Shown here one piece after another: positions 1-64,000 of a DNA stretch of 64,000 nt; positions within the stretch are counted from its first letter, which is position 1; the number at the start of each line of letters is the position of its first letter. Location of the stretch: assembly GCA_945285915.1 (NCBI GenBank), contig CALYQL010000007.1, positions 1-64,000 on the forward strand. Direction: 5' to 3'. This DNA is from an uncultured Bartonella sp. (GTDB taxonomy: Bacteria > Pseudomonadota > Alphaproteobacteria > Rhizobiales > Rhizobiaceae). The notes beneath the pieces are model-generated. The model did no database searches. It was not told where the DNA came from and worked only from the letters and a program-made list of their open reading frames with translations. Both the position numbers and the translations under genes were made by a program.

Positions 1-1737
1 GCTGTCTATAACTTGGCGGTCAGTAACCTTATCCTTGAAGTCGGTATAAAAATAGGTTGCGCCTAACTGTAATGAATCTTGGTTATCCCATAAAATACTG
101 AATTCGTAAGAGGTACTTTTTTCAGCTTCAAGATTGTCGGCACCAATGATAACACCGCAGCGGTTTCTGCCCTTTGGAGCGTTTTTACCATAAAAACAGT
201 TTCCGCCACCCGTTGTGTAGGCATAACCAGGGGCAATTTCTCTGATTTCAGGCGCTTTGAAACCGGTAGAAACACCACCTTTGAAAACCAAGTTATCCGT
301 TGCGTGCCAAACAGCATAACCACGTGGGCTCCAATGTTCGCCATAAATTTGGTGATGGTCCATACGCACACCACCTGTTAGCGAGAATGTGTCGGTAAGC
401 CACCATTCATCCTCAGCAAAGCCAGCCCATTGCTCGATAGAAAATTGCTCGTCAAGTCCTGTTCTCATACCAGGGTTTTGATCGGTCAATACGCCTTTGT
501 TAAACTGCCCGCCCGTCACCAGAGTATGGTTGCCAAAGAGTTCGAATGGGGTGGTAAATTTACCATCAAAAACAGTGTTGCGTATTTCAGGTGATCTTAA
601 ATTTGCAGCATAATCATGAGTTTTATCGTCCCAACTATAATTGGTGCGTTGTCCTGTTTCTTGCTGCAAAGAAAACTCACCTGTTGTCCAACCAAAGCGG
701 CCTGTATAACCAACCGACCAGTGGTCACGGTCATTCGTGTTATAGGTGTTAACCGGTCTGCGACTGATATTTTCCGTGCGTTCAATATTGTGCCCCACCG
801 TGCTGTAACGGCGTAATTTTGTGTGGCCTGCCTCAAATGTCAGGTCATGGTTTTCATTTGGGGTAACGGTGACTTTACCGGTAATATCGGCTTCTTTTTT
901 CTTTGGCGTACCAGAAATAATATCATCTTCCTCACGTCCAAGACCACGTCCCCACAATTGCATCCCGACAACATTGGGCGCAATAGGTCCACCAACATAA
1001 TAGCTGCCTTGTGCTGTATTACCATATTCACTATGCTGGTTTGCGGTGCCATCAAGGGTAAAGCTTCCAGTCCATTTTTCAGGAACCTTACGTGTAATGA
1101 TGTTGATAACACCACCCATCGCATCAGAACCATATAATGAAGACATCGGCCCACGCACAACTTCAATCCGTTCAATAGCCGAAGCCGGTGGTATGAAGCT
1201 TTGTTCAAAACCGGAACTTCCGTTTGTTCTGGCTTCACGTGTGCTCTGACGTTTTCCGTCAACCAAAATAAGCGTGTACTCGCCAGGCAAACCACGGATG
1301 AATATATCTTGTTTATCTGCAGTTCCTGTAACAGCAACACCTTGCACCGTGCGTAATGCGTCTGTCAGATCACGGAATGAATTTTTTTCTATTTCTTCAC
1401 GCGGAATGACCGAAATACTCGCAGGCGCATCCTTAAGGTTCTGTTCAAAGCCAGTCGCACTTACAACAACCTGCTTTAACAATGTTCCTTCAGCAGCATT
1501 GGCTACTTGACCCTCATTGGTATTGTCAGAGGTATTATCCGACTGAGCCACCGCTTGTTTATCGTTAGTTTTTCTTTTGCTGGTTTGCTTGGAACTGCCT
1601 TCTTCTGTTTTTTCGACAGATTGCGCAAGCACATCAGTCATAGGAAGAAGCAATGTTGTTGAACACACGCTGCTGGCGACGAGCAACATAAAACGATTGT
1701 TTATGATGCGACGACCAATACCGCTTTTTTCGGCCAT
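1..1737 (-). CDS. TonB-dependent outer-membrane receptor (CirA/FepA type), 3' end beyond window
   Basis: The frame is open from the ATG at 1737 to the left edge, giving 579 residues without the C-terminal part of the barrel. The N-terminus has a long signal peptide ending near DVLAQ. A linker rich in Ser, Lys and Asn follows, then a TonB-box-like VVVSATG and a plug domain with IFIRGLPGEYTLILVDG, RIEVVRGPMSSLYGSDAMGG and VINIITRK. Beta-barrel sequence fills the rest. This is the usual layout of catecholate-siderophore or colicin receptors that import ferric chelates with TonB-ExbBD energy. An Irr-like box lies about 80 bp upstream, which fits iron control. The ligand cannot be read from sequence, and heme or another chelate remains possible. 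Confidence 0.9.
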   Translation of the reverse strand, partial: MAEKSGIGRRIINNRFMLLVASSVCSTTLLLPMTDVLAQSVEKTEEGSSKQTSKRKTNDKQAVAQSDNTSDNTNEGQVANAAEGTLLKQVVVSATGFEQNLKDAPASISVIPREEIEKNSFRDLTDALRTVQGVAVTGTADKQDIFIRGLPGEYTLILVDGKRQSTREARTNGSSGFEQSFIPPASAIERIEVVRGPMSSLYGSDAMGGVINIITRKVPEKWTGSFTLDGTANQHSEYGNTAQGSYYVGGPIAPNVVGMQLWGRGLGREEDDIISGTPKKKEADITGKVTVTPNENHDLTFEAGHTKLRRYSTVGHNIERTENISRRPVNTYNTNDRDHWSVGYTGRFGWTTGEFSLQQETGQRTNYSWDDKTHDYAANLRSPEIRNTVFDGKFTTPFELFGNHTLVTGGQFNKGVLTDQNPGMRTGLDEQFSIEQWAGFAEDEWWLTDTFSLTGGVRMDHHQIYGEHWSPRGYAVWHATDNLVFKGGVSTGFKAPEIREIAPGYAYTTGGGNCFYGKNAPKGRNRCGVIIGADNLEAEKSTSYEFSILWDNQDSLQLGATYFYTDFKDKVTDRQVIDS

Positions 1738-1816
1738 TGTTGAACTCTCTATTAATAACTTGATAAAATTTGTATTATTTAAAAAGTTATTAACATGGGC
1801 TGTCAATATTCTGCAT

Positions 1817-1833
1817 TTTAGAATAATTCAAAA
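1817..1833. promoter_or_regulatory. Irr (ICE)-like box upstream of the TonB receptor
   Basis: TTTAGAA-TAA-TTCAAAA matches the rhizobial iron-control element as I remember it (TTTAGAA-N3-TTCTAAA) at 13 of 14 defined positions. It lies 80 bp upstream of the receptor start, inside an AT-rich promoter region. The site is seen; control by Irr is inferred. Confidence 0.5.
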
Positions 1834-1873
1834 GATTACAAAAAAATTAAAAAAAATAATATGATAGGGTGTG

Positions 1874-1902
1874 GAAAAAAAAACGGCGTTAGCACGCCGT
1901 TT
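1874..1902 (-). terminator. Rho-independent terminator of the adh-cupin operon
   Basis: A perfect 9-bp stem (AAACGGCGT / ACGCCGTTT, loop TAGC) is followed on the minus strand by an unbroken T tract (1874-1880). It lies 27 bp beyond the cupin stop codon. Confidence 0.85.
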
Positions 1903-1928
1903 CTTAACCCAATTCATTATTAGAATAT

Positions 1929-2333
1929 TCATCTATTGGTTCGTTGGTACTGGTTATCGCTGACAGGCTCTAGCCAGTCAGCACTTTTGCCATCAACCGT
2001 CTCTTGAATTGCATAATGCGACATTGCCGAATCAGGTGACGCGCCATGCCAGTGTTTTTCGTTTGGTTCAAACCATACGATATCGCCGGCATATACTTCT
2101 TCAACGGGGCCACCTTCACGTTGAATCCAACCCCGCCCAAATGTGATGATGATTGATTGGCCTTTTGGATGTGTATGCCAATGTGTTCGGGCGCCAGGTT
2201 CAAAGGTAACATGGCCTGCCAATAGGTTGGAACCTTCATGTGGATCAATTGCAGGATCCAATCGTACCGTTCCAGTAAAATAGTCTGACGGTACTTTGCC
2301 CGATGGTCTGCACCCACTGCGCTTTATTTCCAT
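1929..2333 (-). CDS. Small cupin-domain protein
   Basis: This is a single-domain cupin of 134 residues when started at the internal ATG at 2333. AAGGGG stands just before that codon, and the preceding dehydrogenase ends only 13 bp upstream. The longer frame to 2387 would overlap that gene. The first cupin motif is seen in THWHTHPKGQ and the second in PNEKHWHGASPD, giving His ligands for one metal. The family resembles small (R)-mandelonitrile-lyase-like or carboxymuconolactone-decarboxylase-associated cupins. It is probably co-transcribed with the alcohol dehydrogenase and may act on an aldehyde or hydroxynitrile from the same route, but the substrate is unknown. Confidence 0.85.
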   Translation of the reverse strand: MEIKRSGCRPSGKVPSDYFTGTVRLDPAIDPHEGSNLLAGHVTFEPGARTHWHTHPKGQSIIITFGRGWIQREGGPVEEVYAGDIVWFEPNEKHWHGASPDSAMSHYAIQETVDGKSADWLEPVSDNQYQRTNR

Positions 2334-2346
2334 CACTCTATCCCCT

Positions 2347-3396
2347 TTAGAATGATGCCATATCAATGACGAAGCGATATTTGACATCGCTCTTCACCAT
2401 GCGTTCATAAGCATGATCGATGTCTTGTGCTTTAATCATTTCGATATCGGCTGTAATATTGTGGGCACCGCAAAAATCCAGCATTTCTTGTGTCTCGGCT
2501 ATGCTGCCGATGGTTGATCCTGCAAAGGTGCGGCGCTTCAATATAAGGTTGAACGCTTCCACAGGCAGTGGTTTTGTTGGTGCGCCAACTTGCGCAATAA
2601 CGCCGTCAAGCGCTAGCAGATTGAGATAAATGTTAATGTCATGTTCAGCGGCTATCGTATCTATTATCAGATCAAGCGAATTAGCGGCTTTTTCCAATTC
2701 ATTTTTGTCACGGGTCAGCACAATATGATCCGCACCTAAGCGACGGGCATCATTTGCCTTTGATGGCGAAGTTGTCAGCATTGTAACCTCGCTTCCCATG
2801 GCATGGGCAAGTTTGACAGCCATATGCCCCAAACCTCCCAAGCCTGCGACACCCACTCTTTTGCCTTTACCAGCATTCCAGTGGCGTAATGGCGAATAGG
2901 TGGTAATACCAGCGCAAAGGAGTGGTGCTGCAGCCGCTAAGTCAAGATTATCCGGAATTTTTAAAACGAAATTTTCGTTAACAACAATACGTTTGGAATA
3001 TCCACCAAATGTATGACGATCTTTACCTGTTTCAGGGTCAGGGCTATTATATGTCAAAGTATTGCCATTCAGGCAGTATTGTTCAAGACCTTGCTGGCAA
3101 GAACTACATTGGCCACACGAGTTTACCATACAACCCACGCCAACTTTGTCACCCAGTTTGAATTTTGTTACCTTATCGCCAATGCGCCGTACTGTTCCTA
3201 CAATTTCATGACCTGGCACACATGGATACATTGTGCCGCCCCATTCACCACGTGCTGTATGCAAATCTGAATGACATACTCCGCAGTAAAGAATATCAAT
3301 ATCGATATCGTAAGGCAGAGGATCACGACGTTCAAAGGTAAATGGCTTGAAACTTTCATCAGAGCCATTAACGGCAAATGCTTCACAAGTGAACAT
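2347..3396 (-). CDS. Zinc-dependent NAD(P) alcohol dehydrogenase (YahK/cinnamyl-alcohol type)
   Basis: A 349-residue medium-chain dehydrogenase. Catalytic zinc ligands lie in CGVCHSDLHTARGEWG and PGHEIVG. A structural zinc site is formed by the four cysteines of NSCGQCSSCQQGLEQYC. The dinucleotide fold shows VGVAGLGGLGHMAVKLA. Length and motif order fit the YahK/AdhC-like group, which interconverts aldehydes and alcohols, usually with NADP. The start codon has AAGGA upstream. The gene leads a two-gene operon with the small cupin and is divergent from the hydroxyacid dehydrogenase. The physiological substrate is not evident. Confidence 0.93.
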   Translation of the reverse strand: MFTCEAFAVNGSDESFKPFTFERRDPLPYDIDIDILYCGVCHSDLHTARGEWGGTMYPCVPGHEIVGTVRRIGDKVTKFKLGDKVGVGCMVNSCGQCSSCQQGLEQYCLNGNTLTYNSPDPETGKDRHTFGGYSKRIVVNENFVLKIPDNLDLAAAAPLLCAGITTYSPLRHWNAGKGKRVGVAGLGGLGHMAVKLAHAMGSEVTMLTTSPSKANDARRLGADHIVLTRDKNELEKAANSLDLIIDTIAAEHDINIYLNLLALDGVIAQVGAPTKPLPVEAFNLILKRRTFAGSTIGSIAETQEMLDFCGAHNITADIEMIKAQDIDHAYERMVKSDVKYRFVIDMASF

Positions 3397-3703
3397 TGAG
3401 AAAAATCCTTTCTGTATATTGGATCAACTGATCTAAGCTAATAACGGGTCATTAGAATTAAATTTTGTGACAATGATCGTTATGAAAATTCTATCGAGAC
3501 AGGTTTTGTTCGTGATTTTGCAAAGGAATACTTCATAACAAATTGGTTTTTATGTATATTATGGTAATATTACTTTATAAAATGCATTAGATAGCATGTG
3601 GCTATGAATTTTTTTCATAAAAAATCACTTGAAAAATTACTTGAATGCATTTCAGCGAGCTGCTGCAGTTTATCGCTATCAGCGTATTCGAGAGGAGAAC
3701 AAA
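3397..3703. other. Divergent intergenic region, adh / hydroxyacid dehydrogenase
   Basis: This 307-bp AT-rich gap must carry both promoters. I see no gene and no clear palindrome. Confidence 0.6.
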
Positions 3704-4567
3704 ATGACAAAAATAGCATTTATTGGTTTGGGCGTTATGGGGTTTCCAATGGCTGGGCATCTGAAAAATGCTGGGCATGATGTTACTGTTTATAATCGGA
3801 CAAAAGCGAAAGCTGAAAAGTGGGTCAAGCAATATGGTGGCCAATTTGCCGATACGCCGGAAGAGGCTGCAAAAGACCAAGATGTTGTTATAGCCTGTGT
3901 CGGTAATGATGATGATTTGCGACAGGTTACCATTGGTAACCAAGGTGCATTCAAATCAATGAAAAAAAATGCCATTTTTGTTGATCATACAACGGACTCT
4001 GCACAAGTTGCTAGAGAGCTGTTTAAGATTGCTGAAGAAAAAGGTCTTGGCTTTGTTGATGCTCCGGTATCTGGCGGACAGGCAGGGGCTGAAAACGGTA
4101 AATTGACTATTATGTGCGGTGGTCGGAAAGAAATTTATGATCGTATTGCTGATATTATTTCGGCTTACGCTGTTTCCGTTCGCTTGTTGGGAGAAAGCGG
4201 AAGTGGCCAATTGTGCAAAATGGTCAATCAGATATGCCTTGCTGGTGTCGTTCAAGGATTGGCTGAAGGGTTGGCATTTGGTCGTAAAGCAGGATTGGAT
4301 ATGACAGCTGTCTTAGAGGTTATTTCCAAAGGTGCTGCCGGATCGTGGCAAATGGAAAATCGTGGTCCGACCATGCTTGACGATAAATTTGATTTTGGTT
4401 TTGCTGTTGACTGGATGCGTAAGGATTTGGGTATTTGCCTTGATGAAGCAAAAAGAAATGGCGCTGTTTTACCCATTATCGCTTTGATCGACCAATTTTA
4501 TGGTGATGTGCAGAATATTGGTGGTGGACGTTTGGATACATCAAGTTTGATAAAGCGTTTACGTTAA
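3704..4567 (+). CDS. Beta-hydroxyacid dehydrogenase (3-hydroxyisobutyrate / tartronate-semialdehyde reductase type)
   Basis: This is a 287-residue protein when started at the ATG at 3704, which follows GAGGAGAAC; the frame upstream has no family sequence. The N-terminus KIAFIGLGVMGFPMAGHL is the NAD(P)-binding motif. VDAPVSGGQAGAENGKLTIM is the substrate-binding signature, and the catalytic Lys sits in GQLCKMVNQI. The family reduces or oxidises short beta-hydroxyacids such as 3-hydroxyisobutyrate, D-glycerate or tartronate semialdehyde. It stands alone and its own 3' end is repeated directly downstream. Confidence 0.92.
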   Translation: MTKIAFIGLGVMGFPMAGHLKNAGHDVTVYNRTKAKAEKWVKQYGGQFADTPEEAAKDQDVVIACVGNDDDLRQVTIGNQGAFKSMKKNAIFVDHTTDSAQVARELFKIAEEKGLGFVDAPVSGGQAGAENGKLTIMCGGRKEIYDRIADIISAYAVSVRLLGESGSGQLCKMVNQICLAGVVQGLAEGLAFGRKAGLDMTAVLEVISKGAAGSWQMENRGPTMLDDKFDFGFAVDWMRKDLGICLDEAKRNGAVLPIIALIDQFYGDVQNIGGGRLDTSSLIKRLR

Positions 4568-4686
4568 AGAATGCGCTTCATTGTGAGTGAAAAAACGCTT
4601 TGTCGAACGGACAATATGACAATCGAATGAACAATATGACAATCGAATGACAATTGATTAAATAACATTACAATGAGCTAGCATTC
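4305..4686 (+). repeat. First unit of a tandem duplication (dehydrogenase 3' end plus downstream DNA)
   Basis: The last part of the dehydrogenase gene and about 110 bp after its stop recur 374 bp further on. The repeat continues past the stop through a block with GACAATATGACAATCG motifs, so the unit includes intergenic DNA. A short internal repeat of that motif is also present. Confidence 0.9.
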
Positions 4687-4942
4687 TTAGAGGTTATTAC
4701 CAAAGGTGCTGCCGGATTATGGCAAATGGAAAATCGTGGTCCGACCATGCTTGACGATAAATTTGATTTTGGTTTTGCTGTTGACTGGATGCGTAAGGAT
4801 TTGGGTATTTGCCTTGATGAAGCAAAAAGAAATGGCGCTGTTTTACCTATTATCGCTTTGATCGACTAATTTTACGGTGATGTGCAGAATATTGGTGGTG
4901 GACATTTGGATACATCAAGTTTGATTAAGCGTTTACGTTAAA
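4681..4942 (+). pseudogene. Truncated duplicate of the dehydrogenase C-terminus
   Basis: The DNA matches the C-terminal third of the preceding gene almost base for base, reading LEVITKGAAG and then WQMENRGPTMLDD. It has no start region. A C-to-T change turns the Gln codon after ATCGAC into TAA, and a few other substitutions occur, including Ser-to-Leu before the Trp. It cannot make a working enzyme and is a recent relic of a tandem duplication. Confidence 0.9.
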
Positions 4943-5056
4943 GAATGCGCTTCATTGTGAAGTGAAAAACGCTTTGTCGAATGAAATATGACAGTTGAAT
5001 GGACAATATGACAATCGAATGACAATTGATTAAATAACATTACAATAAGCCAGCAT
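4684..5056 (+). repeat. Second unit of the tandem duplication
   Basis: This is the downstream copy of the 374-bp-spaced direct repeat. It ends in the same ATTAAATAACATTACAAT sequence as unit one, with few mismatches and a small indel near GTGAAGTGAAAAACGC. Confidence 0.88.
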
Positions 5057-5709
5057 TTCGTAATCAGATATTTGATAGGCCGGTATTCAAGCAGTCAGGA
5101 TATCGGCTTTTAACTTTCAGGATAGCTACCTTTTTCATAGCTATCGGCTTTTGCGTTTATCGACTTTTACAAACATCGGCCACTTTCCACCAATCGGTCA
5201 ATTCCTATCAAGGGTGTACTTTCCACCTATGGATCACTTTTCACCAATCAGCCAGTTTCCTCCCGTTGGCTAGTTTATATCCGCTAGCCAAATGGATGAT
5301 GTTTGTTTGCGATTGTGTCTACTGGCAATCTTGTTTGCTGACAATTATGTCTGCGGGTAGGACGGCTGGCATGGATAATTGGTCATAAAACCAATTTTTG
5401 GAACTTTGGGTATTGATTGCATGTGGGGAGGTGGGCACTCTTGTCCTTGTCCTTGTCCTTGTCCTTGTCCTTGTCCTTGTCCTTGTCCTTGTCCTTATTT
5501 TTGTTTTCGAGGCTTATCAAAAAAGACACATTGAACGACACCCGACAACGACACCCAGCGACTTGGAATGACACCAAATCACTTGTGCTATTCGCTTTGG
5601 GTAATATCAAATCACTCGCGATTTTTGCTTTTTAAGCGCAATTATTTTTAAGTTCTGTTGTTAGAATCTGTTTTAATGAAAGACAAATATGCCTTTTTGT
5701 CGACAGAAT
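5057..5709. other. Gene-free stretch with degenerate short repeats and a microsatellite
   Basis: No credible gene is seen. The left half has loosely repeated words such as ATCGGCTTTT, ACTTTCCACC and CACTTTTCACCAATC. The right half holds the TTGTCC array and a low-complexity run. The LacI-type gene ends at 5710. Confidence 0.6.
5441..5494 (+). repeat. Hexanucleotide microsatellite, nine TTGTCC units
   Basis: Nine perfect TTGTCC copies in a row. Because the unit is six bases long, both strands stay open through it, giving (Ser-Leu)n on one strand and (Lys-Asp)n on the other. The frames around it show no protein family. Confidence 0.97.
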
Positions 5710-6690
5710 TCACTTTTTTGTCGAATTTCGGACAATGAGTTTGCTGGTTAAAACGGTGTTGCGAACAGATTTTTGCGGTTGATTTATTCGATCCATCAAT
5801 CCGCGATAGGCTTCTCTTGCAATATCTTCAATAGGCTGAGCAATGGTGGTTATGCCATGAAACACAAGCTGCATCCATGGTTCATTGTCAAACGCTGCCA
5901 AGGCAATTTGATCTGGAACGCTGATACCTCTTTTTTGCAAAAACTCTGCAGTTTTTAGGGCCATTACGCTGTTTGTAACGATTAAAGCTTCGGGGCGAGA
6001 TGATTTGGCGAATAAATTCGTCAATACATTTTCCAGAGTTTTCTGACTATGTCGAATAGGTAGGCTTTTTGCCCTTAATCCCAGTGATTGCATGGCGTTT
6101 TCATAACCAATTTTTCTGTCATAACCTGTGGCACTTGTTGCGCCATAAAGACAGACAATTTTTTTGAATCCATTATGATTCAGATGATGAACGAGCCTTT
6201 CAGCAGCCGATTTATTATCAATAAATACAGCATCATAAAGTGGTTTTAACGGTTGCCGATCAATTAACATGATTGGGCGCTCAGCGCGCAATAGTTCTGG
6301 TTTTTTGATGCTAGGCAATGTGGCTGAAAGAATGATGCCCGCAACATTTTCCTGCTCCATCAAATTGAGATAAATTTGTTCTCTTTTTGGATTTTCATCT
6401 GTGTTGCATAGGATTACGTGTTGCCCATTATGACTGGCAATATCATCAATCATGCGCGCAACAGCAGTAAAAAACGGGTTTCTTATATCAGCAACAATAA
6501 GGCCAATTGTATCGCTTTTATTGGCTCTTAACCGCCGAGCAGCCAGATTGGGGCGGTAGCCTGTTTGTTCGATTGCAGCAAGGACACGTTCTTTCAGAAC
6601 TGGACTAACAACACCGCCAGATATTGTGCGTGATACAGTTGCCGGTGAAACACCTGCTATTTTAGCAACTTCTTTTATTCCTGTGCCCAT
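5710..6690 (-). CDS. fruR: LacI-family regulator of the fructose PTS operon (FruR-like)
   Basis: A 326-residue LacI/GalR protein. The N-terminal helix-turn-helix is KEVAKIAGVSPATVSRTISG, with hinge NLAARRLRANKSDTIGLIV. The periplasmic-binding-like effector domain runs from about residue 60 to the end. The gene is divergent from fruB across a 134-bp region with two identical TGAAAACGTTTTC-type operators. In such layouts the regulator usually represses the operon and is released by fructose 1-phosphate or a related sugar phosphate. One operator lies next to its own start, so autoregulation is likely. The name is assigned from context. Confidence 0.85.
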   Translation of the reverse strand: MGTGIKEVAKIAGVSPATVSRTISGGVVSPVLKERVLAAIEQTGYRPNLAARRLRANKSDTIGLIVADIRNPFFTAVARMIDDIASHNGQHVILCNTDENPKREQIYLNLMEQENVAGIILSATLPSIKKPELLRAERPIMLIDRQPLKPLYDAVFIDNKSAAERLVHHLNHNGFKKIVCLYGATSATGYDRKIGYENAMQSLGLRAKSLPIRHSQKTLENVLTNLFAKSSRPEALIVTNSVMALKTAEFLQKRGISVPDQIALAAFDNEPWMQLVFHGITTIAQPIEDIAREAYRGLMDRINQPQKSVRNTVLTSKLIVRNSTKK

Positions 6691-6712
6691 TATTTATTCC
6701 GACGATTTGTCT

Positions 6713-6726
6713 TGAAAACGTTTTCA
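6713..6726. promoter_or_regulatory. LacI-type operator O1
   Basis: A perfect 14-bp palindrome, TGAAAACGTTTTCA, 23 bp upstream of the regulator start. The central CG is typical of LacI/GalR operators. It probably serves autoregulation and pairs with O2 66 bp away. Confidence 0.8.
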
Positions 6727-6765
6727 TTATTTGCTGTAAAATATCCCGACTAACTATGCGCTTGC

Positions 6766-6799
6766 TTGACTTTTTTCAAGAAAACGTTTTCAATTCTAA
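6766..6799 (+). promoter_or_regulatory. fruB promoter overlapped by operator O2
   Basis: A TTGACT -35-like element (6766-6771) is followed by the second operator, GAAAACGTTTTC (6780-6791). The operator fills the spacer and -10 area, so bound repressor would block the polymerase. The -10 itself is not clear. Confidence 0.55.
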
Positions 6800-6824
6800 C
6801 ACCTAAGCTGTGAGGGAGGAAACC

Positions 6825-9329
6825 GTGACAGTAGTACCCGAAAATACAGCAATTCTGTCTGATAATGCGATATGTCTTTCTGCCCATTTCGATAATAAGG
6901 AAGAGGCGATAAGAACTGCTGCAGGTCTTTTGGTTAAGGCAGGTGCGATTGAACCCCAGTATGTTGAAAGCATGCTTGAAAGAGAAAAAGTGGCAAACAC
7001 TTGGCTTGGATCAGGTGTGGCAATTCCTCATGGTATGGTTGAGGATCGCAACCTTGTAAAGCATGATGCTGTATCAGTTGTTCAAATACCAGATGGGGTT
7101 GAATGGCAAAATGGCGAGAAGGCAACTCTTATCTTCGCTATTGCGGCCAATTCAGATGGCCATATTGAAATTTTGAAAAAACTTACGCGGCTTCTGTCTG
7201 ACCCGAAAAGGCTACACGAACTTACCCATACAACTGATAAAAATGCTATTCTTTCAGCACTTTTGGCAAAGCAGGATAGTGGTGAGAAAAAACAGGCGAA
7301 TGACCTTTCGGTAAAAACGGAATGGGTGTTGGATTATCCTTCTGGTTTGCACGCCCGTCCTGCTTCTATTTGGGTGGATTTTGCCAAAAAAAGCAGTGCT
7401 CCTATTCAAGTACGTAATGGCACGCAAGCGACAGATATGAAAAGCTTGGCCGGGCTATTACAACTTGGAGCAAAATTGGGAGATACACTTGTTTTCTCAA
7501 CAGATGCGGAAAACGGTTCTGCCCTGCTTGATAAGGCTGTATTGGCCATTAGAAAAATTACTGCCAGTGAACGGGAATCTGCTGAAAAATCCCAAATGAA
7601 GCCTAAAAAAGTTCATGGATGGCAGCCTCCATCAGGTGCCAAGGGGCATGAGGCGATTTCCGCAAGCCCTGGGCTTTCTGTTGGTAATGTTTTTGTTCTT
7701 CAAACGGGTAATGTTGCTGTCGAGGACGTAAAACAAGATCTTACAGATGGTGCACGTCTTTTGGAAAACGCATTGTCGCGCACCAAACACAAGATGAAAG
7801 CGATTGTTGATGATGTGACGCGCCGTATTGGTGCATCTGATGCTGCGATTTTTTCGGCGCAAGCAAAACTTCTTGATGATGATAATCTTATTGCTTCAGC
7901 CTGCCGACTGATGGCCAAAGGTCATGGTGCGGCGTGGTCATGGCATGAAGCGGTTGATGAAGTGGCCAATCAATTAACGTCTATGGATAATCCGTTGCTT
8001 GCAGCGCGTGCTGTTGATTTGCGCGATGTTGGCGGCCGTGTATTGGCTGAAATTGATCCAGCTTATGCAAAAGGATCATTTGAGGGAATAACAGATGGAG
8101 CAATTATCGTTGCAGATGACCTAACACCGTCTGATACTGCCAATTTGGATCCTAACAAGGTTCGCGGCTTGGTAACGGCATCGGGTGGTCCAACTTCACA
8201 TACAGCCATTCTTGCGCGGACTTTGGGGATACCGGCTTTGGTTGCAGCAGGACCGCAAATTCTGGATATTCCATCAGGTAAAGATGTTATTCTCGATGGA
8301 TATAATGGCATTATCTATCTTGATGCGACACAAGACGATATTGCGGCGGCAGAAAAACAGATTGTGCAAATAGCCAAGGAACGCGACAAACAGGCTGCTG
8401 CACGTGCCTTGCCGGCAGAAACATCTGATGGTTATAAAATTGACATTGCAGCCAATATTAATCGTGCGGAACAGGTGGCATTTGCACAGGAACAGGGCGG
8501 TGAAGGTGTAGGCTTGATGCGGACAGAATTTCTGTTCCTTGAAAGCAATGAAACGCCTGATGAAGATAGCCAATATCAGATTTATCGCGATATGATAAAT
8601 GCGCTAAATGGCAAACCGCTGATTATCCGTGCCCTGGACATTGGTGGCGATAAACAGGTGGCGCATTTGCATTTGCCAACTGAAGATAATCCATTTTTAG
8701 GGGTACGTGGTGCGCGCCTTTTATTGCGCCGTAAAGATTTGCTAATACCGCAATTGCGCGCAATATATCGTGCCGCCAAAGATGGCGGCAATCCTTGGAT
8801 CATGTTTCCTATGATTATGTCGGTTTCTGAGGTAAAAGAGCTGAAAGCCATTGCCGAGGAAATACGCTCGGATCTTGATGCGCCAGTTTTGAAATTGGGT
8901 ATCATGATCGAGGTTCCGGCGGCGGCTATTATGGCGGATAAATTGGCACAATATGTGGATTTCTTCTCCATCGGTACCAATGACTTAACGCAATATACCA
9001 TGGCTGTTGACCGGCAAAACCCTGATTTGGCGGCAGAGGCTGATAGTCTTAATCCAGCTGTTTTGCGGATGGTGCAACAAACGGTCAAAGGTGCGTCGGT
9101 TCATAAAAAATGGGTTGGTGTTTGCGGTGGTATTGCGGGTGACCCATTTGGGGCAATGCTGCTGATGGGTTTGGGTGTCAATGAACTATCTATGACACCG
9201 CGCGATATTTCAGCTGTTAAAGCACGACTGCGGTCGCATAGTTTTGCCGATATGAAGGCGCTGGTAGAAAAAGCACTTCAATGTGAGACAGCAGCAGACG
9301 TTCGCGCATTGGACGGGGAAACGTTATGA
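6825..9329 (+). CDS. fruB: Fructose PTS multiphosphoryl transfer protein (EIIA-HPr-EI)
   Basis: I place the start at the GTG at 6825, five bases after AGGGAGGA, giving 834 residues; an upstream GTG in frame lacks such a site. Three PTS parts are fused. The first is EIIA-Fru with phospho-His about 69 in GVAIPHGM. The second is HPr with His about 176 in SGLHARPAS. The third is enzyme I with His about 459 in GGPTSHTAILARTLGIPA and the PEP-binding IGTNDLTQY region. The protein passes phosphate from PEP to FruA and needs no separate general PTS proteins. It is translationally coupled to fruK by an ATGA overlap. Confidence 0.95.
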   Translation: MTVVPENTAILSDNAICLSAHFDNKEEAIRTAAGLLVKAGAIEPQYVESMLEREKVANTWLGSGVAIPHGMVEDRNLVKHDAVSVVQIPDGVEWQNGEKATLIFAIAANSDGHIEILKKLTRLLSDPKRLHELTHTTDKNAILSALLAKQDSGEKKQANDLSVKTEWVLDYPSGLHARPASIWVDFAKKSSAPIQVRNGTQATDMKSLAGLLQLGAKLGDTLVFSTDAENGSALLDKAVLAIRKITASERESAEKSQMKPKKVHGWQPPSGAKGHEAISASPGLSVGNVFVLQTGNVAVEDVKQDLTDGARLLENALSRTKHKMKAIVDDVTRRIGASDAAIFSAQAKLLDDDNLIASACRLMAKGHGAAWSWHEAVDEVANQLTSMDNPLLAARAVDLRDVGGRVLAEIDPAYAKGSFEGITDGAIIVADDLTPSDTANLDPNKVRGLVTASGGPTSHTAILARTLGIPALVAAGPQILDIPSGKDVILDGYNGIIYLDATQDDIAAAEKQIVQIAKERDKQAAARALPAETSDGYKIDIAANINRAEQVAFAQEQGGEGVGLMRTEFLFLESNETPDEDSQYQIYRDMINALNGKPLIIRALDIGGDKQVAHLHLPTEDNPFLGVRGARLLLRRKDLLIPQLRAIYRAAKDGGNPWIMFPMIMSVSEVKELKAIAEEIRSDLDAPVLKLGIMIEVPAAAIMADKLAQYVDFFSIGTNDLTQYTMAVDRQNPDLAAEADSLNPAVLRMVQQTVKGASVHKKWVGVCGGIAGDPFGAMLLMGLGVNELSMTPRDISAVKARLRSHSFADMKALVEKALQCETAADVRALDGETL

Positions 9330-10258
9330 GAGTTGCAACGCTTACCGTAAATCCGGCAATAGATGAAACCCTTCATTTACAACGTTTGATCGTTGGGGAA
9401 GTGCATCGGGCTTCGTTAGTGCGGTTCAATGCAGGGGGCAAGGGTATTAATGTTGCTGCCTGTCTTGCAGACTTTGGCATAAGCACAACAGCTACTGGTT
9501 TTCTTGGGGCAGACAATATTGGTATTTTCCAAGAATTGTTTGATAAGCGTGGAATAGAAGACCGGTTCATTCGACGCCCAGGAACGACCCGCACCAATAT
9601 AAAAATTGTAGATGCGGTAGATACCACGGATATCAATCTGTCAGGTGATGCAGTCACGCCCCAACAATTGGAAGCGCTCAATCAAGTGCTTGACAGTTTT
9701 TCAGGCAAGGATTGGCTTGTTGTGTTGGCAGGTAGTTTGTTGCCGAAAGTTGATACAGCATATTATACAAATATTGTTTCCAAATTATCTCCGGAAACCA
9801 AGGTCATTGTTGATTGTAGTGGTGATGCTTTACAGGCGGTTTTAAAATCCGACACACTACCTTATGCAATCAAACCCAATATTGATGAACTTTCGCAATA
9901 TTGTGGGAAAACTTTAAGTGATCGCGGTGAAATTCTGGATATTGCGCGTTCCTTGATTAATCGTGGTTTAAAACTTGTGACGATTTCTATGGGCGCCAAT
10001 GGCGCTTTATTTGTCGATGCCAATCAAGCCATGCATGCGCAAATGCGCGCTGAAAAAGTTGAAAGCACGGTGGGGGCAGGTGACGCAATGGTTGCCGGTA
10101 TAGCTGCCGCACTTTGCGAAAATGCACCGTTGGAGCGAATAGCTCGATTAGGCACAGCTTTTGCCGTTGGTAAACTGGGACATGAAGGACCGACTTTACC
10201 GGATACAAAACAAATAGAGCATTTGGCTTCAGCTGTTGCATGTCAGTTGGTGTCTTAA
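9326..10258 (+). CDS. fruK: 1-phosphofructokinase
   Basis: A 310-residue PfkB-family sugar kinase that turns fructose 1-phosphate into fructose 1,6-bisphosphate with ATP. The N-terminal substrate motif is FNAGGKGINVAACL. The C-terminal GAGDAMVAGIA holds the catalytic Asp and anion hole. Its start overlaps the fruB stop by four bases, and fruA begins 26 bp after its stop. Length and the order fruB-fruK-fruA match the classical fructose operon. Confidence 0.95.
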   Translation: MRVATLTVNPAIDETLHLQRLIVGEVHRASLVRFNAGGKGINVAACLADFGISTTATGFLGADNIGIFQELFDKRGIEDRFIRRPGTTRTNIKIVDAVDTTDINLSGDAVTPQQLEALNQVLDSFSGKDWLVVLAGSLLPKVDTAYYTNIVSKLSPETKVIVDCSGDALQAVLKSDTLPYAIKPNIDELSQYCGKTLSDRGEILDIARSLINRGLKLVTISMGANGALFVDANQAMHAQMRAEKVESTVGAGDAMVAGIAAALCENAPLERIARLGTAFAVGKLGHEGPTLPDTKQIEHLASAVACQLVS

Positions 10259-10283
10259 TCCAGCATATTCGGACGAGGAGAGA

Positions 10284-12002
10284 ATGATGAATTTAATTGC
10301 CCTATTGGATAGCGAGGCTGGTGAAGTTCACACCTTGCTTGCGCGTGAAGTTCTTCAACAGGCAGCCGAAGCCGTTGGTACAACAATTACAATTGATATT
10401 ATTGAGCCAGATGCAAAAGCCAGATTGGCATTGGAACAAGATAAAAACACAACAGTATTGCTGGTCAGTAATAATGAAAATTGGCAATCTGATACGTATC
10501 AAAGATATCAGGGTAATCTTCAACGGATTACTTATGAAAATCTATTGGCCAATCCTGCGGCAATTTTTGACAATGTGCCGAAAAACAGTGATGCCCAAAA
10601 AGCGCCACTTGCGACAGACGGAAAGAAGCGCATTGTAGCGATAACGTCCTGTCCAACTGGTATTGCGCATACTTTTATGGCGGCTGAAGGTTTGGCAGAG
10701 GCGGCAAAGGAATTGGGTTACGACATTCGTGTTGAAACGCAAGGATCAGTTGGGGCTGGAACACCCTTGACCGCTCAAGAAATTGCCGAGGCGGATATTG
10801 TAATTATTGCTGCTGACCGTGAGGTTGATAGAACACGGTTTTCTGGCAAACGTGTTTTCACGAGTGGAACTAAGCCTGCCATTAATGACGGTGTTGCGCT
10901 TATCGGTAAAGCTCTAGAAAAAGCGGAAGTGCAACAAAATAATTCGCAAGAAGCAAACGCTGCCAGTGAAAGTACAGGATCTGCTGGTGGTGTTTACAAA
11001 CACTTGATGACAGGTGTTTCGTTTATGTTGCCGTTTGTTGTTGCCGGTGGATTGTTGATCGCCCTGTCTTTTGCAATAGGTGGCATTGGTGTGACAGATG
11101 CGCAGGGTACTTTTGCAAATACGTTATTTGTTATTGGTGCGAAAGGCGGATTTGCCCTGATGGTTCCTGCTTTGGCAGGCTTTATTGCCTATTCTATCGC
11201 TGATCGTCCGGGTATTGCGCCGGGTATGATTGGCGGGCTTATGGCACAAAATTTGAATGCAGGTTTTCTTGGTGGCATAGTGGCAGGTTTTATCGCTGGT
11301 TATGCTGTGAAACTGGCCATAAAATTCATTAAACTGCCAAAGAGTTTACAAGGTTTGATGCCAGTGCTCGTCTTGCCATTGGTTGCAACATTAATCACGG
11401 GCTTACTAATGTTTTATGCAATTGGTACGCCAGTTGCGTCCTTGCTTAACTTCCTGACCGAGTGGTTAAAGGGCTTGCAAGGCGCCAATGCCCTATTATT
11501 GGGCGCACTCATAGGCGGTATGATGGCCGTGGATATGGGTGGGCCTGTCAACAAGGCAGCCTATGCAACATCAGTTGCGTTAATTTCGTCGGGCATTTAC
11601 GGCCCTATTGCCGCCACGATGATTGCTGGAATGACGCCACCTATGGCATTGGGCTTGGCATGTTGGGTTTTCCCTAATCGCTTCACCACAGAAGAACGTA
11701 ATACAAAAGTGTCAACGTTTATTCTTGGCCTAGCTTTCATTAGTGAAGGGTCAATACCATTCGCAGCACGTGATCCATTCCGTGTTATTCCATCATTGGT
11801 TATTGGTTCGGCCGTTGCTGGAGCAATAGCAATGAGCATGGGAACAGGTTTAAGAGCACCGCATGGCGGCATCTTCCTTGCATTTATTCCGGGTGTGGTT
11901 ATCAATTATCTCGGTTACTTTGTTGCGCTGGTCGTTGGTACCATCGTAACAACACTTGCACTTGGAATTTTACGTAAGCCTATTCCAGCTGCGCAAGCTT
12001 AG
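10284..12002 (+). CDS. fruA: Fructose-specific PTS permease, EIIB'BC
   Basis: A 572-residue membrane permease when started at the ATG at 10284 behind GAGGAGAG; two ATGs stand in tandem and the upstream frame overlaps fruK. An N-terminal inactive EIIB' (about 1-100) is followed by EIIB with the phospho-Cys in ITSCPTGIAHTFMAAEGL and then EIIC. Features of EIIC are GVSFMLPFVVAGGLLIAL, MGGPVNKAA and ISEGSIPFAARDPFRVIPS. It imports fructose as fructose 1-phosphate using phosphate from FruB. It is the last gene of the operon, with a terminator about 60 bp on. Confidence 0.95.
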   Translation: MMNLIALLDSEAGEVHTLLAREVLQQAAEAVGTTITIDIIEPDAKARLALEQDKNTTVLLVSNNENWQSDTYQRYQGNLQRITYENLLANPAAIFDNVPKNSDAQKAPLATDGKKRIVAITSCPTGIAHTFMAAEGLAEAAKELGYDIRVETQGSVGAGTPLTAQEIAEADIVIIAADREVDRTRFSGKRVFTSGTKPAINDGVALIGKALEKAEVQQNNSQEANAASESTGSAGGVYKHLMTGVSFMLPFVVAGGLLIALSFAIGGIGVTDAQGTFANTLFVIGAKGGFALMVPALAGFIAYSIADRPGIAPGMIGGLMAQNLNAGFLGGIVAGFIAGYAVKLAIKFIKLPKSLQGLMPVLVLPLVATLITGLLMFYAIGTPVASLLNFLTEWLKGLQGANALLLGALIGGMMAVDMGGPVNKAAYATSVALISSGIYGPIAATMIAGMTPPMALGLACWVFPNRFTTEERNTKVSTFILGLAFISEGSIPFAARDPFRVIPSLVIGSAVAGAIAMSMGTGLRAPHGGIFLAFIPGVVINYLGYFVALVVGTIVTTLALGILRKPIPAAQA

Positions 12003-12459
12003 TTCTCTTGCGTAGCCTCATGTGTTGATTGGTAAATTACACGTGGTGAAATGCACAAATATCAAGTGTGGTATGATTATTCATACCGCACTTTTTTTGA
12101 CCAAATTTTTTAAGGGTATTTTTTTACTGCGCGTTTAATCACTGTGCTGATAGCTTTTTTGCAGTTATCGAGTGTGATGGTATCGACTGTGCGATATTGG
12201 GGCTGCCATGTTGGTTGTGCCAAGTTGGAGGTGTCAAGTTGGAGGTACCTATGTTAGGTGTGTTATAAATGGCGCCTGATTATTTTTATCAGGCAATGCG
12301 CACATTGATGAAATGCGACATTGATGACAGGTGTAATTTTTCAAGGGTTTTATAATTTTATTGGAAGCAAGACCAAACTTTTGTTGGATTGCTGCTTTGC
12401 CATATCAATCCGCGGGCATTTTCAAAAAACGCCCAAGGTGGAATTTAGCGCAGTGGATT
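12003..12459. other. Convergent intergenic region after fruA
   Basis: It contains the fru terminator, an imperfect repeat (CAAGTTGGAGGT at 12221 and 12235) and a small hairpin GCCTGAT/ATCAGGC at 12274-12294. Short open frames near 12321-12624 lie over the end of the receptor gene or lack family sequence. No gene is supported. Confidence 0.6.
12064..12098 (+). terminator. Rho-independent terminator of fruBKA
   Basis: An 11-bp stem with one G-U pair (GTGTGGTATGA / TCATACCGCAC), loop TTAT, is followed by seven Ts. Confidence 0.85.
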
Positions 12460-14655
12460 TTAGAAAGTATAACGTCCACTCAAGAAAAATGTTCTGCCAG
12501 CTTCTGGAAAACCACTATCCAACTCATAGTTTTCGTCAGTTATATTGCGGATACCTGCCGACAGACTGGCATTTTTATTAAATGCATATTCTGCAGAAAT
12601 ATTTCCCAGAACAAAACCATCTGATTTCTTGTACTGTTTTTGGAAAGCCCCTTGGTTATAACGTGATGAATTATATTCAATGCTTGGTACAATCGTGAGC
12701 TTTTCGGTTGGCAACCACTTTGCATAGATAAATGCTTTATGCTCTGGCCGGTTTGTTACTTTGATTTCATCATATGTGTTTGAATCAATGTTGCCATGCA
12801 TAAATGTGTAATTGCCGCCAATGCTCAGATTTTCCAGCGCTTGCCATTCAGAGGTTAATTCAATACCCTTATAATGTGCCTTGCCGACATTGCGGTTTTG
12901 CGCCAATTCTTTTCCATCATCATTGTAGATGCCGAGATAAACACCGTCGATCATGTCATTGATATCATTATAAAAAAGTGCGGCGCTCAATTTTAGATCG
13001 GCTGTTACCAAATCCGACCAGCCTAGCTCATAATTGGTTGCTCGTTCTGCCTTCAGTGAAGGATTGGGAACAGCAGCACCAAAGCGCGCAGAAAAGCGGT
13101 CTTTAAGGGTTGGAAAACGGGTGCGATCAGAAACACTTGCATGGATTTCTCCGGTTCCTGATATGTGGTTTATAACGGCAAATTGCCAATTGACCGCATC
13201 ATCATTGGTCAATTTATACTGATCGATATCGCGTGTTCCAGAAATAACGTAATCGGCGCGTTTCAGATCACGATAGTCATAACTGATACCGCCGATCACA
13301 TCAATTGTATCGGTTGCATGGAAAGTATTCTCCAATGCAGCAGACATAATGTTCTCATGATCTTCGGTTGTTGGTTGTGGAATTGCGTTTTTCATGTCTG
13401 GACGCTTGAAATTCCATTCCTGATGCTCATCACGGCGAAAATGCAAGGCACCTTTTAATGTGTTCATAGGAATGAGATCTGTGCCGGCCTCAATCGACCC
13501 ACCCCAACCTTTATCATGATAAGCGGATTCAAAGGATTTCGGCTTGAATTGCGAATTGAAATGATAGTCATCATAACTATCAATCGTATTATCGAATTCC
13601 GCATGATACAGTTTGGTGTTGATATAGGATTTTTCGCCAATTTCTGTATGGCTGGCAAATGAAATTGTTTCTACATCCCAATTTGGCCACTTCCAGTTGC
13701 GTTGAATATCGGATTGTTTGCCGCCAACAGAAAGTCCATCAACGGGCCTATCTACCGCATATAATAAGTTCTTTTTGCCTTCTTGTTTGGTATAATTGAT
13801 GGTGTATTCATCTGTTTCATTGGGGGTTAAACCTAATTTGAAATTACCACGCCAATCGCGAACATCAGAAAAATCACGCCTTCCGCCATCTTCAATAACG
13901 GCGCCCCCAACCGTTACCGGATCGTATTTCCGTGACATGAAAAAGCCATCGCTATTCTTATAAGCGCCACTGGCTTGCAGATAAAAGCCTTGCTGCTTTG
14001 TGCCAATATAACCGGATGTTATATAATCTGCTACGCGACCTCTATTGCCAAAATTAACGGTTGGTCGAATTTCGCCTTCCAGCTCTTTGGTTGGTTTGCG
14101 TGTTACCAGATTAACTTCACCCCCCATGCCGCCTGGGCCGTTCAGAACAGAAACATAACCTTTTTGAACCTGTATTTCAGCAAGATCTGGTGTGAGAAAA
14201 CGCCCCGTGTCCAAGCCATTGTCATAAGGCAAATAGACTTGAATACCATCAATCATCAATGGTGCCTGATCCATATCAAAGCCACGGATGTAATATTTCT
14301 GTTCGTTACGGGTTGTCCCGGTATTTTGTATTGTTACACCGGGTACAATTTTTAATGCATCATCAAGCGAATTCCGGTTATAAGTGCGGACATCTTCCGC
14401 AGTCACCGTGCTTTGAGATATCGTTTGTCCAGACGTTTGGCCCCATTGATCTTTTGTACTATAAACTGTGATTTTCCCTAATTCATAAACACCCTGCGCA
14501 TTGTTGCTGTCTTTTTTCGATGTTTTGTTCGAATTTTCCTTCTCTTTTGCATCCGATGCCACGTCCGAGGCGGTGGTTTGCGCAATCGAAGGGGTGACGA
14601 TACTTACACTTGAGAGAAGACCGAGCAAAAAGTATTTTGTGCAGTTTTTTATCAT
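12460..14655 (-). CDS. TonB-dependent siderophore receptor
   Basis: A complete receptor of 731 residues from the ATG at 14655, which is followed by a normal signal peptide (KNCTKYFLLGLLSSVSIV, cut near SIAQ). The longer frame to 14700 adds a segment that would disturb the signal. A charged Asn/Lys linker precedes a TonB box near ELGKITVYST. The plug domain shows KYYIRGFDMDQAPLMIDGIQ and VLNGPGGMGGEVNLVTRKP. The barrel ends in the C-terminal aromatic motif FFLSGRYTF. The gene is divergent from an iron-chelate ABC operon across 205 bp, so both probably serve one ferric-siderophore uptake route. The ligand is not known. Confidence 0.93.
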   Translation of the reverse strand: MIKNCTKYFLLGLLSSVSIVTPSIAQTTASDVASDAKEKENSNKTSKKDSNNAQGVYELGKITVYSTKDQWGQTSGQTISQSTVTAEDVRTYNRNSLDDALKIVPGVTIQNTGTTRNEQKYYIRGFDMDQAPLMIDGIQVYLPYDNGLDTGRFLTPDLAEIQVQKGYVSVLNGPGGMGGEVNLVTRKPTKELEGEIRPTVNFGNRGRVADYITSGYIGTKQQGFYLQASGAYKNSDGFFMSRKYDPVTVGGAVIEDGGRRDFSDVRDWRGNFKLGLTPNETDEYTINYTKQEGKKNLLYAVDRPVDGLSVGGKQSDIQRNWKWPNWDVETISFASHTEIGEKSYINTKLYHAEFDNTIDSYDDYHFNSQFKPKSFESAYHDKGWGGSIEAGTDLIPMNTLKGALHFRRDEHQEWNFKRPDMKNAIPQPTTEDHENIMSAALENTFHATDTIDVIGGISYDYRDLKRADYVISGTRDIDQYKLTNDDAVNWQFAVINHISGTGEIHASVSDRTRFPTLKDRFSARFGAAVPNPSLKAERATNYELGWSDLVTADLKLSAALFYNDINDMIDGVYLGIYNDDGKELAQNRNVGKAHYKGIELTSEWQALENLSIGGNYTFMHGNIDSNTYDEIKVTNRPEHKAFIYAKWLPTEKLTIVPSIEYNSSRYNQGAFQKQYKKSDGFVLGNISAEYAFNKNASLSAGIRNITDENYELDSGFPEAGRTFFLSGRYTF

Positions 14656-14743
14656 AAAGGTTCTTCCCGTATATAAAGACCAAACCGAACCGGCTAACAA
14701 TTTTGTCCGTTGATGAAGTGTCTGAGGTCTTTACTAAAATTAT

Positions 14744-14768
14744 CGTTATATATAATTAGTATATAACG
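14744..14768. promoter_or_regulatory. Inverted repeat between the TonB receptor and the iron ABC operon
   Basis: CGTTATATA and TATATAACG form a perfect 9-bp inverted repeat with a 7-bp spacer. It sits 89 bp from the receptor start and 93 bp from the ABC operon start. It does not resemble the Irr or RirA boxes I know, but it is well placed to control both directions. Confidence 0.5.
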
Positions 14769-14860
14769 TTTTTGTTACTTACGTTGGTCTAACCCATGTG
14801 TAAAGGCGTTATTTTGATAAAACTCACATATTTTATATGTACGATGAAACGGGGATTATA

Positions 14861-15898
14861 ATGACTTCACTATGGCGAATTCTGGTTTTATGGGCACTCA
14901 TTATGGTGCCAATATCAGCGCTATCCCGCTCTGTTGTTGATGAGACAAATACAACAATTGAAATCCCTGATCATATTGCAAGAGTGGCTGCGGCAGGGCC
15001 ACCAGCTTCTGTCTTTCTTTATAGTTTGACACCTGATCTTATGTTGGGATGGTCTAATGGCTGGAGCGAAAGAACCCTAAATGGTCTGGGCGATAAAGCC
15101 AGATCAATGAACGTTATTGGTTCAGTCGGGGGAAAAACAGGGACAGAAAGCAATATAGAGCGGCTGATAATGTATAAGCCGGATATTATCGTCGATATAG
15201 GAAACCATCTTAAAACAAATATTTCTATGGTGGAGCGTGTCCGTTATCGTACATCAATCCCTTTTATTCTTTATGATGGTAGTGTTTCGGCATTGCCTCA
15301 CGCTTATCGTGAAGTTGGTGAATTGTTGGGACGTAAGGAGGACGGTGAAATACGTGCCAAATGGATTGAGCAAAGGCTTAATAAAATTGAAAAAGTTTTA
15401 AGCGATATTCCTGACGCAGAGCGCCCGCGCATCTATTACGCACGTGGCGTTACCGGTCTGGAAAGTGGCTCGCGACTATCCATCCATGCAGAAACAATTG
15501 AAATGGCTGGTGGGCGTAATGTCGCCGGTGACGCCGGTGGAAACCGAGGCATTTTGCAATTATCCATGGATCAAGTTATGGCATTTGATCCGGATATTAT
15601 CGTTGCATCAGATGATCGTTTTCTTAAAACAATCAAAGATCAACCTATGTGGCAGAATTTGCGGGCTATTAAAAATGGTAAAATTCTGGTTGCCCCATCA
15701 GTACCATTTAGCTGGGTTGATTTACCACCGTCAGTCAACCGTGTCATTGGTGTTATCTGGTTGACAAATAAGCTTTATCCTTCGCGTTATCCTGTTGATA
15801 TAGAAACAGAAGTAAAAGAATTCTACTCATTATTCTATCATGTTGAACTGGATAAAACGCCAATAAATAGTTTGTTGCATCCATCGGATAACCTCTGA
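14861..15898 (+). CDS. Periplasmic iron-chelate binding protein of an ABC transporter
   Basis: This is a 345-residue FecB/FepB/BtuF-family protein. I place the start at the ATG at 14861 with GGGGA upstream, followed by a signal sequence (WRILVLWALIMVPISALS). Two lobes with the family feel are seen: IEIPDHIARVAAAGPPA and IERLIMYKPDIIVDIG in the first, QVMAFDPDIIVASDD and PMWQNLRAIKNGKILVAPS in the second. It would hand a ferric chelate or corrinoid to the permease. Its stop overlaps the permease start (TGATG). The divergent TonB receptor points to iron. Confidence 0.88.
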   Translation: MTSLWRILVLWALIMVPISALSRSVVDETNTTIEIPDHIARVAAAGPPASVFLYSLTPDLMLGWSNGWSERTLNGLGDKARSMNVIGSVGGKTGTESNIERLIMYKPDIIVDIGNHLKTNISMVERVRYRTSIPFILYDGSVSALPHAYREVGELLGRKEDGEIRAKWIEQRLNKIEKVLSDIPDAERPRIYYARGVTGLESGSRLSIHAETIEMAGGRNVAGDAGGNRGILQLSMDQVMAFDPDIIVASDDRFLKTIKDQPMWQNLRAIKNGKILVAPSVPFSWVDLPPSVNRVIGVIWLTNKLYPSRYPVDIETEVKEFYSLFYHVELDKTPINSLLHPSDNL

Positions 15899-16896
15899 TG
15901 AAAGGTAGTATTATTTATGCTGTCGGTGGCTTAATCGGTCTTGTCGTTGTTATATTGTTGAATCTTCGCATTGGAGCTTATCCAGTTTCATTCCACGAGC
16001 TGGGGCAATGGATTGCCTGGCGGGTCGGTAATGGCGCAGAACCAGACAAAAACATTGTTATCGTCATAGAAAATATTCGTGCACCACGCATTATTGCGGC
16101 ATTATTTATCGGGGCAGGGCTTTCATGCGCTGGTGCAGCCTATCAAAGTTTATTCAGAAACCCTTTGGTTTCACCAGATTTGCTTGCTGTGTCTTCTGGT
16201 GCAGCAGTTGGTGCCTCATTGTCCATTATTTTCTCGTTAAGTTTTTTTATGTTGCAATTGAGTGCTTTTATGGGCGGCATCATTGCTGTTTGTATTGTGC
16301 TTACTATTGCACGCTTTGCTCACCGCCGAGAGAAGATATTGGCACTTGTCTTGGGGGGTATTGTTGTTAGTGCGCTTTTGGGTTCAGGGGTCTCTTTAAT
16401 AAAAATACTTGCTGATCCTTATGAACAATTGCCCATGCTGACATTTTGGCTACTAGGTAGTTTAGCACGTATACAAAACTACGAGATTATTCCTCTGATA
16501 CCAGTTTGCATTATTTCAATCGGGATTATTATCGCTATGCGCTTTCGTATTGATACGATGACTGTTGGTGATGAAGAAGCACAAACGCTTGGTATCCACA
16601 CAGGGCAAATACGGTTGACGGTTATTGCGTTAGCAACCCTATTAACGTCGGTGGCTGTTTCAATAAGTGGCATTATCGGTTGGGTAGGATTGGTGGTTCC
16701 CCATATGACACGTATGATTGTTGGTCCTTCTTTTGGAAAAACAGGTTTTTTATCAGCTATTCTAGGCGGTCTATTTCTGCTGATAGTTGATACGGTAGCA
16801 CGGACAATAGCAAGTGTAGAAATTCCATTGGGTATATTAACTGCCCTTATTGGCGCACCAATTTTCATTTGGTTGATGGTGAAAGGCCGTGAATAA
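15898..16896 (+). CDS. FecCD-family ABC permease
   Basis: A 332-residue integral membrane protein with about ten hydrophobic helices. Family hallmarks are IRAPRIIAALFIGAGLSCAGAAYQSLFRNPLVSPDLLAVSSGA near the N-terminus and ISGIIGWVGLVVPHMTRMIVG for contact with the ATPase. It probably works as a homodimer in the inner membrane. It is fused by overlap to both neighbours: ATG at the end of the binding-protein gene and TAATGG into the ATPase. Confidence 0.93.
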   Translation: MKGSIIYAVGGLIGLVVVILLNLRIGAYPVSFHELGQWIAWRVGNGAEPDKNIVIVIENIRAPRIIAALFIGAGLSCAGAAYQSLFRNPLVSPDLLAVSSGAAVGASLSIIFSLSFFMLQLSAFMGGIIAVCIVLTIARFAHRREKILALVLGGIVVSALLGSGVSLIKILADPYEQLPMLTFWLLGSLARIQNYEIIPLIPVCIISIGIIIAMRFRIDTMTVGDEEAQTLGIHTGQIRLTVIALATLLTSVAVSISGIIGWVGLVVPHMTRMIVGPSFGKTGFLSAILGGLFLLIVDTVARTIASVEIPLGILTALIGAPIFIWLMVKGRE

Positions 16897-17669
16897 TGGA
16901 GGATAGATTTTTATCAGTAGACAATATTACCACCGGCTATAACAACCATAAAATCAGTGATGGGATTAGCTTTTTTCTTAAACAAGGTGAAAGCCTGTGC
17001 ATTTTAGGCCCTAATGGCGAGGGGAAAAGTACATTATTAAAAACGCTACTTGGTATTTTGACACCACTTTCAGGTAGTATTCGTTATCAATCTGTAGAGT
17101 TGAAAACTATATCCATGCGTGAGCGTGCGCGCTTATTTGCCTATGTTCCACAAAATAGCTCGCCGAACTTTTCTTTTTCAGTCCTTCAGATGGTGTTAAT
17201 GGGCAAAGTATCAGAGCTTTCGGTTTTTCAACAACCAACAAAAACTATGTATGATGAAGCTATGTCCATTCTTGAAAAATTGGAAATAGCCCATCTCGCT
17301 GATAAATATTATCCACGCGTAAGTGGGGGAGAACGGCAACTGGTGTTAATTGCACGTGCATTATTACAAAATGCTAACTTGATAGTACTTGATGAACCAA
17401 CGGCAAGCCTAGATTTTTCTAATCAGGATAAATTAATGCGCTTATTGGCACAGGTAAAAGACGATGGACATAATATTCTTTTTACAACCCATCATCCTAA
17501 TCAAGCTTGCTATTTTTCCGACCAATTGATGATGTTGAAAGACGGCCATGTAATGGCAATAGGCGAGACCCAGTCTGTTCTTAACGAAACCAATCTGAGT
17601 CTCCTATATCATGCGAATGTCGGTATTACAGAGATTAATGGAAAAAAAATAACCTACATTAAGGAATGA
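16896..17669 (+). CDS. ABC transporter ATP-binding protein (FecE/FepC type)
   Basis: A 257-residue ATPase that powers the iron-chelate importer. The Walker A motif is GPNGEGKST (Glu for the more common Cys, Ala or Ser), the Q-loop is in AYVPQN, the signature is VSGGERQ and the Walker B/D-loop is LIVLDEPTASLD. The H-loop His is in FTTHHPNQA. It is the last gene of the three-gene operon and ends one base before the convergent oxidoreductase gene. Confidence 0.94.
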   Translation: MEDRFLSVDNITTGYNNHKISDGISFFLKQGESLCILGPNGEGKSTLLKTLLGILTPLSGSIRYQSVELKTISMRERARLFAYVPQNSSPNFSFSVLQMVLMGKVSELSVFQQPTKTMYDEAMSILEKLEIAHLADKYYPRVSGGERQLVLIARALLQNANLIVLDEPTASLDFSNQDKLMRLLAQVKDDGHNILFTTHHPNQACYFSDQLMMLKDGHVMAIGETQSVLNETNLSLLYHANVGITEINGKKITYIKE

Positions 17670-17670
17670 T

Positions 17671-18768
17671 CTAACCTATATGTGGAATAATTTTTTTCAT
17701 TACTTTTTCCATAAGCTTCAGATTGAAGTCCAGTCCGATTTCATTTGCAACTGGTATCATTATCGTTTCCGATAATGATACTGCTTCATCATTATTCATA
17801 TTTTCGATAATTTCATCGGTGGACCCTGTATAGCCGCCGTCAAAAACACCGCGTGCTTTTTTGTGATCTGGCCATAAAAGTTGAAGTTGTTGGGTTACTT
17901 CTTCAAAACGTTTCTTTTCTTCATCTGTATCAAGTGGCACAAGTTCGCGAATGATGGCAACACGAGGTTTGCTCGTGTGTCCAGCTTTATCCCATGCATT
18001 GAGATAATGCTTTATATGCTCAGCTTGACCAGCAAATCTTGCTTGGGGCGATGCTGCTTTCTCGTTCACTTGAGGTGCGTTATTCACAACACCAGCTGGC
18101 GAACGCTGAGGAAAAATTGTATTTCCAGATTTGCCGCCAGCATTACCTGCACTTTGTAAATTGAGACCGTGTTTTGCTGCCCATTCTGCACTGGATAGAC
18201 TACCTGAAGCCCACCAGATGCGTTGCAGTAAGGTTGGTGAATATGGTTCTACACGCGCCAAACGGTGCTTGCTTGCAGCTTCAGGAAACGGGTTTTCCAA
18301 CTCGATATTTTTCTCGCCTTTTAGCAGATCCAAAAATATCTCGGCTCTTTCCATAGCCATATCAGTTGCATTTTGACCAGCTTCTGCCGCATAACCAAAA
18401 TGTTTCCACCCTTCAATAGCCGACCAAGGCGCACCACGCCCTAATCCTAATTGTAAACGACCGTCCATAATAAGATCAGTTGCGCCGACATTTTCAGCCA
18501 GATGATGCGGATTTTCATAACGAAGATCAATGACACTCGTTCCAATTTCAATTTTATTCGTTTTGGCACCGATGGCAGCTAAAAGCGGAAGCGGCGAAGA
18601 AAACGAGTTGGAAAAATGATGGACACGAAAATACGCTCCATCGACACCAAGCTCCTCGGCAGCGACAGCCATTTCAATTGTTTGAATAAATGCCTCATGT
18701 GCTGTTTGTGTCGCTGATTTTTCATGATTGTTCCAACGGCCAAACGAAATAAATGCTATTTTTTTCAC
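17671..18768 (-). CDS. Luciferase-like flavin-dependent oxidoreductase (LLM class)
   Basis: A 365-residue TIM-barrel protein of the bacterial-luciferase-like family. I prefer the GTG at 18768 (GTG AAA AAA ATA GCA) with GGTGA upstream; GTG at 18777 or TTG at 18780 are possible. AAEELGVDGAYFRVHHFSNS and RLQLGLGRGAPW are typical of the F420/FMN-binding group. Members oxidise or reduce varied small molecules using FMN. It faces the iron ABC operon end to end with no room for a terminator. The substrate is unknown. Confidence 0.85.
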   Translation of the reverse strand: MKKIAFISFGRWNNHEKSATQTAHEAFIQTIEMAVAAEELGVDGAYFRVHHFSNSFSSPLPLLAAIGAKTNKIEIGTSVIDLRYENPHHLAENVGATDLIMDGRLQLGLGRGAPWSAIEGWKHFGYAAEAGQNATDMAMERAEIFLDLLKGEKNIELENPFPEAASKHRLARVEPYSPTLLQRIWWASGSLSSAEWAAKHGLNLQSAGNAGGKSGNTIFPQRSPAGVVNNAPQVNEKAASPQARFAGQAEHIKHYLNAWDKAGHTSKPRVAIIRELVPLDTDEEKKRFEEVTQQLQLLWPDHKKARGVFDGGYTGSTDEIIENMNNDEAVSLSETIMIPVANEIGLDFNLKLMEKVMKKIIPHIG

Positions 18769-19383
18769 GATATTCACCAATTCTAATCGCTATATACATA
18801 AACTATATAACACAAAAATTGACTATCCAAGCATCAATATCACAATAATGTGATCGGTTAGGGATATCACTTCTGGATTGGTAAGCAAATTATGAGAGAA
18901 CTAAAATACAGCGATATGCAGTAACATATTAAAATACTAGCAAATGCGGTATCATATGAAAATGCATTATTAGCTGCAGATTATCGCACTGTTTTGTTAA
19001 TAGAGATCAGGTTGTAAGATAGGAACTTAAGCAAAATTATTGAAGGCAAAATTGCCAGAATATTAGGGAAGTTTTAAGAAAAATCGCACCGAAAATACAT
19101 CGAACTTTTCTGATTTGGTATTTCTGACAATTTTCAATTGATTGCTTTTTTATTTTGTTGAATCGTGAGCCTTAAATATTTTCTCTAACTATCATCAAAT
19201 GGGATATTTTTCACAACAGTCCACCGCCAAATTGCTGAAGGATTTTTGCATTCCGACTATTAGGGTGAACTTTAAAAAGATAAAAACAACTGTTTTTCAA
19301 GAAATTTAACGGGGAAGAGGTGGGGGAACAATTTGTTCAGAAAATATACAACTAATTGAAAATACGTATATTTTTTAATATAA
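18769..19383. other. Gene-free stretch before tRNA-Ser
   Basis: About 600 bp of AT-rich DNA. I find no frame with family sequence, no hairpin-T terminator and no clear repeat. It must hold the promoter of the luciferase-like gene. Confidence 0.55.
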
Positions 19384-19473
19384 TGGCGGAGAGAGAGGGA
19401 TTTGAACCCCCGATAGAGTTGCCCCTATGCCGCATTTCGAGTGCGGTGCTTTCAACCACTCAGCCATCTCTCC
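19384..19473 (-). tRNA. tRNA-Ser (anticodon CGA)
   Basis: A 90-nt class II tRNA including an encoded CCA. The acceptor stem is GGAGAGA/TCTCTCC and the D arm is GGCTGAGTGG. The anticodon stem-loop CCGCA-CTCGAAA-TGCGG gives CGA. A long variable arm and a T arm with GGTTCAAAT follow. It reads UCG codons. Confidence 0.96.
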
Positions 19474-19768
19474 AAACCGAACATAATAACTGCTCTATTG
19501 TAAATGCTTGAGCGTATTAGCGGCTAGATAGCGGTCAATTGCAATTCTTACAAGCCCTTTTTTGCTTTTTTAAATTGCTTTTGTTGACTTTATGAAGAAA
19601 ATTTTACATAAAGACGCCCAAGGCGTAGTGTATTCTGCGCTTGCATTGGTATGCAGAATCGATGTTATTCTGCTTCTTGTAAAATTTACGACTGATAAAA
19701 AGACGGCTTGTTTGCTTTTAATCCAATGATAAAGCGAACAAAAGCTGGATGGAACGGAAGGATAAAAA

Positions 19769-20233
19769 ATGTTCGCAGTCATTAAAACAGGTGGTAAACA
19801 ATACCGTGTTTCCGCCAATCAGCTTGTTAAAGTTGAAAAAGTCGCTGGTCAGGCTGGCGATATCGTAGAATTCAAGGAAGTTTTGGTTGTTGGTGAAGGC
19901 GATAAAGCAACCATCGGCGCGCCTTTGGTTGCTGATGCTTTGGTGACCGCTGCAGTTGTTACGCAGGCTCGTGCACCAAAAGTTATCGCGTTTAAGAAAC
20001 GCCGCCGTCAAAACTCAAAGCGTACTCGTGGCCATCGCCAAGAATATACGATGGTTCGTATTGAGGAAATCCTCACCGGTGGTGCGCAACCTAAGAAAGC
20101 TGCAACTAAAACTGTAAAGAAAGAAGCAGCACCAAAGGCTGAAAAAGCAGCACCTGCAAAAAAAGAGTCATCAGAAGCTGACGGCAAAAAAGCAGCGCCT
20201 AAAAAGGCAGCCGTTAAGAAGTCAGAGAAATAA
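19769..20233 (+). CDS. rplU: 50S ribosomal protein L21
   Basis: This is a 154-residue L21. The core (about 1-103) begins [18 protein letters not shown] and ends with the RNA-binding [19 protein letters not shown]. The last 45 or so residues are a Lys/Ala-rich tail, as in rhizobial L21 proteins, and longer than the roughly 103-residue E. coli form. A GGAAGGA site precedes the ATG. It forms an operon with rpmA, 22 bp downstream. Confidence 0.97.
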
Positions 20234-20255
20234 GAGAGATTAAAGGAGAACAACC

Positions 20256-20525
20256 ATGGCACACAAAAAAGCTGGTGGTTCCTCGCGTAACGGTCGCGAT
20301 TCAGAATCCAAACGCCTTGGCGTGAAAAAATTTGGTGGTGAAGTTGTTGTTGCGGGCAATATTATTGTTCGTCAACGCGGCACTCAATGGCATCCAGGCG
20401 ACAATGTCGGCATGGGTAAAGACCATACATTGTTTGCGCTTACAAACGGTACAGTGTCTTTCCGCACAAAATCGAACGACCGCTCCTATGTGTCGGTCAT
20501 TCCGATGGCGGAGGCAGCAGAGTAA
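20256..20525 (+). CDS. rpmA: 50S ribosomal protein L27
   Basis: An 89-residue L27 starting [20 protein letters not shown], the conserved N-terminus that reaches the peptidyl-transferase centre. AAAGGAG precedes the ATG. The gene is followed by a strong terminator, which ends the rplU-rpmA unit. Confidence 0.97.
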
Positions 20526-20590
20526 GCCGGAGCTCTTTAAATTAACCGGTGTCCCATTGGACCCCGGTTGGTTGCTTCAAGGCAGAATTA

Positions 20591-20630
20591 AAAGGGAAAG
20601 ATGGGATTATCCATCTTTCCCTTTTTTTTT
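20591..20630 (+). terminator. Rho-independent terminator of rplU-rpmA
   Basis: A perfect 14-bp stem (AAAGGGAAAGATGG / CCATCTTTCCCTTT, loop GATTAT) runs into a ten-base T tract. Confidence 0.95.
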
Positions 20631-20646
20631 GCTCAAGGAGGTTACA

Positions 20647-21246
20647 ATGAGCCCTGAAATATTGCAGAACACTGACAGAAGGCCGCCTAGGTCGCTGGAC
20701 TGCCCTGTTTTAGTAACAGAAAGATTGGTTTTACGTGCGCCTCATGTCGAAGACATGGACACAATTGCCGATCTCGCAAATAATCAACATATATCCGCGA
20801 TGATGCAAAAAATGCCTTATCCATTTTCACGAAAACATGCTGCGGAATTTATTCTTCGTTCGGTTGCTGGCGAGATGGGCTATTGTGTCTATGCGATTAC
20901 ACTTGGCGAAAATGGTCGCTTTATCGGTACATGTGGTATTGAGGAAAGAGACGATGGGGAAGGGTTGGAAATTTCGTTCTGGATTGGACAACCCTATTGG
21001 CGACAAGGCTTTGCGACGGAAGCCGTTGCAAGTTTGATTGATGCTGCTTTTAGAGCAACCGATATTGATAAACTTTATGTTTCCAGCTTTGCAGCCAACA
21101 AGGCATCTTTGCGTGTAATTGAAAAATCAGGTTTTCAATATATTGGCAGAAGTGAAAAACAGTCTGATGTTTCAGGTCTTGTATTGACCGAGCATTATTT
21201 ACTTGAGCGTGACCATTGGTTAGGACAGCGCAGTTTATGTGCTTAA
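20647..21246 (+). CDS. GNAT acetyltransferase (RimJ/RimL-like)
   Basis: A 199-residue GNAT when started at the ATG at 20647, which has a near-perfect AAGGAGG five bases upstream; the longer frame runs back over rpmA. VTERLVLRAPHVEDMDTIADL opens the fold. ISFWIGQPYWRQGFATEAV holds the acetyl-CoA-binding loop and SLRVIEKSGFQYIG the last strand. RimJ-type enzymes acetylate protein N-termini or small molecules. A GNAT after rpmA is common in Rhizobiales, and its partner is unknown. Confidence 0.9.
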   Translation: MSPEILQNTDRRPPRSLDCPVLVTERLVLRAPHVEDMDTIADLANNQHISAMMQKMPYPFSRKHAAEFILRSVAGEMGYCVYAITLGENGRFIGTCGIEERDDGEGLEISFWIGQPYWRQGFATEAVASLIDAAFRATDIDKLYVSSFAANKASLRVIEKSGFQYIGRSEKQSDVSGLVLTEHYLLERDHWLGQRSLCA

Positions 21247-21274
21247 ACACTGTCTAGGTACTTAAACATTTTAG

Positions 21275-21295
21275 ACCCAGCCGTAAAGGCTGGGT
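21275..21295. terminator. Bidirectional hairpin between GNAT and MFS genes
   Basis: The stem ACCCAGCC/GGCTGGGT with loop GTAAA lies between two convergent genes. T-rich bases follow weakly on both strands, so it could end both transcripts. Confidence 0.6.
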
Positions 21296-22674
21296 TATTC
21301 TTTAGTTGCAGCCTTATTAAGCTCATGGCCAGCGTTAGCGGGCAATTTTCTAAAGATGAAATAGGAGCAGGCAGATAAGCCAGCAATAATAAAAAAGCTG
21401 ATATGAAAATCTGCCAAACGTAACACGCCGTCATGAAATGATGCTGAAGCTTCAAGGATTGCGCCAGCTATTGCAATACCCAGAGCCATTGAAGCTTGTT
21501 GCGCAACGGCAGCAATAGGGGTTGCTTGGCTTGTTTGGTCTTTATCGATATGTGCAAATGATAAGGCGTTAACGCCAGAAAAGAACAATGAGCGGAGAAA
21601 TCCGCCAATGAGCAATGCAAGCAGTATAATCCAATAGGGGGTACTTGGATAAAATAAACCGTTTGATGCTGTAAAAAGTGCTGAAACAATCGCACCAGTC
21701 ATAAGTACTTTGCGGAAGCTGAAGCGTGCATATATTTGTTGTGCACCAAACTTCATTCCAAGAGAACCAATTGCTCCAACAAAGGTAATGAGACCTGACT
21801 GTATTGGTGTTAAGCCAAAAGCAATCTGCAACATCATTGGTAATAGAAATGGTATCGCGCCAATACCTAATCTAAAAATACTACCACCGGTTATGGAGCG
21901 CAAAAAGATTTCATCTTTGAACAGGTTAAGGTTTAGCAATGGTGCAGAACTTTTCTTTGCGTGTTTAACGTAAAGCACAGCGCAAACAATGCCGCCAAGT
22001 GTGGTCAATATACCAATCCATTCAGGCAAGGCAGGCAGACTGATGACAGATAAGCCAAAGATGAATCCAGATAGTGCGACACCGGAAAGAATAAAGCCTG
22101 TCCAATCAAGCGGACGGATTACCGGCTTTTCGTCTTTTGGAAGGTAGATGGTGGATAGAATAATTCCTATAAGTCCAATGGGAATATTAATTAGAAATAT
22201 CCAGTGCCATGTGAAATAAGTTGTAATAAAGCCGCCTATCGGTGGGCCGACCAATGGACCTATCAAGGCTGGTATAGAAAACCAGGCAAAGGCCAATACC
22301 AATTCGTGTTTTGGGGTGGATTTTACAAGAAGTAATCGACCAACTGGAGTCATCATCGCGCCGCCCATTCCTTGTAAAAATCTGGAAAAAACAAAGGTTT
22401 CCAAGGAGAAAGACCCAGCACAGAGGATGGAACCAACAAGAAAAATGCCGATTGCAATTCTAAAAATATGTCTTGCCGTAAAACGATCGGCCATCCACCC
22501 ACTGACAGGAATAAATACTGAAAGCGAAACAAGATAGGATGTCATTGCCAATTTTAAGGCAATGGGATTTGTTTGTAGATCTGCTGCAATTGCTGGAAGT
22601 GACGTTGTTATAACATTGGAATCCATATTTTCCATAAAAAGCGCCACAGCTAAAACCATAGGCAAAATGCGCAT
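21295..22674 (-). CDS. MFS drug exporter, DHA2 (EmrB/QacA) family
   Basis: A 459-residue transporter when started at the ATG at 22674 (MRILPMVLAVALFMENMDSN), where the first helix begins; the upstream frame adds a poor N-terminus. The D1 motif is MENMDSNVITTSLPAIA. Motif A is GWMADRFTARHIFR and motif C is PLVGPPIGGFITTYF. The WHWIFLINIPIGLIGI segment is diagnostic of the 14-helix DHA2 group, which expels drugs by proton antiport. It is divergent from a MATE pump, and a palindrome lies between them. Confidence 0.92.
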   Translation of the reverse strand: MRILPMVLAVALFMENMDSNVITTSLPAIAADLQTNPIALKLAMTSYLVSLSVFIPVSGWMADRFTARHIFRIAIGIFLVGSILCAGSFSLETFVFSRFLQGMGGAMMTPVGRLLLVKSTPKHELVLAFAWFSIPALIGPLVGPPIGGFITTYFTWHWIFLINIPIGLIGIILSTIYLPKDEKPVIRPLDWTGFILSGVALSGFIFGLSVISLPALPEWIGILTTLGGIVCAVLYVKHAKKSSAPLLNLNLFKDEIFLRSITGGSIFRLGIGAIPFLLPMMLQIAFGLTPIQSGLITFVGAIGSLGMKFGAQQIYARFSFRKVLMTGAIVSALFTASNGLFYPSTPYWIILLALLIGGFLRSLFFSGVNALSFAHIDKDQTSQATPIAAVAQQASMALGIAIAGAILEASASFHDGVLRLADFHISFFIIAGLSACSYFIFRKLPANAGHELNKAATKE

Positions 22675-22820
22675 TAGGCAACAGATCCTTCCAAATTTGG
22701 CTGACAAATAGATGTATAACAGACAAAGCAATTAAAGATTTGCTGCTGTGTTCTTTCATATGGTTTGAAAGGTGCTTTATAGCAAGAAAACAGGAACTAA
22801 ATCAAATTGTTGTGGTTATG

Positions 22821-22834
22821 TGTCTATATAGACA
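22821..22834. promoter_or_regulatory. Palindrome between divergent MFS and MATE genes
   Basis: TGTCTATATAGACA is a perfect 14-bp palindrome. A looser copy, AGTCTATAAACAGA, follows at about 22857. This is typical of a repressor operator, but no regulator gene is adjacent. Confidence 0.5.
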
Positions 22835-22959
22835 AAATAACAGATGGGAAAATGTTAGTCTATAAACAGAAAATTGTTATATTTGTCTGTATCGTGCATC
22901 TTACTTAATTATACGTTCTATTTGTTCAATGCCGTTATTCATCGTTATGGAGAGTCAAT

Positions 22960-24351
22960 GTGGCTCAATCGCAAACTGTGCCAGTCAATAATCTGACTGA
23001 TGGTCCTATTACAAAGACACTGCTGTTATTTGCGATTCCAACTTTATTATCCAATATTCTGCAATCATTAAACGGTTCTATTAATACAATTTGGGTTGGC
23101 CGTTTTCTTGGCGAAAATGCGCTGGCTGCAACAGCAAATGCCAATATTATTTCTTTTCTTCTTTTCTCGCTTGTCTTTGGCTTTGGTATGGCCGCAACGG
23201 TTATGGTGGGGCAAAATATTGGACGTAAAGATATTAATGAAGCAAGGCGGGCATTTGGCGCGGCAATTGGGTTTTGTTTGGTTCTATCTATTTGTATCGC
23301 CGTGTTAGGGTTGTTGTTTTCTTCCGATATATTGAACTTATTAAAAACACCGGACGATGCATTTTTACTCGCTGAACAATATTTGCGCGTTATTTTTATT
23401 GCGAACCCAGCCAATCTGTTAATGCTCATGGTTATGATGGGGTTGCGAGGATCAGGAGACTCCATAACGCCGCTGATTTTCATGGTAGTGAATGTTGTCC
23501 TCGATATTATTTTTAATCCGCTGTTTATTTTAGGAATATGGATTTTCCCCAAAATGGGTATAGCAGGGGCTGCCGTATCCAGCGCAGTATCTGGTTATTC
23601 TGCACTTATATCTATGTTGATATATATTTATTTAAAAAATTTGCCATTACGCCTTAAGGGACGCGAATTGCTATACATATGGCCGCATTTCAATCTTATG
23701 CGATATATCATTTTAAAGGGCTTTCCAATGAGCCTACAAATGATGATTATCGCCTCGGCTGGTCTTGTTATGATTGGTTTGGTCAATCATGAAGGTGTGT
23801 TGACTATCGCTGCTTATAATATCGTCCAACAATTGTGGACCTACCTTCAAATGCCTTCCATGGCAGTTGGGGCTGCTGTAAGCGCAATGGCGGCGCAAAA
23901 TATTGGAGCTGGACGTTGGGGTAGGGTGGACAAGATTACGAAAATAGGTTGTATCGCCACATTTATCATCACATGCCTATTGTTAAGCCTTCTGCTTATT
24001 TTTGACAGGCCAGTTATTGTCTTGTTTCTTGGCGCCCAAAATGAAACGGTAGAATATGCGCGTCATATACAGTTTTTAGCAAGTTGGAGTTTTCTGTTTT
24101 TCGGGGTGTCTATGGTGCTCTATTCAACAGTGAGAGCCAACGGTGCGGTTTTGGTTCCGCTGTTTTGTCTTTTTATTGCCATGTATCCCGTAAGATTGGG
24201 ATTTTACTATCTTTCTTATCATTCAATCGGAGCCAATGCGATATGGTTAAGTTTTCCGATCGGTGCATTGGCTTCGCTTATTATGGCAGCTTGTTATTAT
24301 AAATCAGGACTATGGAAAAAAACGCGTTTCATGGATCCCCAGCAAAAATAG
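22960..24351 (+). CDS. MATE-family efflux transporter
   Basis: A 463-residue protein of the multidrug and toxin extrusion family. The frame starts at a GTG at 22960 with GGAGA upstream. Two repeated six-helix halves are seen. The first has ITKTLLLFAIPTLLSNILQSLNGSINTIWVGRFLG and the second begins near LKGFPMSLQMMIIASAGLV with AAQNIGAGRWGRVDK. NorM/DinF-type pumps use sodium or proton gradients. The substrate is unknown. Confidence 0.93.
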   Translation: MAQSQTVPVNNLTDGPITKTLLLFAIPTLLSNILQSLNGSINTIWVGRFLGENALAATANANIISFLLFSLVFGFGMAATVMVGQNIGRKDINEARRAFGAAIGFCLVLSICIAVLGLLFSSDILNLLKTPDDAFLLAEQYLRVIFIANPANLLMLMVMMGLRGSGDSITPLIFMVVNVVLDIIFNPLFILGIWIFPKMGIAGAAVSSAVSGYSALISMLIYIYLKNLPLRLKGRELLYIWPHFNLMRYIILKGFPMSLQMMIIASAGLVMIGLVNHEGVLTIAAYNIVQQLWTYLQMPSMAVGAAVSAMAAQNIGAGRWGRVDKITKIGCIATFIITCLLLSLLLIFDRPVIVLFLGAQNETVEYARHIQFLASWSFLFFGVSMVLYSTVRANGAVLVPLFCLFIAMYPVRLGFYYLSYHSIGANAIWLSFPIGALASLIMAACYYKSGLWKKTRFMDPQQK

Positions 24352-24397
24352 CCAATAGAGCAATTCTGTTATTGCTCATTCGACAATAATTGTTCGA

Positions 24398-25618
24398 TCA
24401 TTCATCGACAGTTTTAGCTACTGTGAGATCATGGATAAGCGTTTTACTTTTCAATGATTTCCGTCCGAGAAAAGCAATAACCAAAGCTAGAAAACTGCAA
24501 ATAATTGAAATGTAAAATCCGCTTTTAATGGTAAAATTGTCAATAAGCTGACCAGATAAGGCTGCACCTGTTGCAACACCAATAGCAATGCCTGTTGTTC
24601 CCCATGACATACTTTCAGTCAGTTTTTCTGGCGGGACAATCGTATCAATCAATGACATACTAATAATAATTGTTGGGGAGCAGGCAGCACCAGCGATAAA
24701 AAGCACGAGGCTCAAATTCCATAAATTGGAGACAAACAACAGCGGTAGTGTTGTAATGGCAGCAACAATGAGCGCAATGAACAATTGTTTGGGTAGGCTG
24801 ATACGTATCTTTAAAGCGCCGTAGGTTATTCCAGCAAAAAACGACCCGAGTGCATAAAGAACCAAGGGAACTGCCGCAAAATTGGATTGATCGAGTGATT
24901 TTGCTAAGGCAACGACCGATATTTCAGCGGTACCTCCAATTGTGCCCATACAAAACAGGATCATCGACAGTAATTGGATTGGAAACTTCCGGATCATAGA
25001 TGTCGATTTTTGCGTCACGCGTCCATGGGCGACCGGTTCGCTTGATTTCTGCATGGTAAAAATCCAACCTGCGACCAACAATATCAAAGCGGCGGATAGT
25101 GGTCCGGCAGATGGAAATAGTTTATTCGAGAACTCAATTGCAATGATTGGTCCGATCATAAAAATCAGTTCATCCAGAATGGATTCAAAAGCAAATGCGA
25201 CATGCAACTTAGAAGAACCATGATAAAGCTGCGACCAGCGTGTTCGCACAAATGAACCAAAACTAGGCATAAACCCAGCAAGAACGGCTGCTAAGATCAT
25301 TACATAAACGGGTGCGTGGAAATATACCGCTAATAAAAGAGAGCATAAGGAAATCACCGAAATTAACATGGCAGGTCGAGCGACCCGCGCTTGACCATAC
25401 TGGTCGGCTAGTCTGGAAATTTGCGGGGTGATAATAGCATTGGCAAATACATAGCTTGCTGCAACATATCCTGCGGTTGTGTAATTTATACCGTCCACCG
25501 CAAACATGGTCATTATGCCGATTGATATCATGGATATCGGCATGCGCGCAAAAAATCCCGACATTGAAAAGGCAAGAGAGCCTGGCGCCTTAAACAATTC
25601 GCTGTAAGCGTTAGCCAT
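24398..25618 (-). CDS. MFS transporter
   Basis: A 406-residue 12-helix major facilitator when started at the ATG at 25618; the listed TTG two codons earlier is less likely. Loop 2-3 motif A is SRLADQYGQARVARP. The middle has a hydrophilic linker around QKSSEPVAHGRVTQ, dividing two six-helix bundles. Similar proteins are common in soil and host-associated bacteria as putative drug or sugar-efflux carriers. It stands alone, and no substrate is indicated. Confidence 0.88.
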   Translation of the reverse strand: MANAYSELFKAPGSLAFSMSGFFARMPISMISIGIMTMFAVDGINYTTAGYVAASYVFANAIITPQISRLADQYGQARVARPAMLISVISLCSLLLAVYFHAPVYVMILAAVLAGFMPSFGSFVRTRWSQLYHGSSKLHVAFAFESILDELIFMIGPIIAIEFSNKLFPSAGPLSAALILLVAGWIFTMQKSSEPVAHGRVTQKSTSMIRKFPIQLLSMILFCMGTIGGTAEISVVALAKSLDQSNFAAVPLVLYALGSFFAGITYGALKIRISLPKQLFIALIVAAITTLPLLFVSNLWNLSLVLFIAGAACSPTIIISMSLIDTIVPPEKLTESMSWGTTGIAIGVATGAALSGQLIDNFTIKSGFYISIICSFLALVIAFLGRKSLKSKTLIHDLTVAKTVDE

Positions 25619-25939
25619 TAACAAGCATCCAATTTATTATGATTATTCGTTGTTATTTTATCGCTTGTGTATTGATGACTAACAATCTTATGTCAATAGC
25701 TTTGCTAAAAAATGCTATCCCTATCATTTTTAAGAATTATTTTAATTTAAAAAATAATGGATCTTTATTTTTATAAGTTAAAATACTTTATTATTTTTGA
25801 TAAGGATAGCCATATATCATTATTTTTATTCTGGATTAATTTTTACTACCAATATGTTAAGTGTAAGAATGCAAATTATATATTTATAAAAATATATAAA
25901 TAATCGCGTTCTATTGTTGATAAGCCACATAATGGCTTC
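25619..25939. other. AT-rich spacer
   Basis: A 321-bp very AT-rich gap. A short stem AAGCCA/TGGCTT near the dipeptidase stop may be a weak terminator. No gene is seen. Confidence 0.5.
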
Positions 25940-26974
25940 TTATTCACCCCAAATACGCTCAAGTACGGAAATCCAATTTTTAGCGGCGATCTTTTCTATT
26001 TCATCGCTATGAAAACCAGCTTTTTGCATGGCTTCAATAAGCTTCGGCAGAGCAGAACAATCCTTTAATTCGTTAGGAATTGTTGTTCCGTCAAAATCCG
26101 ATCCAAAACCAACATGGTCAACACCGATCAGATCTACAATATAGCGAATATGATTGATGATTGTTTGTAAAGGTGTATCCCTATTCCTCTCACCATCTTC
26201 TCTAAGAAATTTGACACCAAAATTAATTCCAACCAAGCCGTTACTGTCCCTAATGGCAAGCAGTTGTTCATCTGTGAGATTGCGACTTTGGTGGCTTAGT
26301 TTATAGGCGTTTGAATGGCTGGCAACGAGGGGTGCATCTGAAATTTTGGCAATATCAAAAAAGCCTTTTTCATTCATGTGAGAAAGGTCAATCATAATAC
26401 GCAGCTTATTACATTCCCGTATCAGCTTTTTGCCAGTCTCTGTTAAACCAGGACCAATATCGGGTGTTGAAGGAAATCTGAACGGCACACCGAAGGCAAA
26501 AATATTGGGTCTGCTCCATACGGGACCAATGCTGCGTAAACCATAATCATAAAGCATGGATAATTCTTCCAAGCTGTCTGTGATTGCTTCTGCACCTTCA
26601 ATGTGAAAGACTGCTGCAAACTTATTCTGTTTGATAGCTTGCCTAATTTCACTCGCCGTTTTGCAAATTTTTATCTGATCCGGCGCACTATCTTCAATAT
26701 TATGGAGAAGTTTTGCCATTTCCATTGTTGATTTTAGAGCATCGGTTTGTGAAAGCTGGTGCAAAATACCATTGGCATCGAGCGTTTCATCTGTTGATGG
26801 AGGGAAGATAGCACAAAGTCCCCCACGAAGACCACCGCTTTTAGCTTTCGGAAAATCAATTTCTGCTTCGTCAAAACCATCAATGAAACAGTTTGCGGAA
26901 GAATTTTTGGTGGACCATATTTTGGATAGGATATCATTGTGTCCATCAAAACATATGATTTGCTCATGTGACAT
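25940..26974 (-). CDS. Membrane dipeptidase, peptidase family M19
   Basis: A 344-residue zinc dipeptidase of the renal-dipeptidase type. Metal ligands are seen in FDGHNDIL (HxD), in the Glu of HIEGAEAI, and in the His of DLSHMNEKGF and ASHSNAYKL. The barrel end carries GFGSDFDGT. Bacterial members cleave dipeptides, D-amino-acid dipeptides or beta-lactams. AGGACG precedes the ATG. No signal peptide is visible, so it is probably cytoplasmic. It is the last ordinary gene before the AT-rich island. Confidence 0.93.
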   Translation of the reverse strand: MSHEQIICFDGHNDILSKIWSTKNSSANCFIDGFDEAEIDFPKAKSGGLRGGLCAIFPPSTDETLDANGILHQLSQTDALKSTMEMAKLLHNIEDSAPDQIKICKTASEIRQAIKQNKFAAVFHIEGAEAITDSLEELSMLYDYGLRSIGPVWSRPNIFAFGVPFRFPSTPDIGPGLTETGKKLIRECNKLRIMIDLSHMNEKGFFDIAKISDAPLVASHSNAYKLSHQSRNLTDEQLLAIRDSNGLVGINFGVKFLREDGERNRDTPLQTIINHIRYIVDLIGVDHVGFGSDFDGTTIPNELKDCSALPKLIEAMQKAGFHSDEIEKIAAKNWISVLERIWGE

Positions 26975-27658
26975 TGTCTACGTCCTAAAATTATTATTCA
27001 AGATTCTTGCCGTTAATATAAACCTTTAGATTTGTTGCTTCTATAAGTTTTGCAGTTTGGGCTTAATTTTTACTTGTAAAGAATATTTTCGATTGAAGCA
27101 GTTTCAAAACGGTTTGCTGTCTCCAATTAATGCCCGATGTATAGGGCAGCTGTACAATAATTATAGGTCTATTAGCGTCGCGATCTCTATATTATGTAGT
27201 CATATTCCCATCTGAGACATTTCTGATGAGAGTAATTTTAGCATGAATATGATCCACTGTGTGTATCACCATGCTTAACGAGAATAATGCTTTTGAACGG
27301 GATATAATTTTTATCTTATAAACTATTTTTTCTAAAATTTACACGAATGTAGATATAATTTTTCTAAATAATATATATAAATAAAAATATATATTTATAA
27401 TATAAAAAGTATTACATAATTAAAAATTGAAATTTTATTATTTTATTAAAATAATTATTGTTTTTCTCAAATGTCATAATTATTAATTATTTTATGGATT
27501 ATTTTTCGAAAAAAATAACTTATAATATAATATAAAACTTTAATAAGTGTTTTTATTTTATATATATTGACTATAAATAATAACTATTCTAATTTTAATA
27601 TAAAATAAAATATTAATATAAAATAAATAATATTATTCGTTTTTTGCGGGAGAATAAA
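26975..27658. other. Extremely AT-rich left border of the island
   Basis: About 680 bp without a gene. From about 27300 to 27640 the DNA is nearly pure A and T (TATATATAAATAAAA-like runs). It is the most skewed stretch in the window, lying just before the first biosynthetic gene. It probably contains that gene's promoter and would suit silencing by an H-NS-like protein. Confidence 0.65.
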
Positions 27659-28399
27659 ATGAATAACATAATAAACACCAAAGAATATAATGATAGAAAA
27701 ATCGAATTTTTGAGCGAAGAATTTGGTAGGGAGGGATACGTAAAGTTACCCAATTTTTTCAGTGATGTGTATTTTAAAGCGCTAAATGATGAAATTGCTC
27801 GTTTATCAAAACATAAGTTGAGGCGAGATTTTATTATGCAGGAATATGATTCACCTCGAAATTTATCAGTTTTAGGCGGTTCTCTGATAAAAAAAGAAAG
27901 TGCTGCTTTGCTGGCGTTATACAATATGGATCTTATTAGGTTTTATTTATCTAGTTTGACCAAAACCGAGATTCATCCAGTAAAACATACAGAAGAATAT
28001 ATGGTTGTTAATATATTGGATGGTGCTAGGGATACGCATGGTTGGCATTTAGATGATCCGGATTACGCTTTGATAATTTGTTTGGAAGCGCCAAGTGAGG
28101 GATGTGGCGGAGATATCGAGTATGTCAAAGATTGGCAAAATTTCTGCCTTGAGAATAGAGAAAAAACATCACTTTCAGAACTTATACGTCTGGCGTCAGA
28201 AGATGGGCGTATTATTCGGGATCATTTGAATACTTACGAATGCTATTTGTTACATGCGTCAAAGTCGATGCATAGAGTTACTCCGTTAACCTGTGATAAT
28301 CAAAGGCGTGTAGCGATTAATCTGGCTTTTCATTCTCGCCCTAACATCGACTTTGGTACGACAGCAGATCAGTTGTACGGGGCGGGTCAAAATGCATGA
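27659..28399 (+). CDS. Fe(II)/2-oxoglutarate-dependent oxygenase (HalD/ArpA-like)
   Basis: A 246-residue protein from the ATG at 27659 behind GGGAGA. The facial triad looks intact: HLD at His130/Asp132 in HGWHLDDPDY and a distal His205 in HRVTPL, with 2-oxoglutarate-binding Arg at 216-217 (RRVAINLAF). Relatives act on free amino acids or small acids. Halogenating cousins such as BesD carry Gly where this one has Asp132, so hydroxylation or desaturation is more likely than chlorination. It is the first gene of the + strand block and overlaps the SDR by 8 bp. Confidence 0.8.
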   Translation: MNNIINTKEYNDRKIEFLSEEFGREGYVKLPNFFSDVYFKALNDEIARLSKHKLRRDFIMQEYDSPRNLSVLGGSLIKKESAALLALYNMDLIRFYLSSLTKTEIHPVKHTEEYMVVNILDGARDTHGWHLDDPDYALIICLEAPSEGCGGDIEYVKDWQNFCLENREKTSLSELIRLASEDGRIIRDHLNTYECYLLHASKSMHRVTPLTCDNQRRVAINLAFHSRPNIDFGTTADQLYGAGQNA

Positions 28400-29141
28400 A
28401 TTTAATGGAAAAAATGTTATAATAACTGGTGGTGCCGGTGGGATGGGATTGGCGATAGCGGATGTTTTTTTTCAGGCGGGAGCGCGTGTACATATATTTG
28501 ATAAATGTAATCCTGAAAAATTTGATCAAATTAATAAGCGAAAATATATTTTTCATTGTGTTGATGTAACTGATGAAAAGATAATAGAAAATTCTATTTC
28601 AAGTATATGTGAAGGAAAAACAAGTATTAATGTATTGGTTAACTGTGCTGGAATTACAATCCGTAAAGATGCATTGAGTCTAACTCTTGATGAATGGAAT
28701 TGCGTTATTGATGTTAATCTTACAGGAACATTTTTATGTAGTAAATATGCACTGAAATATATGAAAACAGGTAGTGCTATAATTAATATATCATCTGGTT
28801 GGGGATTATCTGGTGGTGTCAAAGCTGTAGCGTATTGCGCATCGAAAGGAGGAGTGGTGCAGCTAACAAGAGCAATGGCTCTGGACTGTGCCCCATTGGG
28901 GATACGAATAAATTGCGTTTGTCCTGGAGATACAAATACTCCAATGTTAATTGATGAAGCACTACAGCTATCTTTACCTGGAGATGCGTTTTTAAAAGAA
29001 GGTTCTAATAGGCCTCTTGGTCGTGTCGGTAATCCTGAAGATATAGCCAATGCAGTTTGGTTTTTGGCGTCACCTAAGTCATCTTTTATCACGGGAACTA
29101 CTTTAATTGTTGATGGTGGAAGTCTAGCGGGAACTCAATGA
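28392..29141 (+). CDS. Short-chain dehydrogenase/reductase
   Basis: A 249-residue classical SDR started at the ATG at 28392, inside the end of the oxygenase gene. The cofactor motif is TGGAGGMGLAIA, followed by LVNCAGIT. The catalytic triad is in IINISSGWG and Y148-x3-K152 (YCASKGG). PG motif sequence IRINCVCPGDTNTPM and the C-terminal FITGTTLIVDGG are typical. An Asp after the second beta strand (IFDKCN) favours NAD. Coupling to the oxygenase suggests it oxidises the new hydroxyl group or reduces a partner ketone. Confidence 0.92.
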   Translation: MHEFNGKNVIITGGAGGMGLAIADVFFQAGARVHIFDKCNPEKFDQINKRKYIFHCVDVTDEKIIENSISSICEGKTSINVLVNCAGITIRKDALSLTLDEWNCVIDVNLTGTFLCSKYALKYMKTGSAIINISSGWGLSGGVKAVAYCASKGGVVQLTRAMALDCAPLGIRINCVCPGDTNTPMLIDEALQLSLPGDAFLKEGSNRPLGRVGNPEDIANAVWFLASPKSSFITGTTLIVDGGSLAGTQ

Positions 29142-29171
29142 TGTAAATTAACTGCTTAGGGAGGAATAATT

Positions 29172-30383
29172 ATGAAATTGACTGTAACGTCTGATCCAGA
29201 TAGTGCAAAAGATATTATATTACGAAAAATAACAAGTCTTAATTATAAAAATATAAATTATCAAAGTAATTTAGATGGGTTACTAGAAAAAATACCTGAA
29301 ATTTCTAAGAAAGAATTACAAAAATTTGCTGATAAAAAATTTGATAGTTTCTTAGAAAATGGTTTTGTGTTTAGCGAAACTTCTGGAACAACTGGTAATC
29401 CTTTGCCAACGCCAAGAAACTCCATTGATTATAAATGGAATACATTAAACCAAATAACTGCTTACAAACGACATCTACAATCTGGGCAAGACAGAATAGC
29501 AGTTTTGCATCCGTCAATTTTAAGCCCTTTTATAGAGGCATCAATATCTGCACTTCAACTACTAAATATAGGATATCTCCGTATCTATCCGATACCAAAT
29601 GTTTGTAACTATGAAAGGATAATTTCTGTACTAGAAAGGTATAAAGTGACGGCAATTATGTCAACGCCAAGTCTCGTATATAAATTGTTATATGAGTGTA
29701 AGAAAATAACAGGAAATTATCCCACATATTTAAAAAAGATTTTATTAACTGGGGAGTTTATTTCATCTCATAACCTTAACAATATGAGGCGAATGTTAGG
29801 CGATCACTCTAAGGTTGTTCCTTTTGTTTATGGATCTAGTGAAGCCGCTTCCCTGATGTATGGAATAGAAGATGGTGGGTATGTGGGGTTCGAAAGTGAT
29901 TTTATATTTGAAGTCGTACCATATTCTGATGCAACTGAAATAACTATTAACGAAGAACAATATGCTTATTCTGGGTGTTTATTGGTGAGTTGGTTGCGTT
30001 CCGGTCTCTTACCTATCATCAGATATAATACCAATGATTTTGTGAAAGTGAGAAAAACGAATGATCAATTTGTTTTTTATCCTCAAGGGCGCATTATTGA
30101 TTACCCGATAAGCTTAAAGAATAGAATTGAATTGGATAAGATTTTATATAGTGACAATGATAATGTAATATATAACTATACGTTGCGAGCTAATAATTCA
30201 TTATCAAAAGTAGAAATAACAGTAATAACTGATAATACCGAAAAAAAATTATCAGAATTTTGTAAAGATAAAATATCTGTTTTATTTCCAAAATCCAAAA
30301 TTGACATTCGATATAATGAGGGAGAATTCCTGAATTTTTCTCCGAAGCCAAAATACGATATATATTTGAAATTCAACGATTAA
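29172..30383 (+). CDS. PaaK-like adenylate-forming ligase
   Basis: A 403-residue member of the phenylacetate-CoA-ligase branch of the ANL superfamily, with GGGAGGA before the ATG. The ATP loop is ETSGTTGNPLPTPRN, the adenine motif is FVYGSSEAAS, and the hinge region is LPIIRYNTNDFVKV. A Lys near the C-terminus (SPKPKYDIYL) could be catalytic. It would activate a carboxylic acid as AMP-ester, then pass it to CoA or an amine. No carrier protein is encoded nearby. The substrate is unknown; an aromatic acid is a reasonable guess from the rest of the locus. Confidence 0.82.
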   Translation: MKLTVTSDPDSAKDIILRKITSLNYKNINYQSNLDGLLEKIPEISKKELQKFADKKFDSFLENGFVFSETSGTTGNPLPTPRNSIDYKWNTLNQITAYKRHLQSGQDRIAVLHPSILSPFIEASISALQLLNIGYLRIYPIPNVCNYERIISVLERYKVTAIMSTPSLVYKLLYECKKITGNYPTYLKKILLTGEFISSHNLNNMRRMLGDHSKVVPFVYGSSEAASLMYGIEDGGYVGFESDFIFEVVPYSDATEITINEEQYAYSGCLLVSWLRSGLLPIIRYNTNDFVKVRKTNDQFVFYPQGRIIDYPISLKNRIELDKILYSDNDNVIYNYTLRANNSLSKVEITVITDNTEKKLSEFCKDKISVLFPKSKIDIRYNEGEFLNFSPKPKYDIYLKFND

Positions 30384-30414
30384 AATTCACCAGAAAACAA
30401 AAAAGAGCACGAAA

Positions 30415-31140
30415 ATGAATACCTATCAATGGCTTATTGTTGATTTTATAATTGTCTGTGTATATGGACTTCAACATACACTTTTAACAACCAAAATAGC
30501 TGTTAAAATTTATAATAATGTCCTCCCATCTTATACATGGAATTTATCTTATAGTGTTTTTTCAGTTATAACCTTGGTATTAGGTTTTAAATATTGGGAA
30601 ACATCTGGTGTATACATATTTTATTTGGAACCAGGTAGCGCCCTGTTTCATTTGTTTGTTATTGGCTTGGCTTTATCTTTGTTTTTCTTTTTCTTTTGCT
30701 TTAAATATACTACATCTTTTTTTCAGTGGATTGGTATAAAGCAAATTATCACGAAAATTACAAAAACTAAGGCTCCAACGTATTATAGAGTGCGGCAGGA
30801 AGGTATTAAGAGATATATTAGATTTCCGCATCACACGTGTTTGATTTTCCTGTTTTGGCTGCATCCTGTCATGACACTCGATACTCTTTTTTTAGCTATA
30901 GCAGCCACTGCTTATCTTTACCTTGGTACATGGCATCAAGATAAGCGGGGAGAATACATAATAGGAGAACAATGGACAGAGTACCAAAAAGTTACAAACT
31001 TACTCTTACCTGGTGTAAATTCCTTTCGCCGCATGAAAGAAGACTTCCAAGCATGGAAGAAAGCTAATGTAAAAGAAATAGATGAGGGGGGGGTGATATC
31101 AGAGAAAGAAAAAAATGATCCAGTTAATAATATAGCTTAG
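30415..31140 (+). CDS. Membrane methyltransferase-like protein (NnrU/ICMT/MddA family)
   Basis: A 241-residue protein with about five or six hydrophobic helices. VYGLQHTLLTT near the N-terminus resembles the NnrU/MddA start. The C-terminal RFPHHTCLIFLFWLHPVMT and LGTWHQDKRGEYIIGEQW match the conserved SAM-binding core of isoprenylcysteine carboxyl methyltransferases and methanethiol methyltransferase, including the Glu-x-x-hydrophobic-G pattern. A hydrophilic tail follows. It may methylate a carboxyl, thiol or other group on a membrane-soluble intermediate. A non-catalytic NnrU-like role cannot be excluded. Confidence 0.65.
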   Translation: MNTYQWLIVDFIIVCVYGLQHTLLTTKIAVKIYNNVLPSYTWNLSYSVFSVITLVLGFKYWETSGVYIFYLEPGSALFHLFVIGLALSLFFFFFCFKYTTSFFQWIGIKQIITKITKTKAPTYYRVRQEGIKRYIRFPHHTCLIFLFWLHPVMTLDTLFLAIAATAYLYLGTWHQDKRGEYIIGEQWTEYQKVTNLLLPGVNSFRRMKEDFQAWKKANVKEIDEGGVISEKEKNDPVNNIA

Positions 31141-31244
31141 GATTTTATAGGTAAAAATAAAATATTTTAATATTTATTGCTTAATATACAAAACTATAGT
31201 TTTGTTAGGTGATAATATGTAAAGTACAAATAAGGAATGAAAAC

Positions 31245-32015
31245 GTGAACAATGATAAATTTTATAAGACGGTTATACTTGGAATAGAATCCGTATTAAA
31301 AAATGAACTTGATAAGTTCACGCTAGATGATATGGGCGGCGGTTATAAGGCATATTCCATTAAAAAACCTGGCAAAGAACTATCGCAGGCCGCACAAGCA
31401 GCGATTTATGATGTGTATGTTCCTCTCACATCCCATGCTTTTGGAGCTGATATGACCCTGTATTGGCGCACAAGAAAAGAAGAACAGTATATGGAACGAA
31501 CGGAGGAGCTGGTTCTTGTTGCAGATAAGAACAACGATTTGGTTGGATGGACAAGCTATAGTTTGGTGAAAGCCGATAAATCGACCATTATTTATAACGA
31601 TTCATCTGGAATTACGCCACCTCATCAGAAGAATAAATTGATGAGTAGATTATTTCAGAAGCGTGTGTCTGATTGTATTGCTGAATATGCGGACGAAAAT
31701 ATTCCATTGTTGTTTGCCACCAGAACAGAAACACCAGTCATGTATGCTATGCAAAAGAAATTGACTGATATGCTTTATCCGAGTCCGGATTATCCTACAC
31801 CTGATTTTATCGGTGATCAGGCGTTAATTATGGCAGACTGGCTCGGACAAAAAGATAAATTAGACAAAAAGAGTTTAATTATCCGAAATGCATATGCAAT
31901 GCTTGATGAACTTTATGGTGAATTGCCTTCAAGTGGTGATGAGGTACTTGATCAGTGGATAAGGCATCAGGTTGGTCCTTTAGATGCATTTCTACTTATA
32001 GGCGTGGGGAATTAA
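31245..32015 (+). CDS. GNAT-like acyltransferase, putative
   Basis: A 256-residue protein. I place the start at the GTG at 31245 with AAGGA nine bases upstream; a GTG at 31209 would add 12 residues. The middle part has a GNAT-like run: EELVLVADKNNDLVGWTSY, a following strand, and then SRLFQKRVSDCIAEY with LLFATRTETPVMYAMQKKL. The region resembles an acyl-CoA-binding fold, but the classical Q/R-x-x-G-x-G/A loop is not clean. It sits 10 bp before the MFS gene. It may acylate the product for self-protection or as a tailoring step. Confidence 0.5.
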   Translation: MNNDKFYKTVILGIESVLKNELDKFTLDDMGGGYKAYSIKKPGKELSQAAQAAIYDVYVPLTSHAFGADMTLYWRTRKEEQYMERTEELVLVADKNNDLVGWTSYSLVKADKSTIIYNDSSGITPPHQKNKLMSRLFQKRVSDCIAEYADENIPLLFATRTETPVMYAMQKKLTDMLYPSPDYPTPDFIGDQALIMADWLGQKDKLDKKSLIIRNAYAMLDELYGELPSSGDEVLDQWIRHQVGPLDAFLLIGVGN

Positions 32016-32025
32016 ATAAATTTAT

Positions 32026-33285
32026 ATGAAAAGCGATTATTCTTTTCGGAATTTAGCTTCTTGGTTGCTGGTTGCCACAGCGTATGCTGTGGCGTTTTTC
32101 CAGCGCATGGCTCCGCAATCGATAAATAATGAACTTGTTAATGTATTTAATCTGACGCCTACAGGTATTGCTGTCATCGCGTCCGGTTATTATTGGGGCT
32201 ATACGATTATGCAATTGCCTGCTGGTCCTTTAGTAGATCGATTTGGTTTGCGTAGGATGATTTTGATAAGCACTTTCTTATCAGCGTTAGGGAGTTTTTT
32301 ATTTTCTGTTTCAATTAATCCATCAATGGCATTTTTTTCCAGAGCATTATTAGCATGTGGAGATGCCTTCGTTTTTACAAGTTTGCTTAAGCTTGTTTCC
32401 GTTGGTTTTAAGGGTAACAATTTTGGTTTAATGTCTGGGTTATCTCAGGCATCTGGTTATATAGGCGGTGCTTTGGCGTCGGCTCCATTAGCTTTTTTAG
32501 CATCAAAGTATGGATTATTCGCTGTTTTTTCTTCGGTTTCACTCATTGTGTTGGCATTGTTCTTAGGGTGTTATGTATTTGTCAAAAATAATGAAGACCA
32601 TAAAGTTTTGATTAATGTTGGTGAGAACATCAAGCTCATAACAACGAAGATAATAAAGCATCGCGCTTTTTGGGCGATCTTGGCTGTAAATGCTGTGCAA
32701 ATAGCTATTATAACGATAATTGCTGGTGTTTGGGGATTAACAATGATTTCCAGCTATTTTTCTGTTAGTCCATCCATTGCGGGGTGGGGGATAATCATGT
32801 TTATGGCGGGAAGTCTTGCTGGAACGGTGGTTATTGGTAAGCTTGTTGATCTTGTAAATGACAATTCGGTTTTATTGTCATGGATATTATTAATTGAAAC
32901 AATTTCACTAGTCATCTTGTTTCCAGTTGTCGCCCAATACCTTGGTTTTGTGATAATAATTATAGATCTGTTTGTGTTGGGGTTTCTTACAGGTGGAAGC
33001 ATTCCATCTATTTTACACGCAGTGAAGCAGATATTTACAGTTTCACTGGTAAGTACAGGTGCCTCATTATGTATGACTGTAGCAGGTATTTTTACCGCGG
33101 CTATATTGCCGTTAATCGGCTGGATGATTTCAATGTATCAAATTGCAGAAAAAAGTAGCTTTGATAAAGATTTTTTACAAATACAATCATTCAATATAAT
33201 AATCGTTGTTTCTATTATAATTTCTATATTATCATTTTTTATTAGTTTCTTGTTACGTCAGACGCATATTAATAAATATAAATAG
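32026..33285 (+). CDS. MFS exporter
   Basis: A 419-residue transporter with about 12 helices. Motif A is GPLVDRFGLRRMILIS, and FFSRALLACGDAFVFTSLLKLV is helix 4. The first helix carries VAFFQRMAP, seen in anion and small-acid carriers as well as exporters. It is one of three MFS genes in the island and stands between the GNAT-like gene and nitronate monooxygenase. Export of the block A product or uptake of a precursor are both possible. Confidence 0.88.
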   Translation: MKSDYSFRNLASWLLVATAYAVAFFQRMAPQSINNELVNVFNLTPTGIAVIASGYYWGYTIMQLPAGPLVDRFGLRRMILISTFLSALGSFLFSVSINPSMAFFSRALLACGDAFVFTSLLKLVSVGFKGNNFGLMSGLSQASGYIGGALASAPLAFLASKYGLFAVFSSVSLIVLALFLGCYVFVKNNEDHKVLINVGENIKLITTKIIKHRAFWAILAVNAVQIAIITIIAGVWGLTMISSYFSVSPSIAGWGIIMFMAGSLAGTVVIGKLVDLVNDNSVLLSWILLIETISLVILFPVVAQYLGFVIIIIDLFVLGFLTGGSIPSILHAVKQIFTVSLVSTGASLCMTVAGIFTAAILPLIGWMISMYQIAEKSSFDKDFLQIQSFNIIIVVSIIISILSFFISFLLRQTHINKYK

Positions 33286-33341
33286 AAATATTAATTTTAA
33301 TATGCATATTTTGAATAAATATATATAGATAGGATGCTGCT

Positions 33342-34415
33342 ATGTTTTCAGGTTTAAAAACCAATATAAGGTCACGTATAATACAAGCACCCATGGCAGG
33401 TGTTTCCACACCCGAAATGGCAGCGGCAGTATCAAATAGCGGTTCAATAGGTTCGATTGGTTTGGGCGGTATTAAACCAGATGATGCAGTAACAATCATT
33501 GAAAAAACAAAACAACTCACTGATCGTCCTTTTAACATTAATCTATTTTGTCATGATCCGTCTGTAAATATTGATCCATCAAAAGAAACAGGATGGCGTC
33601 AGCTTATTAACACAAGTCACTTTAATGGAAAAAATATCTTAGATGCACCGCTGAGAAATATTTATCAGTCTATAAAGTCCAACATAGCATTGGCCAATGC
33701 TGTAGCATCTCAAGATCCAAAGATAATAAGCTTCCATTTTGGTGTGCCAGATGAGGAAATAATCAGTATTTTTAGGAGGACTGGCGCGAAACTTATTGCG
33801 ACGGCGACTAGCCTTGAAGAGGGGCAATACATCGTGCAGAGAGGTCTTGATGGCATTGTTGCACAAGGATTTGAGGCAGGGGGACATAGAGGTGTTTTTG
33901 ACGTATCAAAGTATGATGAATGTTTGTCTACTCGTGCCCTAACGCGCCTTCTGGTGGAAAATGTTTCCGTTCCTGTCATTGCTGCTGGCGGAATAATGAC
34001 AGGAAGCGATATTGCGTCTCTATTGTCGATAGGAGCAGCCGGTGTGCAGTTGGGGAGCGCTTTTTTAGCTTGCGATGAGAGTTCAGCAACGAAAAGACAC
34101 AAAGAGCTAATTCGGTCCAAGCCGCGAATTGCGACGGCAATGACACGTGTGATATCTGGCCGTCCAGCAAGATCGATTTTAACGCCCTTTGTCGAATGGG
34201 GCTTTCATGTCATGGGCAAGGATATACCTGAATATCCATATAGTTATGACGCATTCAAGCAAATGCAGAAAAGAAAATCAAATGAAGGGGACGGTGATAT
34301 TGGACCCTTTTGGGCAGGACAAAATGCGTCATTTGCTCAGTTCATGAAGGCGGAAAAAATAATAGAGGTGCTTGAAAAGGAGTATAATGAGTATGTTTCA
34401 GGAATAAGTATATGA
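33342..34415 (+). CDS. Nitronate monooxygenase (2-nitropropane dioxygenase family)
   Basis: A 357-residue FMN TIM-barrel protein. MAGVSTPEMAAAVSNSGSIGSIG is the N-terminal FMN region. The sequence IVAQGFEAGGHRG holds the catalytic His. PVIAAGGIMTG and GVQLGSAFLACDES bind phosphate of FMN. The family oxidises nitronates such as propionate-3-nitronate to the semialdehyde and nitrite or nitrate. Its presence beside a putative N-oxygenase operon suggests protection from, or processing of, a nitro or nitronate intermediate. It ends block A, and AGGATG precedes its ATG. Confidence 0.9.
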   Translation: MFSGLKTNIRSRIIQAPMAGVSTPEMAAAVSNSGSIGSIGLGGIKPDDAVTIIEKTKQLTDRPFNINLFCHDPSVNIDPSKETGWRQLINTSHFNGKNILDAPLRNIYQSIKSNIALANAVASQDPKIISFHFGVPDEEIISIFRRTGAKLIATATSLEEGQYIVQRGLDGIVAQGFEAGGHRGVFDVSKYDECLSTRALTRLLVENVSVPVIAAGGIMTGSDIASLLSIGAAGVQLGSAFLACDESSATKRHKELIRSKPRIATAMTRVISGRPARSILTPFVEWGFHVMGKDIPEYPYSYDAFKQMQKRKSNEGDGDIGPFWAGQNASFAQFMKAEKIIEVLEKEYNEYVSGISI

Positions 34416-35020
34416 TTTATATTTCATTATAATTTTAAAGTATTAATATATTTTTTTCACTTTTATTTTTTTAAAGAAATGATACTATTATTACTAATAT
34501 AAAAATTATTTTTTAATAAATTATAAAACTTATAATTCTTTACATAAATCAATTCTGTTATCGTTAAAGTAATCACTTGATTTCTCAAATCATTGTCGTT
34601 GTCGTTAAATGCGTGAATTATTCGAACATCGCCAGAAATTAGCATCATAAAAAGATGCTAATTTAAAATTCTGCCGCTCGAATCCCGAAACATAATCCGT
34701 ATAAAATTTGCAAAATTTGATGTTACAGATGTCATAATAGTCCTTCTTTCCTTTCTGTTTCTCATTTTGGAAAAAGAACGAAACACCAGATTTCGGGATT
34801 TGGATGAAGCCAATTCGCAACGCACGTTTCTTTAGTGGCAGAAATCTTGCATCAAGGAATGATTGGTACAAAAATCACACAATCACAGAATTGGCGCACA
34901 ACCGGTAATGTGTGCATCTCACAAAGATGGGCTTGCAGCAGCAATGAGACCAGACAGTAAGAAGAATAACTTTCTTCAAATAAATGAAAAATATAAGATA
35001 TATCTGAATATAGAAATATT
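34416..35020. other. Gene-free stretch between blocks A and B
   Basis: This stretch holds no gene I recognise. It is AT-rich to about 34600 and then shows a different base mix (34690-34960) that may be old coding DNA without a recognisable family. A strong hairpin is annotated separately. Confidence 0.5.
34636..34664. repeat. Perfect 11-bp hairpin
   Basis: AAATTAGCATC and GATGCTAATTT flank a 7-nt loop. No clean T tract follows on either strand, so its use as a terminator of converging transcripts is only possible. Confidence 0.6.
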
Positions 35021-36484
35021 TCATTTAGAAGAAACATATGGTCTAATTATTCGATCAAAATCTGAGACTATTTTATACGCCTCTTCTTGAGTTTTCAAAT
35101 TTGAAAAGGATAATATTAGCCCGTTTAAATCTCTTCTTTCTATTTGCCGGTTTGAAATGCAACCAATCCCAAAATTTTCTTGTTGTGCGACTTTCATTAA
35201 TTCTAGATCGTCACACTTAAAGCAATTTTTTAATAACAATAATGTATTAAGTCCATGATTAAAATTTTTTACATGGAATATATCAGAAACATATCTATCC
35301 AATGATTTTTCCAAAAATATTTGTCTTTTTTTATAATTATTTCTCATTTTGTTTAAATGCTTAGCAAAATTACCAGAATCCATAAATTCAGATAAAACAG
35401 ATTGAGTTAATATTGGAAATCCATCTATAAATCTCTGATAAAAATCAGTTATTTTTGGAATCATACACTTAGGAACAATAAAAAATCCTAATCTTAAGTT
35501 AGGATTAATTAATTTACTAAAACTACCTATATATATTACATTAGCTTTTTTATAATTTTTATTACTACTGAGAGTTGGTAGTGGTTTGTTATCGTATCTA
35601 AATTCACTATCGTAATCATCTTCTATTATAAATGTACCATTTTTCTCCGACCAATCTAATAAAGTATTTCGATTATCATCTCCAAGGACGCAGCCTAAAG
35701 GGCTTTGATGATTGGCTGTGACTATAATAAATTTAACGTTAGGGTACCTTTTTAAAGCATCAGAAATTTGCAACCCGTTAGTATCTACAGGAACAGGTAC
35801 AATATGGGCTCCCGAACTTCTAACGATATCTAAAGTGGGTGGAAAACACGGATCCTCTAAAAATACTGTATCCATTGGTTCAGTAAGAGCTCTCATAAGC
35901 AGATTTAAGGCTCCGCGAAAGCCACTACTGATGAAAACCTGATCCGGGTTGCAAAGTATTCCACGTGACAATCCAACATAACGTGTGATGCTTTCTCTTA
36001 ACTTTCTAAGTCCTGTTGAATGTGGATAAAATAACGAACTATGAGTTTCAGCAATCTTTCGCTTAAAGAGACTACTCCAATATTTTCTGGGAAATAGATC
36101 AATTGCAGGTAAACCTATCTGGAGCTTCTTAAAGGTCGTTCCTTCGTCATAAATTGACTGATGCATTACGGAATTGGAGGAAGTTGTCGTTGACTGGCTT
36201 TCACTGGTGGGAGAACGGCTGGCGACATATGTGCCTGCAGGCCCCTTAGAAATTAAATAACCATCACCAATTAAACGACTATATACGTTTTCTACGGTAT
36301 TTTTTCCAAAACCTAGTTCAAGTGAAAGAGCTCTGATCGAGGGAACGCGTTGTCCTATTTGAAAAGTACCGCTTTCAATTAATGTAATGATCTGTTGGTA
36401 GAGGTTATCACTAATTTTTGTGCGAGATGATTTGGGCGCATAGCTAGTGCTCATTGAGTGCACGCTTATAAACTCGTTTGACAT
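35021..36484 (-). CDS. MocR/PdxR-type regulator (GntR HTH fused to aminotransferase domain)
   Basis: A 487-residue fusion from the ATG at 36484, ten codons inside the open frame, with GGGGAAG upstream. The winged helix spans about residues 15-85 (SIRALSLELGFGKNTVENVYSRL). An aminotransferase class-I fold follows with NHQSPLG, the Asp/Tyr pocket EDDYDSEFRY and the PLP Lys in GSFSKLINPNLRLGF. Such regulators sense PLP or an amino-acid-PLP adduct. It is the only regulator within the island, placed between its two arms, and could link expression to an amino-acid precursor. Confidence 0.9.
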   Translation of the reverse strand: MSNEFISVHSMSTSYAPKSSRTKISDNLYQQIITLIESGTFQIGQRVPSIRALSLELGFGKNTVENVYSRLIGDGYLISKGPAGTYVASRSPTSESQSTTTSSNSVMHQSIYDEGTTFKKLQIGLPAIDLFPRKYWSSLFKRKIAETHSSLFYPHSTGLRKLRESITRYVGLSRGILCNPDQVFISSGFRGALNLLMRALTEPMDTVFLEDPCFPPTLDIVRSSGAHIVPVPVDTNGLQISDALKRYPNVKFIIVTANHQSPLGCVLGDDNRNTLLDWSEKNGTFIIEDDYDSEFRYDNKPLPTLSSNKNYKKANVIYIGSFSKLINPNLRLGFFIVPKCMIPKITDFYQRFIDGFPILTQSVLSEFMDSGNFAKHLNKMRNNYKKRQIFLEKSLDRYVSDIFHVKNFNHGLNTLLLLKNCFKCDDLELMKVAQQENFGIGCISNRQIERRDLNGLILSFSNLKTQEEAYKIVSDFDRIIRPYVSSK

Positions 36485-37507
36485 TTGTTTCTTCCCCGTC
36501 AGAAACATCATCATTCATAACAATCAATAATAGAAATAAAATACATATTAGAATCTAATAGTCAAACCAGTGATAGAAGTAATTTGCGAATTTTACACAT
36601 TATTGAGAGTGAATTTTCTGCATGACTTTGACTTTAATACTTTGAATAGAAAATAATCATGTCGAAAAAACCACAGTTAATCACAATTCTGTGTCTTAGT
36701 TTTAGTTGGAATAGCAGGCAATCTTCAATGGGCTAGTGTCACTATCTTGATGAATGGTAGGGGAGCATAGCGGAACTGAGTGATTTTGACGATCTGTCAA
36801 ATATGAGGAGAGGTATTTTTATGCTTATGAGGCCATATCCTAGGTCCGTGTTGGTATCAGGCAATACCTGATTTTAAAGTCGAAGCCCACATTCATTCCT
36901 TGATAACAAGGACTGAATACAGTTTACGCCAATACGCCAACGCATAAGGGAACTGGTATGAACGAGATACGAATCTCACTGAAAAAGCACCAAACTGTTC
37001 AAACAAATGGGACTACGTCACTCCATGTTATTTGGCGGTGCCAAGTGTCGATAAAGATCCGATCAGCGGTAGGTTAATAAACAAATATTCGTGAAGCTAT
37101 CCATTTTGAAAAGCGGTTTGGAAGATTAAACATATGTATTCTTGATCGCGCGTGCATCAGCTCTTTGTTTAAACCATAACCACTTGTGGACGGTAGCACC
37201 TCACAATGACAGGTTATTGACCACTTTTTTTTGCAAGAATTAACATGACACTTCATTTTCAAACAGAAAGTCTGCCAGAAGTTTGCTTCAAGTAAATATT
37301 CTCTATTTTTAGTTCCTCTATATGTTCTGCTATGCTGTTTCTTCATGTCCAATCAGCCTGATAAGGGGGGATTGTCCATGAAGAAACACTATGCAATAGA
37401 GAAAAATCTCGAGCCTTATTTTAAAATTCGAACGAGATTAATCACATCACTTGATGAAGTGAAGGATATTATATGCGCATAACTTTAGTTCCAGCATTGA
37501 ATATCAT
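36485..37507. other. 1-kb stretch with remnants
   Basis: No intact gene of known family is found. Short coherent frames (for example around 36700-36770 and 36958-37075) are cut by stops and look decayed. A 92-codon minus-strand frame at 37074-37352 has no recognisable domain. A small + strand frame with a strong ribosome site is listed separately. Confidence 0.5.
37378..37482 (+). CDS. Small ORF of 34 codons with strong ribosome-binding site
   Basis: ATG at 37378 stands six bases after GGGGGGAT, which would recruit ribosomes well. The peptide begins MKKHYAIEKNLEPYFK and ends in DIICA. It lies just beyond the end of the convergent cupin gene. It resembles no family I know. It may be a genuine small peptide, the start of a decayed gene, or chance. 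Confidence 0.25.
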   Translation: MKKHYAIEKNLEPYFKIRTRLITSLDEVKDIICA

Positions 37508-37822
37508 CTAGAGATCAACAAATTCAGTCGCTATAGCATAAACACACCCTGATTCAGAGGCAATAGACTGATGCCTCTTCATTGAAGGGAGGAATATCAC
37601 GTCGCCAGGATTACAATACACAGTCACATCATCATAATAAAAGGTTAAGCCTCCTTCAATAATTACTAATGTTTCATCATTTTGATGTTGATGCCATTTA
37701 TGACATTTTAGCGGTTCATCACGCTGAAATTCTATACACCCTTGTTTGGGTAGCATCTTATAAAGCAGCGAAAATATGTCTTGTTTGCTTCCTAGATCAA
37801 TTTTATCTATTTTAACGTCCAT
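37508..37822 (-). CDS. Mono-domain cupin of the N-oxygenase operon
   Basis: A 104-residue cupin. The metal motif is seen as KCHKWHQHQNDETLVIIEGG (His, His, Glu spacing) and the second motif as PGDVIFLPSMKRHQSIA. Four bases separate it from the YqcI/YcgG gene, so the two are surely co-translated. Small cupins beside amine N-oxygenases can rearrange N-hydroxylated amino acids or make N-N bonds, as in streptozotocin or hydrazine-forming systems. That role here is inferred from context. A plain metal-binding or thioester-trimming role is possible. Confidence 0.85.
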   Translation of the reverse strand: MDVKIDKIDLGSKQDIFSLLYKMLPKQGCIEFQRDEPLKCHKWHQHQNDETLVIIEGGLTFYYDDVTVYCNPGDVIFLPSMKRHQSIASESGCVYAIATEFVDL

Positions 37823-37826
37823 TTAA

Positions 37827-38534
37827 TTATTCCTTTAATGAAGTATAGGGACATGAAAATGAGTTAGTATTATCATCGTCCAAGAAGTACTGTTTCCATT
37901 CCCGATTTTCTGGATTTCCATACCTTCCAAGGACTTTGGATTTACTGATGACATCAAAGGGCTCAAGTCGCTTAGTGACTGTTTCAAACGCCACATCCGC
38001 TTTTTCTTTGGTATCCAATAAGCCTTCAAATACCCATCTTGGTTGTATTGTTAGAGAAAATGTTGGACTACGTCGACTTAACCTATTGATATGTGCTGGG
38101 GTATTACAGACCACGAATAAAGGTACGCCGTGAAAACAAAACTCCCATGCAGGATGATCAAGTTCTTTCGGTAATGTATCTATCAAAGGCTCATCATCTA
38201 AATTAGCGAGATCTTTGAGTAACTGCCAAAATCGTTTATAATAATCGTCAATACTTTCAACTTTACTAGGGCGTTCAAACATTACAAGTGAAGTTTGTTT
38301 TCCATACTGTTTGTAGTTTTCACAGAAAAGAACTAACTCATCTTTTATATTTTTCGCATCTATTTTTTCAAAAAAAGAAAAACGAAGCATATCTGATTTA
38401 TAACCAGTAACGCCGAAAAGGCAGGGAAATGGGCGTTCTTTATTATTCATTGCAGCATCAAATTCCATAAAGATCACATTTTGCCAATTCTCCAAATGAA
38501 CTTTCTTATTTAAAATATCAGTTTTTTTGTACAT
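37827..38534 (-). CDS. YqcI/YcgG-family protein, putative heme-dependent N-oxygenase
   Basis: A 235-residue protein with family features: RPFPCLFGVTGYKSDMLRFSF near the N-terminus, WQLLKDLANLD in the middle and AWEFCFHGVPLFVVCNTPAH followed by RRSPTF. From memory, members of this family (GntA of guanitoxin and arginine hydroxylases of the DcsA/AglA kind) use heme to N-hydroxylate guanidine or amine groups. The His and Cys of the FCFHGVPLF segment are candidate heme-pocket residues. It lies between an ATP-grasp ligase and a cupin in one operon. Family assignment is good; the substrate is unknown. Confidence 0.75.
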   Translation of the reverse strand: MYKKTDILNKKVHLENWQNVIFMEFDAAMNNKERPFPCLFGVTGYKSDMLRFSFFEKIDAKNIKDELVLFCENYKQYGKQTSLVMFERPSKVESIDDYYKRFWQLLKDLANLDDEPLIDTLPKELDHPAWEFCFHGVPLFVVCNTPAHINRLSRRSPTFSLTIQPRWVFEGLLDTKEKADVAFETVTKRLEPFDVISKSKVLGRYGNPENREWKQYFLDDDNTNSFSCPYTSLKE

Positions 38535-38543
38535 AATAATACC

Positions 38544-39755
38544 TCAAGAAGTAAAAACAGTTCTTATTTTGTCTTCAATAGTATCCAAAGTTGCTTCATC
38601 TTCCGCCACGGCAGTAACAATACCGGGGCAGTCGATGAGGTTAGTGGTCAAGGGGATCAGATCGTTGTCACCGAAAAAAAGTTTTACTGTGGAAACGCCA
38701 TGAATCGATTGTAAATTGCTAATTAAGCGTGATGTATTGGCTACGCGCCTGTCTTGTTCTTCATTTATCAAAAAGATTATACGACCTGACTTTTTGAGAA
38801 CGGCAGGTTCTGAATCGAAGTTGTCTGCACATAAAGAAACTGCAGTCTTTAGTAATCCGTCACTATAACACTCGTCTAATAAAACTGGAGCAACACCGCC
38901 ATGTAATCTGGCACCAACTTCAACCATAACCGGTCCGGTACTCGTCAAGATAAGCTCCAAATGAGCCGGACCGTATGTGATACCTACTGCGTTGGTACAA
39001 TCAACAGAATATGACAACAACGGCAAATATTCTTGTTTGGACAGGTCTAGAATCTCGAGTGCTTCGTAAACAAAGTGATTGTTATTATGCGTTCCTTTTC
39101 TGTAACGGCATAAACTACAAATTTTAGTCACCCCATTGGAAGCAACTAAATCAACAACATACTCATCTCCAACTAGTCGTTCCTGAAGAAGATATGATTT
39201 GTTTGGTTGTCCGACTGCGTTCGGTCTCGTCCAGTCAATTTCTTTGATGTATTTCCTTACGCTATCAAGATCACTAAAGAATAAGACATCATCAGTCCCA
39301 CAGGATTCATTGGGTTTTAGCACATATCCTGTTTCAGAGGAAAATGCGGGAAAATTATTCATTTCTTGAGTGATCTCAACCGTCTGAATACTTCTTAATC
39401 CATTAAGTTTTAGGCGGTTCTGCATATCAATCTTGCTACGACGCCAATTAGTATGAAGTATATCATTGCCTGGAACGCCAAAATAATTTGCAAGTGAGTC
39501 TGTGCAGTAGACTCCCGTTTCAGCGCCGCATATTACAGCAAAAACATCTTCAGAACTTAGTTTGGTTTTAATTTCTTCAACAGAGTATAAATAATGATCG
39601 ACTAATCCATCGCCTGTAAAACTTTTCATAAATTTCGCAGGAATATTTGGATCAGAGAGTACACCATAGCATAAATATCCCATTTTAGATATTAAAGGGG
39701 CATATAAAGCACCAGTTGACATTGGATCTACGATAATAATGCAATTTTTATTCAT
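38544..39755 (-). CDS. ATP-grasp amino-acid or carboxylate-amine ligase
   Basis: A 403-residue ATP-grasp enzyme. ETGYVLKPNESCGTDDV is the glycine-poor ATP-binding loop, YLLQERLVGDEYVVDLVAS the second nucleotide strand, and GPAHLELILTSTGPVMVEVG then ARLHGG the metal and catalytic part. The layout is that of L-amino-acid ligases such as BacD, which join two amino acids or an acid and an amine through an acyl phosphate. It overlaps the upstream MFS stop by ATGA and precedes the YqcI/YcgG gene by 9 bp. It may couple an amino acid to the N-oxidised unit. Confidence 0.88.
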   Translation of the reverse strand: MNKNCIIIVDPMSTGALYAPLISKMGYLCYGVLSDPNIPAKFMKSFTGDGLVDHYLYSVEEIKTKLSSEDVFAVICGAETGVYCTDSLANYFGVPGNDILHTNWRRSKIDMQNRLKLNGLRSIQTVEITQEMNNFPAFSSETGYVLKPNESCGTDDVLFFSDLDSVRKYIKEIDWTRPNAVGQPNKSYLLQERLVGDEYVVDLVASNGVTKICSLCRYRKGTHNNNHFVYEALEILDLSKQEYLPLLSYSVDCTNAVGITYGPAHLELILTSTGPVMVEVGARLHGGVAPVLLDECYSDGLLKTAVSLCADNFDSEPAVLKKSGRIIFLINEEQDRRVANTSRLISNLQSIHGVSTVKLFFGDNDLIPLTTNLIDCPGIVTAVAEDEATLDTIEDKIRTVFTS

Positions 39756-40921
39756 TTAATTACTCCCGACATACCTCGTACTATTATCACCCAAACAAAC
39801 ATGACCAAGGCCACGGCTGGAAACAGATATATTGCTGAATACGCCCCCAAAACGGCACTACCAGTAAGGATCCCAAAAATCATTGGGCCAATGGATTGGG
39901 CTAATGTGTACATTAGCGCACTCATGCCGCTTACCTGATCGGCCTGAGTATCATTGCTGGTATTATCGATGATAAATTTACGTGCGTTAATACGTATGGT
40001 ATTTATTGAAAATCCGATAAAGAGACACGCTAAGACAGCGAAATATGGATGCCAGGATAACGTAAAAATACAATCAGCCAGGAAGAGGGTTATTGCTGGT
40101 ATCATAAAACGAAACCAGTTAATGTTTACGAATGCCGCGGAAAAAGCCCCAAGTCCAGCAGCGGCACTGCATAAACCAAAATATTGGCTTCCTAAATTCT
40201 TTATATTTTGAAAAATTACTGGGGTGAGTACGTTAAACGCACTGATATGTAATCCTACTAATGCAATAACTATGCAAAGATAAATCAAATTAGCAGGTAG
40301 ATGTTTTCTTGATATACTATGCTCTATCTCTGATTTCTTAATTCTTGTTTCGGGTTTTTCAAAAAAAATGAATCGAGCCGTAGCGCTAATGATGATGTCG
40401 AAGATGCATATAAAACAGATCAACTTATTAAAATTTAGCGCTAATAACAGATATCCACTTGCCATCGCACCGAAAAAAGAACCCAGCTGAACGATTGTCT
40501 GCATAATTCTAGACGCCATTTGTGAACTAATTTGTCCTTGAAGTACCAGCTTGGTGTTTGCTGCCTCTAATACAGTAAGTGTAAGTAGAGATAGATAACC
40601 AATACATAATGATGTGATGATAAAGCCAATCCACGTGTCAGCGATACCAAACAAAGCACCAACTAAAATCACGCCAAAAACAATTATTCTTCTAAGATAT
40701 AGGCCAGGTAAACCAACTGCACTGCCAGCATGGTTTGAGTTAATTTTTTTTAGCACTATTGGAAATAAAACCCCTATTGAGAGTATGCACCCTAAGAATA
40801 AAGGTGAATTGGTAACACTAAGGGAATTCCAAATGTTGCTAAGTAATAGAATCATATCTGAAAAATATAGAAGTATGAGTACAGAATAAAATCTATAGGC
40901 ATGTGGCTTGATAATTTCCAT
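39752..40921 (-). CDS. MFS exporter leading the N-oxygenase operon
   Basis: A 389-residue carrier with about 12 helices when started at the ATG at 40921 (MEIIKPHAYRFYSVLIL), with GAAGAG upstream; an ATG at 40936 is also possible, while the frame back to 41038 adds a charged stretch unlike an MFS start. NIRINARKFIIDNTSNDTQA and FFGAMASGYLLLALNF match exporter loops. It heads the operon MFS, ATP-grasp, YqcI/YcgG, cupin, and is divergent from block D across 204 bp. It likely exports the operon product and gives self-resistance. Confidence 0.82.
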   Translation of the reverse strand: MEIIKPHAYRFYSVLILLYFSDMILLLSNIWNSLSVTNSPLFLGCILSIGVLFPIVLKKINSNHAGSAVGLPGLYLRRIIVFGVILVGALFGIADTWIGFIITSLCIGYLSLLTLTVLEAANTKLVLQGQISSQMASRIMQTIVQLGSFFGAMASGYLLLALNFNKLICFICIFDIIISATARFIFFEKPETRIKKSEIEHSISRKHLPANLIYLCIVIALVGLHISAFNVLTPVIFQNIKNLGSQYFGLCSAAAGLGAFSAAFVNINWFRFMIPAITLFLADCIFTLSWHPYFAVLACLFIGFSINTIRINARKFIIDNTSNDTQADQVSGMSALMYTLAQSIGPMIFGILTGSAVLGAYSAIYLFPAVALVMFVWVIIVRGMSGVIK

Positions 40922-41125
40922 AACAACACTCTTCATAAAAATATAGTAAGTATATTTAATTTTTTTGGAATTAATACCTGTATTATTATTTTTTATACAA
41001 TGAATTATTTGTCTTAAAAGTAAAATTTCAAATGTCACTATTGTTTTATCTAAATATGTCCCTATCGCAGTAACTGAGTTTGTGACACCTTTTAATTAGT
41101 AGAATTGTTAATAATACGGTGATGC

Positions 41126-41569
41126 ATGTTTGATCTTCTCAAATCGTCTGCGCAAAGTCGGGGCATATATTTTTCTAAAGTGAGTTTAGCTATCGGCTAT
41201 CTTTCGGCTGTATGTGACCGTTTTGGTTTTTGGGGGAATTTGGGTGAAAAAGGTGTTTCCTGGGGCTCGATGGCTAATTTTTTTAAACATGTCTCGATCC
41301 TGTGCCCTTGGGCTCCGGAAAGCATGATTCCTGTTATAGGCTGGGTAGTCACAGTTTTAGAGGCAGTCATAGCTTTAACATATATTATTAACGTAAAGAA
41401 CAAAATAATTAATATTGCAAATATACTTATGTTAATATTATTTGCATTAAGTATGTCATTTTTTCAAAGTATAAAAATGATGTTTAATTTTAGTGTTTTG
41501 GTTTGTTGTGCTGCTGCATTATTAATATATTTAGCTGACAATAAAGATAATAAGGAGATGAGAAAATGA
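41126..41569 (+). CDS. DoxX-like membrane protein
   Basis: A 147-residue protein with four hydrophobic segments. RGIYFSKVSLAIGYLSAVCDRFGFWG and PWAPESMIPVIGWVVTVLEAV fit the DoxX/DoxD four-helix family, found in redox or terminal-oxidase contexts. Function is uncertain. It opens the block D operon and overlaps the AhpD-like gene (ATGAAAA at the stop). Confidence 0.6.
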   Translation: MFDLLKSSAQSRGIYFSKVSLAIGYLSAVCDRFGFWGNLGEKGVSWGSMANFFKHVSILCPWAPESMIPVIGWVVTVLEAVIALTYIINVKNKIINIANILMLILFALSMSFFQSIKMMFNFSVLVCCAAALLIYLADNKDNKEMRK

Positions 41570-41997
41570 AAAATCTTAGACTTAAATATTTTGACTTATC
41601 ACCAGAACTCATGGGTGGTTTTAGATCAGTAAAAGTCGCGCTTGAGAAAAGTGTTCTAGGACAAAATCTTATTGAGTTGGTCTATCTCAGAGTTTCTCAA
41701 ATTAATGGATGTGCATATTGCTTAAATCTACATACAAATTCATTGCTAAAATCTGGTGAAACACAACGCCGTATATCTGAAGTTGCCGGATGGCGCGTTA
41801 GTGATCAATTTTCTGAAAAAGAACAAGCAGCACTGAACTGGGCAGAGCAGTTAACATACATATCTACAAGTCACGCCGATGATGAATCGTTTGAGTTATT
41901 AAAAAAATTCTTCAATGATACAGAGATATCAGACCTCACATTTGCCATATCGCTGATGAATGGAATGAACAGACTTGCCATTTCTATGCGGCAATGA
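41566..41997 (+). CDS. AhpD-like (carboxymuconolactone decarboxylase family) protein
   Basis: A 143-residue all-helical protein with the redox motif CAYC in INGCAYCLNLHTNSLLKSGE and the downstream His. AhpD-type members reduce peroxides or disulfides and are partners for lipoyl proteins. In a locus full of oxygenases it may mop up peroxide. It overlaps both neighbours, so it belongs firmly to the operon. Confidence 0.85.
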   Translation: MKNLRLKYFDLSPELMGGFRSVKVALEKSVLGQNLIELVYLRVSQINGCAYCLNLHTNSLLKSGETQRRISEVAGWRVSDQFSEKEQAALNWAEQLTYISTSHADDESFELLKKFFNDTEISDLTFAISLMNGMNRLAISMRQ

Positions 41998-42005
41998 GGT
42001 GCGTT

Positions 42006-43760
42006 ATGGACAATGTTGAACAGTTGACCGAGGTAAGGCATAAGTTATTTGCGGATCAGAGTTTAGGTGCTGGTAATTTCTTTTTTAAGGCGTTAAGTGC
42101 ATATCCAAATATGGATGCAGACTATATCTATCTTGAAAAAGAATTTATTGCACCTAATGGGAAGGTCTACAAAAGCTTTTCATTAAATTCTTTGTATGAA
42201 GTCGTTAAAAGCGTCGCGGCGTGGTATCAAAATTATGATATTGCTCCAAAATCGTTTGTTTGCGTTTTTGTTGATGATGGTATCGGAACCTTTATTCATT
42301 TTTTAGCGCTCAATAGCTTATTATTGAGGCCTGTTCTAATTAATAGAAAAATAAATCCGAGTATACTTAGTCAATATGCAAAGAAGTATGAGTTTTCTTA
42401 TCTTGTCACTGATAGTCAGACTTGGTCTGAAAACATTGCAAAACTTGAAAATATCAAAAAGATCAAAGAGACCTTCACTGCGGATGTTGAGACGGAAGTT
42501 GGTCGACTGAGCGAATTTTGGCCATACGAGCATTCAAACGATGACATAGTAATGGTTTGCCATAGTTCGGGGACTACTGGGATTCCTAAGGCTGTAACAT
42601 TTGGGCATAAACAATTTTTTGATGGTAAGCGTGAACGCTTGCTTAGCTTTATTGAGAACAAATCTGATAGGCTTATTACCGCCATGCCTCCAACACATGC
42701 TGCGGGTATTAGTTATATCATGACTGCTACGATGTTACAGCTTCCCTGTATGGTGATGAGCAATCAATTAGGGGAAGATCTATCGAATGCAATCAAGTCG
42801 TTCAAGCCGACGGTGATGACCGCGTTTTCGCAATCGTACGCTTCTTTGGCGTCACTGAAGAACCTTAAGCCTGGTGATTTCGCTTCTCTAGAGAGATTTT
42901 ATAATACAGGTGATACAGCACATCAGGCGCATATAAGGCGTTTATTGGAACTAGCACCTAATGCTCGTTTCATTGATATGTTTGGTTCTTCTGAACTCGG
43001 TATGTCGCAATTCTATAAGACAACGAAACATGACACAAAAAGTTACCCACGTACCGTCGGGCATGTTGCATCATATGCTGAAGGGGCAATTTTGTCACCG
43101 CAAGGCGATAAACTCGGTTATTTCGAAGTAGGGTATATAGGGGTAAAGTCTCCAACCATTACGCCTGGATATCTTGATCGTCCGACTTTGTCCTCGCTAT
43201 CAAGACTAAATGGGTATTGGTTAACCGGAGATATCGGTCTACAGAGAGATAATGGAGAATTTATTCATCTGGATCGTATTACAGATACCATAAATACGCC
43301 ATTGGGTTCTCCAGGATATACTCTTTTAATCGAAGAGCATATTTTATCCAATTTAGATATAGAAGATGTTTCAGTTGTTGGTGCTAATCGTGGGCCGACA
43401 CGCCAAGAATCCACAATTATTTTTGTTAAAGAGAGCGATATATTAGAAAAGCAGAATGTATCACTTGAAAGAATACTTGAAGTTGCTCTTAGCTGTTATC
43501 CCTTTGCAGGAATTGAGACGTTGCCAGATATGTCCGTGGGCGTGTGTTTGTTATCATCGGAAAATGGTATCAAACTAGGTGCCACCGGTAAAGTTATAAA
43601 GCACGCTTTAAAAAGTGACTTTTGGGAAAATTATGAACGTTTTCTAACTAATAAATCTTCAGTTATTAAAGATATAATTTGGAATAAACCATCACACGTA
43701 ACACAAAACTACGTTGCTAACCAAATTCCATTAGTTAACTATCTTAAAAGCCAAGAGTAA
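42006..43760 (+). CDS. Acyl-CoA synthetase (AMP-forming), large form
   Basis: A 584-residue ANL enzyme from the ATG at 42006 with GAGGTG upstream; an earlier ATG at 41994 overlaps the previous stop. [17 protein letters not shown] is the ATP loop, [15 protein letters not shown] the adenine motif, [15 protein letters not shown] the ribose Asp and [10 protein letters not shown] the catalytic Lys. It is longer than benzoate-CoA ligases. It precedes paaA by only 4 bp, so it may feed the acyl-CoA substrate to the Paa complex. The exact acid is unknown. Confidence 0.85.
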
Positions 43761-43764
43761 CAAT

Positions 43765-44706
43765 ATGGAAAAAATCAGCTCCGATGAAGAACTATACTTT
43801 CAAGATCGAATTGATCGAGGGGAGAAAATTGAGGTTCATGACTGGATGCCAGATGGTTACAGAAAGACACTCATAAGACAAATTACACAACACGCAAACT
43901 CTGAATATGTTGGTATGTTGCCCGAAAGCAATTGGCTAGCAAAAGCACCTTCTTTGAACAGAAAAGCTATATTATTAGCAAAAGTTCAAGATGAGGCTGG
44001 TCATGCGCAATATCTTTATTCTGTGCTTGAAGGTCTTGGTGTGTCGCGAGCTGATTTATATGACGATCTTTACTCTGGAAGATCTAAATATCTGAATATA
44101 TTCAATTATCCTGCTATGACTTGGGCAGATGTTGGTATGATAGGGTGGCTCACTGACGGGGCGGCTATTATAAACCAAGTCCCCTTATCAGAGTGTTCAT
44201 ATGGCCCATATGCCCGCGCGATGAAAAGAATATGTCAAGAAGAGAGTTTTCATAATCGGCAAGGATTCGAGCTAGTGCTCGAACTTATAAAATCAGGCAG
44301 CAAAGGCAAAGCACAAGCTCAAAATGCTTTAAATCGTTGGTGGTGGCCAACAATAATGGTTTTTGGACCACCAGATGATAAATCAATACACAGTGCTAAT
44401 TCAATGAAATGGAAAATTAAATTATTCACAAACGACACACTGCGACAAAAATTTGTCAACCAAACAGTTCCTCAAATTGAATATTTAGGATTAAAAGTTC
44501 CAGATAGCGAGTGCATTTTTGATCCTGAACGCGGTCAGTACACAATCGGGAAAATAAATTGGGATGAGTTTAATAGTGTACTGAAGGGAAATGGGCTTTG
44601 TAATGCCAGCAGGCTAACCGCAAGGGAAAAAGCTTGGAAAACAAATAGTTGGGTTCGTGAAGCCGCTACTTATGCGCAAATAAATAAATTTAAGGTGGGG
44701 GTATAG
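43765..44706 (+). CDS. paaA: Aryl-CoA epoxidase catalytic subunit PaaA
   Basis: A 313-residue ferritin-like protein, as long as E. coli PaaA. Diiron motifs are intact: E77-x2-H80 in QDEAGHAQ and E160-x2-H163 in [10 protein letters not shown]. Strong family sequence includes [40 protein letters not shown] and [16 protein letters not shown]. In the known pathway the PaaABCE complex converts phenylacetyl-CoA into its 1,2-epoxide using O2 and NADPH. The gene order paaABCDE is conserved, but no ring-opening genes follow. Substrate here may differ. Confidence 0.95.
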
Positions 44707-44707
44707 T

Positions 44708-44989
44708 ATGAGTAATCCTCAACTATGGGAAGTGTTTCTTTGTGAAACAAATGGCGGAAGTCACCAGCATATCGGATCAGTTATGGCCGCAGATCCTAAA
44801 ATGGCACTGCAAAATGCAAGAGATGTATTTTTAAGACGCGGTTCCTTTCAAAGTCTTTGGGTGGTTAAAAGCAACGAGATATATTCTATAGATCGGATCG
44901 ATAATGATTATTATTTCAATAATAGTATAGGAAAGGACTATCGAGAGGCCGAAAGCTATAAATTAGCAAAGCAAGTTAAAGGCCTTTAA
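44708..44989 (+). CDS. paaB: Aryl-CoA epoxidase subunit PaaB
   Basis: A 93-residue PaaB. LWEVFLCETNGGSHQHIGSV and RDVFLRRGSFQSLWVVKS match the family N- and middle parts. It has no cofactor and bridges subunits of the monooxygenase. One base separates it from paaA, and two bases from paaC. Confidence 0.93.
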   Translation: MSNPQLWEVFLCETNGGSHQHIGSVMAADPKMALQNARDVFLRRGSFQSLWVVKSNEIYSIDRIDNDYYFNNSIGKDYREAESYKLAKQVKGL

Positions 44990-44991
44990 GA

Positions 44992-45726
44992 ATGTCTAGT
45001 AAGATCGTTCAATTAAATGATTTGTACTTGATGCTTGGTGATAGTTGTTTGATACTTTCCCATCAGTTAACGTCTTGGATCGGTAAAGCGCCAGTCTTGG
45101 AAGAGGAATTGGCGATATCAAATATAGCCCAAGATTTGTTGGGGCAGGCGCGTAGTTGGTATGCGGAATTAACCAAAAAGGATGTATCTAAGACCGAAGA
45201 TCATATTGCATATGAGCGAGAAATCGACGAATTTAACAACTGTTTGCTTGCAGAAATTGCAGATGAGAATTTTGCACAATTAGAAGTTAGACAATACTTC
45301 TTCGATGTTTGGCATAAACTTATTTTAAATGAGCTAACTCAATTTTCTGCTGAAAATATTGCTGTAATCTCAAAAAGAAATATTAGTGATGTTCTTTATC
45401 ATGTTGAGCATAGTGAACACTGGATAAATATTTTTGCAACAGGAACACAATATAGCAAAGAGTTATGCCAGTCAGCAATAGATATATACTGGCCATATAT
45501 AGATTACCTTCTAGATGATTTATCAATAGTTGACGGAGATAAATTGTTAGGAACAATTTCAATACGTGCACTGTGGAATGAAATAATTGACAAGAAATTT
45601 CGGGAATTAGATCTATGTAAACCGACGATCGCACCGATTTTTAGATTTGATAAATATAATTATCATACCGAGAATTTATCTAATATTCTCAATGAGATGC
45701 GATCAGTTCGGGGAAATTACTTTTAG
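44992..45726 (+). CDS. paaC: Aryl-CoA epoxidase structural subunit PaaC
   Basis: A 244-residue ferritin-like protein that pairs with PaaA. LGDSCLILSHQLTSWIGKAP and the following EEELAISNIAQDLLGQARSW, then VLYHVEHSEHWI, are typical. In described systems PaaC lacks a working metal site and holds PaaA in shape; the sequence here fits that structural role. Confidence 0.92.
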   Translation: MSSKIVQLNDLYLMLGDSCLILSHQLTSWIGKAPVLEEELAISNIAQDLLGQARSWYAELTKKDVSKTEDHIAYEREIDEFNNCLLAEIADENFAQLEVRQYFFDVWHKLILNELTQFSAENIAVISKRNISDVLYHVEHSEHWINIFATGTQYSKELCQSAIDIYWPYIDYLLDDLSIVDGDKLLGTISIRALWNEIIDKKFRELDLCKPTIAPIFRFDKYNYHTENLSNILNEMRSVRGNYF

Positions 45727-45734
45727 GCTCAGCT

Positions 45735-46235
45735 ATGTCAGAAAAAGTGCGGGAAATCGAAGATATCTATAAAATTTTAAATGACATTAAAGATCCAGAA
45801 ATGCCATTTATTTCAATTGTAGATCTAGGTATGATAAGAAAATTATACTATGAAGATAATATACTAAATATTATATATACACTTACTTATACTGCCTGTT
45901 CTGCAAAGACATATATTTTAAAAGAAATAGAAAGAACATTGAAGTTAAATGGAATAAAAAAAATACATTTAACTGAACAAATATATCCGTCATGGACAAC
46001 TGATTGGATCAGCGAAACCGGTATCCGCAACATAGTTGCGCAAGGAATTGCGGCTCCCAAAAAGGAATGTTCGAGTTGCGCCGCAAGCCGTGTCATTCAA
46101 GGAAATACTTATCGCTGCCCGTTATGTGGAAGTGAAAATTCCACGCTCAAGTCTAGATATTCCGGCACAGTATGTAAGTCGTTATATATTTGTAATGATT
46201 GTTCAAATCCGTTTGATGCCGTTAGAAGAAAGTAA
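45735..46235 (+). CDS. paaD: Metal-cluster assembly protein PaaD
   Basis: A 166-residue PaaD. The N-terminal DUF59/MIP18-like domain (about 1-95) has DIKDPEMPFISIVDLGMI and the reactive Cys region YTACSA. The C-terminal zinc-ribbon-like part has four CxxC-type pairs (CSSC, CPLC, VC, CNDC). PaaD is thought to assist iron cluster or diiron maturation of the Paa monooxygenase. Spacing of 8 bp after paaC. Confidence 0.92.
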   Translation: MSEKVREIEDIYKILNDIKDPEMPFISIVDLGMIRKLYYEDNILNIIYTLTYTACSAKTYILKEIERTLKLNGIKKIHLTEQIYPSWTTDWISETGIRNIVAQGIAAPKKECSSCAASRVIQGNTYRCPLCGSENSTLKSRYSGTVCKSLYICNDCSNPFDAVRRK

Positions 46236-46240
46236 CCAAT

Positions 46241-47284
46241 ATGCTAAGAAATATAACACTTAAGCTTATTGAGAAAAAATTTGATACTGAAAATTCATCT
46301 ATTTTAAATTTCAGCTTTGATGCCGATATTAAAGAAGTAGTATGTGGGCAACATATTACTTTGATAAAAACGCTTAACAATCAGGAAGTACGCAGAAGTT
46401 ATTCTTTACTTGATAGTGGAGCGAAAGGCGTATTCTCTATTGCTGTAAAGAGAGTTGAAGGTGGCATTTTTTCAAACTGGATATTGGATGAGCTAGAGAT
46501 AGGACAAAATATTGATGCCATCGAACCAGCTGGATCTTTCTATAATGATAGCGTAGGTTTGGATAACGAAACCATTCTCGCCATCACCGTTGGTAGTGGC
46601 ATTACACCAATTTATGCGATTTCTGAATATATACTTGAAACGTTTCCAAATAAAAAGCTAATTCTTTTTTATGGTAATAGAACGCGTCGGGAAGTTATGC
46701 TTTCGGATTATTTAGTAAATCTAAAAAATCGTTTTAAAGACAGATTACTTATTTATTACTTTTATTCTCAAGTTGCGTCATTTACAAAGCAAATTGACGG
46801 ACGAATGGACGTTGAGAAGATCATCAATATAATAAAACATAATAACATTTCTTCTGTAAAAGACTGTTTTTTGTGCGGACCAACAGACTTATTGCGAGAC
46901 TTTTCTGTTGGATTAAAAGACAACTTTGAAGGCATAAAATTACATCAGGAGACATACCACGCGGATACAATTCCTATATTACCCGTTAATGCAAATATAA
47001 CAAAAAATAGCAATATAACGGCGATTATAAATGGTAGTCTATACAAGATAAACAATATTGATCCTTCAATAACAATCTTAGATAATTTAATTAATAAAAG
47101 TATTAATGTAGATTATTCCTGTAAATCGGGAATCTGTTCAGCTTGTAAGTGTAAAATTATTGAAGGAAAAGTGAAAAACGTTGAAGACTTTTCACTAACA
47201 GACGAGGATAGGCAGCAAAAAATTATCCTTTCGTGTTGTTCATTTCCAGATTCTAACAATCTCGTAATTTCATTCGATTTGTAG
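46241..47284 (+). CDS. paaE: NADPH-dependent reductase subunit PaaE
   Basis: A 347-residue ferredoxin-NADP reductase-like protein. The FAD motif is RRSYSLLDSG, the nicotinamide part is ITVGSGITPIYAISEY, and the C-terminal plant-type 2Fe-2S domain shows CKSGICSACKCKI with a last Cys in LSCCSFPD. It passes electrons from NADPH through FAD and the cluster to PaaA. It follows paaD by 5 bp, completing a five-subunit set. Confidence 0.94.
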   Translation: MLRNITLKLIEKKFDTENSSILNFSFDADIKEVVCGQHITLIKTLNNQEVRRSYSLLDSGAKGVFSIAVKRVEGGIFSNWILDELEIGQNIDAIEPAGSFYNDSVGLDNETILAITVGSGITPIYAISEYILETFPNKKLILFYGNRTRREVMLSDYLVNLKNRFKDRLLIYYFYSQVASFTKQIDGRMDVEKIINIIKHNNISSVKDCFLCGPTDLLRDFSVGLKDNFEGIKLHQETYHADTIPILPVNANITKNSNITAIINGSLYKINNIDPSITILDNLINKSINVDYSCKSGICSACKCKIIEGKVKNVEDFSLTDEDRQQKIILSCCSFPDSNNLVISFDL

Positions 47285-47293
47285 GTGCGTAGA

Positions 47294-48457
47294 ATGAGTG
47301 GAGAAGCACGTCAAACGCTTAACGCATTGGTTTTTAGCCTAATTACTGGGATTTCAGTAGGAGCAGTGGTATTCCATCAATCGATGGCCGAATTGATTTC
47401 TCGCACACTTCAAGTATCACCGAGTATGATGTGGTCATTATCGGTATGCACCCAAATGGGCTATGTACTAGGTTTAGTATTTATTTTGCCACTAGCTGAT
47501 AAAATTGGTCTTTTTAAATTAATACCTATAGTCCTTGTTAGTCTAGGAACCGCTCTGGTAGTAATGAGCTTTCTTGATAATATATGGCCAGTATACATTG
47601 ACTTATTTGTCATTGGTTTTTCTTCTATAAGCGGACAACTATTGATTATCTATGCATCTAAACTGACATCTATTAATGAAAAAAAATATATTTTGGCATG
47701 GCTCTTTTCCAGTTTATTTACGGGGCTTGTCTTAGCTCGTATCCTCTCTGGTATTATTGCAACTTATTTTAAATGGCAGTTAGTCTATTTAATATTCGGT
47801 ATTGCAATACTTATACTGTCCGTCATTGTCAGAAAAATGATTTCGCAGACAAATACTATAAATTATAAATATATAGATGTTCTGAAAGAGCAGATAAATT
47901 TATTAATACATGAAAAAAAACTCATATTTTATGCTGTGCTTTCGGCAATTTTCTTCGCGGCATCCAATGGTATATGGGCTAACATAAGCAATTATTGCTA
48001 TAGAGAGTTGAATATGACCAGCAGTGCCGTAGGTATCCTAGCGACAGCGTCATTAACGACAATTCTATCTCCGAAAATAGTAAATATTCTTCTGAAAAAA
48101 ATAGATACGAAAGCAGTTATAAAATATAACATACTGCTATTATTAACCGTTTCACTTGTAATTATGTTATTTAATATAAGTATAATCAATGTTGGATTAT
48201 TCCTTATATTTTCTGAATATTCTGTTAGGTCAGTACAATATGCGAGCCAAACGGAAGTACTTTCTATCGATCCGAATAAATCTGGTCGTTTAAATGGCGT
48301 TTTTATGTCAATTTTTTTTATAGGTGCTCCTATTGGATCTTACTTCGGGGGCATAGTTGTAGAGAACTTTCGATCAATTGGATTGTTCTTATTTCCGATC
48401 ATTTGCATGCTGATATGTGCGCTTTGGTACGTCTTTATGGCGAAGCGTATACAATAA
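47294..48457 (+). CDS. MFS exporter after paaE
   Basis: A 387-residue transporter, about 12 helices, begun at the ATG at 47294; a GTG at 47285 adds three residues. LPLADKIGLFKLIPIVLVS is motif A and the later EVLSIDPNKSGRLNGVFMS is typical of aromatic-acid or drug carriers. It is the third MFS gene in the island, located between paaE and the aryl-CoA ligase, so it may import the aryl acid or export the product. Confidence 0.87.
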   Translation: MSGEARQTLNALVFSLITGISVGAVVFHQSMAELISRTLQVSPSMMWSLSVCTQMGYVLGLVFILPLADKIGLFKLIPIVLVSLGTALVVMSFLDNIWPVYIDLFVIGFSSISGQLLIIYASKLTSINEKKYILAWLFSSLFTGLVLARILSGIIATYFKWQLVYLIFGIAILILSVIVRKMISQTNTINYKYIDVLKEQINLLIHEKKLIFYAVLSAIFFAASNGIWANISNYCYRELNMTSSAVGILATASLTTILSPKIVNILLKKIDTKAVIKYNILLLLTVSLVIMLFNISIINVGLFLIFSEYSVRSVQYASQTEVLSIDPNKSGRLNGVFMSIFFIGAPIGSYFGGIVVENFRSIGLFLFPIICMLICALWYVFMAKRIQ

Positions 48458-48493
48458 ATTTAAAAACAACTTAACTAATTAGGATTTGGATTA

Positions 48494-49993
48494 ATGAACT
48501 TAGTCGAGATGATTTTCGATGAGGGAGGAAAGAATCCTTCCAAGGTTGCTATTAAAGGGTTAGATTTTTGCTATAGCTACAGGGAAGTGGCATTTGCCAT
48601 ATCAAATAGATATAGAGAACTTAAACGCATTAATTTAAACAAAAATGACACGGTAGCGATATTCTTAAATGATGGTCCGCTGTTATATATTTATTTCTAT
48701 GCAATTATAGCTGTAGGTGCGATACCTGTGGTTTTGAATCCGAAGAGTTCGGCAGAGTTAATTGAATTTTATATCAATGATCTACAGCCGAAATTGGTCA
48801 TAAGTGAGCATTCAATCATAACTCAGCACCAGGTGCAAAAAATTATCGTTGAATCTGATGCGATCGCGGAAGAGTGGAAGCTTGATTGCGAGTTAATTAA
48901 TCCCGTAGAAAAAGACGAAACAGAGATATTGTTGATCCAATATACATCGGGAAGTACAGGCCAGCCAAAAGGTGTAATACACACTAACCAATCCGTAAGT
49001 GCTTTCTGTACGAGTTTTGCGCTTAAGACACTTCAATTAACAGAAGAAGATATAATTTATTCTGTCCCTAAATCTTTTTTTGGTTTTGGGATGGGGAATT
49101 CTTTGCTTTTTTCGGTATTTATGCGTTGTACTACTGTATTAGATCCTGAATGGCCGCAAGTAGAAAGAATAATAAGAATTATTTCTGAAACAAATGTCAC
49201 TGTATTCTTTGGAGTTCCGACCATATATAGGGAGATCAGCAAACTTCCAGAATCCAATGTATTTGATAAAGTACGAATTTGTTTTGCAGCTGGTGCTCCG
49301 CTCTCCTACAATATCGTGTGTAACTGGGCAAAAAAATACAACCATAGGATCTATAACGGTATTGGTTCGACTGAACTAGGACATGTATTTGCGTCTAACT
49401 ACAATATCTCGAATGAGCTGGATAATTCGTGTGGAGTTATTTTGACAGGGTGGCAATACAAAATTCTAGATGTAAATAACGAACCCGTACCGCCTGGGGA
49501 AAAAGGCGTTTTATTGGTAAAAGGAAAAGGTAAATTTAAAGGCTATTGGAAGGGATCTGGATTTGAATATAATAAAATTACCAGTGATGAGTGGTATCGG
49601 ACAGGGGATATATTTTCAATAGATAAAGACCAAGGTACCCTTATGTTTCATGGTAGAGAAGATGATCGCTTCAAGGTAAAAGGAAGATGGGTGAACCCTA
49701 TAGAGGTTGAACATAGTATCACGAGTAGTTTTCCTGAGGTAGGAGAATGTTATACATGTCCTATTGAAGATGCGGAAGGCGATCAGCAATCAGTTTTGAT
49801 AGTTCATGGCGATACTGGTGAGTTTGATTATGAAATGCAATTACGCTCAATACTTCATAATTATCAAAGACCTTCTCTCGTAATTCATCTAGAACAAATT
49901 CCTAAGAATTCAAACGGTAAACCAGACAGATCGGCGCTACGAGTGATAGCTCAGACAGCATTTGATGCAGATTTAGCGAAGAATAATATATGA
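48494..49993 (+). CDS. Benzoate-CoA-ligase-like aryl-CoA synthetase
   Basis: A 499-residue ANL enzyme near benzoate/4-hydroxybenzoate-CoA ligases in length and motif set. LIQYTSGSTGQPKGVIHTNQ is the ATP loop, IGSTELGHVF the adenine motif, WYRTGDIFSIDKDQGTLMF the ribose Asp, and KNSNGKPDRSALR the catalytic Lys. SYREV and GVPTIYREISKLP are typical of aromatic-acid ligases. It likely makes the aryl-CoA substrate for PaaABCE. Spacing of 36 bp after the MFS gene keeps it in the operon. Confidence 0.88.
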   Translation: MNLVEMIFDEGGKNPSKVAIKGLDFCYSYREVAFAISNRYRELKRINLNKNDTVAIFLNDGPLLYIYFYAIIAVGAIPVVLNPKSSAELIEFYINDLQPKLVISEHSIITQHQVQKIIVESDAIAEEWKLDCELINPVEKDETEILLIQYTSGSTGQPKGVIHTNQSVSAFCTSFALKTLQLTEEDIIYSVPKSFFGFGMGNSLLFSVFMRCTTVLDPEWPQVERIIRIISETNVTVFFGVPTIYREISKLPESNVFDKVRICFAAGAPLSYNIVCNWAKKYNHRIYNGIGSTELGHVFASNYNISNELDNSCGVILTGWQYKILDVNNEPVPPGEKGVLLVKGKGKFKGYWKGSGFEYNKITSDEWYRTGDIFSIDKDQGTLMFHGREDDRFKVKGRWVNPIEVEHSITSSFPEVGECYTCPIEDAEGDQQSVLIVHGDTGEFDYEMQLRSILHNYQRPSLVIHLEQIPKNSNGKPDRSALRVIAQTAFDADLAKNNI

Positions 49994-50211
49994 TGTACGG
50001 AAAATAGTAAAAAATGTGATCACAAGAACGTTGATAAATCTTTATACGAAATGGTAGCATTTGAACTCACTTCGATAATTATATCTTTTGAACTTTCTTA
50101 TTTAATAAAGTTGGAATAATTACCGAAGTTACCCAAAAACATTGTTGAAATCGTGAATGTCTCTCAAACAAGGTTATTATAACAGTAGGCGTTATTTCAG
50201 AGGTTATTTAA
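49994..50211 (+). promoter_or_regulatory. Intergenic region before the thioesterase, possible internal promoter
   Basis: This 218-bp gap is the largest within block D. It has AT-rich tracts but no clear -35/-10 pair. It may contain a promoter for the thioesterase-RidA pair. Confidence 0.3.
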
Positions 50212-50622
50212 ATGAGAAAGTTTAGTCGACAATATCGCATTCGATTTTCACATTGCGATCTCGCTGGTATCGCTTTTTATCCAGAACTTGTAAAGCTAAC
50301 AAATTGGGTTTTGGAGGATTGGTATTCAGAGATGGAGGAATCTTATCTAGATCTGTTAAATCATAGGAACATTGTAACGCCTGTTGTTAAGTTAGAATAT
50401 GAGTTTATTAAACCGATACGGTTAGAAGATGTTGTTGTAATGAATTTAGAAATTGTAAATATAGGACACTCTTCGGTATCTGTTCGAATAAACGCCGATT
50501 GCAATAATAGTACTCATTTTCGCTGTTCCCAGACTATTGTACATGTGGATACAAAAACACAGAAAGCGATAGAAATACCTGAAGCTTTGCGCGCGAAGAT
50601 GGAGGTTTATAAAAATGAATGA
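50212..50622 (+). CDS. 4-hydroxybenzoyl-CoA thioesterase-family protein
   Basis: A 136-residue hotdog-fold protein. FSHCDLAGIAFYPELVKLTNW carries the active Asp in HCD and the helix that binds the thioester. PIRLEDVVVMNLEIVNIGHSS and FRCSQTIVHVD fit the second half. It would release an aryl-CoA product as a free acid, which gives the locus an exit from the CoA stage. It overlaps the RidA-like gene by 8 bp. Confidence 0.9.
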   Translation: MRKFSRQYRIRFSHCDLAGIAFYPELVKLTNWVLEDWYSEMEESYLDLLNHRNIVTPVVKLEYEFIKPIRLEDVVVMNLEIVNIGHSSVSVRINADCNNSTHFRCSQTIVHVDTKTQKAIEIPEALRAKMEVYKNE

Positions 50623-51013
50623 GATAATTTTACCCGATGGGTGGAAACGACCACGAGGCTATAGCAACGGGTTATTGAATACTGATAAAAACATTTTATT
50701 CACATCTGGGCAATTTGGCTGGGATGAGAATGAGACTCTTGTGTCAACTGATTATGTTGCGCAGGTCAAACAAGTGTTGCTGAATATTGCAGAAATCATT
50801 AGAAAATCTAACTTAAGTGTTAGTGATATTGTATTTCTTAGATGGTATATTACTGATGCAGATTTATTTTATAATAAATCTAAAGAAGTATCTTCTTTAT
50901 TCAAAGAAATAATAGGATTTTATCCACCAATGACTGCAATTTGTGTATCAAAATTGCTTGTCGAAGGTGCATTGGTTCAAGTTGAAGCTATCGCGATAAA
51001 AAGTAATTCTTAA
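50615..51013 (+). CDS. RidA (YjgF/YER057c/UK114)-family protein, atypical
   Basis: A 132-residue RidA-fold protein with LFTSGQFGWDENE, a middle helix region, and YPPMTAICVSKLLVEGALVQ followed by VEAIAI. The catalytic Arg of enamine deaminases (usually in an ARSCVEV context) is replaced, here by Met-Thr after PP. It therefore belongs to the non-Rid1-3 groups. These often sit in aromatic or amino-acid pathways and may hydrolyse an imine or tautomerise an intermediate. It closes the island's + strand block. Confidence 0.85.
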   Translation: MNEIILPDGWKRPRGYSNGLLNTDKNILFTSGQFGWDENETLVSTDYVAQVKQVLLNIAEIIRKSNLSVSDIVFLRWYITDADLFYNKSKEVSSLFKEIIGFYPPMTAICVSKLLVEGALVQVEAIAIKSNS

Positions 51014-52864
51014 ATTATAAATATATTTTATTAATTATTAAGAGATTGCGCTCAACGCATATATATACTGAATTGCATAACTAAGTGACAAAATCCAATC
51101 TATAATTTGTCATGATAAAGTAAAAAGCAAAGGCATTACCCAAAAATGCCAATGTTAGAATTCGTCTTTCCACAAATGATTAGAAATTCTTTAAACACTC
51201 GCATCTTCCGATAATACGGATCTGTCTTACATTATTTATTGTCTCATTTTGACAGCGCAGGTGGAGGAGCCATTTGTCGACCCACATTTATCCGATGTTA
51301 TCAATGCGCTGTGTTTTTAGTTGCGTGCAGTTGGTAACAATATCAGTCAATTAATGCGAACCATAAACACTGGATCGCTCATCGCTGATAAAGAACCGGC
51401 ATCACTGCCGGGCTCTCTTTATGTAACCACCAATTTATGTAACCACCAATGCTCTCGCCGACATTTATGCAGAAATGGTTGTGACACCAGGCATAGAAAA
51501 CACTCTATGATTGCGAAAATATTGATTGATAAGCGCAGATAGTGACGCTTCTTTATTCCGGTATTGAGAAAAGTTTTGGGGTTTTTGCGCAATATAATGA
51601 ACGCCAAACCGATCAACGGAATGTTTCTCAAAGGTTATTGTGGTTTGATTTCTCGATGTTCACTTCTTGCGGCGGTTGGCGCGATCTCAATATAAGGGAC
51701 AGGAGCATCTAAGTAGATGCAGTCTGGTGTAAGATTAAATATTTCACTTCAGGGGCACCAGTTTCAATGACGATGAAAGTTACGGCTCTTGCACTATTGT
51801 TCAGATTCGAAAGTTCGCCTAGCACCAATATCTTATGCTTGATTCAATCGACATTGAAAGACAGCTGTCTCTTGTTTTCCGTGTCTTTAACGGTCAAATT
51901 GTTAAAAGGGGGTAGGCGATCAAATTCACCAATTTGATTGTAGTTGTCGGCATAAGATTGTCTGATATGGCCAATCTGTTTACGTCCACAATTTGCAGAA
52001 TGTGTTGGCTCGCCATTTTAGGTGCGACCATATTTATCAATGTTTTGTAAAATTTAAGCGAGTCGGCTCTAATTAAATAGCCTGTTTTGATGTTTCCCAA
52101 AGCCTGTTTTACCATTGAAAATGCGTTTTTCCTACTGTTGATCTAATGTATGCGTTGAGCAGCACTTTTATCGTTTGAAATGGGGGAACGAATGTCATCA
52201 AAATATAGTTGTTGCGCTCATAGCAGCGTAAAGGCTTTGTTTTGCTCCTCGTGAGGGGGGGGGAGCTCCTTAGATAAAGTCATAGGAGGCAGGTCTTCAA
52301 TAACATTGTTCTGAACTCTGCCTTCGCACAGTCGCTCATCAACCAGTCTATGCACTAAGACAGTTTTGTTCCTCCGCCGTTATTAATATCTAGGATCAAT
52401 GTCTCCAATCGATCTACCCGAATTATTGGTTCTGAAACCAATTCATGAGCTGGTTTGGAGCTATAGCACAATGCGTTTGCACGCGTTTGATTTCGTCATA
52501 TTTTTTGGGGCAGCTTCGATGTAGCGGCCTTGGAACAGGGGTATCCAATAATGATTATCTGCACGCTCCAACACATCACGCTTTATCTGCACTCTGCAAG
52601 ATCATCAGTTTTGAGTAAAAGTCTGATTTGAGGCTGTTTTTTGTCGAGTTCGACGACATCGATTGTTCGATGACGCTTATAGTAATAAGTAGCGCTACGC
52701 AATGTCAGGTATCTATCCCTTTTTTAAAATGATTTTTGCGGAGCATGTCGTTTTTCAAATCTAATTCTGGCACAATTTATTGGACAAATTGGCGGATTAG
52801 AACATATGCCAAGAATATGCTTCAATCAGAACGCGATAAAATCATTATATGGGATTTGGGATAA
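51014..52864. other. Gene-free, decayed stretch at the island's right edge
   Basis: About 1.85 kb without an intact gene. The minus strand has coherent pieces broken by stops and shifts. One near 52560-52700 reads LRSATYYYKRHRTIDVVELD and then KKQPQIRLLLKTDDLA. Another near 52270-52400 reads KTVLVHRLVDERLCEGRV. I cannot name the parent genes. A run of ten G (about 52257) may be one of the frame-breaking sites. The stretch ends at tRNA-Arg. Confidence 0.55.
52260..52700 (-). pseudogene. Decayed coding remnant of unknown family
   Basis: Two or more minus-strand segments keep a protein-like composition over 35-45 codons each but lie in different frames and are interrupted by stops. This suggests a formerly coding region with frameshifts. 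No family is recognised. Confidence 0.35.
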
Positions 52865-52941
52865 TGGCGCACCCGAAGAGATTCGAACTCCTGACCCCCA
52901 GATTCGTAGTCTGGTGCTCTATCCAGCTGAGCTACGGGTGC
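52865..52941 (-). tRNA. tRNA-Arg (anticodon ACG)
   Basis: A 77-nt tRNA including CCA. The acceptor stem GCACCCG/CGGGTGC, D arm AGCTCAGCTGGATAGAGC, anticodon arm CCAGA-CTACGAA-TCTGG (anticodon ACG) and T arm GGAGTTCGAATCTCT are all intact. Its 3' end points toward the island on its left. Confidence 0.97.
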
Positions 52942-53056
52942 ATGTCTTATGATCTTTCTGATCAAGACATGCGTTTCCTAATTGGTTCGTTGAAAAAATG
53001 CAAGAGGAGATTTATTTTTTTTGAAACATAAATCGTATTTATGTGAAAAAACAATA

Positions 53057-54571
53057 TTAAGTTGTCGTTCTATGTCCATTTTTCCGCCATTCATTAAGTG
53101 AAGCGGATGTATCTGGAATACGGATTTCAAAATGTGCACCTTTGCATTCATCATCGAGCAGTTTGATTGTTCCGCCATGGGCATGGATAAGCTCTTCACA
53201 AATTGTGAGTCCTAAACCCGTACCATGAAGGCTAGTAGATCCTTGAAATGGCGTGAATAGATGCTGTTTCGCCTGTTCTGGTAAACCCGGACCTGTATCA
53301 TCTACATTGATAACCGTGCATGCACCGATCCGTTCTGCACGGATTGATATTTGTTTATAGTTGTATTCATTATCGTCATGTTCAACCATTGCCTGGATGG
53401 CGTTACGACAAAGGTTTGTAATTACGCGGTGCAGTTGCTCGCTATCTGCGTCAACCATAATATCATCAGCAACCAAATTGCAAAAAGTTACCTGATCCGA
53501 ACCGGGGATAGTCAGCGATTCATAGACATCATCAACAAGGTTGCGTAAAGCAAATCTTTCCCTTTTGGGCGCTGCTTCCTGCGTGCGTCCGTAACTAATA
53601 ACGCTTTGACTATAAATCACAGCACGATCAATTGCCTTGATAAGTTTTGGCGCAATTTTTTGCACCATCGGATCTTTTGCATCAGATAAATGGTCGGACA
53701 TAAGCTGGGCAGATGCCAAAATGTTACGCATGTCATGATTTATTTTTGACACAGCCAGACCCAAATTAGCCAAATGTTTCTGATGCGCATAACTTTTTTG
53801 TAATTCGCTTTCAATAACAGAAATCCGTCGTTGTGTTAAACCAAGTTCATCCCGACGGGTTTCAGGCACCATAATCCTACTTGGGTTGTGCGGCTCGATA
53901 ACAAAATCAAGCATATTCATATATATTTTTTGTAGCGGGCGCACCAAAAGTTCATGGATAATGAGATAGATTAAAGTTGCTGCGACAATGGCAATTGTAA
54001 TCGAAATAACAAAGAAATGCCAAGTGAACTGTATCATCGCATCACGAAGATGATTATCCGATATGGTCACTTCCAGTTTCATATCGGTGCCATCAATTGG
54101 TCCACGGACAAGCAGCGTCTTATTGCCACCAAAATACAGCGTTGTTAATGAATCGAGCAGTGCCTTAGTTTCGCTATAGGTTGATAGGTCGATGATTTCG
54201 TCAATTTGTCGTAACTTGCTGCTACTTGCCAATTCTCGTTTATTGGATCCATCTATAACGCTTATTGCAAGGGCATCTGTAGAAAATAAAACTTCATTCT
54301 TCAGTTCATCACCGATTGCGACATTGGGTGATTCCGCCAGTATAAGGCTTATAGCTTTAGCTGATTGGTGACGTTCTTCCAGCCAACTTTGCTGCATACT
54401 TGCAATCGCAGGCATAAAAATCAGAATTTCTGTGATGAAAACAGATAATGTAATTAAAAGCAGTAGCCGCGTGCGCATACGGTAATAGACAGGAATCTTG
54501 TCATGATCGCTGTGCAACGCCATGCCTGCAGGCACAGAAAATTCTTTATTTTTTATATCCTCTGTGGCCAT
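53057..54571 (-). CDS. Membrane sensor histidine kinase
   Basis: A 504-residue kinase. Two membrane helices (about 33-58 and 180-207) flank a roughly 120-residue periplasmic sensor part. A HAMP-like linker follows (LVRPLQKIYMNMLDFVIEP). The phospho-acceptor His is in LAVSKINHDMRNILASAQL, with N box NLCRNAIQAM, G1 DDTGPGLP and G2 GSTSLHGTGLGLTICEELI. The HDMRN variant of the H box differs from the common HELR/HEIR. No response regulator is adjacent, so its partner is unknown. Confidence 0.92.
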   Translation of the reverse strand: MATEDIKNKEFSVPAGMALHSDHDKIPVYYRMRTRLLLLITLSVFITEILIFMPAIASMQQSWLEERHQSAKAISLILAESPNVAIGDELKNEVLFSTDALAISVIDGSNKRELASSSKLRQIDEIIDLSTYSETKALLDSLTTLYFGGNKTLLVRGPIDGTDMKLEVTISDNHLRDAMIQFTWHFFVISITIAIVAATLIYLIIHELLVRPLQKIYMNMLDFVIEPHNPSRIMVPETRRDELGLTQRRISVIESELQKSYAHQKHLANLGLAVSKINHDMRNILASAQLMSDHLSDAKDPMVQKIAPKLIKAIDRAVIYSQSVISYGRTQEAAPKRERFALRNLVDDVYESLTIPGSDQVTFCNLVADDIMVDADSEQLHRVITNLCRNAIQAMVEHDDNEYNYKQISIRAERIGACTVINVDDTGPGLPEQAKQHLFTPFQGSTSLHGTGLGLTICEELIHAHGGTIKLLDDECKGAHFEIRIPDTSASLNEWRKNGHRTTT

Positions 54572-55205
54572 GCAGAATCCATAATGAAGATGTATTGATC
54601 TATATCAGTTACTATAATTATTATTTTATAAAGATCTATTATTCAGGATAAATTTTTCGTGCCATTTTATAAAACAGTGTCATAAGAATGATTACGAGAT
54701 CAAAATCCATTTCTAGTTCTATTATATTTTCCATCATATAGTGATGTCTATTTCCACTGTTTAGAGGGTAATAGTTAGAAATAAAAAAAATATTGTCGGT
54801 TTGAAAAATATGGTTGGAAAACCAACAGGTTAATATGGTAAAAATTATCGTGAGTTTTATGATTTCCTGAAAAATCCGGTATCACTGTGTTTAAATCAAC
54901 CGACCGAATGGCAATTACGTTTTTGCCCTGTTGTCTTTAATTAATAAAATAAGCATATAAACTTGTCTTTTCAGGAAGCGAATGAACTGTAAGCTATTTA
55001 AAAAACAAGTCGTTCCAATCACTTATTTTTACAATATGTATTGTTTTAACTATATGTTTTTAAAAGGTAAAAATACATAAAGAGGTGTTTGTTTGTTTAA
55101 GTGTGAAAAGATATAAAAACAAAAATCGGTAATTCTGTTTTTTTCTCTTTTCCTTATATAAATTTCATCTTAGATTCTTCAAACATATTTTAAGGAGAAA
55201 TCATT
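54572..55205. other. Divergent intergenic region, histidine kinase / pgi
   Basis: 634 bp of AT-rich DNA with the promoters of both genes. No small gene, hairpin terminator or palindrome stands out. An AAGGAGAAA site serves pgi. Confidence 0.55.
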
Positions 55206-56852
55206 ATGGCTCGCAATGAAGAGACTTTTCAGTTGGCATTGGACGCTTTAAAAAACCATGCTTTAACGGCAGGGCGAGACATACGTAAACTTTTTAGCGC
55301 AGATCCAGAACGTTTTGATCATTTTTCTGCCGTGATGGATGATTTGTTATTGGATTATTCCAAATGCTGCGTCACAACAGAAACCATGACATTGCTCAAT
55401 AATCTTGTTACAGCAGCTGATGTTGCCGGTAGACGTGACGCGATGTATCGTGGTGATATTATCAATACGACAGAAAATCGAGCCGTTCTTCACGTTGCTT
55501 TGCGTGCGCCAAAAGATGCAGTTATTGAATTGGGCGATAGGAATGTTGTTGCCGATGTGCATGATGTTCTATCCCGTATGGAAAAATTCGCGGAAGCTGT
55601 ACGCGATGGAACCTTTACCGGTGAGCATGGCGATAAAATAACGGATATTGTCAATATTGGTATCGGAGGGTCCGATTTAGGACCCAAAATGGTGACATTG
55701 GCTTTGCGTCCTTATCATGATGGACCACGTTGTCACTTCGTTTCCAATGTCGATAGTGCGCATATTGTTGATACACTTGCAAACTTAAATCCTGCAACAA
55801 CGCTCATCATTGTGGCATCAAAAACATTTACCACGGCGGAAACCATGACAAATGCCAGAGTTGCCCGCCAATGGATTAGCGATGCCTTGGGAGAATTGGC
55901 CGTTTCAAAACATTTTGCCGCTGTTTCTACTGCACTCGATAAAGTTGCTGATTTTGGTATTGATAGTGCCCGCGTATTTGGCTTTTGGAATTGGGTTGGT
56001 GGACGCTATTCTGTGTGGTCTGCCATTGGTTTACCAGTTATGTTGGCAATTGGTGGCGCTCAATTTGAGCGTTTTCTTGCTGGCGCACACGCTATGGATA
56101 TGCATTTTAAGGATGCGCCTTTGCACACCAATTTACCAATGATTTTGGGCATGTTGGGATTTTGGCATCGGGTCGTCTGTGGTTATTCGACAAGGGCAAT
56201 AATCCCTTATGAAGAAAGATTATCGCGTTTTCCTGCCTATCTGCAACAATTGGATATGGAATCAAACGGCAAGCATGTAACGCTTGATAGTATGCCGGTA
56301 GCAACACCGACAGGACCAATTGTTTGGGGTGAACCGGGAACCAATGGGCAACACGCTTTTTTCCAACTTTTGCATCAGGGAACGGATATAATACCTGTTG
56401 AATTTATAATGGCGGTGAATGGACACGAGCCGAATTTGCAACGCCAGCATAGTATGTTGGTATCCAATTGTTTGGCACAATCGGAAGCATTGATGAGGGG
56501 GCGTTCACCAGAGGAAGCAAAAGCAATGATGCTTAAAAATGGTATGGATGACATTGCCGCTGAGAACTTGAGCTTGCATAGAAGTTTTGAAGGTAACAGA
56601 CCAAGCATTACACTTGTTCATGATAAATTGACGCCTTTTACATTAGGTCGTCTTATTGCGCTTTATGAACATCGCGTTTTTGTAGAAGGTGCCTTAATGA
56701 ATATCAATTCCTTTGACCAATGGGGCGTCGAACTGGGTAAAGAACTTGCAAATGAGTTGTTGCCTATGGTTTCTGGTGAGGCAAAGGCTGAAAATCGCGA
56801 TAGCTCGACGTTGGGGCTTATTTCGCATGTTCTAACGCATCGCAGCCGCTAA
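55206..56852 (+). CDS. pgi: Glucose-6-phosphate isomerase
   Basis: A 548-residue isomerase of normal bacterial length that interconverts glucose 6-phosphate and fructose 6-phosphate. [35 protein letters not shown] and the signature [18 protein letters not shown] with the catalytic Glu region are present. The late Lys lies in [24 protein letters not shown] precedes the ATG. Together with the fructose PTS it feeds fructose into sugar-phosphate metabolism. It is a single gene. Confidence 0.97.
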
Positions 56853-57121
56853 ATTGCTGCCGCTGATATGTGACAGATTATGATGGCGGCCTCTCTCAAT
56901 GAGGTCGGCTTATCATTCATTGACTTGCCACTAAAATGCCCAAGCAAAAGACTGCTTGTTGTTTGATAATTAGTATTTGTGGTGCGCAAGAACGTGAAAT
57001 GCAATATCATGTGCGGTGAATGCAATTATCATATCGACATTGTTTGTTTACTGATTAATCATTTGTGATGTTGTCGATGATTGATGCCGTATTATAATTG
57101 CATAAGGATGAACTGAAAATT

Positions 57122-57745
57122 CTATTTATCTGTTTTTTTGCGGAAGGCAGATGTTTGGGTTAAAATCAGCTTCTTTCCAAGTTGGTTGAGATCAAAGGCT
57201 TTTTCCGAATTCAACCATTCATGCAGCATACCGACAACGATGGAAACAAGAACGCGGGCGGCATCTTGTGGTGACCAATCATCAGCAAGCATTTGCCGGG
57301 ATTGGGCAACGTGAAATAATCGGACGAACAAATCCAACATGCCTGCATGTGCTTTGCGCAAACGAAATATGACTTCTGAAAATTCTTCCACATATTCACA
57401 ACGCAAGGTAATGATTGTCATGACGCGCTGCTGATGGTCGTCTTCAACAAATCGCTCTAAACAAGAACAGGCAGAATTTTCCAATACATCTATTGGATTC
57501 ACCGAATCATTTCTTTTTACTTCGTCAATCAGCTCTTCTTGGGGAAATTTTATCCGGTCGATAATGGCATTATAGATGGCAAGTTTGTCACGAAAATGAA
57601 AATAGATTGCGCCGCGTGTAACACCGGCACGCTTGGCAATATCATTGAGAGACGTTTGCGAAACGCCTTTATCCAAAAAAACAAGCTCAGCAGCATCAAG
57701 AATAGTTTCCCGCGTTTCTGCCGCAGCGGATTTTGTCCGTCGCAT
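57122..57745 (-). CDS. TetR-family repressor of the RND pump (AcrR/BepR-like)
   Basis: A 207-residue regulator. The N-terminal HTH reads LNDIAKRAGVTRGAIYFHFRDK and the ligand-binding C-terminal part is helical, as in AcrR/TtgR. It is divergent from the RND adaptor gene, and an AcrR-like palindrome lies between. Loss of binding upon drug contact would release the pump operon. Confidence 0.9.
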   Translation of the reverse strand: MRRTKSAAAETRETILDAAELVFLDKGVSQTSLNDIAKRAGVTRGAIYFHFRDKLAIYNAIIDRIKFPQEELIDEVKRNDSVNPIDVLENSACSCLERFVEDDHQQRVMTIITLRCEYVEEFSEVIFRLRKAHAGMLDLFVRLFHVAQSRQMLADDWSPQDAARVLVSIVVGMLHEWLNSEKAFDLNQLGKKLILTQTSAFRKKTDK

Positions 57746-57866
57746 ATATTCAGTTCCCCTTGACGATCACGTTAATCTTAACGGAAAAACGAATGATCTA
57801 TGTTGCAACTTGGTTGTGACGCCATAATATTACTGATATTATATGTTTATGAGCCATTTGGCTATT

Positions 57867-57886
57867 TACATTCATTCATGTATGTA
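57867..57886. promoter_or_regulatory. AcrR-like operator
   Basis: An imperfect inverted repeat with half sites TACATTCATT and CATGTATGTA, 8 of 10 positions matched. It resembles the TACATACATT-type AcrR box known in E. coli, as I recall. It lies 41 bp before the adaptor start. Confidence 0.6.
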
Positions 57887-57927
57887 TATTTTACCGGACA
57901 CGAATAAAAATCAAGGTCTGACACCAT

Positions 57928-59271
57928 ATGACACTATTTAACAAACTCTCAGCCGGTCTCGTTATCGGTACACTGTCTTTCGGGCTCGCTGCCTGTGGCA
58001 AAGAGGAGCCGCATATGCCTCCGCCATCGAAAGTGAGCGGAAAAGTTATTCATGCAACAGAGATACCTATCAATTATGAATATGCTGCACGTGTTGTTGC
58101 TTACCGTGAAACGGAAGTTCGTGCGCGTGTCGGCGGTATTTTGTTGCATCGTAATTTTGTTGAAGGTTCTGAAGTCAAACAAGGCGATGTTCTGTTTGAG
58201 ATAGATCCTGATAAATATGAAGCAGCGGTAGCTTCGGCACGGGCACAAGTTGCTCAGGCTCAGGCTAATTATGATCAGGCCGTGCGTGATGCTGATCGTG
58301 CTGAAGAATTGGTGAAACAGAAAGTCCAATCAACATCACAACGTGATCAGGCTTTTGCCAAGCGTGATGCCGATCAGGCAACGCTGATGCAGGCCAAAGC
58401 CGAGTTGCGTACAGCCGAGCTGAACCTTGAATATACCAAGGTAACAGCGCCAATTAGTGGATTGACCAGCCGTGAAGCTGTTTCAGAAGGTTCATTGATC
58501 GGAACAGATCCATCATCCAGTCTGTTGACCACGATTACACAATTGGATCCTACCTATGTGAACTTCTCATTCGCTGATGGTGAATATCAGCAAATCCGCG
58601 GTTTGATGCAGGAAATGCAAAAACGTGGTGAGAAGATAGATAATCTTAAAATCACGGTTCGCCTCGGTGAAGGCGTCGATTATCCGCAACAAGGTACCGT
58701 AGATTTCACATCGCCAACGATTGATAAACAAACTGGTACATTGGGCGCACGTGCTGTTATCCCGAATCCTGATCGCAGATTGGTTCCGGGTATGTTTGTT
58801 CGTGTCACGGTGACTGGCATAAAAATGGCAAATGCCATTACAATTCCAGAATCCGCATTGATGCAAACCAGCAATGGTCAATTTGTCTATGTGTTGAAAA
58901 AGCCTGAAGGTGCAGGCGCCGGAGCGCCGGCCAATGGCGCACCAGCAAATGATAATAAGGCTCCAGCAGCAGGTGCAAATGCACAGGATGCCGGCAGACT
59001 TATGGCTGTGGAACAACGCCCAGTTAAAGCTGTCCGTAAAATGCAGAACGGCGACTGGTTGCTTGCCGATGCAACCGTTGACGGACAGGATAACGCCAAG
59101 AGTATAGAAGGTCTGAAAGACGGTGACGAGGTTGTTACCGAGGGGCAAGTGTATATTGAACAAGGTATGATGCGCGTTCCTCCAGGAAAAAGCCTTATGG
59201 TTCAAGTAACCGAGGATAAGCCAGCGCCTGCCAATGGGGGCAATGACAAAACTTCGGGGCCCGCACAATGA
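57928..59271 (+). CDS. RND efflux periplasmic adaptor, lipoprotein (AcrA/BepD-like)
   Basis: A 447-residue membrane-fusion protein. The signal with lipobox LAAC (Cys about 22) makes it an inner-membrane lipoprotein. Barrel-sandwich and hairpin parts follow: [40 protein letters not shown], and the beta-barrel [12 protein letters not shown] long Ala/Pro/Asn-rich insert near residue 330 is unusual. The stop overlaps the pump start (ATGA), so the two are coupled. Confidence 0.93.
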
Positions 59272-62200
59272 GCTATAGCTTTTTTATTAATCGGCCAGTT
59301 TTCGCGTCGGTTATTTCAATCATCATCGTATTGGCCGGCTTCGTATGTATGCGCATATTGCCAGTCGCCCAATATCCTGATCTGCTGCCGCCTCAGGTTG
59401 TTGTCAGTGCGCAATATCCGGGTGCGAGTGCGGAAACTGTTGCTCAAACCGTTGCTGTTCCATTGGAACAAAAAATCAACGGTGTGGAAGATATGATTTA
59501 TATGCAATCGACCAGTAATGCTTCTGGAACATTGCAGATAACGGTTACTTTTGCCCTAGGAACTGATCCTGATCAGGCAACGATTAATGTTAACAACCGT
59601 GTTCAACGTGCATTAACAACGTTGCCGCAAGAGGTTCAACGCTTGGGCGTTGTTGCTGATAAACGTTCTTCATCCATTTTGGGTTTGGTTGCCATGCGGT
59701 CAACCAACAGTGCGTATGACAGAACTTATGTTGGTAACTATGCACTTCTCAACGTTGTTGACGATCTAAAGCGTATTCCGGGCGTTGGTGATGCTCAGGT
59801 TTTGGGTAATATTGACTATTCAATGCGTATCTGGCTCCGTCCAGATAAGCTTGCTCAATATAATTTGACACCAACCGATGTCATTAACTCTGTGAAAGAG
59901 CAAAACAACCAATATCCAGTTGGTCGTATTGGTGAAAAGCCAGATATTGACGGCGCATTTACCTATTCAGCTACAACACAGGGGCGTTTGGTAACTGCGG
60001 AAGAATTCGGCGAAATCATCTTGCAATCTGATGATACTGGTGCTGCGTTGCGGCTCAAGGATGTTGCGAGAATAGAACTTGGCGCACAGCAGTATTTTGT
60101 TGATTCAAAATTGAATGGCAGCCCTATGGTGCCAATTATGCTGTTCTTGCAACCGGGTGCCAATGCGCTTGCAACCATGGATGCTATCAAAAAGCGTATG
60201 AGTGAACTGAAAGTCGCGTTCCCTCCGGGAATAGAATATTCAGTGCCATATGATACGACGAAATTCATTCAGGTTTCTGTTGAAGAAGTGATCCACACAT
60301 TCATTGAAGCTATCCTGCTTGTGATTGTTGTTGTGTTCGTTTTCTTGCAAAACTGGCGAGCGACACTTATTCCAATTATCGCGGTGCCAATCTCGATTAT
60401 CGGTACGTTTGCAGGTATTTACGTGCTTGGTTTCTCGATCAATATGTTGACCCTGTTTGGATTGGTTCTGGCTATCGGTATTGTTGTTGACGATGCGATT
60501 GTGGTGTTGGAAAACGTCGAACGCGTTATGTCGGAAGAAAAACTTTCACCGCATGATGCTGCTGTTAAGTCAATGAGTGAAGTTACTGGACCGGTTATCG
60601 CTATTGTGCTTGTGCTTTGTGCTGTGTTTATTCCCGTTTCCTTTATGGGCGGCATGGCCGGCGTGATGTACCAACAATTTGCTGTTACAATTGCAATTTC
60701 TGTTGTTATTTCAGGTACTGTTGCTTTGACCCTAACACCGGCACTCTGCGCAATATTGCTGAAACCATCCCATAAAGAGCCAATTGCTCCATTCCGTATG
60801 TTCAATAATTTTTTCCAGAAAATTACGGATGCTTATGTCGTTGGCGTGGACTTTTTTGTCCATAGAATATGGGCGGGTGTTATCGTATTCTTGGCTGTTT
60901 GCGCTTTTGCCGTATTCATGTTTGAGAAGGTTCCAAGCTCATTGGTTCCAGATGAGGATCAGGGATATATTCTAGCCGTATCAATTTTGCCTTCTGCTTC
61001 GTCTCTTGAGAGAACATCAGGTGTTATAGATCAGGCATATGAAATTCTTCATTCTAATCCTGCTGTTGACAATATTGCTGAAATTTCTGGTTACGACCTG
61101 CTATCTGGTGGTTTGAAAACCAGTACAGGTGCAATGTTCGTCATGTTCAAGGACTGGAAAGATAGACCTAATCCGGAAGATGATGCACGTGTTATCGCGC
61201 CTAAAGTTGTTGGCATGGCATCAGGCATTAAAGACGGTGTAACAATTGCCTTCAATCCACCACCGATTACCGGTCTTTCGACAACAGGTGGTTTTGAATT
61301 GTACTTGCAAGACCGTAGTGGTGGATCAATCGCTGATCTCTATACGATGACAATGAAACTGGTTAACGCTGCAAATCAGCGTCCGGAATTGCAAAGTGTC
61401 CGTACAACGTTTGATCCAAATGTGCCTACCTATGATTTCCACGTTGATCGTGTAAAGGCACGTGCTATGGATGTGCCAATCAACTCGATCTATGATGCGC
61501 TTTCGGCAACATTCGGTAATATCTATATCAACGATTTTACGCTTTATGGTCGTAACTATCAGGTTAAGATACAATCCGAAGGTGAGTTCCGTAAAAGTGC
61601 GGAAGATATTAAGCAGGTCTTCGTACGGTCCAATTCAGGCAACATGATCCCACTCAATGCCTTGGTTAGCACCAAGCGTATTACAGGTGCCGATCAGCTA
61701 GAACGTTTCAATGCGTTCTATGCGACCAAGATCATGGGTAATCCAGGTAATGGTTACACATCTGGTGACGCAATCAAGGCTATGACCGAAGTTGCAAATC
61801 AGGTGCTACCAAATACCTATCAGATTGCATGGACAGGATCTGCCTATCAGGAAGTTGTTGCTGGTGGTGCCGGTTCTACTGCGATGATATTCGGTATCAT
61901 CATGGTGTTCCTCATTCTTGCAGCACAATATGAACGTTGGAGCTTGCCATTTGCAGTTGTTACGGCAGTGCCTTTCGCAATTGCCGGTGCGCTGACATTC
62001 ACCTATCTCCGTGGCCTCAGCAACGACGTTTATTTCCAGATCGGATTGGTTACGTTGGTTGGACTTGCGGCTAAGAATGCTATTCTGATTGTCGAGTTTG
62101 CGGTCATTGAACGTGAAAGCGGTAAGTCTGCTATTGAAGCAGCACTTTCGGCAGCACGTTTGCGTTTCCGTCCTATTGTTATGACATCACTTGCGTTTAT

Positions 62201-62435
62201 TTTGGGTGTTGTCCCTCTTGCAAGATCAACAGGTGCAGGTTCAGCAAGCCGTCATGCGATTGGTACTGGTGTTATTGGCGGTATGCTTGCGGCAACGTGC
62301 GTTGCAACCTTCTTCATTCCTATGTTCTACCGCTTGTTTAGTGGTAATCGGGCATCTCGTACAGGTGGTTCTGATACACAAGCAACGGGAAGCGGGCAGG
62401 AAGGCAGTAGCGGTACGCCGGTAAAAGCCAACTGA
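59268..62435 (+). CDS. RND multidrug efflux pump (AcrB/BepE-like, HAE1)
   Basis: A 1055-residue inner-membrane pump. [20 protein letters not shown] is the first helix. [17 protein letters not shown] has the proton-relay Asp pair in helix 4, and the later helices have [14 protein letters not shown] with the conserved Lys. Large periplasmic loops lie after helices 1 and 7. The C-terminal tail is Gly/Ser-rich. The pump expels drugs and bile- or plant-derived compounds through a TolC-like channel, which is not encoded nearby. Confidence 0.96.
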
Positions 62436-62460
62436 TTATTTTATTATCAGTTAAAAGATA

Positions 62461-62496
62461 AAATAAAACCCCGGTTTTTACCGGGGTTTTATTTTT
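62461..62496 (+). terminator. Rho-independent terminator of the RND operon
   Basis: A perfect 15-bp stem from AAATAAAACCCCGGT to ACCGGGGTTTTATTT with loop TTTT, followed by T-rich DNA. The inverted AT-rich outer part may also help end the convergent fhs transcript. Confidence 0.9.
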
Positions 62497-62557
62497 GAAG
62501 TTTTTATTTTTGTAATTTTTACTGTGGGGGATTTTAACCTGAAAAATTTATTCGCGT

Positions 62558-64000
62558 TTACGAAAGACCTTCAATCTGTCCATTCGCGTTAATAAATATT
62601 TTCTCTGCCATTGGCACTCTCGGAAGTCCCGGCATTGTCATGATATCCCCACAGATGACTACGATAAATCCAGCACCAGCACATAATCTTACTTCTCGTA
62701 CTGGAATATCAAAGTTTTCTGGCGCTCCGAGAAGGGCAGGGTCAGCAGAAAAAGAATATTGTGTTTTTGCCATACAGACCGGTAAATTGCGGTAACCTGC
62801 ATCTTCCCATTCTTTTAGCTGGTTCTTGATCGTCTCGGGTATTATCGCTTCGCGACCATGATAAATCTCTTTGACAATTGTTTGAATTTTATCGCTCAAG
62901 GAAAGATTATCTTCGTAGATAGGCTTAAATTTACTGTTGTTTTCGTCGATGACATCAACCACATGCTGGGCAAGCTCTGTTGCTCCAGCGCTTCCCTTTT
63001 CCCAATGATGGCATAGAATTGCGCGATGTCCTGTATTGGCAACAATGTCGGTTAATGTCTTAATCTCTTTTTCTGTATCGGAATTAAAATAATTTATAGC
63101 GACAACAACCGGTAAACCGTATTTTTCGATATTGGAAATATGCCGTATAAGATTGGCTGAACCGCTTTTAAGTGCATCAATATTTTCAGCGGCAAGATCA
63201 GACTTTTTTACACCGCCGTTCATTTTGAGAGCGCGAATTGTTGCGACAATAACAACTGCACTTGGTGCAATACCAGCTTTTCGGCATTTAATATCGAAAA
63301 ACTTTTCTGCGCCCAAATCAGCGCCAAACCCAGCTTCGGTTACAATATAGTCTGCAAGTTTTAGCGCCGCTTTTGTTGCAATCATAGAGTTGCAACCATG
63401 TGCAATATTGGCAAACGGACCACCATGAATAAGAACTGGATTATTTTCCAAGGTTTGTACGAGATTGGGTTGTATCGCATCTTTTAATAAAACGGCCATA
63501 GCCCCTTCGGCATGAAGGTCTGATGCTGTGACGGCTGTTTTATCATGCCGGTATCCAATAATGATTTTTCCCAATTTTTCAGTAAGATCGGCCAAATTGC
63601 TGGAAAGGCAAAGGATTGCCATGATTTCTGATGCAACTGTGATATCGAAACCGCTTTGTCGTGGAAAGCCATTTTTTACGCCTCCCAAAGATATAACAAC
63701 ATCACGCAATGCACGGTCGTTCATGTCTTCAACGCGTTTCCAAGTTACACGGCGCGAATCAATTTTTTGCTCATTTCCCCAATAAATATGGTTATCAACC
63801 ATGGCTGCGAGAAGATTGTGTGCCGAGGTAATCGCATGAAAATCACCGGTGAAATGCAGATTCAGATCTTCCATCGGAATGACCTGAGCGTAACCACCAC
63901 CAGCAGCACCGCCTTTCATTCCGAAACTTGGCCCTAAAGATGGTTCGCGCAAAGCTGCTATTGCTTTCTTGCCAATTTTATTGAGCGCATCTGTCAGCCC
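62558..64000 (-). CDS. fhs: Formate-tetrahydrofolate ligase, 5' end beyond window
   Basis: The frame is open to the right edge, giving 480 codons of the C-terminal part of a protein of usually about 555-560 residues. [20 protein letters not shown] is the highly conserved segment near residue 100 of the family. [34 protein letters not shown] and [17 protein letters not shown] are all family blocks. The enzyme makes 10-formyl-tetrahydrofolate from formate and ATP for one-carbon metabolism. It converges on the RND operon. Confidence 0.95.

Follow-up and report, generated by a model that had tools for sequence, protein, structure and literature searches.

Gene content of the AT-rich region

The window, by which we mean the whole 64-kb stretch of DNA analyzed, contains an AT-rich region (27644-51013) with a GC content of 35.7%, against 42.2% and 42.8% in the flanks (positions 1-27000 and 52900-64000). 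The open reading frames that a first-pass annotation had placed here are present where it put them, and the AT-rich island and operon-like spacing that it described were both confirmed, with gaps between genes within each arm of -47 to 68 bp and a single exception of 218 bp (49993-50212). That annotation took all of these genes to be one locus, which did not hold, since the 27.6-51.0 kb region consists of three separable modules (A, B and C), each found elsewhere without the other two in the genome stretches fetched. The genes are as follows.

Module A (27644-34415)
27644..28399, + strand: HalD-type Fe/2OG amino-acid hydroxylase, HxD motif (PF23169, 157 bits)
28353..29141, + strand: SDR oxidoreductase (PF13561, 187 bits), start as in the ORF list
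29172..30383, + strand: short adenylate-forming ligase, like the "CoF synthetase" of Robbsia/B. glumae (43-45% identity)
30415..31140, + strand: NnrU/MddA-like membrane protein (weak profiles; 63% identical to the Robbsia/B. glumae proteins)
31209..32015, + strand: weakly GNAT-like protein (PF00583, 19.3 bits, under cut-off; 38-44% to Robbsia/B. glumae)
32026..33285, + strand: MFS carrier (PF07690)
33342..34415, + strand: NMO/FabK-like flavoprotein (PF03060, 222.8 bits)

Regulator
35021..36514, - strand: MocR-type regulator (PdxR model, 355.6 bits, cut-off 320)

Module B (37508-41038)
37508..37822, - strand: free-standing cupin, 104 aa (PF07883)
37827..38534, - strand: YqcI/YcgG haem N-oxygenase (PF08892, 212.5 bits; Cys38)
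38544..39755, - strand: ATP-grasp ligase, PRK07206/DdaF-like (profile matches)
39752..41038, - strand: MFS carrier (profile just under cut-off)

Module C (41126-51013)
41126..41569, + strand: DoxX/MauE-like membrane protein (weak PF07291; conserved in relatives)
41566..41997, + strand: AhpD/CMD family protein (PF02627)
41994..43760, + strand: LigA6, relative of CreM/AvaA6/Tri17-type diazotases (NF058622, Tri17 structures, tree)
43765..44706, + strand: PaaA (TIGR02156 over cut-off; tree)
44708..44989, + strand: PaaB (TIGR02157 over cut-off)
44992..45726, + strand: PaaC (TIGR02158 over cut-off)
45735..46235, + strand: PaaD (TIGR02159 over cut-off)
46241..47284, + strand: PaaE reductase (TIGR02160, 226.8 bits, under cut-off 420.8)
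47285..48457, + strand: MFS carrier (PF07690)
48494..49993, + strand: BzLig, PqsA-like aryl-CoA ligase (closest solved relative PqsA)
50212..50622, + strand: hotdog (4HBT/YbgC-like) thioesterase (profile matches)
50615..51013, + strand: RidA (PF01042)

Profile matches bore out the earlier assignments of the YqcI/YcgG protein, cupin, NMO, Fe/2OG enzyme (HalD-type), ATP-grasp, MFS carriers and thioesterase, and of a five-subunit PaaABCDE, where four of five subunits exceed their model cut-offs and PaaE falls under its own. Of the two proteins described as aryl/acyl-CoA ligases, 48494 is indeed a PqsA-like aryl-CoA ligase, and 41994 is corrected here to a diazotase relative. The "PaaK-like" gene at 29172 does encode a ligase, but its likeness to PaaK is distant (TIGR02155, 18.3 bits), and the membrane methyltransferase-like label matches weakly (NnrU 18.6 bits; MddA 66.7 bits, cut-off 270). 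Genes for the SDR (28353), GNAT-like (31209), DoxX/MauE-like (41126), AhpD (41566) and RidA (50615) proteins had gone unnamed. The overlap at 28353 suggests that the true start of the SDR is probably later.

Modules A and B outside the window

The hydroxylase-SDR-ligase operon of module A is common to plasmids of Robbsia and Burkholderia glumae, where, in the fetched stretches, it occurs without B and C; the gene for the NMO/FabK-like flavoprotein is not in either operon. Examination of the Fe/2OG enzyme demonstrated a His135-Leu-Asp137 motif, in which the metal-binding Asp is kept as in the hydroxylase type. This enzyme belongs to the same family as the BesD/HalB/HalD halogenases and hydroxylases, with partner genes as on the Robbsia and B. 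glumae plasmids, but we rejected a BesD-type halogenase, since Asp137 is present where a halogenase carries Gly. Module A may well be a separate amino-acid hydroxylase operon, a part of our best explanation that we hold with about even confidence.

Module B, i.e., the MFS, ATP-grasp, YqcI haem N-oxygenase and cupin genes, is intact and without A and C in three other members of the genus (G077, G092 and G023), and no PaaA was found anywhere in these three genomes. Cys38 of the YqcI protein aligns with Cys44 of AglA, the haem-ligand position, and on this residue and its profile the 37827 protein is predicted to be a haem guanidine N-oxygenase of the YqcI/YcgG family; the guanitoxin N-hydroxylase GntA was rejected (NF041366, 41.2 bits, cut-off 145). 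Module B pairs a YqcI/YcgG protein with a cupin, which likens it to the N-nitrosation systems SznF (streptozotocin) and ChmN/ChmM (chalkophomycin), and homologues of the module B MFS and ATP-grasp genes adjoin an SznF homologue in Gloeothece. However, SznF has HDO and cupin fused, whereas the window has only YqcI and a free 104-aa cupin with no SznF among its solved-structure matches, and an SznF homologue used as a query against 26-53 kb gave the cupin as its best match (E 0.05), so that an SznF-type enzyme was also rejected. Module B would act as an autonomous operon of N-oxygenase, cupin, ATP-grasp and exporter, and may also supply oxidized nitrogen.

Module C occurs without A or B nearby in Chromobacterium and Lonsdalea, and no YqcI is present in the whole genomes of the three Chromobacterium. 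Independent occurrence of the blocks, which the first-pass annotation held would count against a single locus, is largely what we observe, but sister genomes retain portions of B and C adjacent to each other and in the window's order, so within this clade the placing of B beside C is old. In the sister genomes, the same place is occupied by orthologues of the ATP-grasp, MFS2, DoxX and AhpD genes at ~42% GC, so AT-richness alone is no proof of foreign origin. A single pathway spanning A, B and C, as first proposed, would fit their physical closeness, their shared AT-richness (34-37% GC by module), the adjoining of B and C in the sisters, and the ATP-grasp and MFS genes that come after module A in B. 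glumae. We consider it very improbable, since in the stretches examined each module is found unaccompanied by the other two, no homology is detectable between the ATP-grasp genes of B. glumae and of the window, and module A is absent from the sister-genome stretches.

Module C, its ligases and its PaaABCDE

The DoxX, AhpD, LigA6, PaaA-E, MFS3 and BzLig genes are collinear in Chromobacterium alkanivorans, C. haemolyticum and Lonsdalea quercina, and C. alticapitis has the same order, with no AhpD detected. The order of module C is conserved in these four other genomes (three Chromobacterium species and L. quercina), from two further proteobacterial classes, which upholds the proposal that the locus is undescribed, looks biosynthetic and is built around an aryl-CoA epoxidase; no paper on module C was found in the open-licence library searched. 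In 4 of 4 relatives, TrpE, TrpG, thioesterase, RidA and an opposite-strand MocR come next, and a class-II DAHP synthase lies ahead of BzLig (fused to it in Lonsdalea); DAHP synthase, TrpE and TrpG together point to anthranilate. The window's MocR is 38-43% identical to these MocR genes and probably belongs to module C. This tie is made uncertain by two facts: in the relatives MocR lies beyond RidA, at the opposite end of C, and the window protein also passes the PdxR model, PdxR being a pyridoxine regulator. Two Pseudovibrio loci have a single frame of 1066 or 1068 aa matching both BzLig and LigA6, and diverged LigA6 relatives occur with BzLig, AhpD and DoxX in Xenorhabdus (two loci) and Rhizorhapis, with a flavoenzyme where PaaABCDE would be.

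The relatives' HDO-cupin, DAHP synthase, TrpE and TrpG genes are absent from the window, with no convincing relic in 26-53 kb, so that the pathway here may be incomplete or remodelled; a TrpE-like frame is present elsewhere in the same genome (C7:81309). The lack of these four genes, and the sister species, which keep DoxX and AhpD with LigA6 only as relics (7 of 7 sister genomes examined), would fit a module C that is decaying in the window too and makes nothing now. We regard this as hardly probable, because all module C genes in the window are uninterrupted frames of family-typical lengths with tight gaps.

The best curated family for LigA6 is AvaA6 (NF058622, 311.6 bits; next family, 126 bits), although this score is far under the cut-off of 975, which makes LigA6 a relative rather than AvaA6 itself. 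Against solved structures, Tri17 scores 186.9 bits and the best CoA ligase 61.9, and by these scores LigA6 is nearer to the characterized ATP-dependent diazotases CreM, AvaA6 and Tri17 than to CoA ligases. In a tree of 85 rows, the five Paa-linked ligases form one clade (SH-aLRT 99), surrounded on more than one branch by CreE/CreD-linked actinomycete ligases. Glu334 of LigA6 is conserved in every one of the 10 sequences aligned, and we read it as the probable counterpart of the Mg/ATP glutamate E352 of CreM, which lies outside that alignment. With a diazotase relative, overlooked previously, as the first ligase, the predicted chemistry shifts towards N-N bond formation. LigA6 could instead be an ordinary aryl-CoA/aryl-AMP ligase, in a cluster that involves no N-N chemistry and whose product is a hydroxylated aminobenzoate, an amide or a compound with an expanded ring. 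Its membership in the AMP-binding family (PF00501, 115.4 bits), the shortfall from the AvaA6 cut-off and an island without CreE/CreD would allow this, but we find it somewhat unlikely, given Tri17 and AvaA6 scores far exceeding those of any CoA ligase, the CreE/CreD-linked tree neighbours, and CoA activation already covered by BzLig.

For BzLig, the closest solved relative is PqsA, an anthranilate-CoA ligase (216.6 bits; benzoate-CoA ligase, 155.1), and we infer anthranilate as its substrate from TrpE and TrpG adjoining the cluster in the four relatives. Quinolone-type condensing enzymes, by contrast, are absent from the families found in the island.

Module C has the same five subunits, in order, as the 1,2-phenylacetyl-CoA epoxidase PaaABCDE (PaaA against solved PaaA 3pvr, 424.3 bits). 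However, the five cluster-type PaaA form a clade of their own (100/100), separate from catabolic PaaA and apart from 14 others that include second copies from two of the Chromobacterium genomes, and their partners point to aminobenzoyl-CoA. A phenylacetate catabolic cluster was rejected, as no match to PaaG, PaaZ, PaaI or catabolic PaaK was found at 1e-6 in the 64-kb window with G076 genes as queries. Aryl-CoA ligases, PaaABCDE, thioesterases and RidA all occur in catabolic pathways, and module C might accordingly degrade an aromatic acid by a hybrid CoA pathway, with no metabolite made. That it breaks down rather than makes a compound seems quite unlikely, in view of the missing catabolic neighbours, the distinct PaaA clade, and the relatives' DAHP synthase, TrpE and TrpG, enzymes by which the substrate is made.

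A proposed route and a possible nitrite source

The analysis shows which genes are present, their order, their family likeness and their conservation; from these we infer the substrate, the sequence of steps, the product, a biosynthetic rather than degradative direction, and any link between modules B and C, as follows. The PqsA-like ligase would make anthraniloyl-CoA or another aminobenzoyl-CoA, and the dedicated PaaABCDE would epoxidize or hydroxylate the ring at the CoA level. The hotdog thioesterase would then release the acid, with RidA removing imine or enamine by-products, and the CreM/AvaA6-type ligase would diazotize the aryl amine with ATP and nitrite, giving a quinone-diazide-like compound, or a deaminated one after loss of N2, for export by the MFS carrier. 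We give about an even chance to module C, probably with MocR, being a conserved biosynthetic cluster of three proteobacterial classes that makes a diazo-type product from aminobenzoate.

The actinomycete ava, cma and cre clusters (diazotases AvaA6, CmaA6 and CreM) likewise place a CreM/AvaA6-type ligase in an aryl-amine cluster, but module C has a PqsA-like ligase and PaaABCDE instead of CreE/CreD, for which no match was found in 26-53 kb (best E-values 0.9 and 1.3). GriH-type DHQS-II (PF01959; 3,4-AHBA genes), found in 3 of 14 control genomes, is absent from the window's own genome; this and the lack of CreE/CreD matches in 26-53 kb set module C apart from an ava/cre-type diazo cluster proper. 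Family searches of the island gave no PKS and no carrier protein.

With no CreE/CreD match, there is no known nitrite source at the locus. In a 2024 paper, 72 of 134 ava-related clusters are reported to be without known nitrite genes, with their source left open (PMC10777205). The Chromobacterium, Lonsdalea and Xenorhabdus loci carry an HDO-cupin protein, and among the 80 loci kept, an HDO match is present in 13, a CreE match in 27, and both in 0, a split that follows taxonomy. Speculatively, the YqcI and cupin of module B may replace the relatives' HDO-cupin as the source of oxidized nitrogen, an idea weakened by the three genus members in which module B is intact but C is missing, and by Lonsdalea and Ramlibacter, whose genomes encode, at another place, a distant YqcI (30-31%) in addition to the HDO gene. 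A CoA-thioester diazo route, with PaaABCDE repurposed for anthraniloyl-CoA oxygenation, ATP-dependent diazotization, and nitrite from an N-oxygenase and cupin rather than CreE/CreD, is in our judgment unlikely; its nitrite makers would be HDO-cupin in Chromobacterium, Lonsdalea and Xenorhabdus, and, in the clade of the window, haem YqcI with a free cupin.

Compounds with N-N bonds, diazo compounds among them, are both rare and reactive. The diazotase clusters we found in the literature are actinomycete, whereas module C is a compact Gram-negative gene set in which a diazotase-like ligase stays with a CoA ligase and a di-iron aryl-CoA oxygenase. If true, the CoA-thioester route would give diazotases one more supply of nitrous acid and could account for clusters without CreE/CreD, and the mutual exclusivity of HDO and CreE among the 80 loci makes an N-oxygenase nitrite source testable.

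Modules of the island and the conserved order of module C

The open reading frames named in the first-pass annotation are present where it had placed them, with families as claimed or near to that. Its proposal of a single biosynthetic locus stands as far as the gene finding, which is real, but the island resolves into three things (modules A, B and C), listed here with the neighboring MocR and tRNA genes.

27644-34415: module A (HalD-type Fe/2OG enzyme, SDR, short ligase, NnrU-like protein, GNAT-like protein, MFS, and the nitronate monooxygenase, NMO, at 33342)
35021-36514, minus: MocR
37508-41038, minus: module B (MFS2, ATP-grasp, YqcI/YcgG haem N-oxygenase, cupin; gaps of -4, 9 and 4 bp)
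41126-51013: module C (DoxX, AhpD, the ligase LigA6 at 41994, PaaABCDE, MFS3, the aryl-CoA ligase BzLig at 48494, thioesterase, RidA)
52865-52941, minus: tRNA-Arg

An alignment of LigA6 and three relatives, used to scan genome contigs, yielded 346 relatives; the best 80 loci were kept, and the island genes were compared by tblastn with all of them. This comparison demonstrated that the order DoxX-AhpD-LigA6-PaaA-B-C-D-E-MFS3-BzLig is identical in Chromobacterium alkanivorans, C. haemolyticum and Lonsdalea quercina, and also in C. alticapitis, but with AhpD undetected there; beyond these four relatives, tblastn found no Paa genes in the remaining loci of the best 80 of 346. In all four, TrpE, TrpG, thioesterase and RidA follow downstream, then a MocR gene on the opposite strand (38-43% identical to that of the window), and an HDO-cupin protein and a class-II DAHP synthase lie between MFS3 and BzLig (domains checked in Lonsdalea). 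HDO-cupin, DAHP synthase, TrpE and TrpG are absent from 26-53 kb of the window, with no convincing relic; elsewhere its genome contains one TrpE-like frame (283 bits, below the model cut-off), and no match to HDO-cupin was found in that genome (best E 0.135). We place high confidence in the gene content and conservation of module C. MocR perhaps belongs with it, subject to two cautions. The gene follows RidA in the four relatives, and in the window precedes DoxX with module B in between. In addition, the MocR of the window scores 355.6 bits with the PdxR model, above the cut-off of 320.

Sister genomes, module B and module A

The genome containing the window, perhaps a Bartonella from an insect-gut lineage, comprises 2.52 Mb in 59 contigs, and was compared with a genus sample of 71 genomes (1.4 to 2.9 Mb), in an order with many families. 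Six sisters (G006, G020, G064, G076, G079 and G082) retain MocR, DoxX and AhpD (approximately 90% identity) in the same position, and a seventh, G017, has DoxX and AhpD on short contigs. Of the seven, G006, G020, G079 and G082 still have ATP-grasp and MFS2, G064 and G076 lack both, and in G017 a contig end cuts them off; G006 and G082 retain a fragment of YqcI. In all seven, what matched LigA6 was broken and confined to its first part (residues 1-235 at most), and no Paa genes were found in the seven sister stretches; a PaaC match in G082 (E 5e-4) overlaps MocR and was taken as chance. MocR, module B and the start of module C thus stood together in the ancestor of these species. DoxX and AhpD (41126-41997; L019, L020, L129-L134) are intact in the seven sisters despite the relic diazotase, with AhpD partial on contig L133. 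To the right of the island, the sisters carry a lipoprotein-like gene of approximately 120 aa in tandem, with seven copies in G020 (L020:6920-11489) and two in G006 (L019:6445-7507), and the one copy searched had no Pfam match.

GC content is 35.7% in 27644-51013 versus 42.2% and 42.8% on either side, and the modules of the window are 34-37% GC, whereas in the sisters the orthologues from ATP-grasp through AhpD have approximately 42% (27644-51013 versus L019, L020, L131 and L132). The argument that the island is AT-rich and therefore foreign is weakened by these orthologues, and the gap may have arisen by local drift, or an AT-richer relative may have supplied replacement sequence.

Module B occurs with all four genes together and intact in three further genomes (G077, G092 and G023; L154-L156), none of which contains PaaA. 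YqcI has a match in 16 of the 71 genus genomes; in the window's genome and in these three it is a single unbroken match spanning most of the query, and in the others it is broken or partial. For the ATP-grasp protein, 17 of 61 genomes gave a match, and in 14 of the 17 the best one reached at least 240 bits. Cys38 of YqcI aligns with Cys44 of AglA, described as a haem ligand (PMC12866846). MFS2 (30%) and ATP-grasp (36%) also have homologues in Gloeothece (L047), where their neighbors are a Rieske protein and a full-length SznF homologue (E 4.6e-104).

Five module A genes correspond to a plasmid-borne operon of Robbsia andropogonis (L044) and Burkholderia glumae (L150), with identities of 39-40% (HalD-type), 46% (SDR), 43-45% (short ligase), 63% (NnrU-like) and 38-44% (GNAT-like); the MFS and NMO genes have no counterpart in these stretches at 1e-3. 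A DUF3050 gene lies upstream of the operon in both species, and such a partner had no match in the window's own genome, a weak result, as control genomes gave none either. Halogenation by module A is ruled out by the HxD motif: the HalD-type enzyme keeps the Asp (His135-x-Asp137), like lysine hydroxylases, where HalB has Gly. A link between modules A and B by way of B. glumae is likewise ruled out, the ATP-grasp gene of that species having no match at 1e-3. On plasmids of Yersinia frederiksenii (L151) and Tistrella mobilis (L152), a HalD-type gene lies 1.6 to 2.1 kb from an ATP-grasp homologue (27-28%). Module A was not found in the sister stretches; in G006, its place before MocR is taken by genes for urate degradation (ureidoglycolate lyase, OHCU decarboxylase and HIUase; L018:8941-13665).

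Possible sources of nitrogen for the putative diazotase

The HDO half of the Lonsdalea HDO-cupin protein matches BesC-type and 4-aminobenzoate-synthase entries (we take the 4-chloro-allylglycine synthase entry to be BesC), and the cupin half matches gentisate dioxygenases; SznF is not among its matches. We infer that the protein makes nitrite. Matches to it occur in 13 of the best 80 loci, CreE matches in 27 and CreD matches in 24 (one of these, L109, weak and only 25% identical), and no locus has HDO and CreE together. This split could be explained by ancestry alone, since by record titles the HDO loci are all non-actinomycete and the CreE loci all actinomycete. Against our reading, non-actinomycete loci number 19 of the 80, with an HDO match in 13 and none in six (L106, L109, L115, L116, L124 and L121, the last a fragment of 4.4 kb). 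These counts rest on the HDO match irrespective of the cupin, and the matches are partial over the query except in L048-L051, L122 and L123; that in L052 is partial and approximately 9 kb from the ligase.

GriH/GriI matches are also present in 6 of the 13 HDO loci. GriH/GriI-type 3,4-AHBA genes occur with a diazotase-like ligase in L041, L053, L054, L055, L056, L058 and L063, with an HDO match in all except L041, a plasmid of Klebsiella michiganensis BD177 from Bactrocera dorsalis. 3,4-AHBA as the amine, suggested by such genes in Klebsiella and Paludibacterium, is ruled out for the window, as its genome has no PF01959.

Candidates to take over from HDO-cupin are YqcI and the cupin of module B, which lie between MocR and DoxX, and, separately, the NMO at 33342. 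In the literature, the YqcI/YcgG protein ChmN is described as able to replace the HDO half of an SznF-type system (PMC11177257). That nitrite for the diazotase comes from an N-oxygenase and a cupin, in the window's clade YqcI and the free cupin, is nevertheless improbable: module B occurs without module C, MocR is placed elsewhere in the four relatives, and a distant YqcI is present elsewhere in the genome besides the HDO gene in Lonsdalea and Ramlibacter (2 of 11 genomes). We similarly regard a link between modules B and C as unlikely.

The two ligases and their oxygenases

The best NCBIfam model for LigA6 is AvaA6, the 3-aminoavenalumate diazotase (311.6 bits, cut-off 975; runner-up 126), and among solved structures it matches 8ztz (262.3 bits), 9xb8 (230.6), then 9bq0 and 8tf7 (186.9), with the best CoA ligase at 61.9. 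9BQ0 and 8TF7 are Tri17 (PMC11705231). A ligase tree of 85 rows was made by a quick method and has several long branches. In it, the five Paa-linked ligases form one clade (SH-aLRT 99) nested in a clade of 12 proteobacterial ligases (99), and the actinomycete ligases linked to CreE/CreD are spread over more than one of the branches around the Paa-linked clade; AvaA6 and CreM themselves are not among the rows. LigA6 is predicted to perform N-N chemistry, which we consider probable. PqsA is the nearest to BzLig among solved structures, and anthranilate is its predicted substrate, a somewhat favored assignment.

The five PaaA of cluster type group in a single clade (100/100), and 14 other PaaA fall outside it. 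C. alkanivorans and C. haemolyticum (G095 and G096) each carry a second PaaA as well, of the other type, which in G095 adjoins PaaG, PaaI and PaaK. The sole other PaaA of the genus is in G076, where we take the neighbors to be PaaK, PaaI, PaaG and PaaZ, based on their frames and on all or some of them matching beside PaaA in three other genomes. Phenylacetate catabolism was rejected for module C, with no catabolic neighbors within the window and a separate PaaA clade.

A diverged LigA6 is present in Xenorhabdus (L122 and L123) and Rhizorhapis suberifaciens (L124) with BzLig, AhpD, DoxX, an acylating-aldehyde-dehydrogenase-like protein and a flavoenzyme resembling the salicylyl-CoA 5-hydroxylase model (genes assigned by family search in L122, and by tblastn in L123 and L124). 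TrpE is present in L122 and L124, and was not found in L123; we know of no product of this second cluster type. In Pseudovibrio, a single frame of 1066 or 1068 aa (L109:9449-12649 and L116:4516-7722) matches both BzLig and LigA6, and the hotdog-like gene downstream, without an NCBIfam match, was excluded from the count. Our search of the open-licence literature (PMC; titles and beginnings of abstracts) found no description of cluster C. Across these loci, BzLig and LigA6 recur as a pair with differing oxygenases. Module C is a new variant among diazotase-containing clusters.
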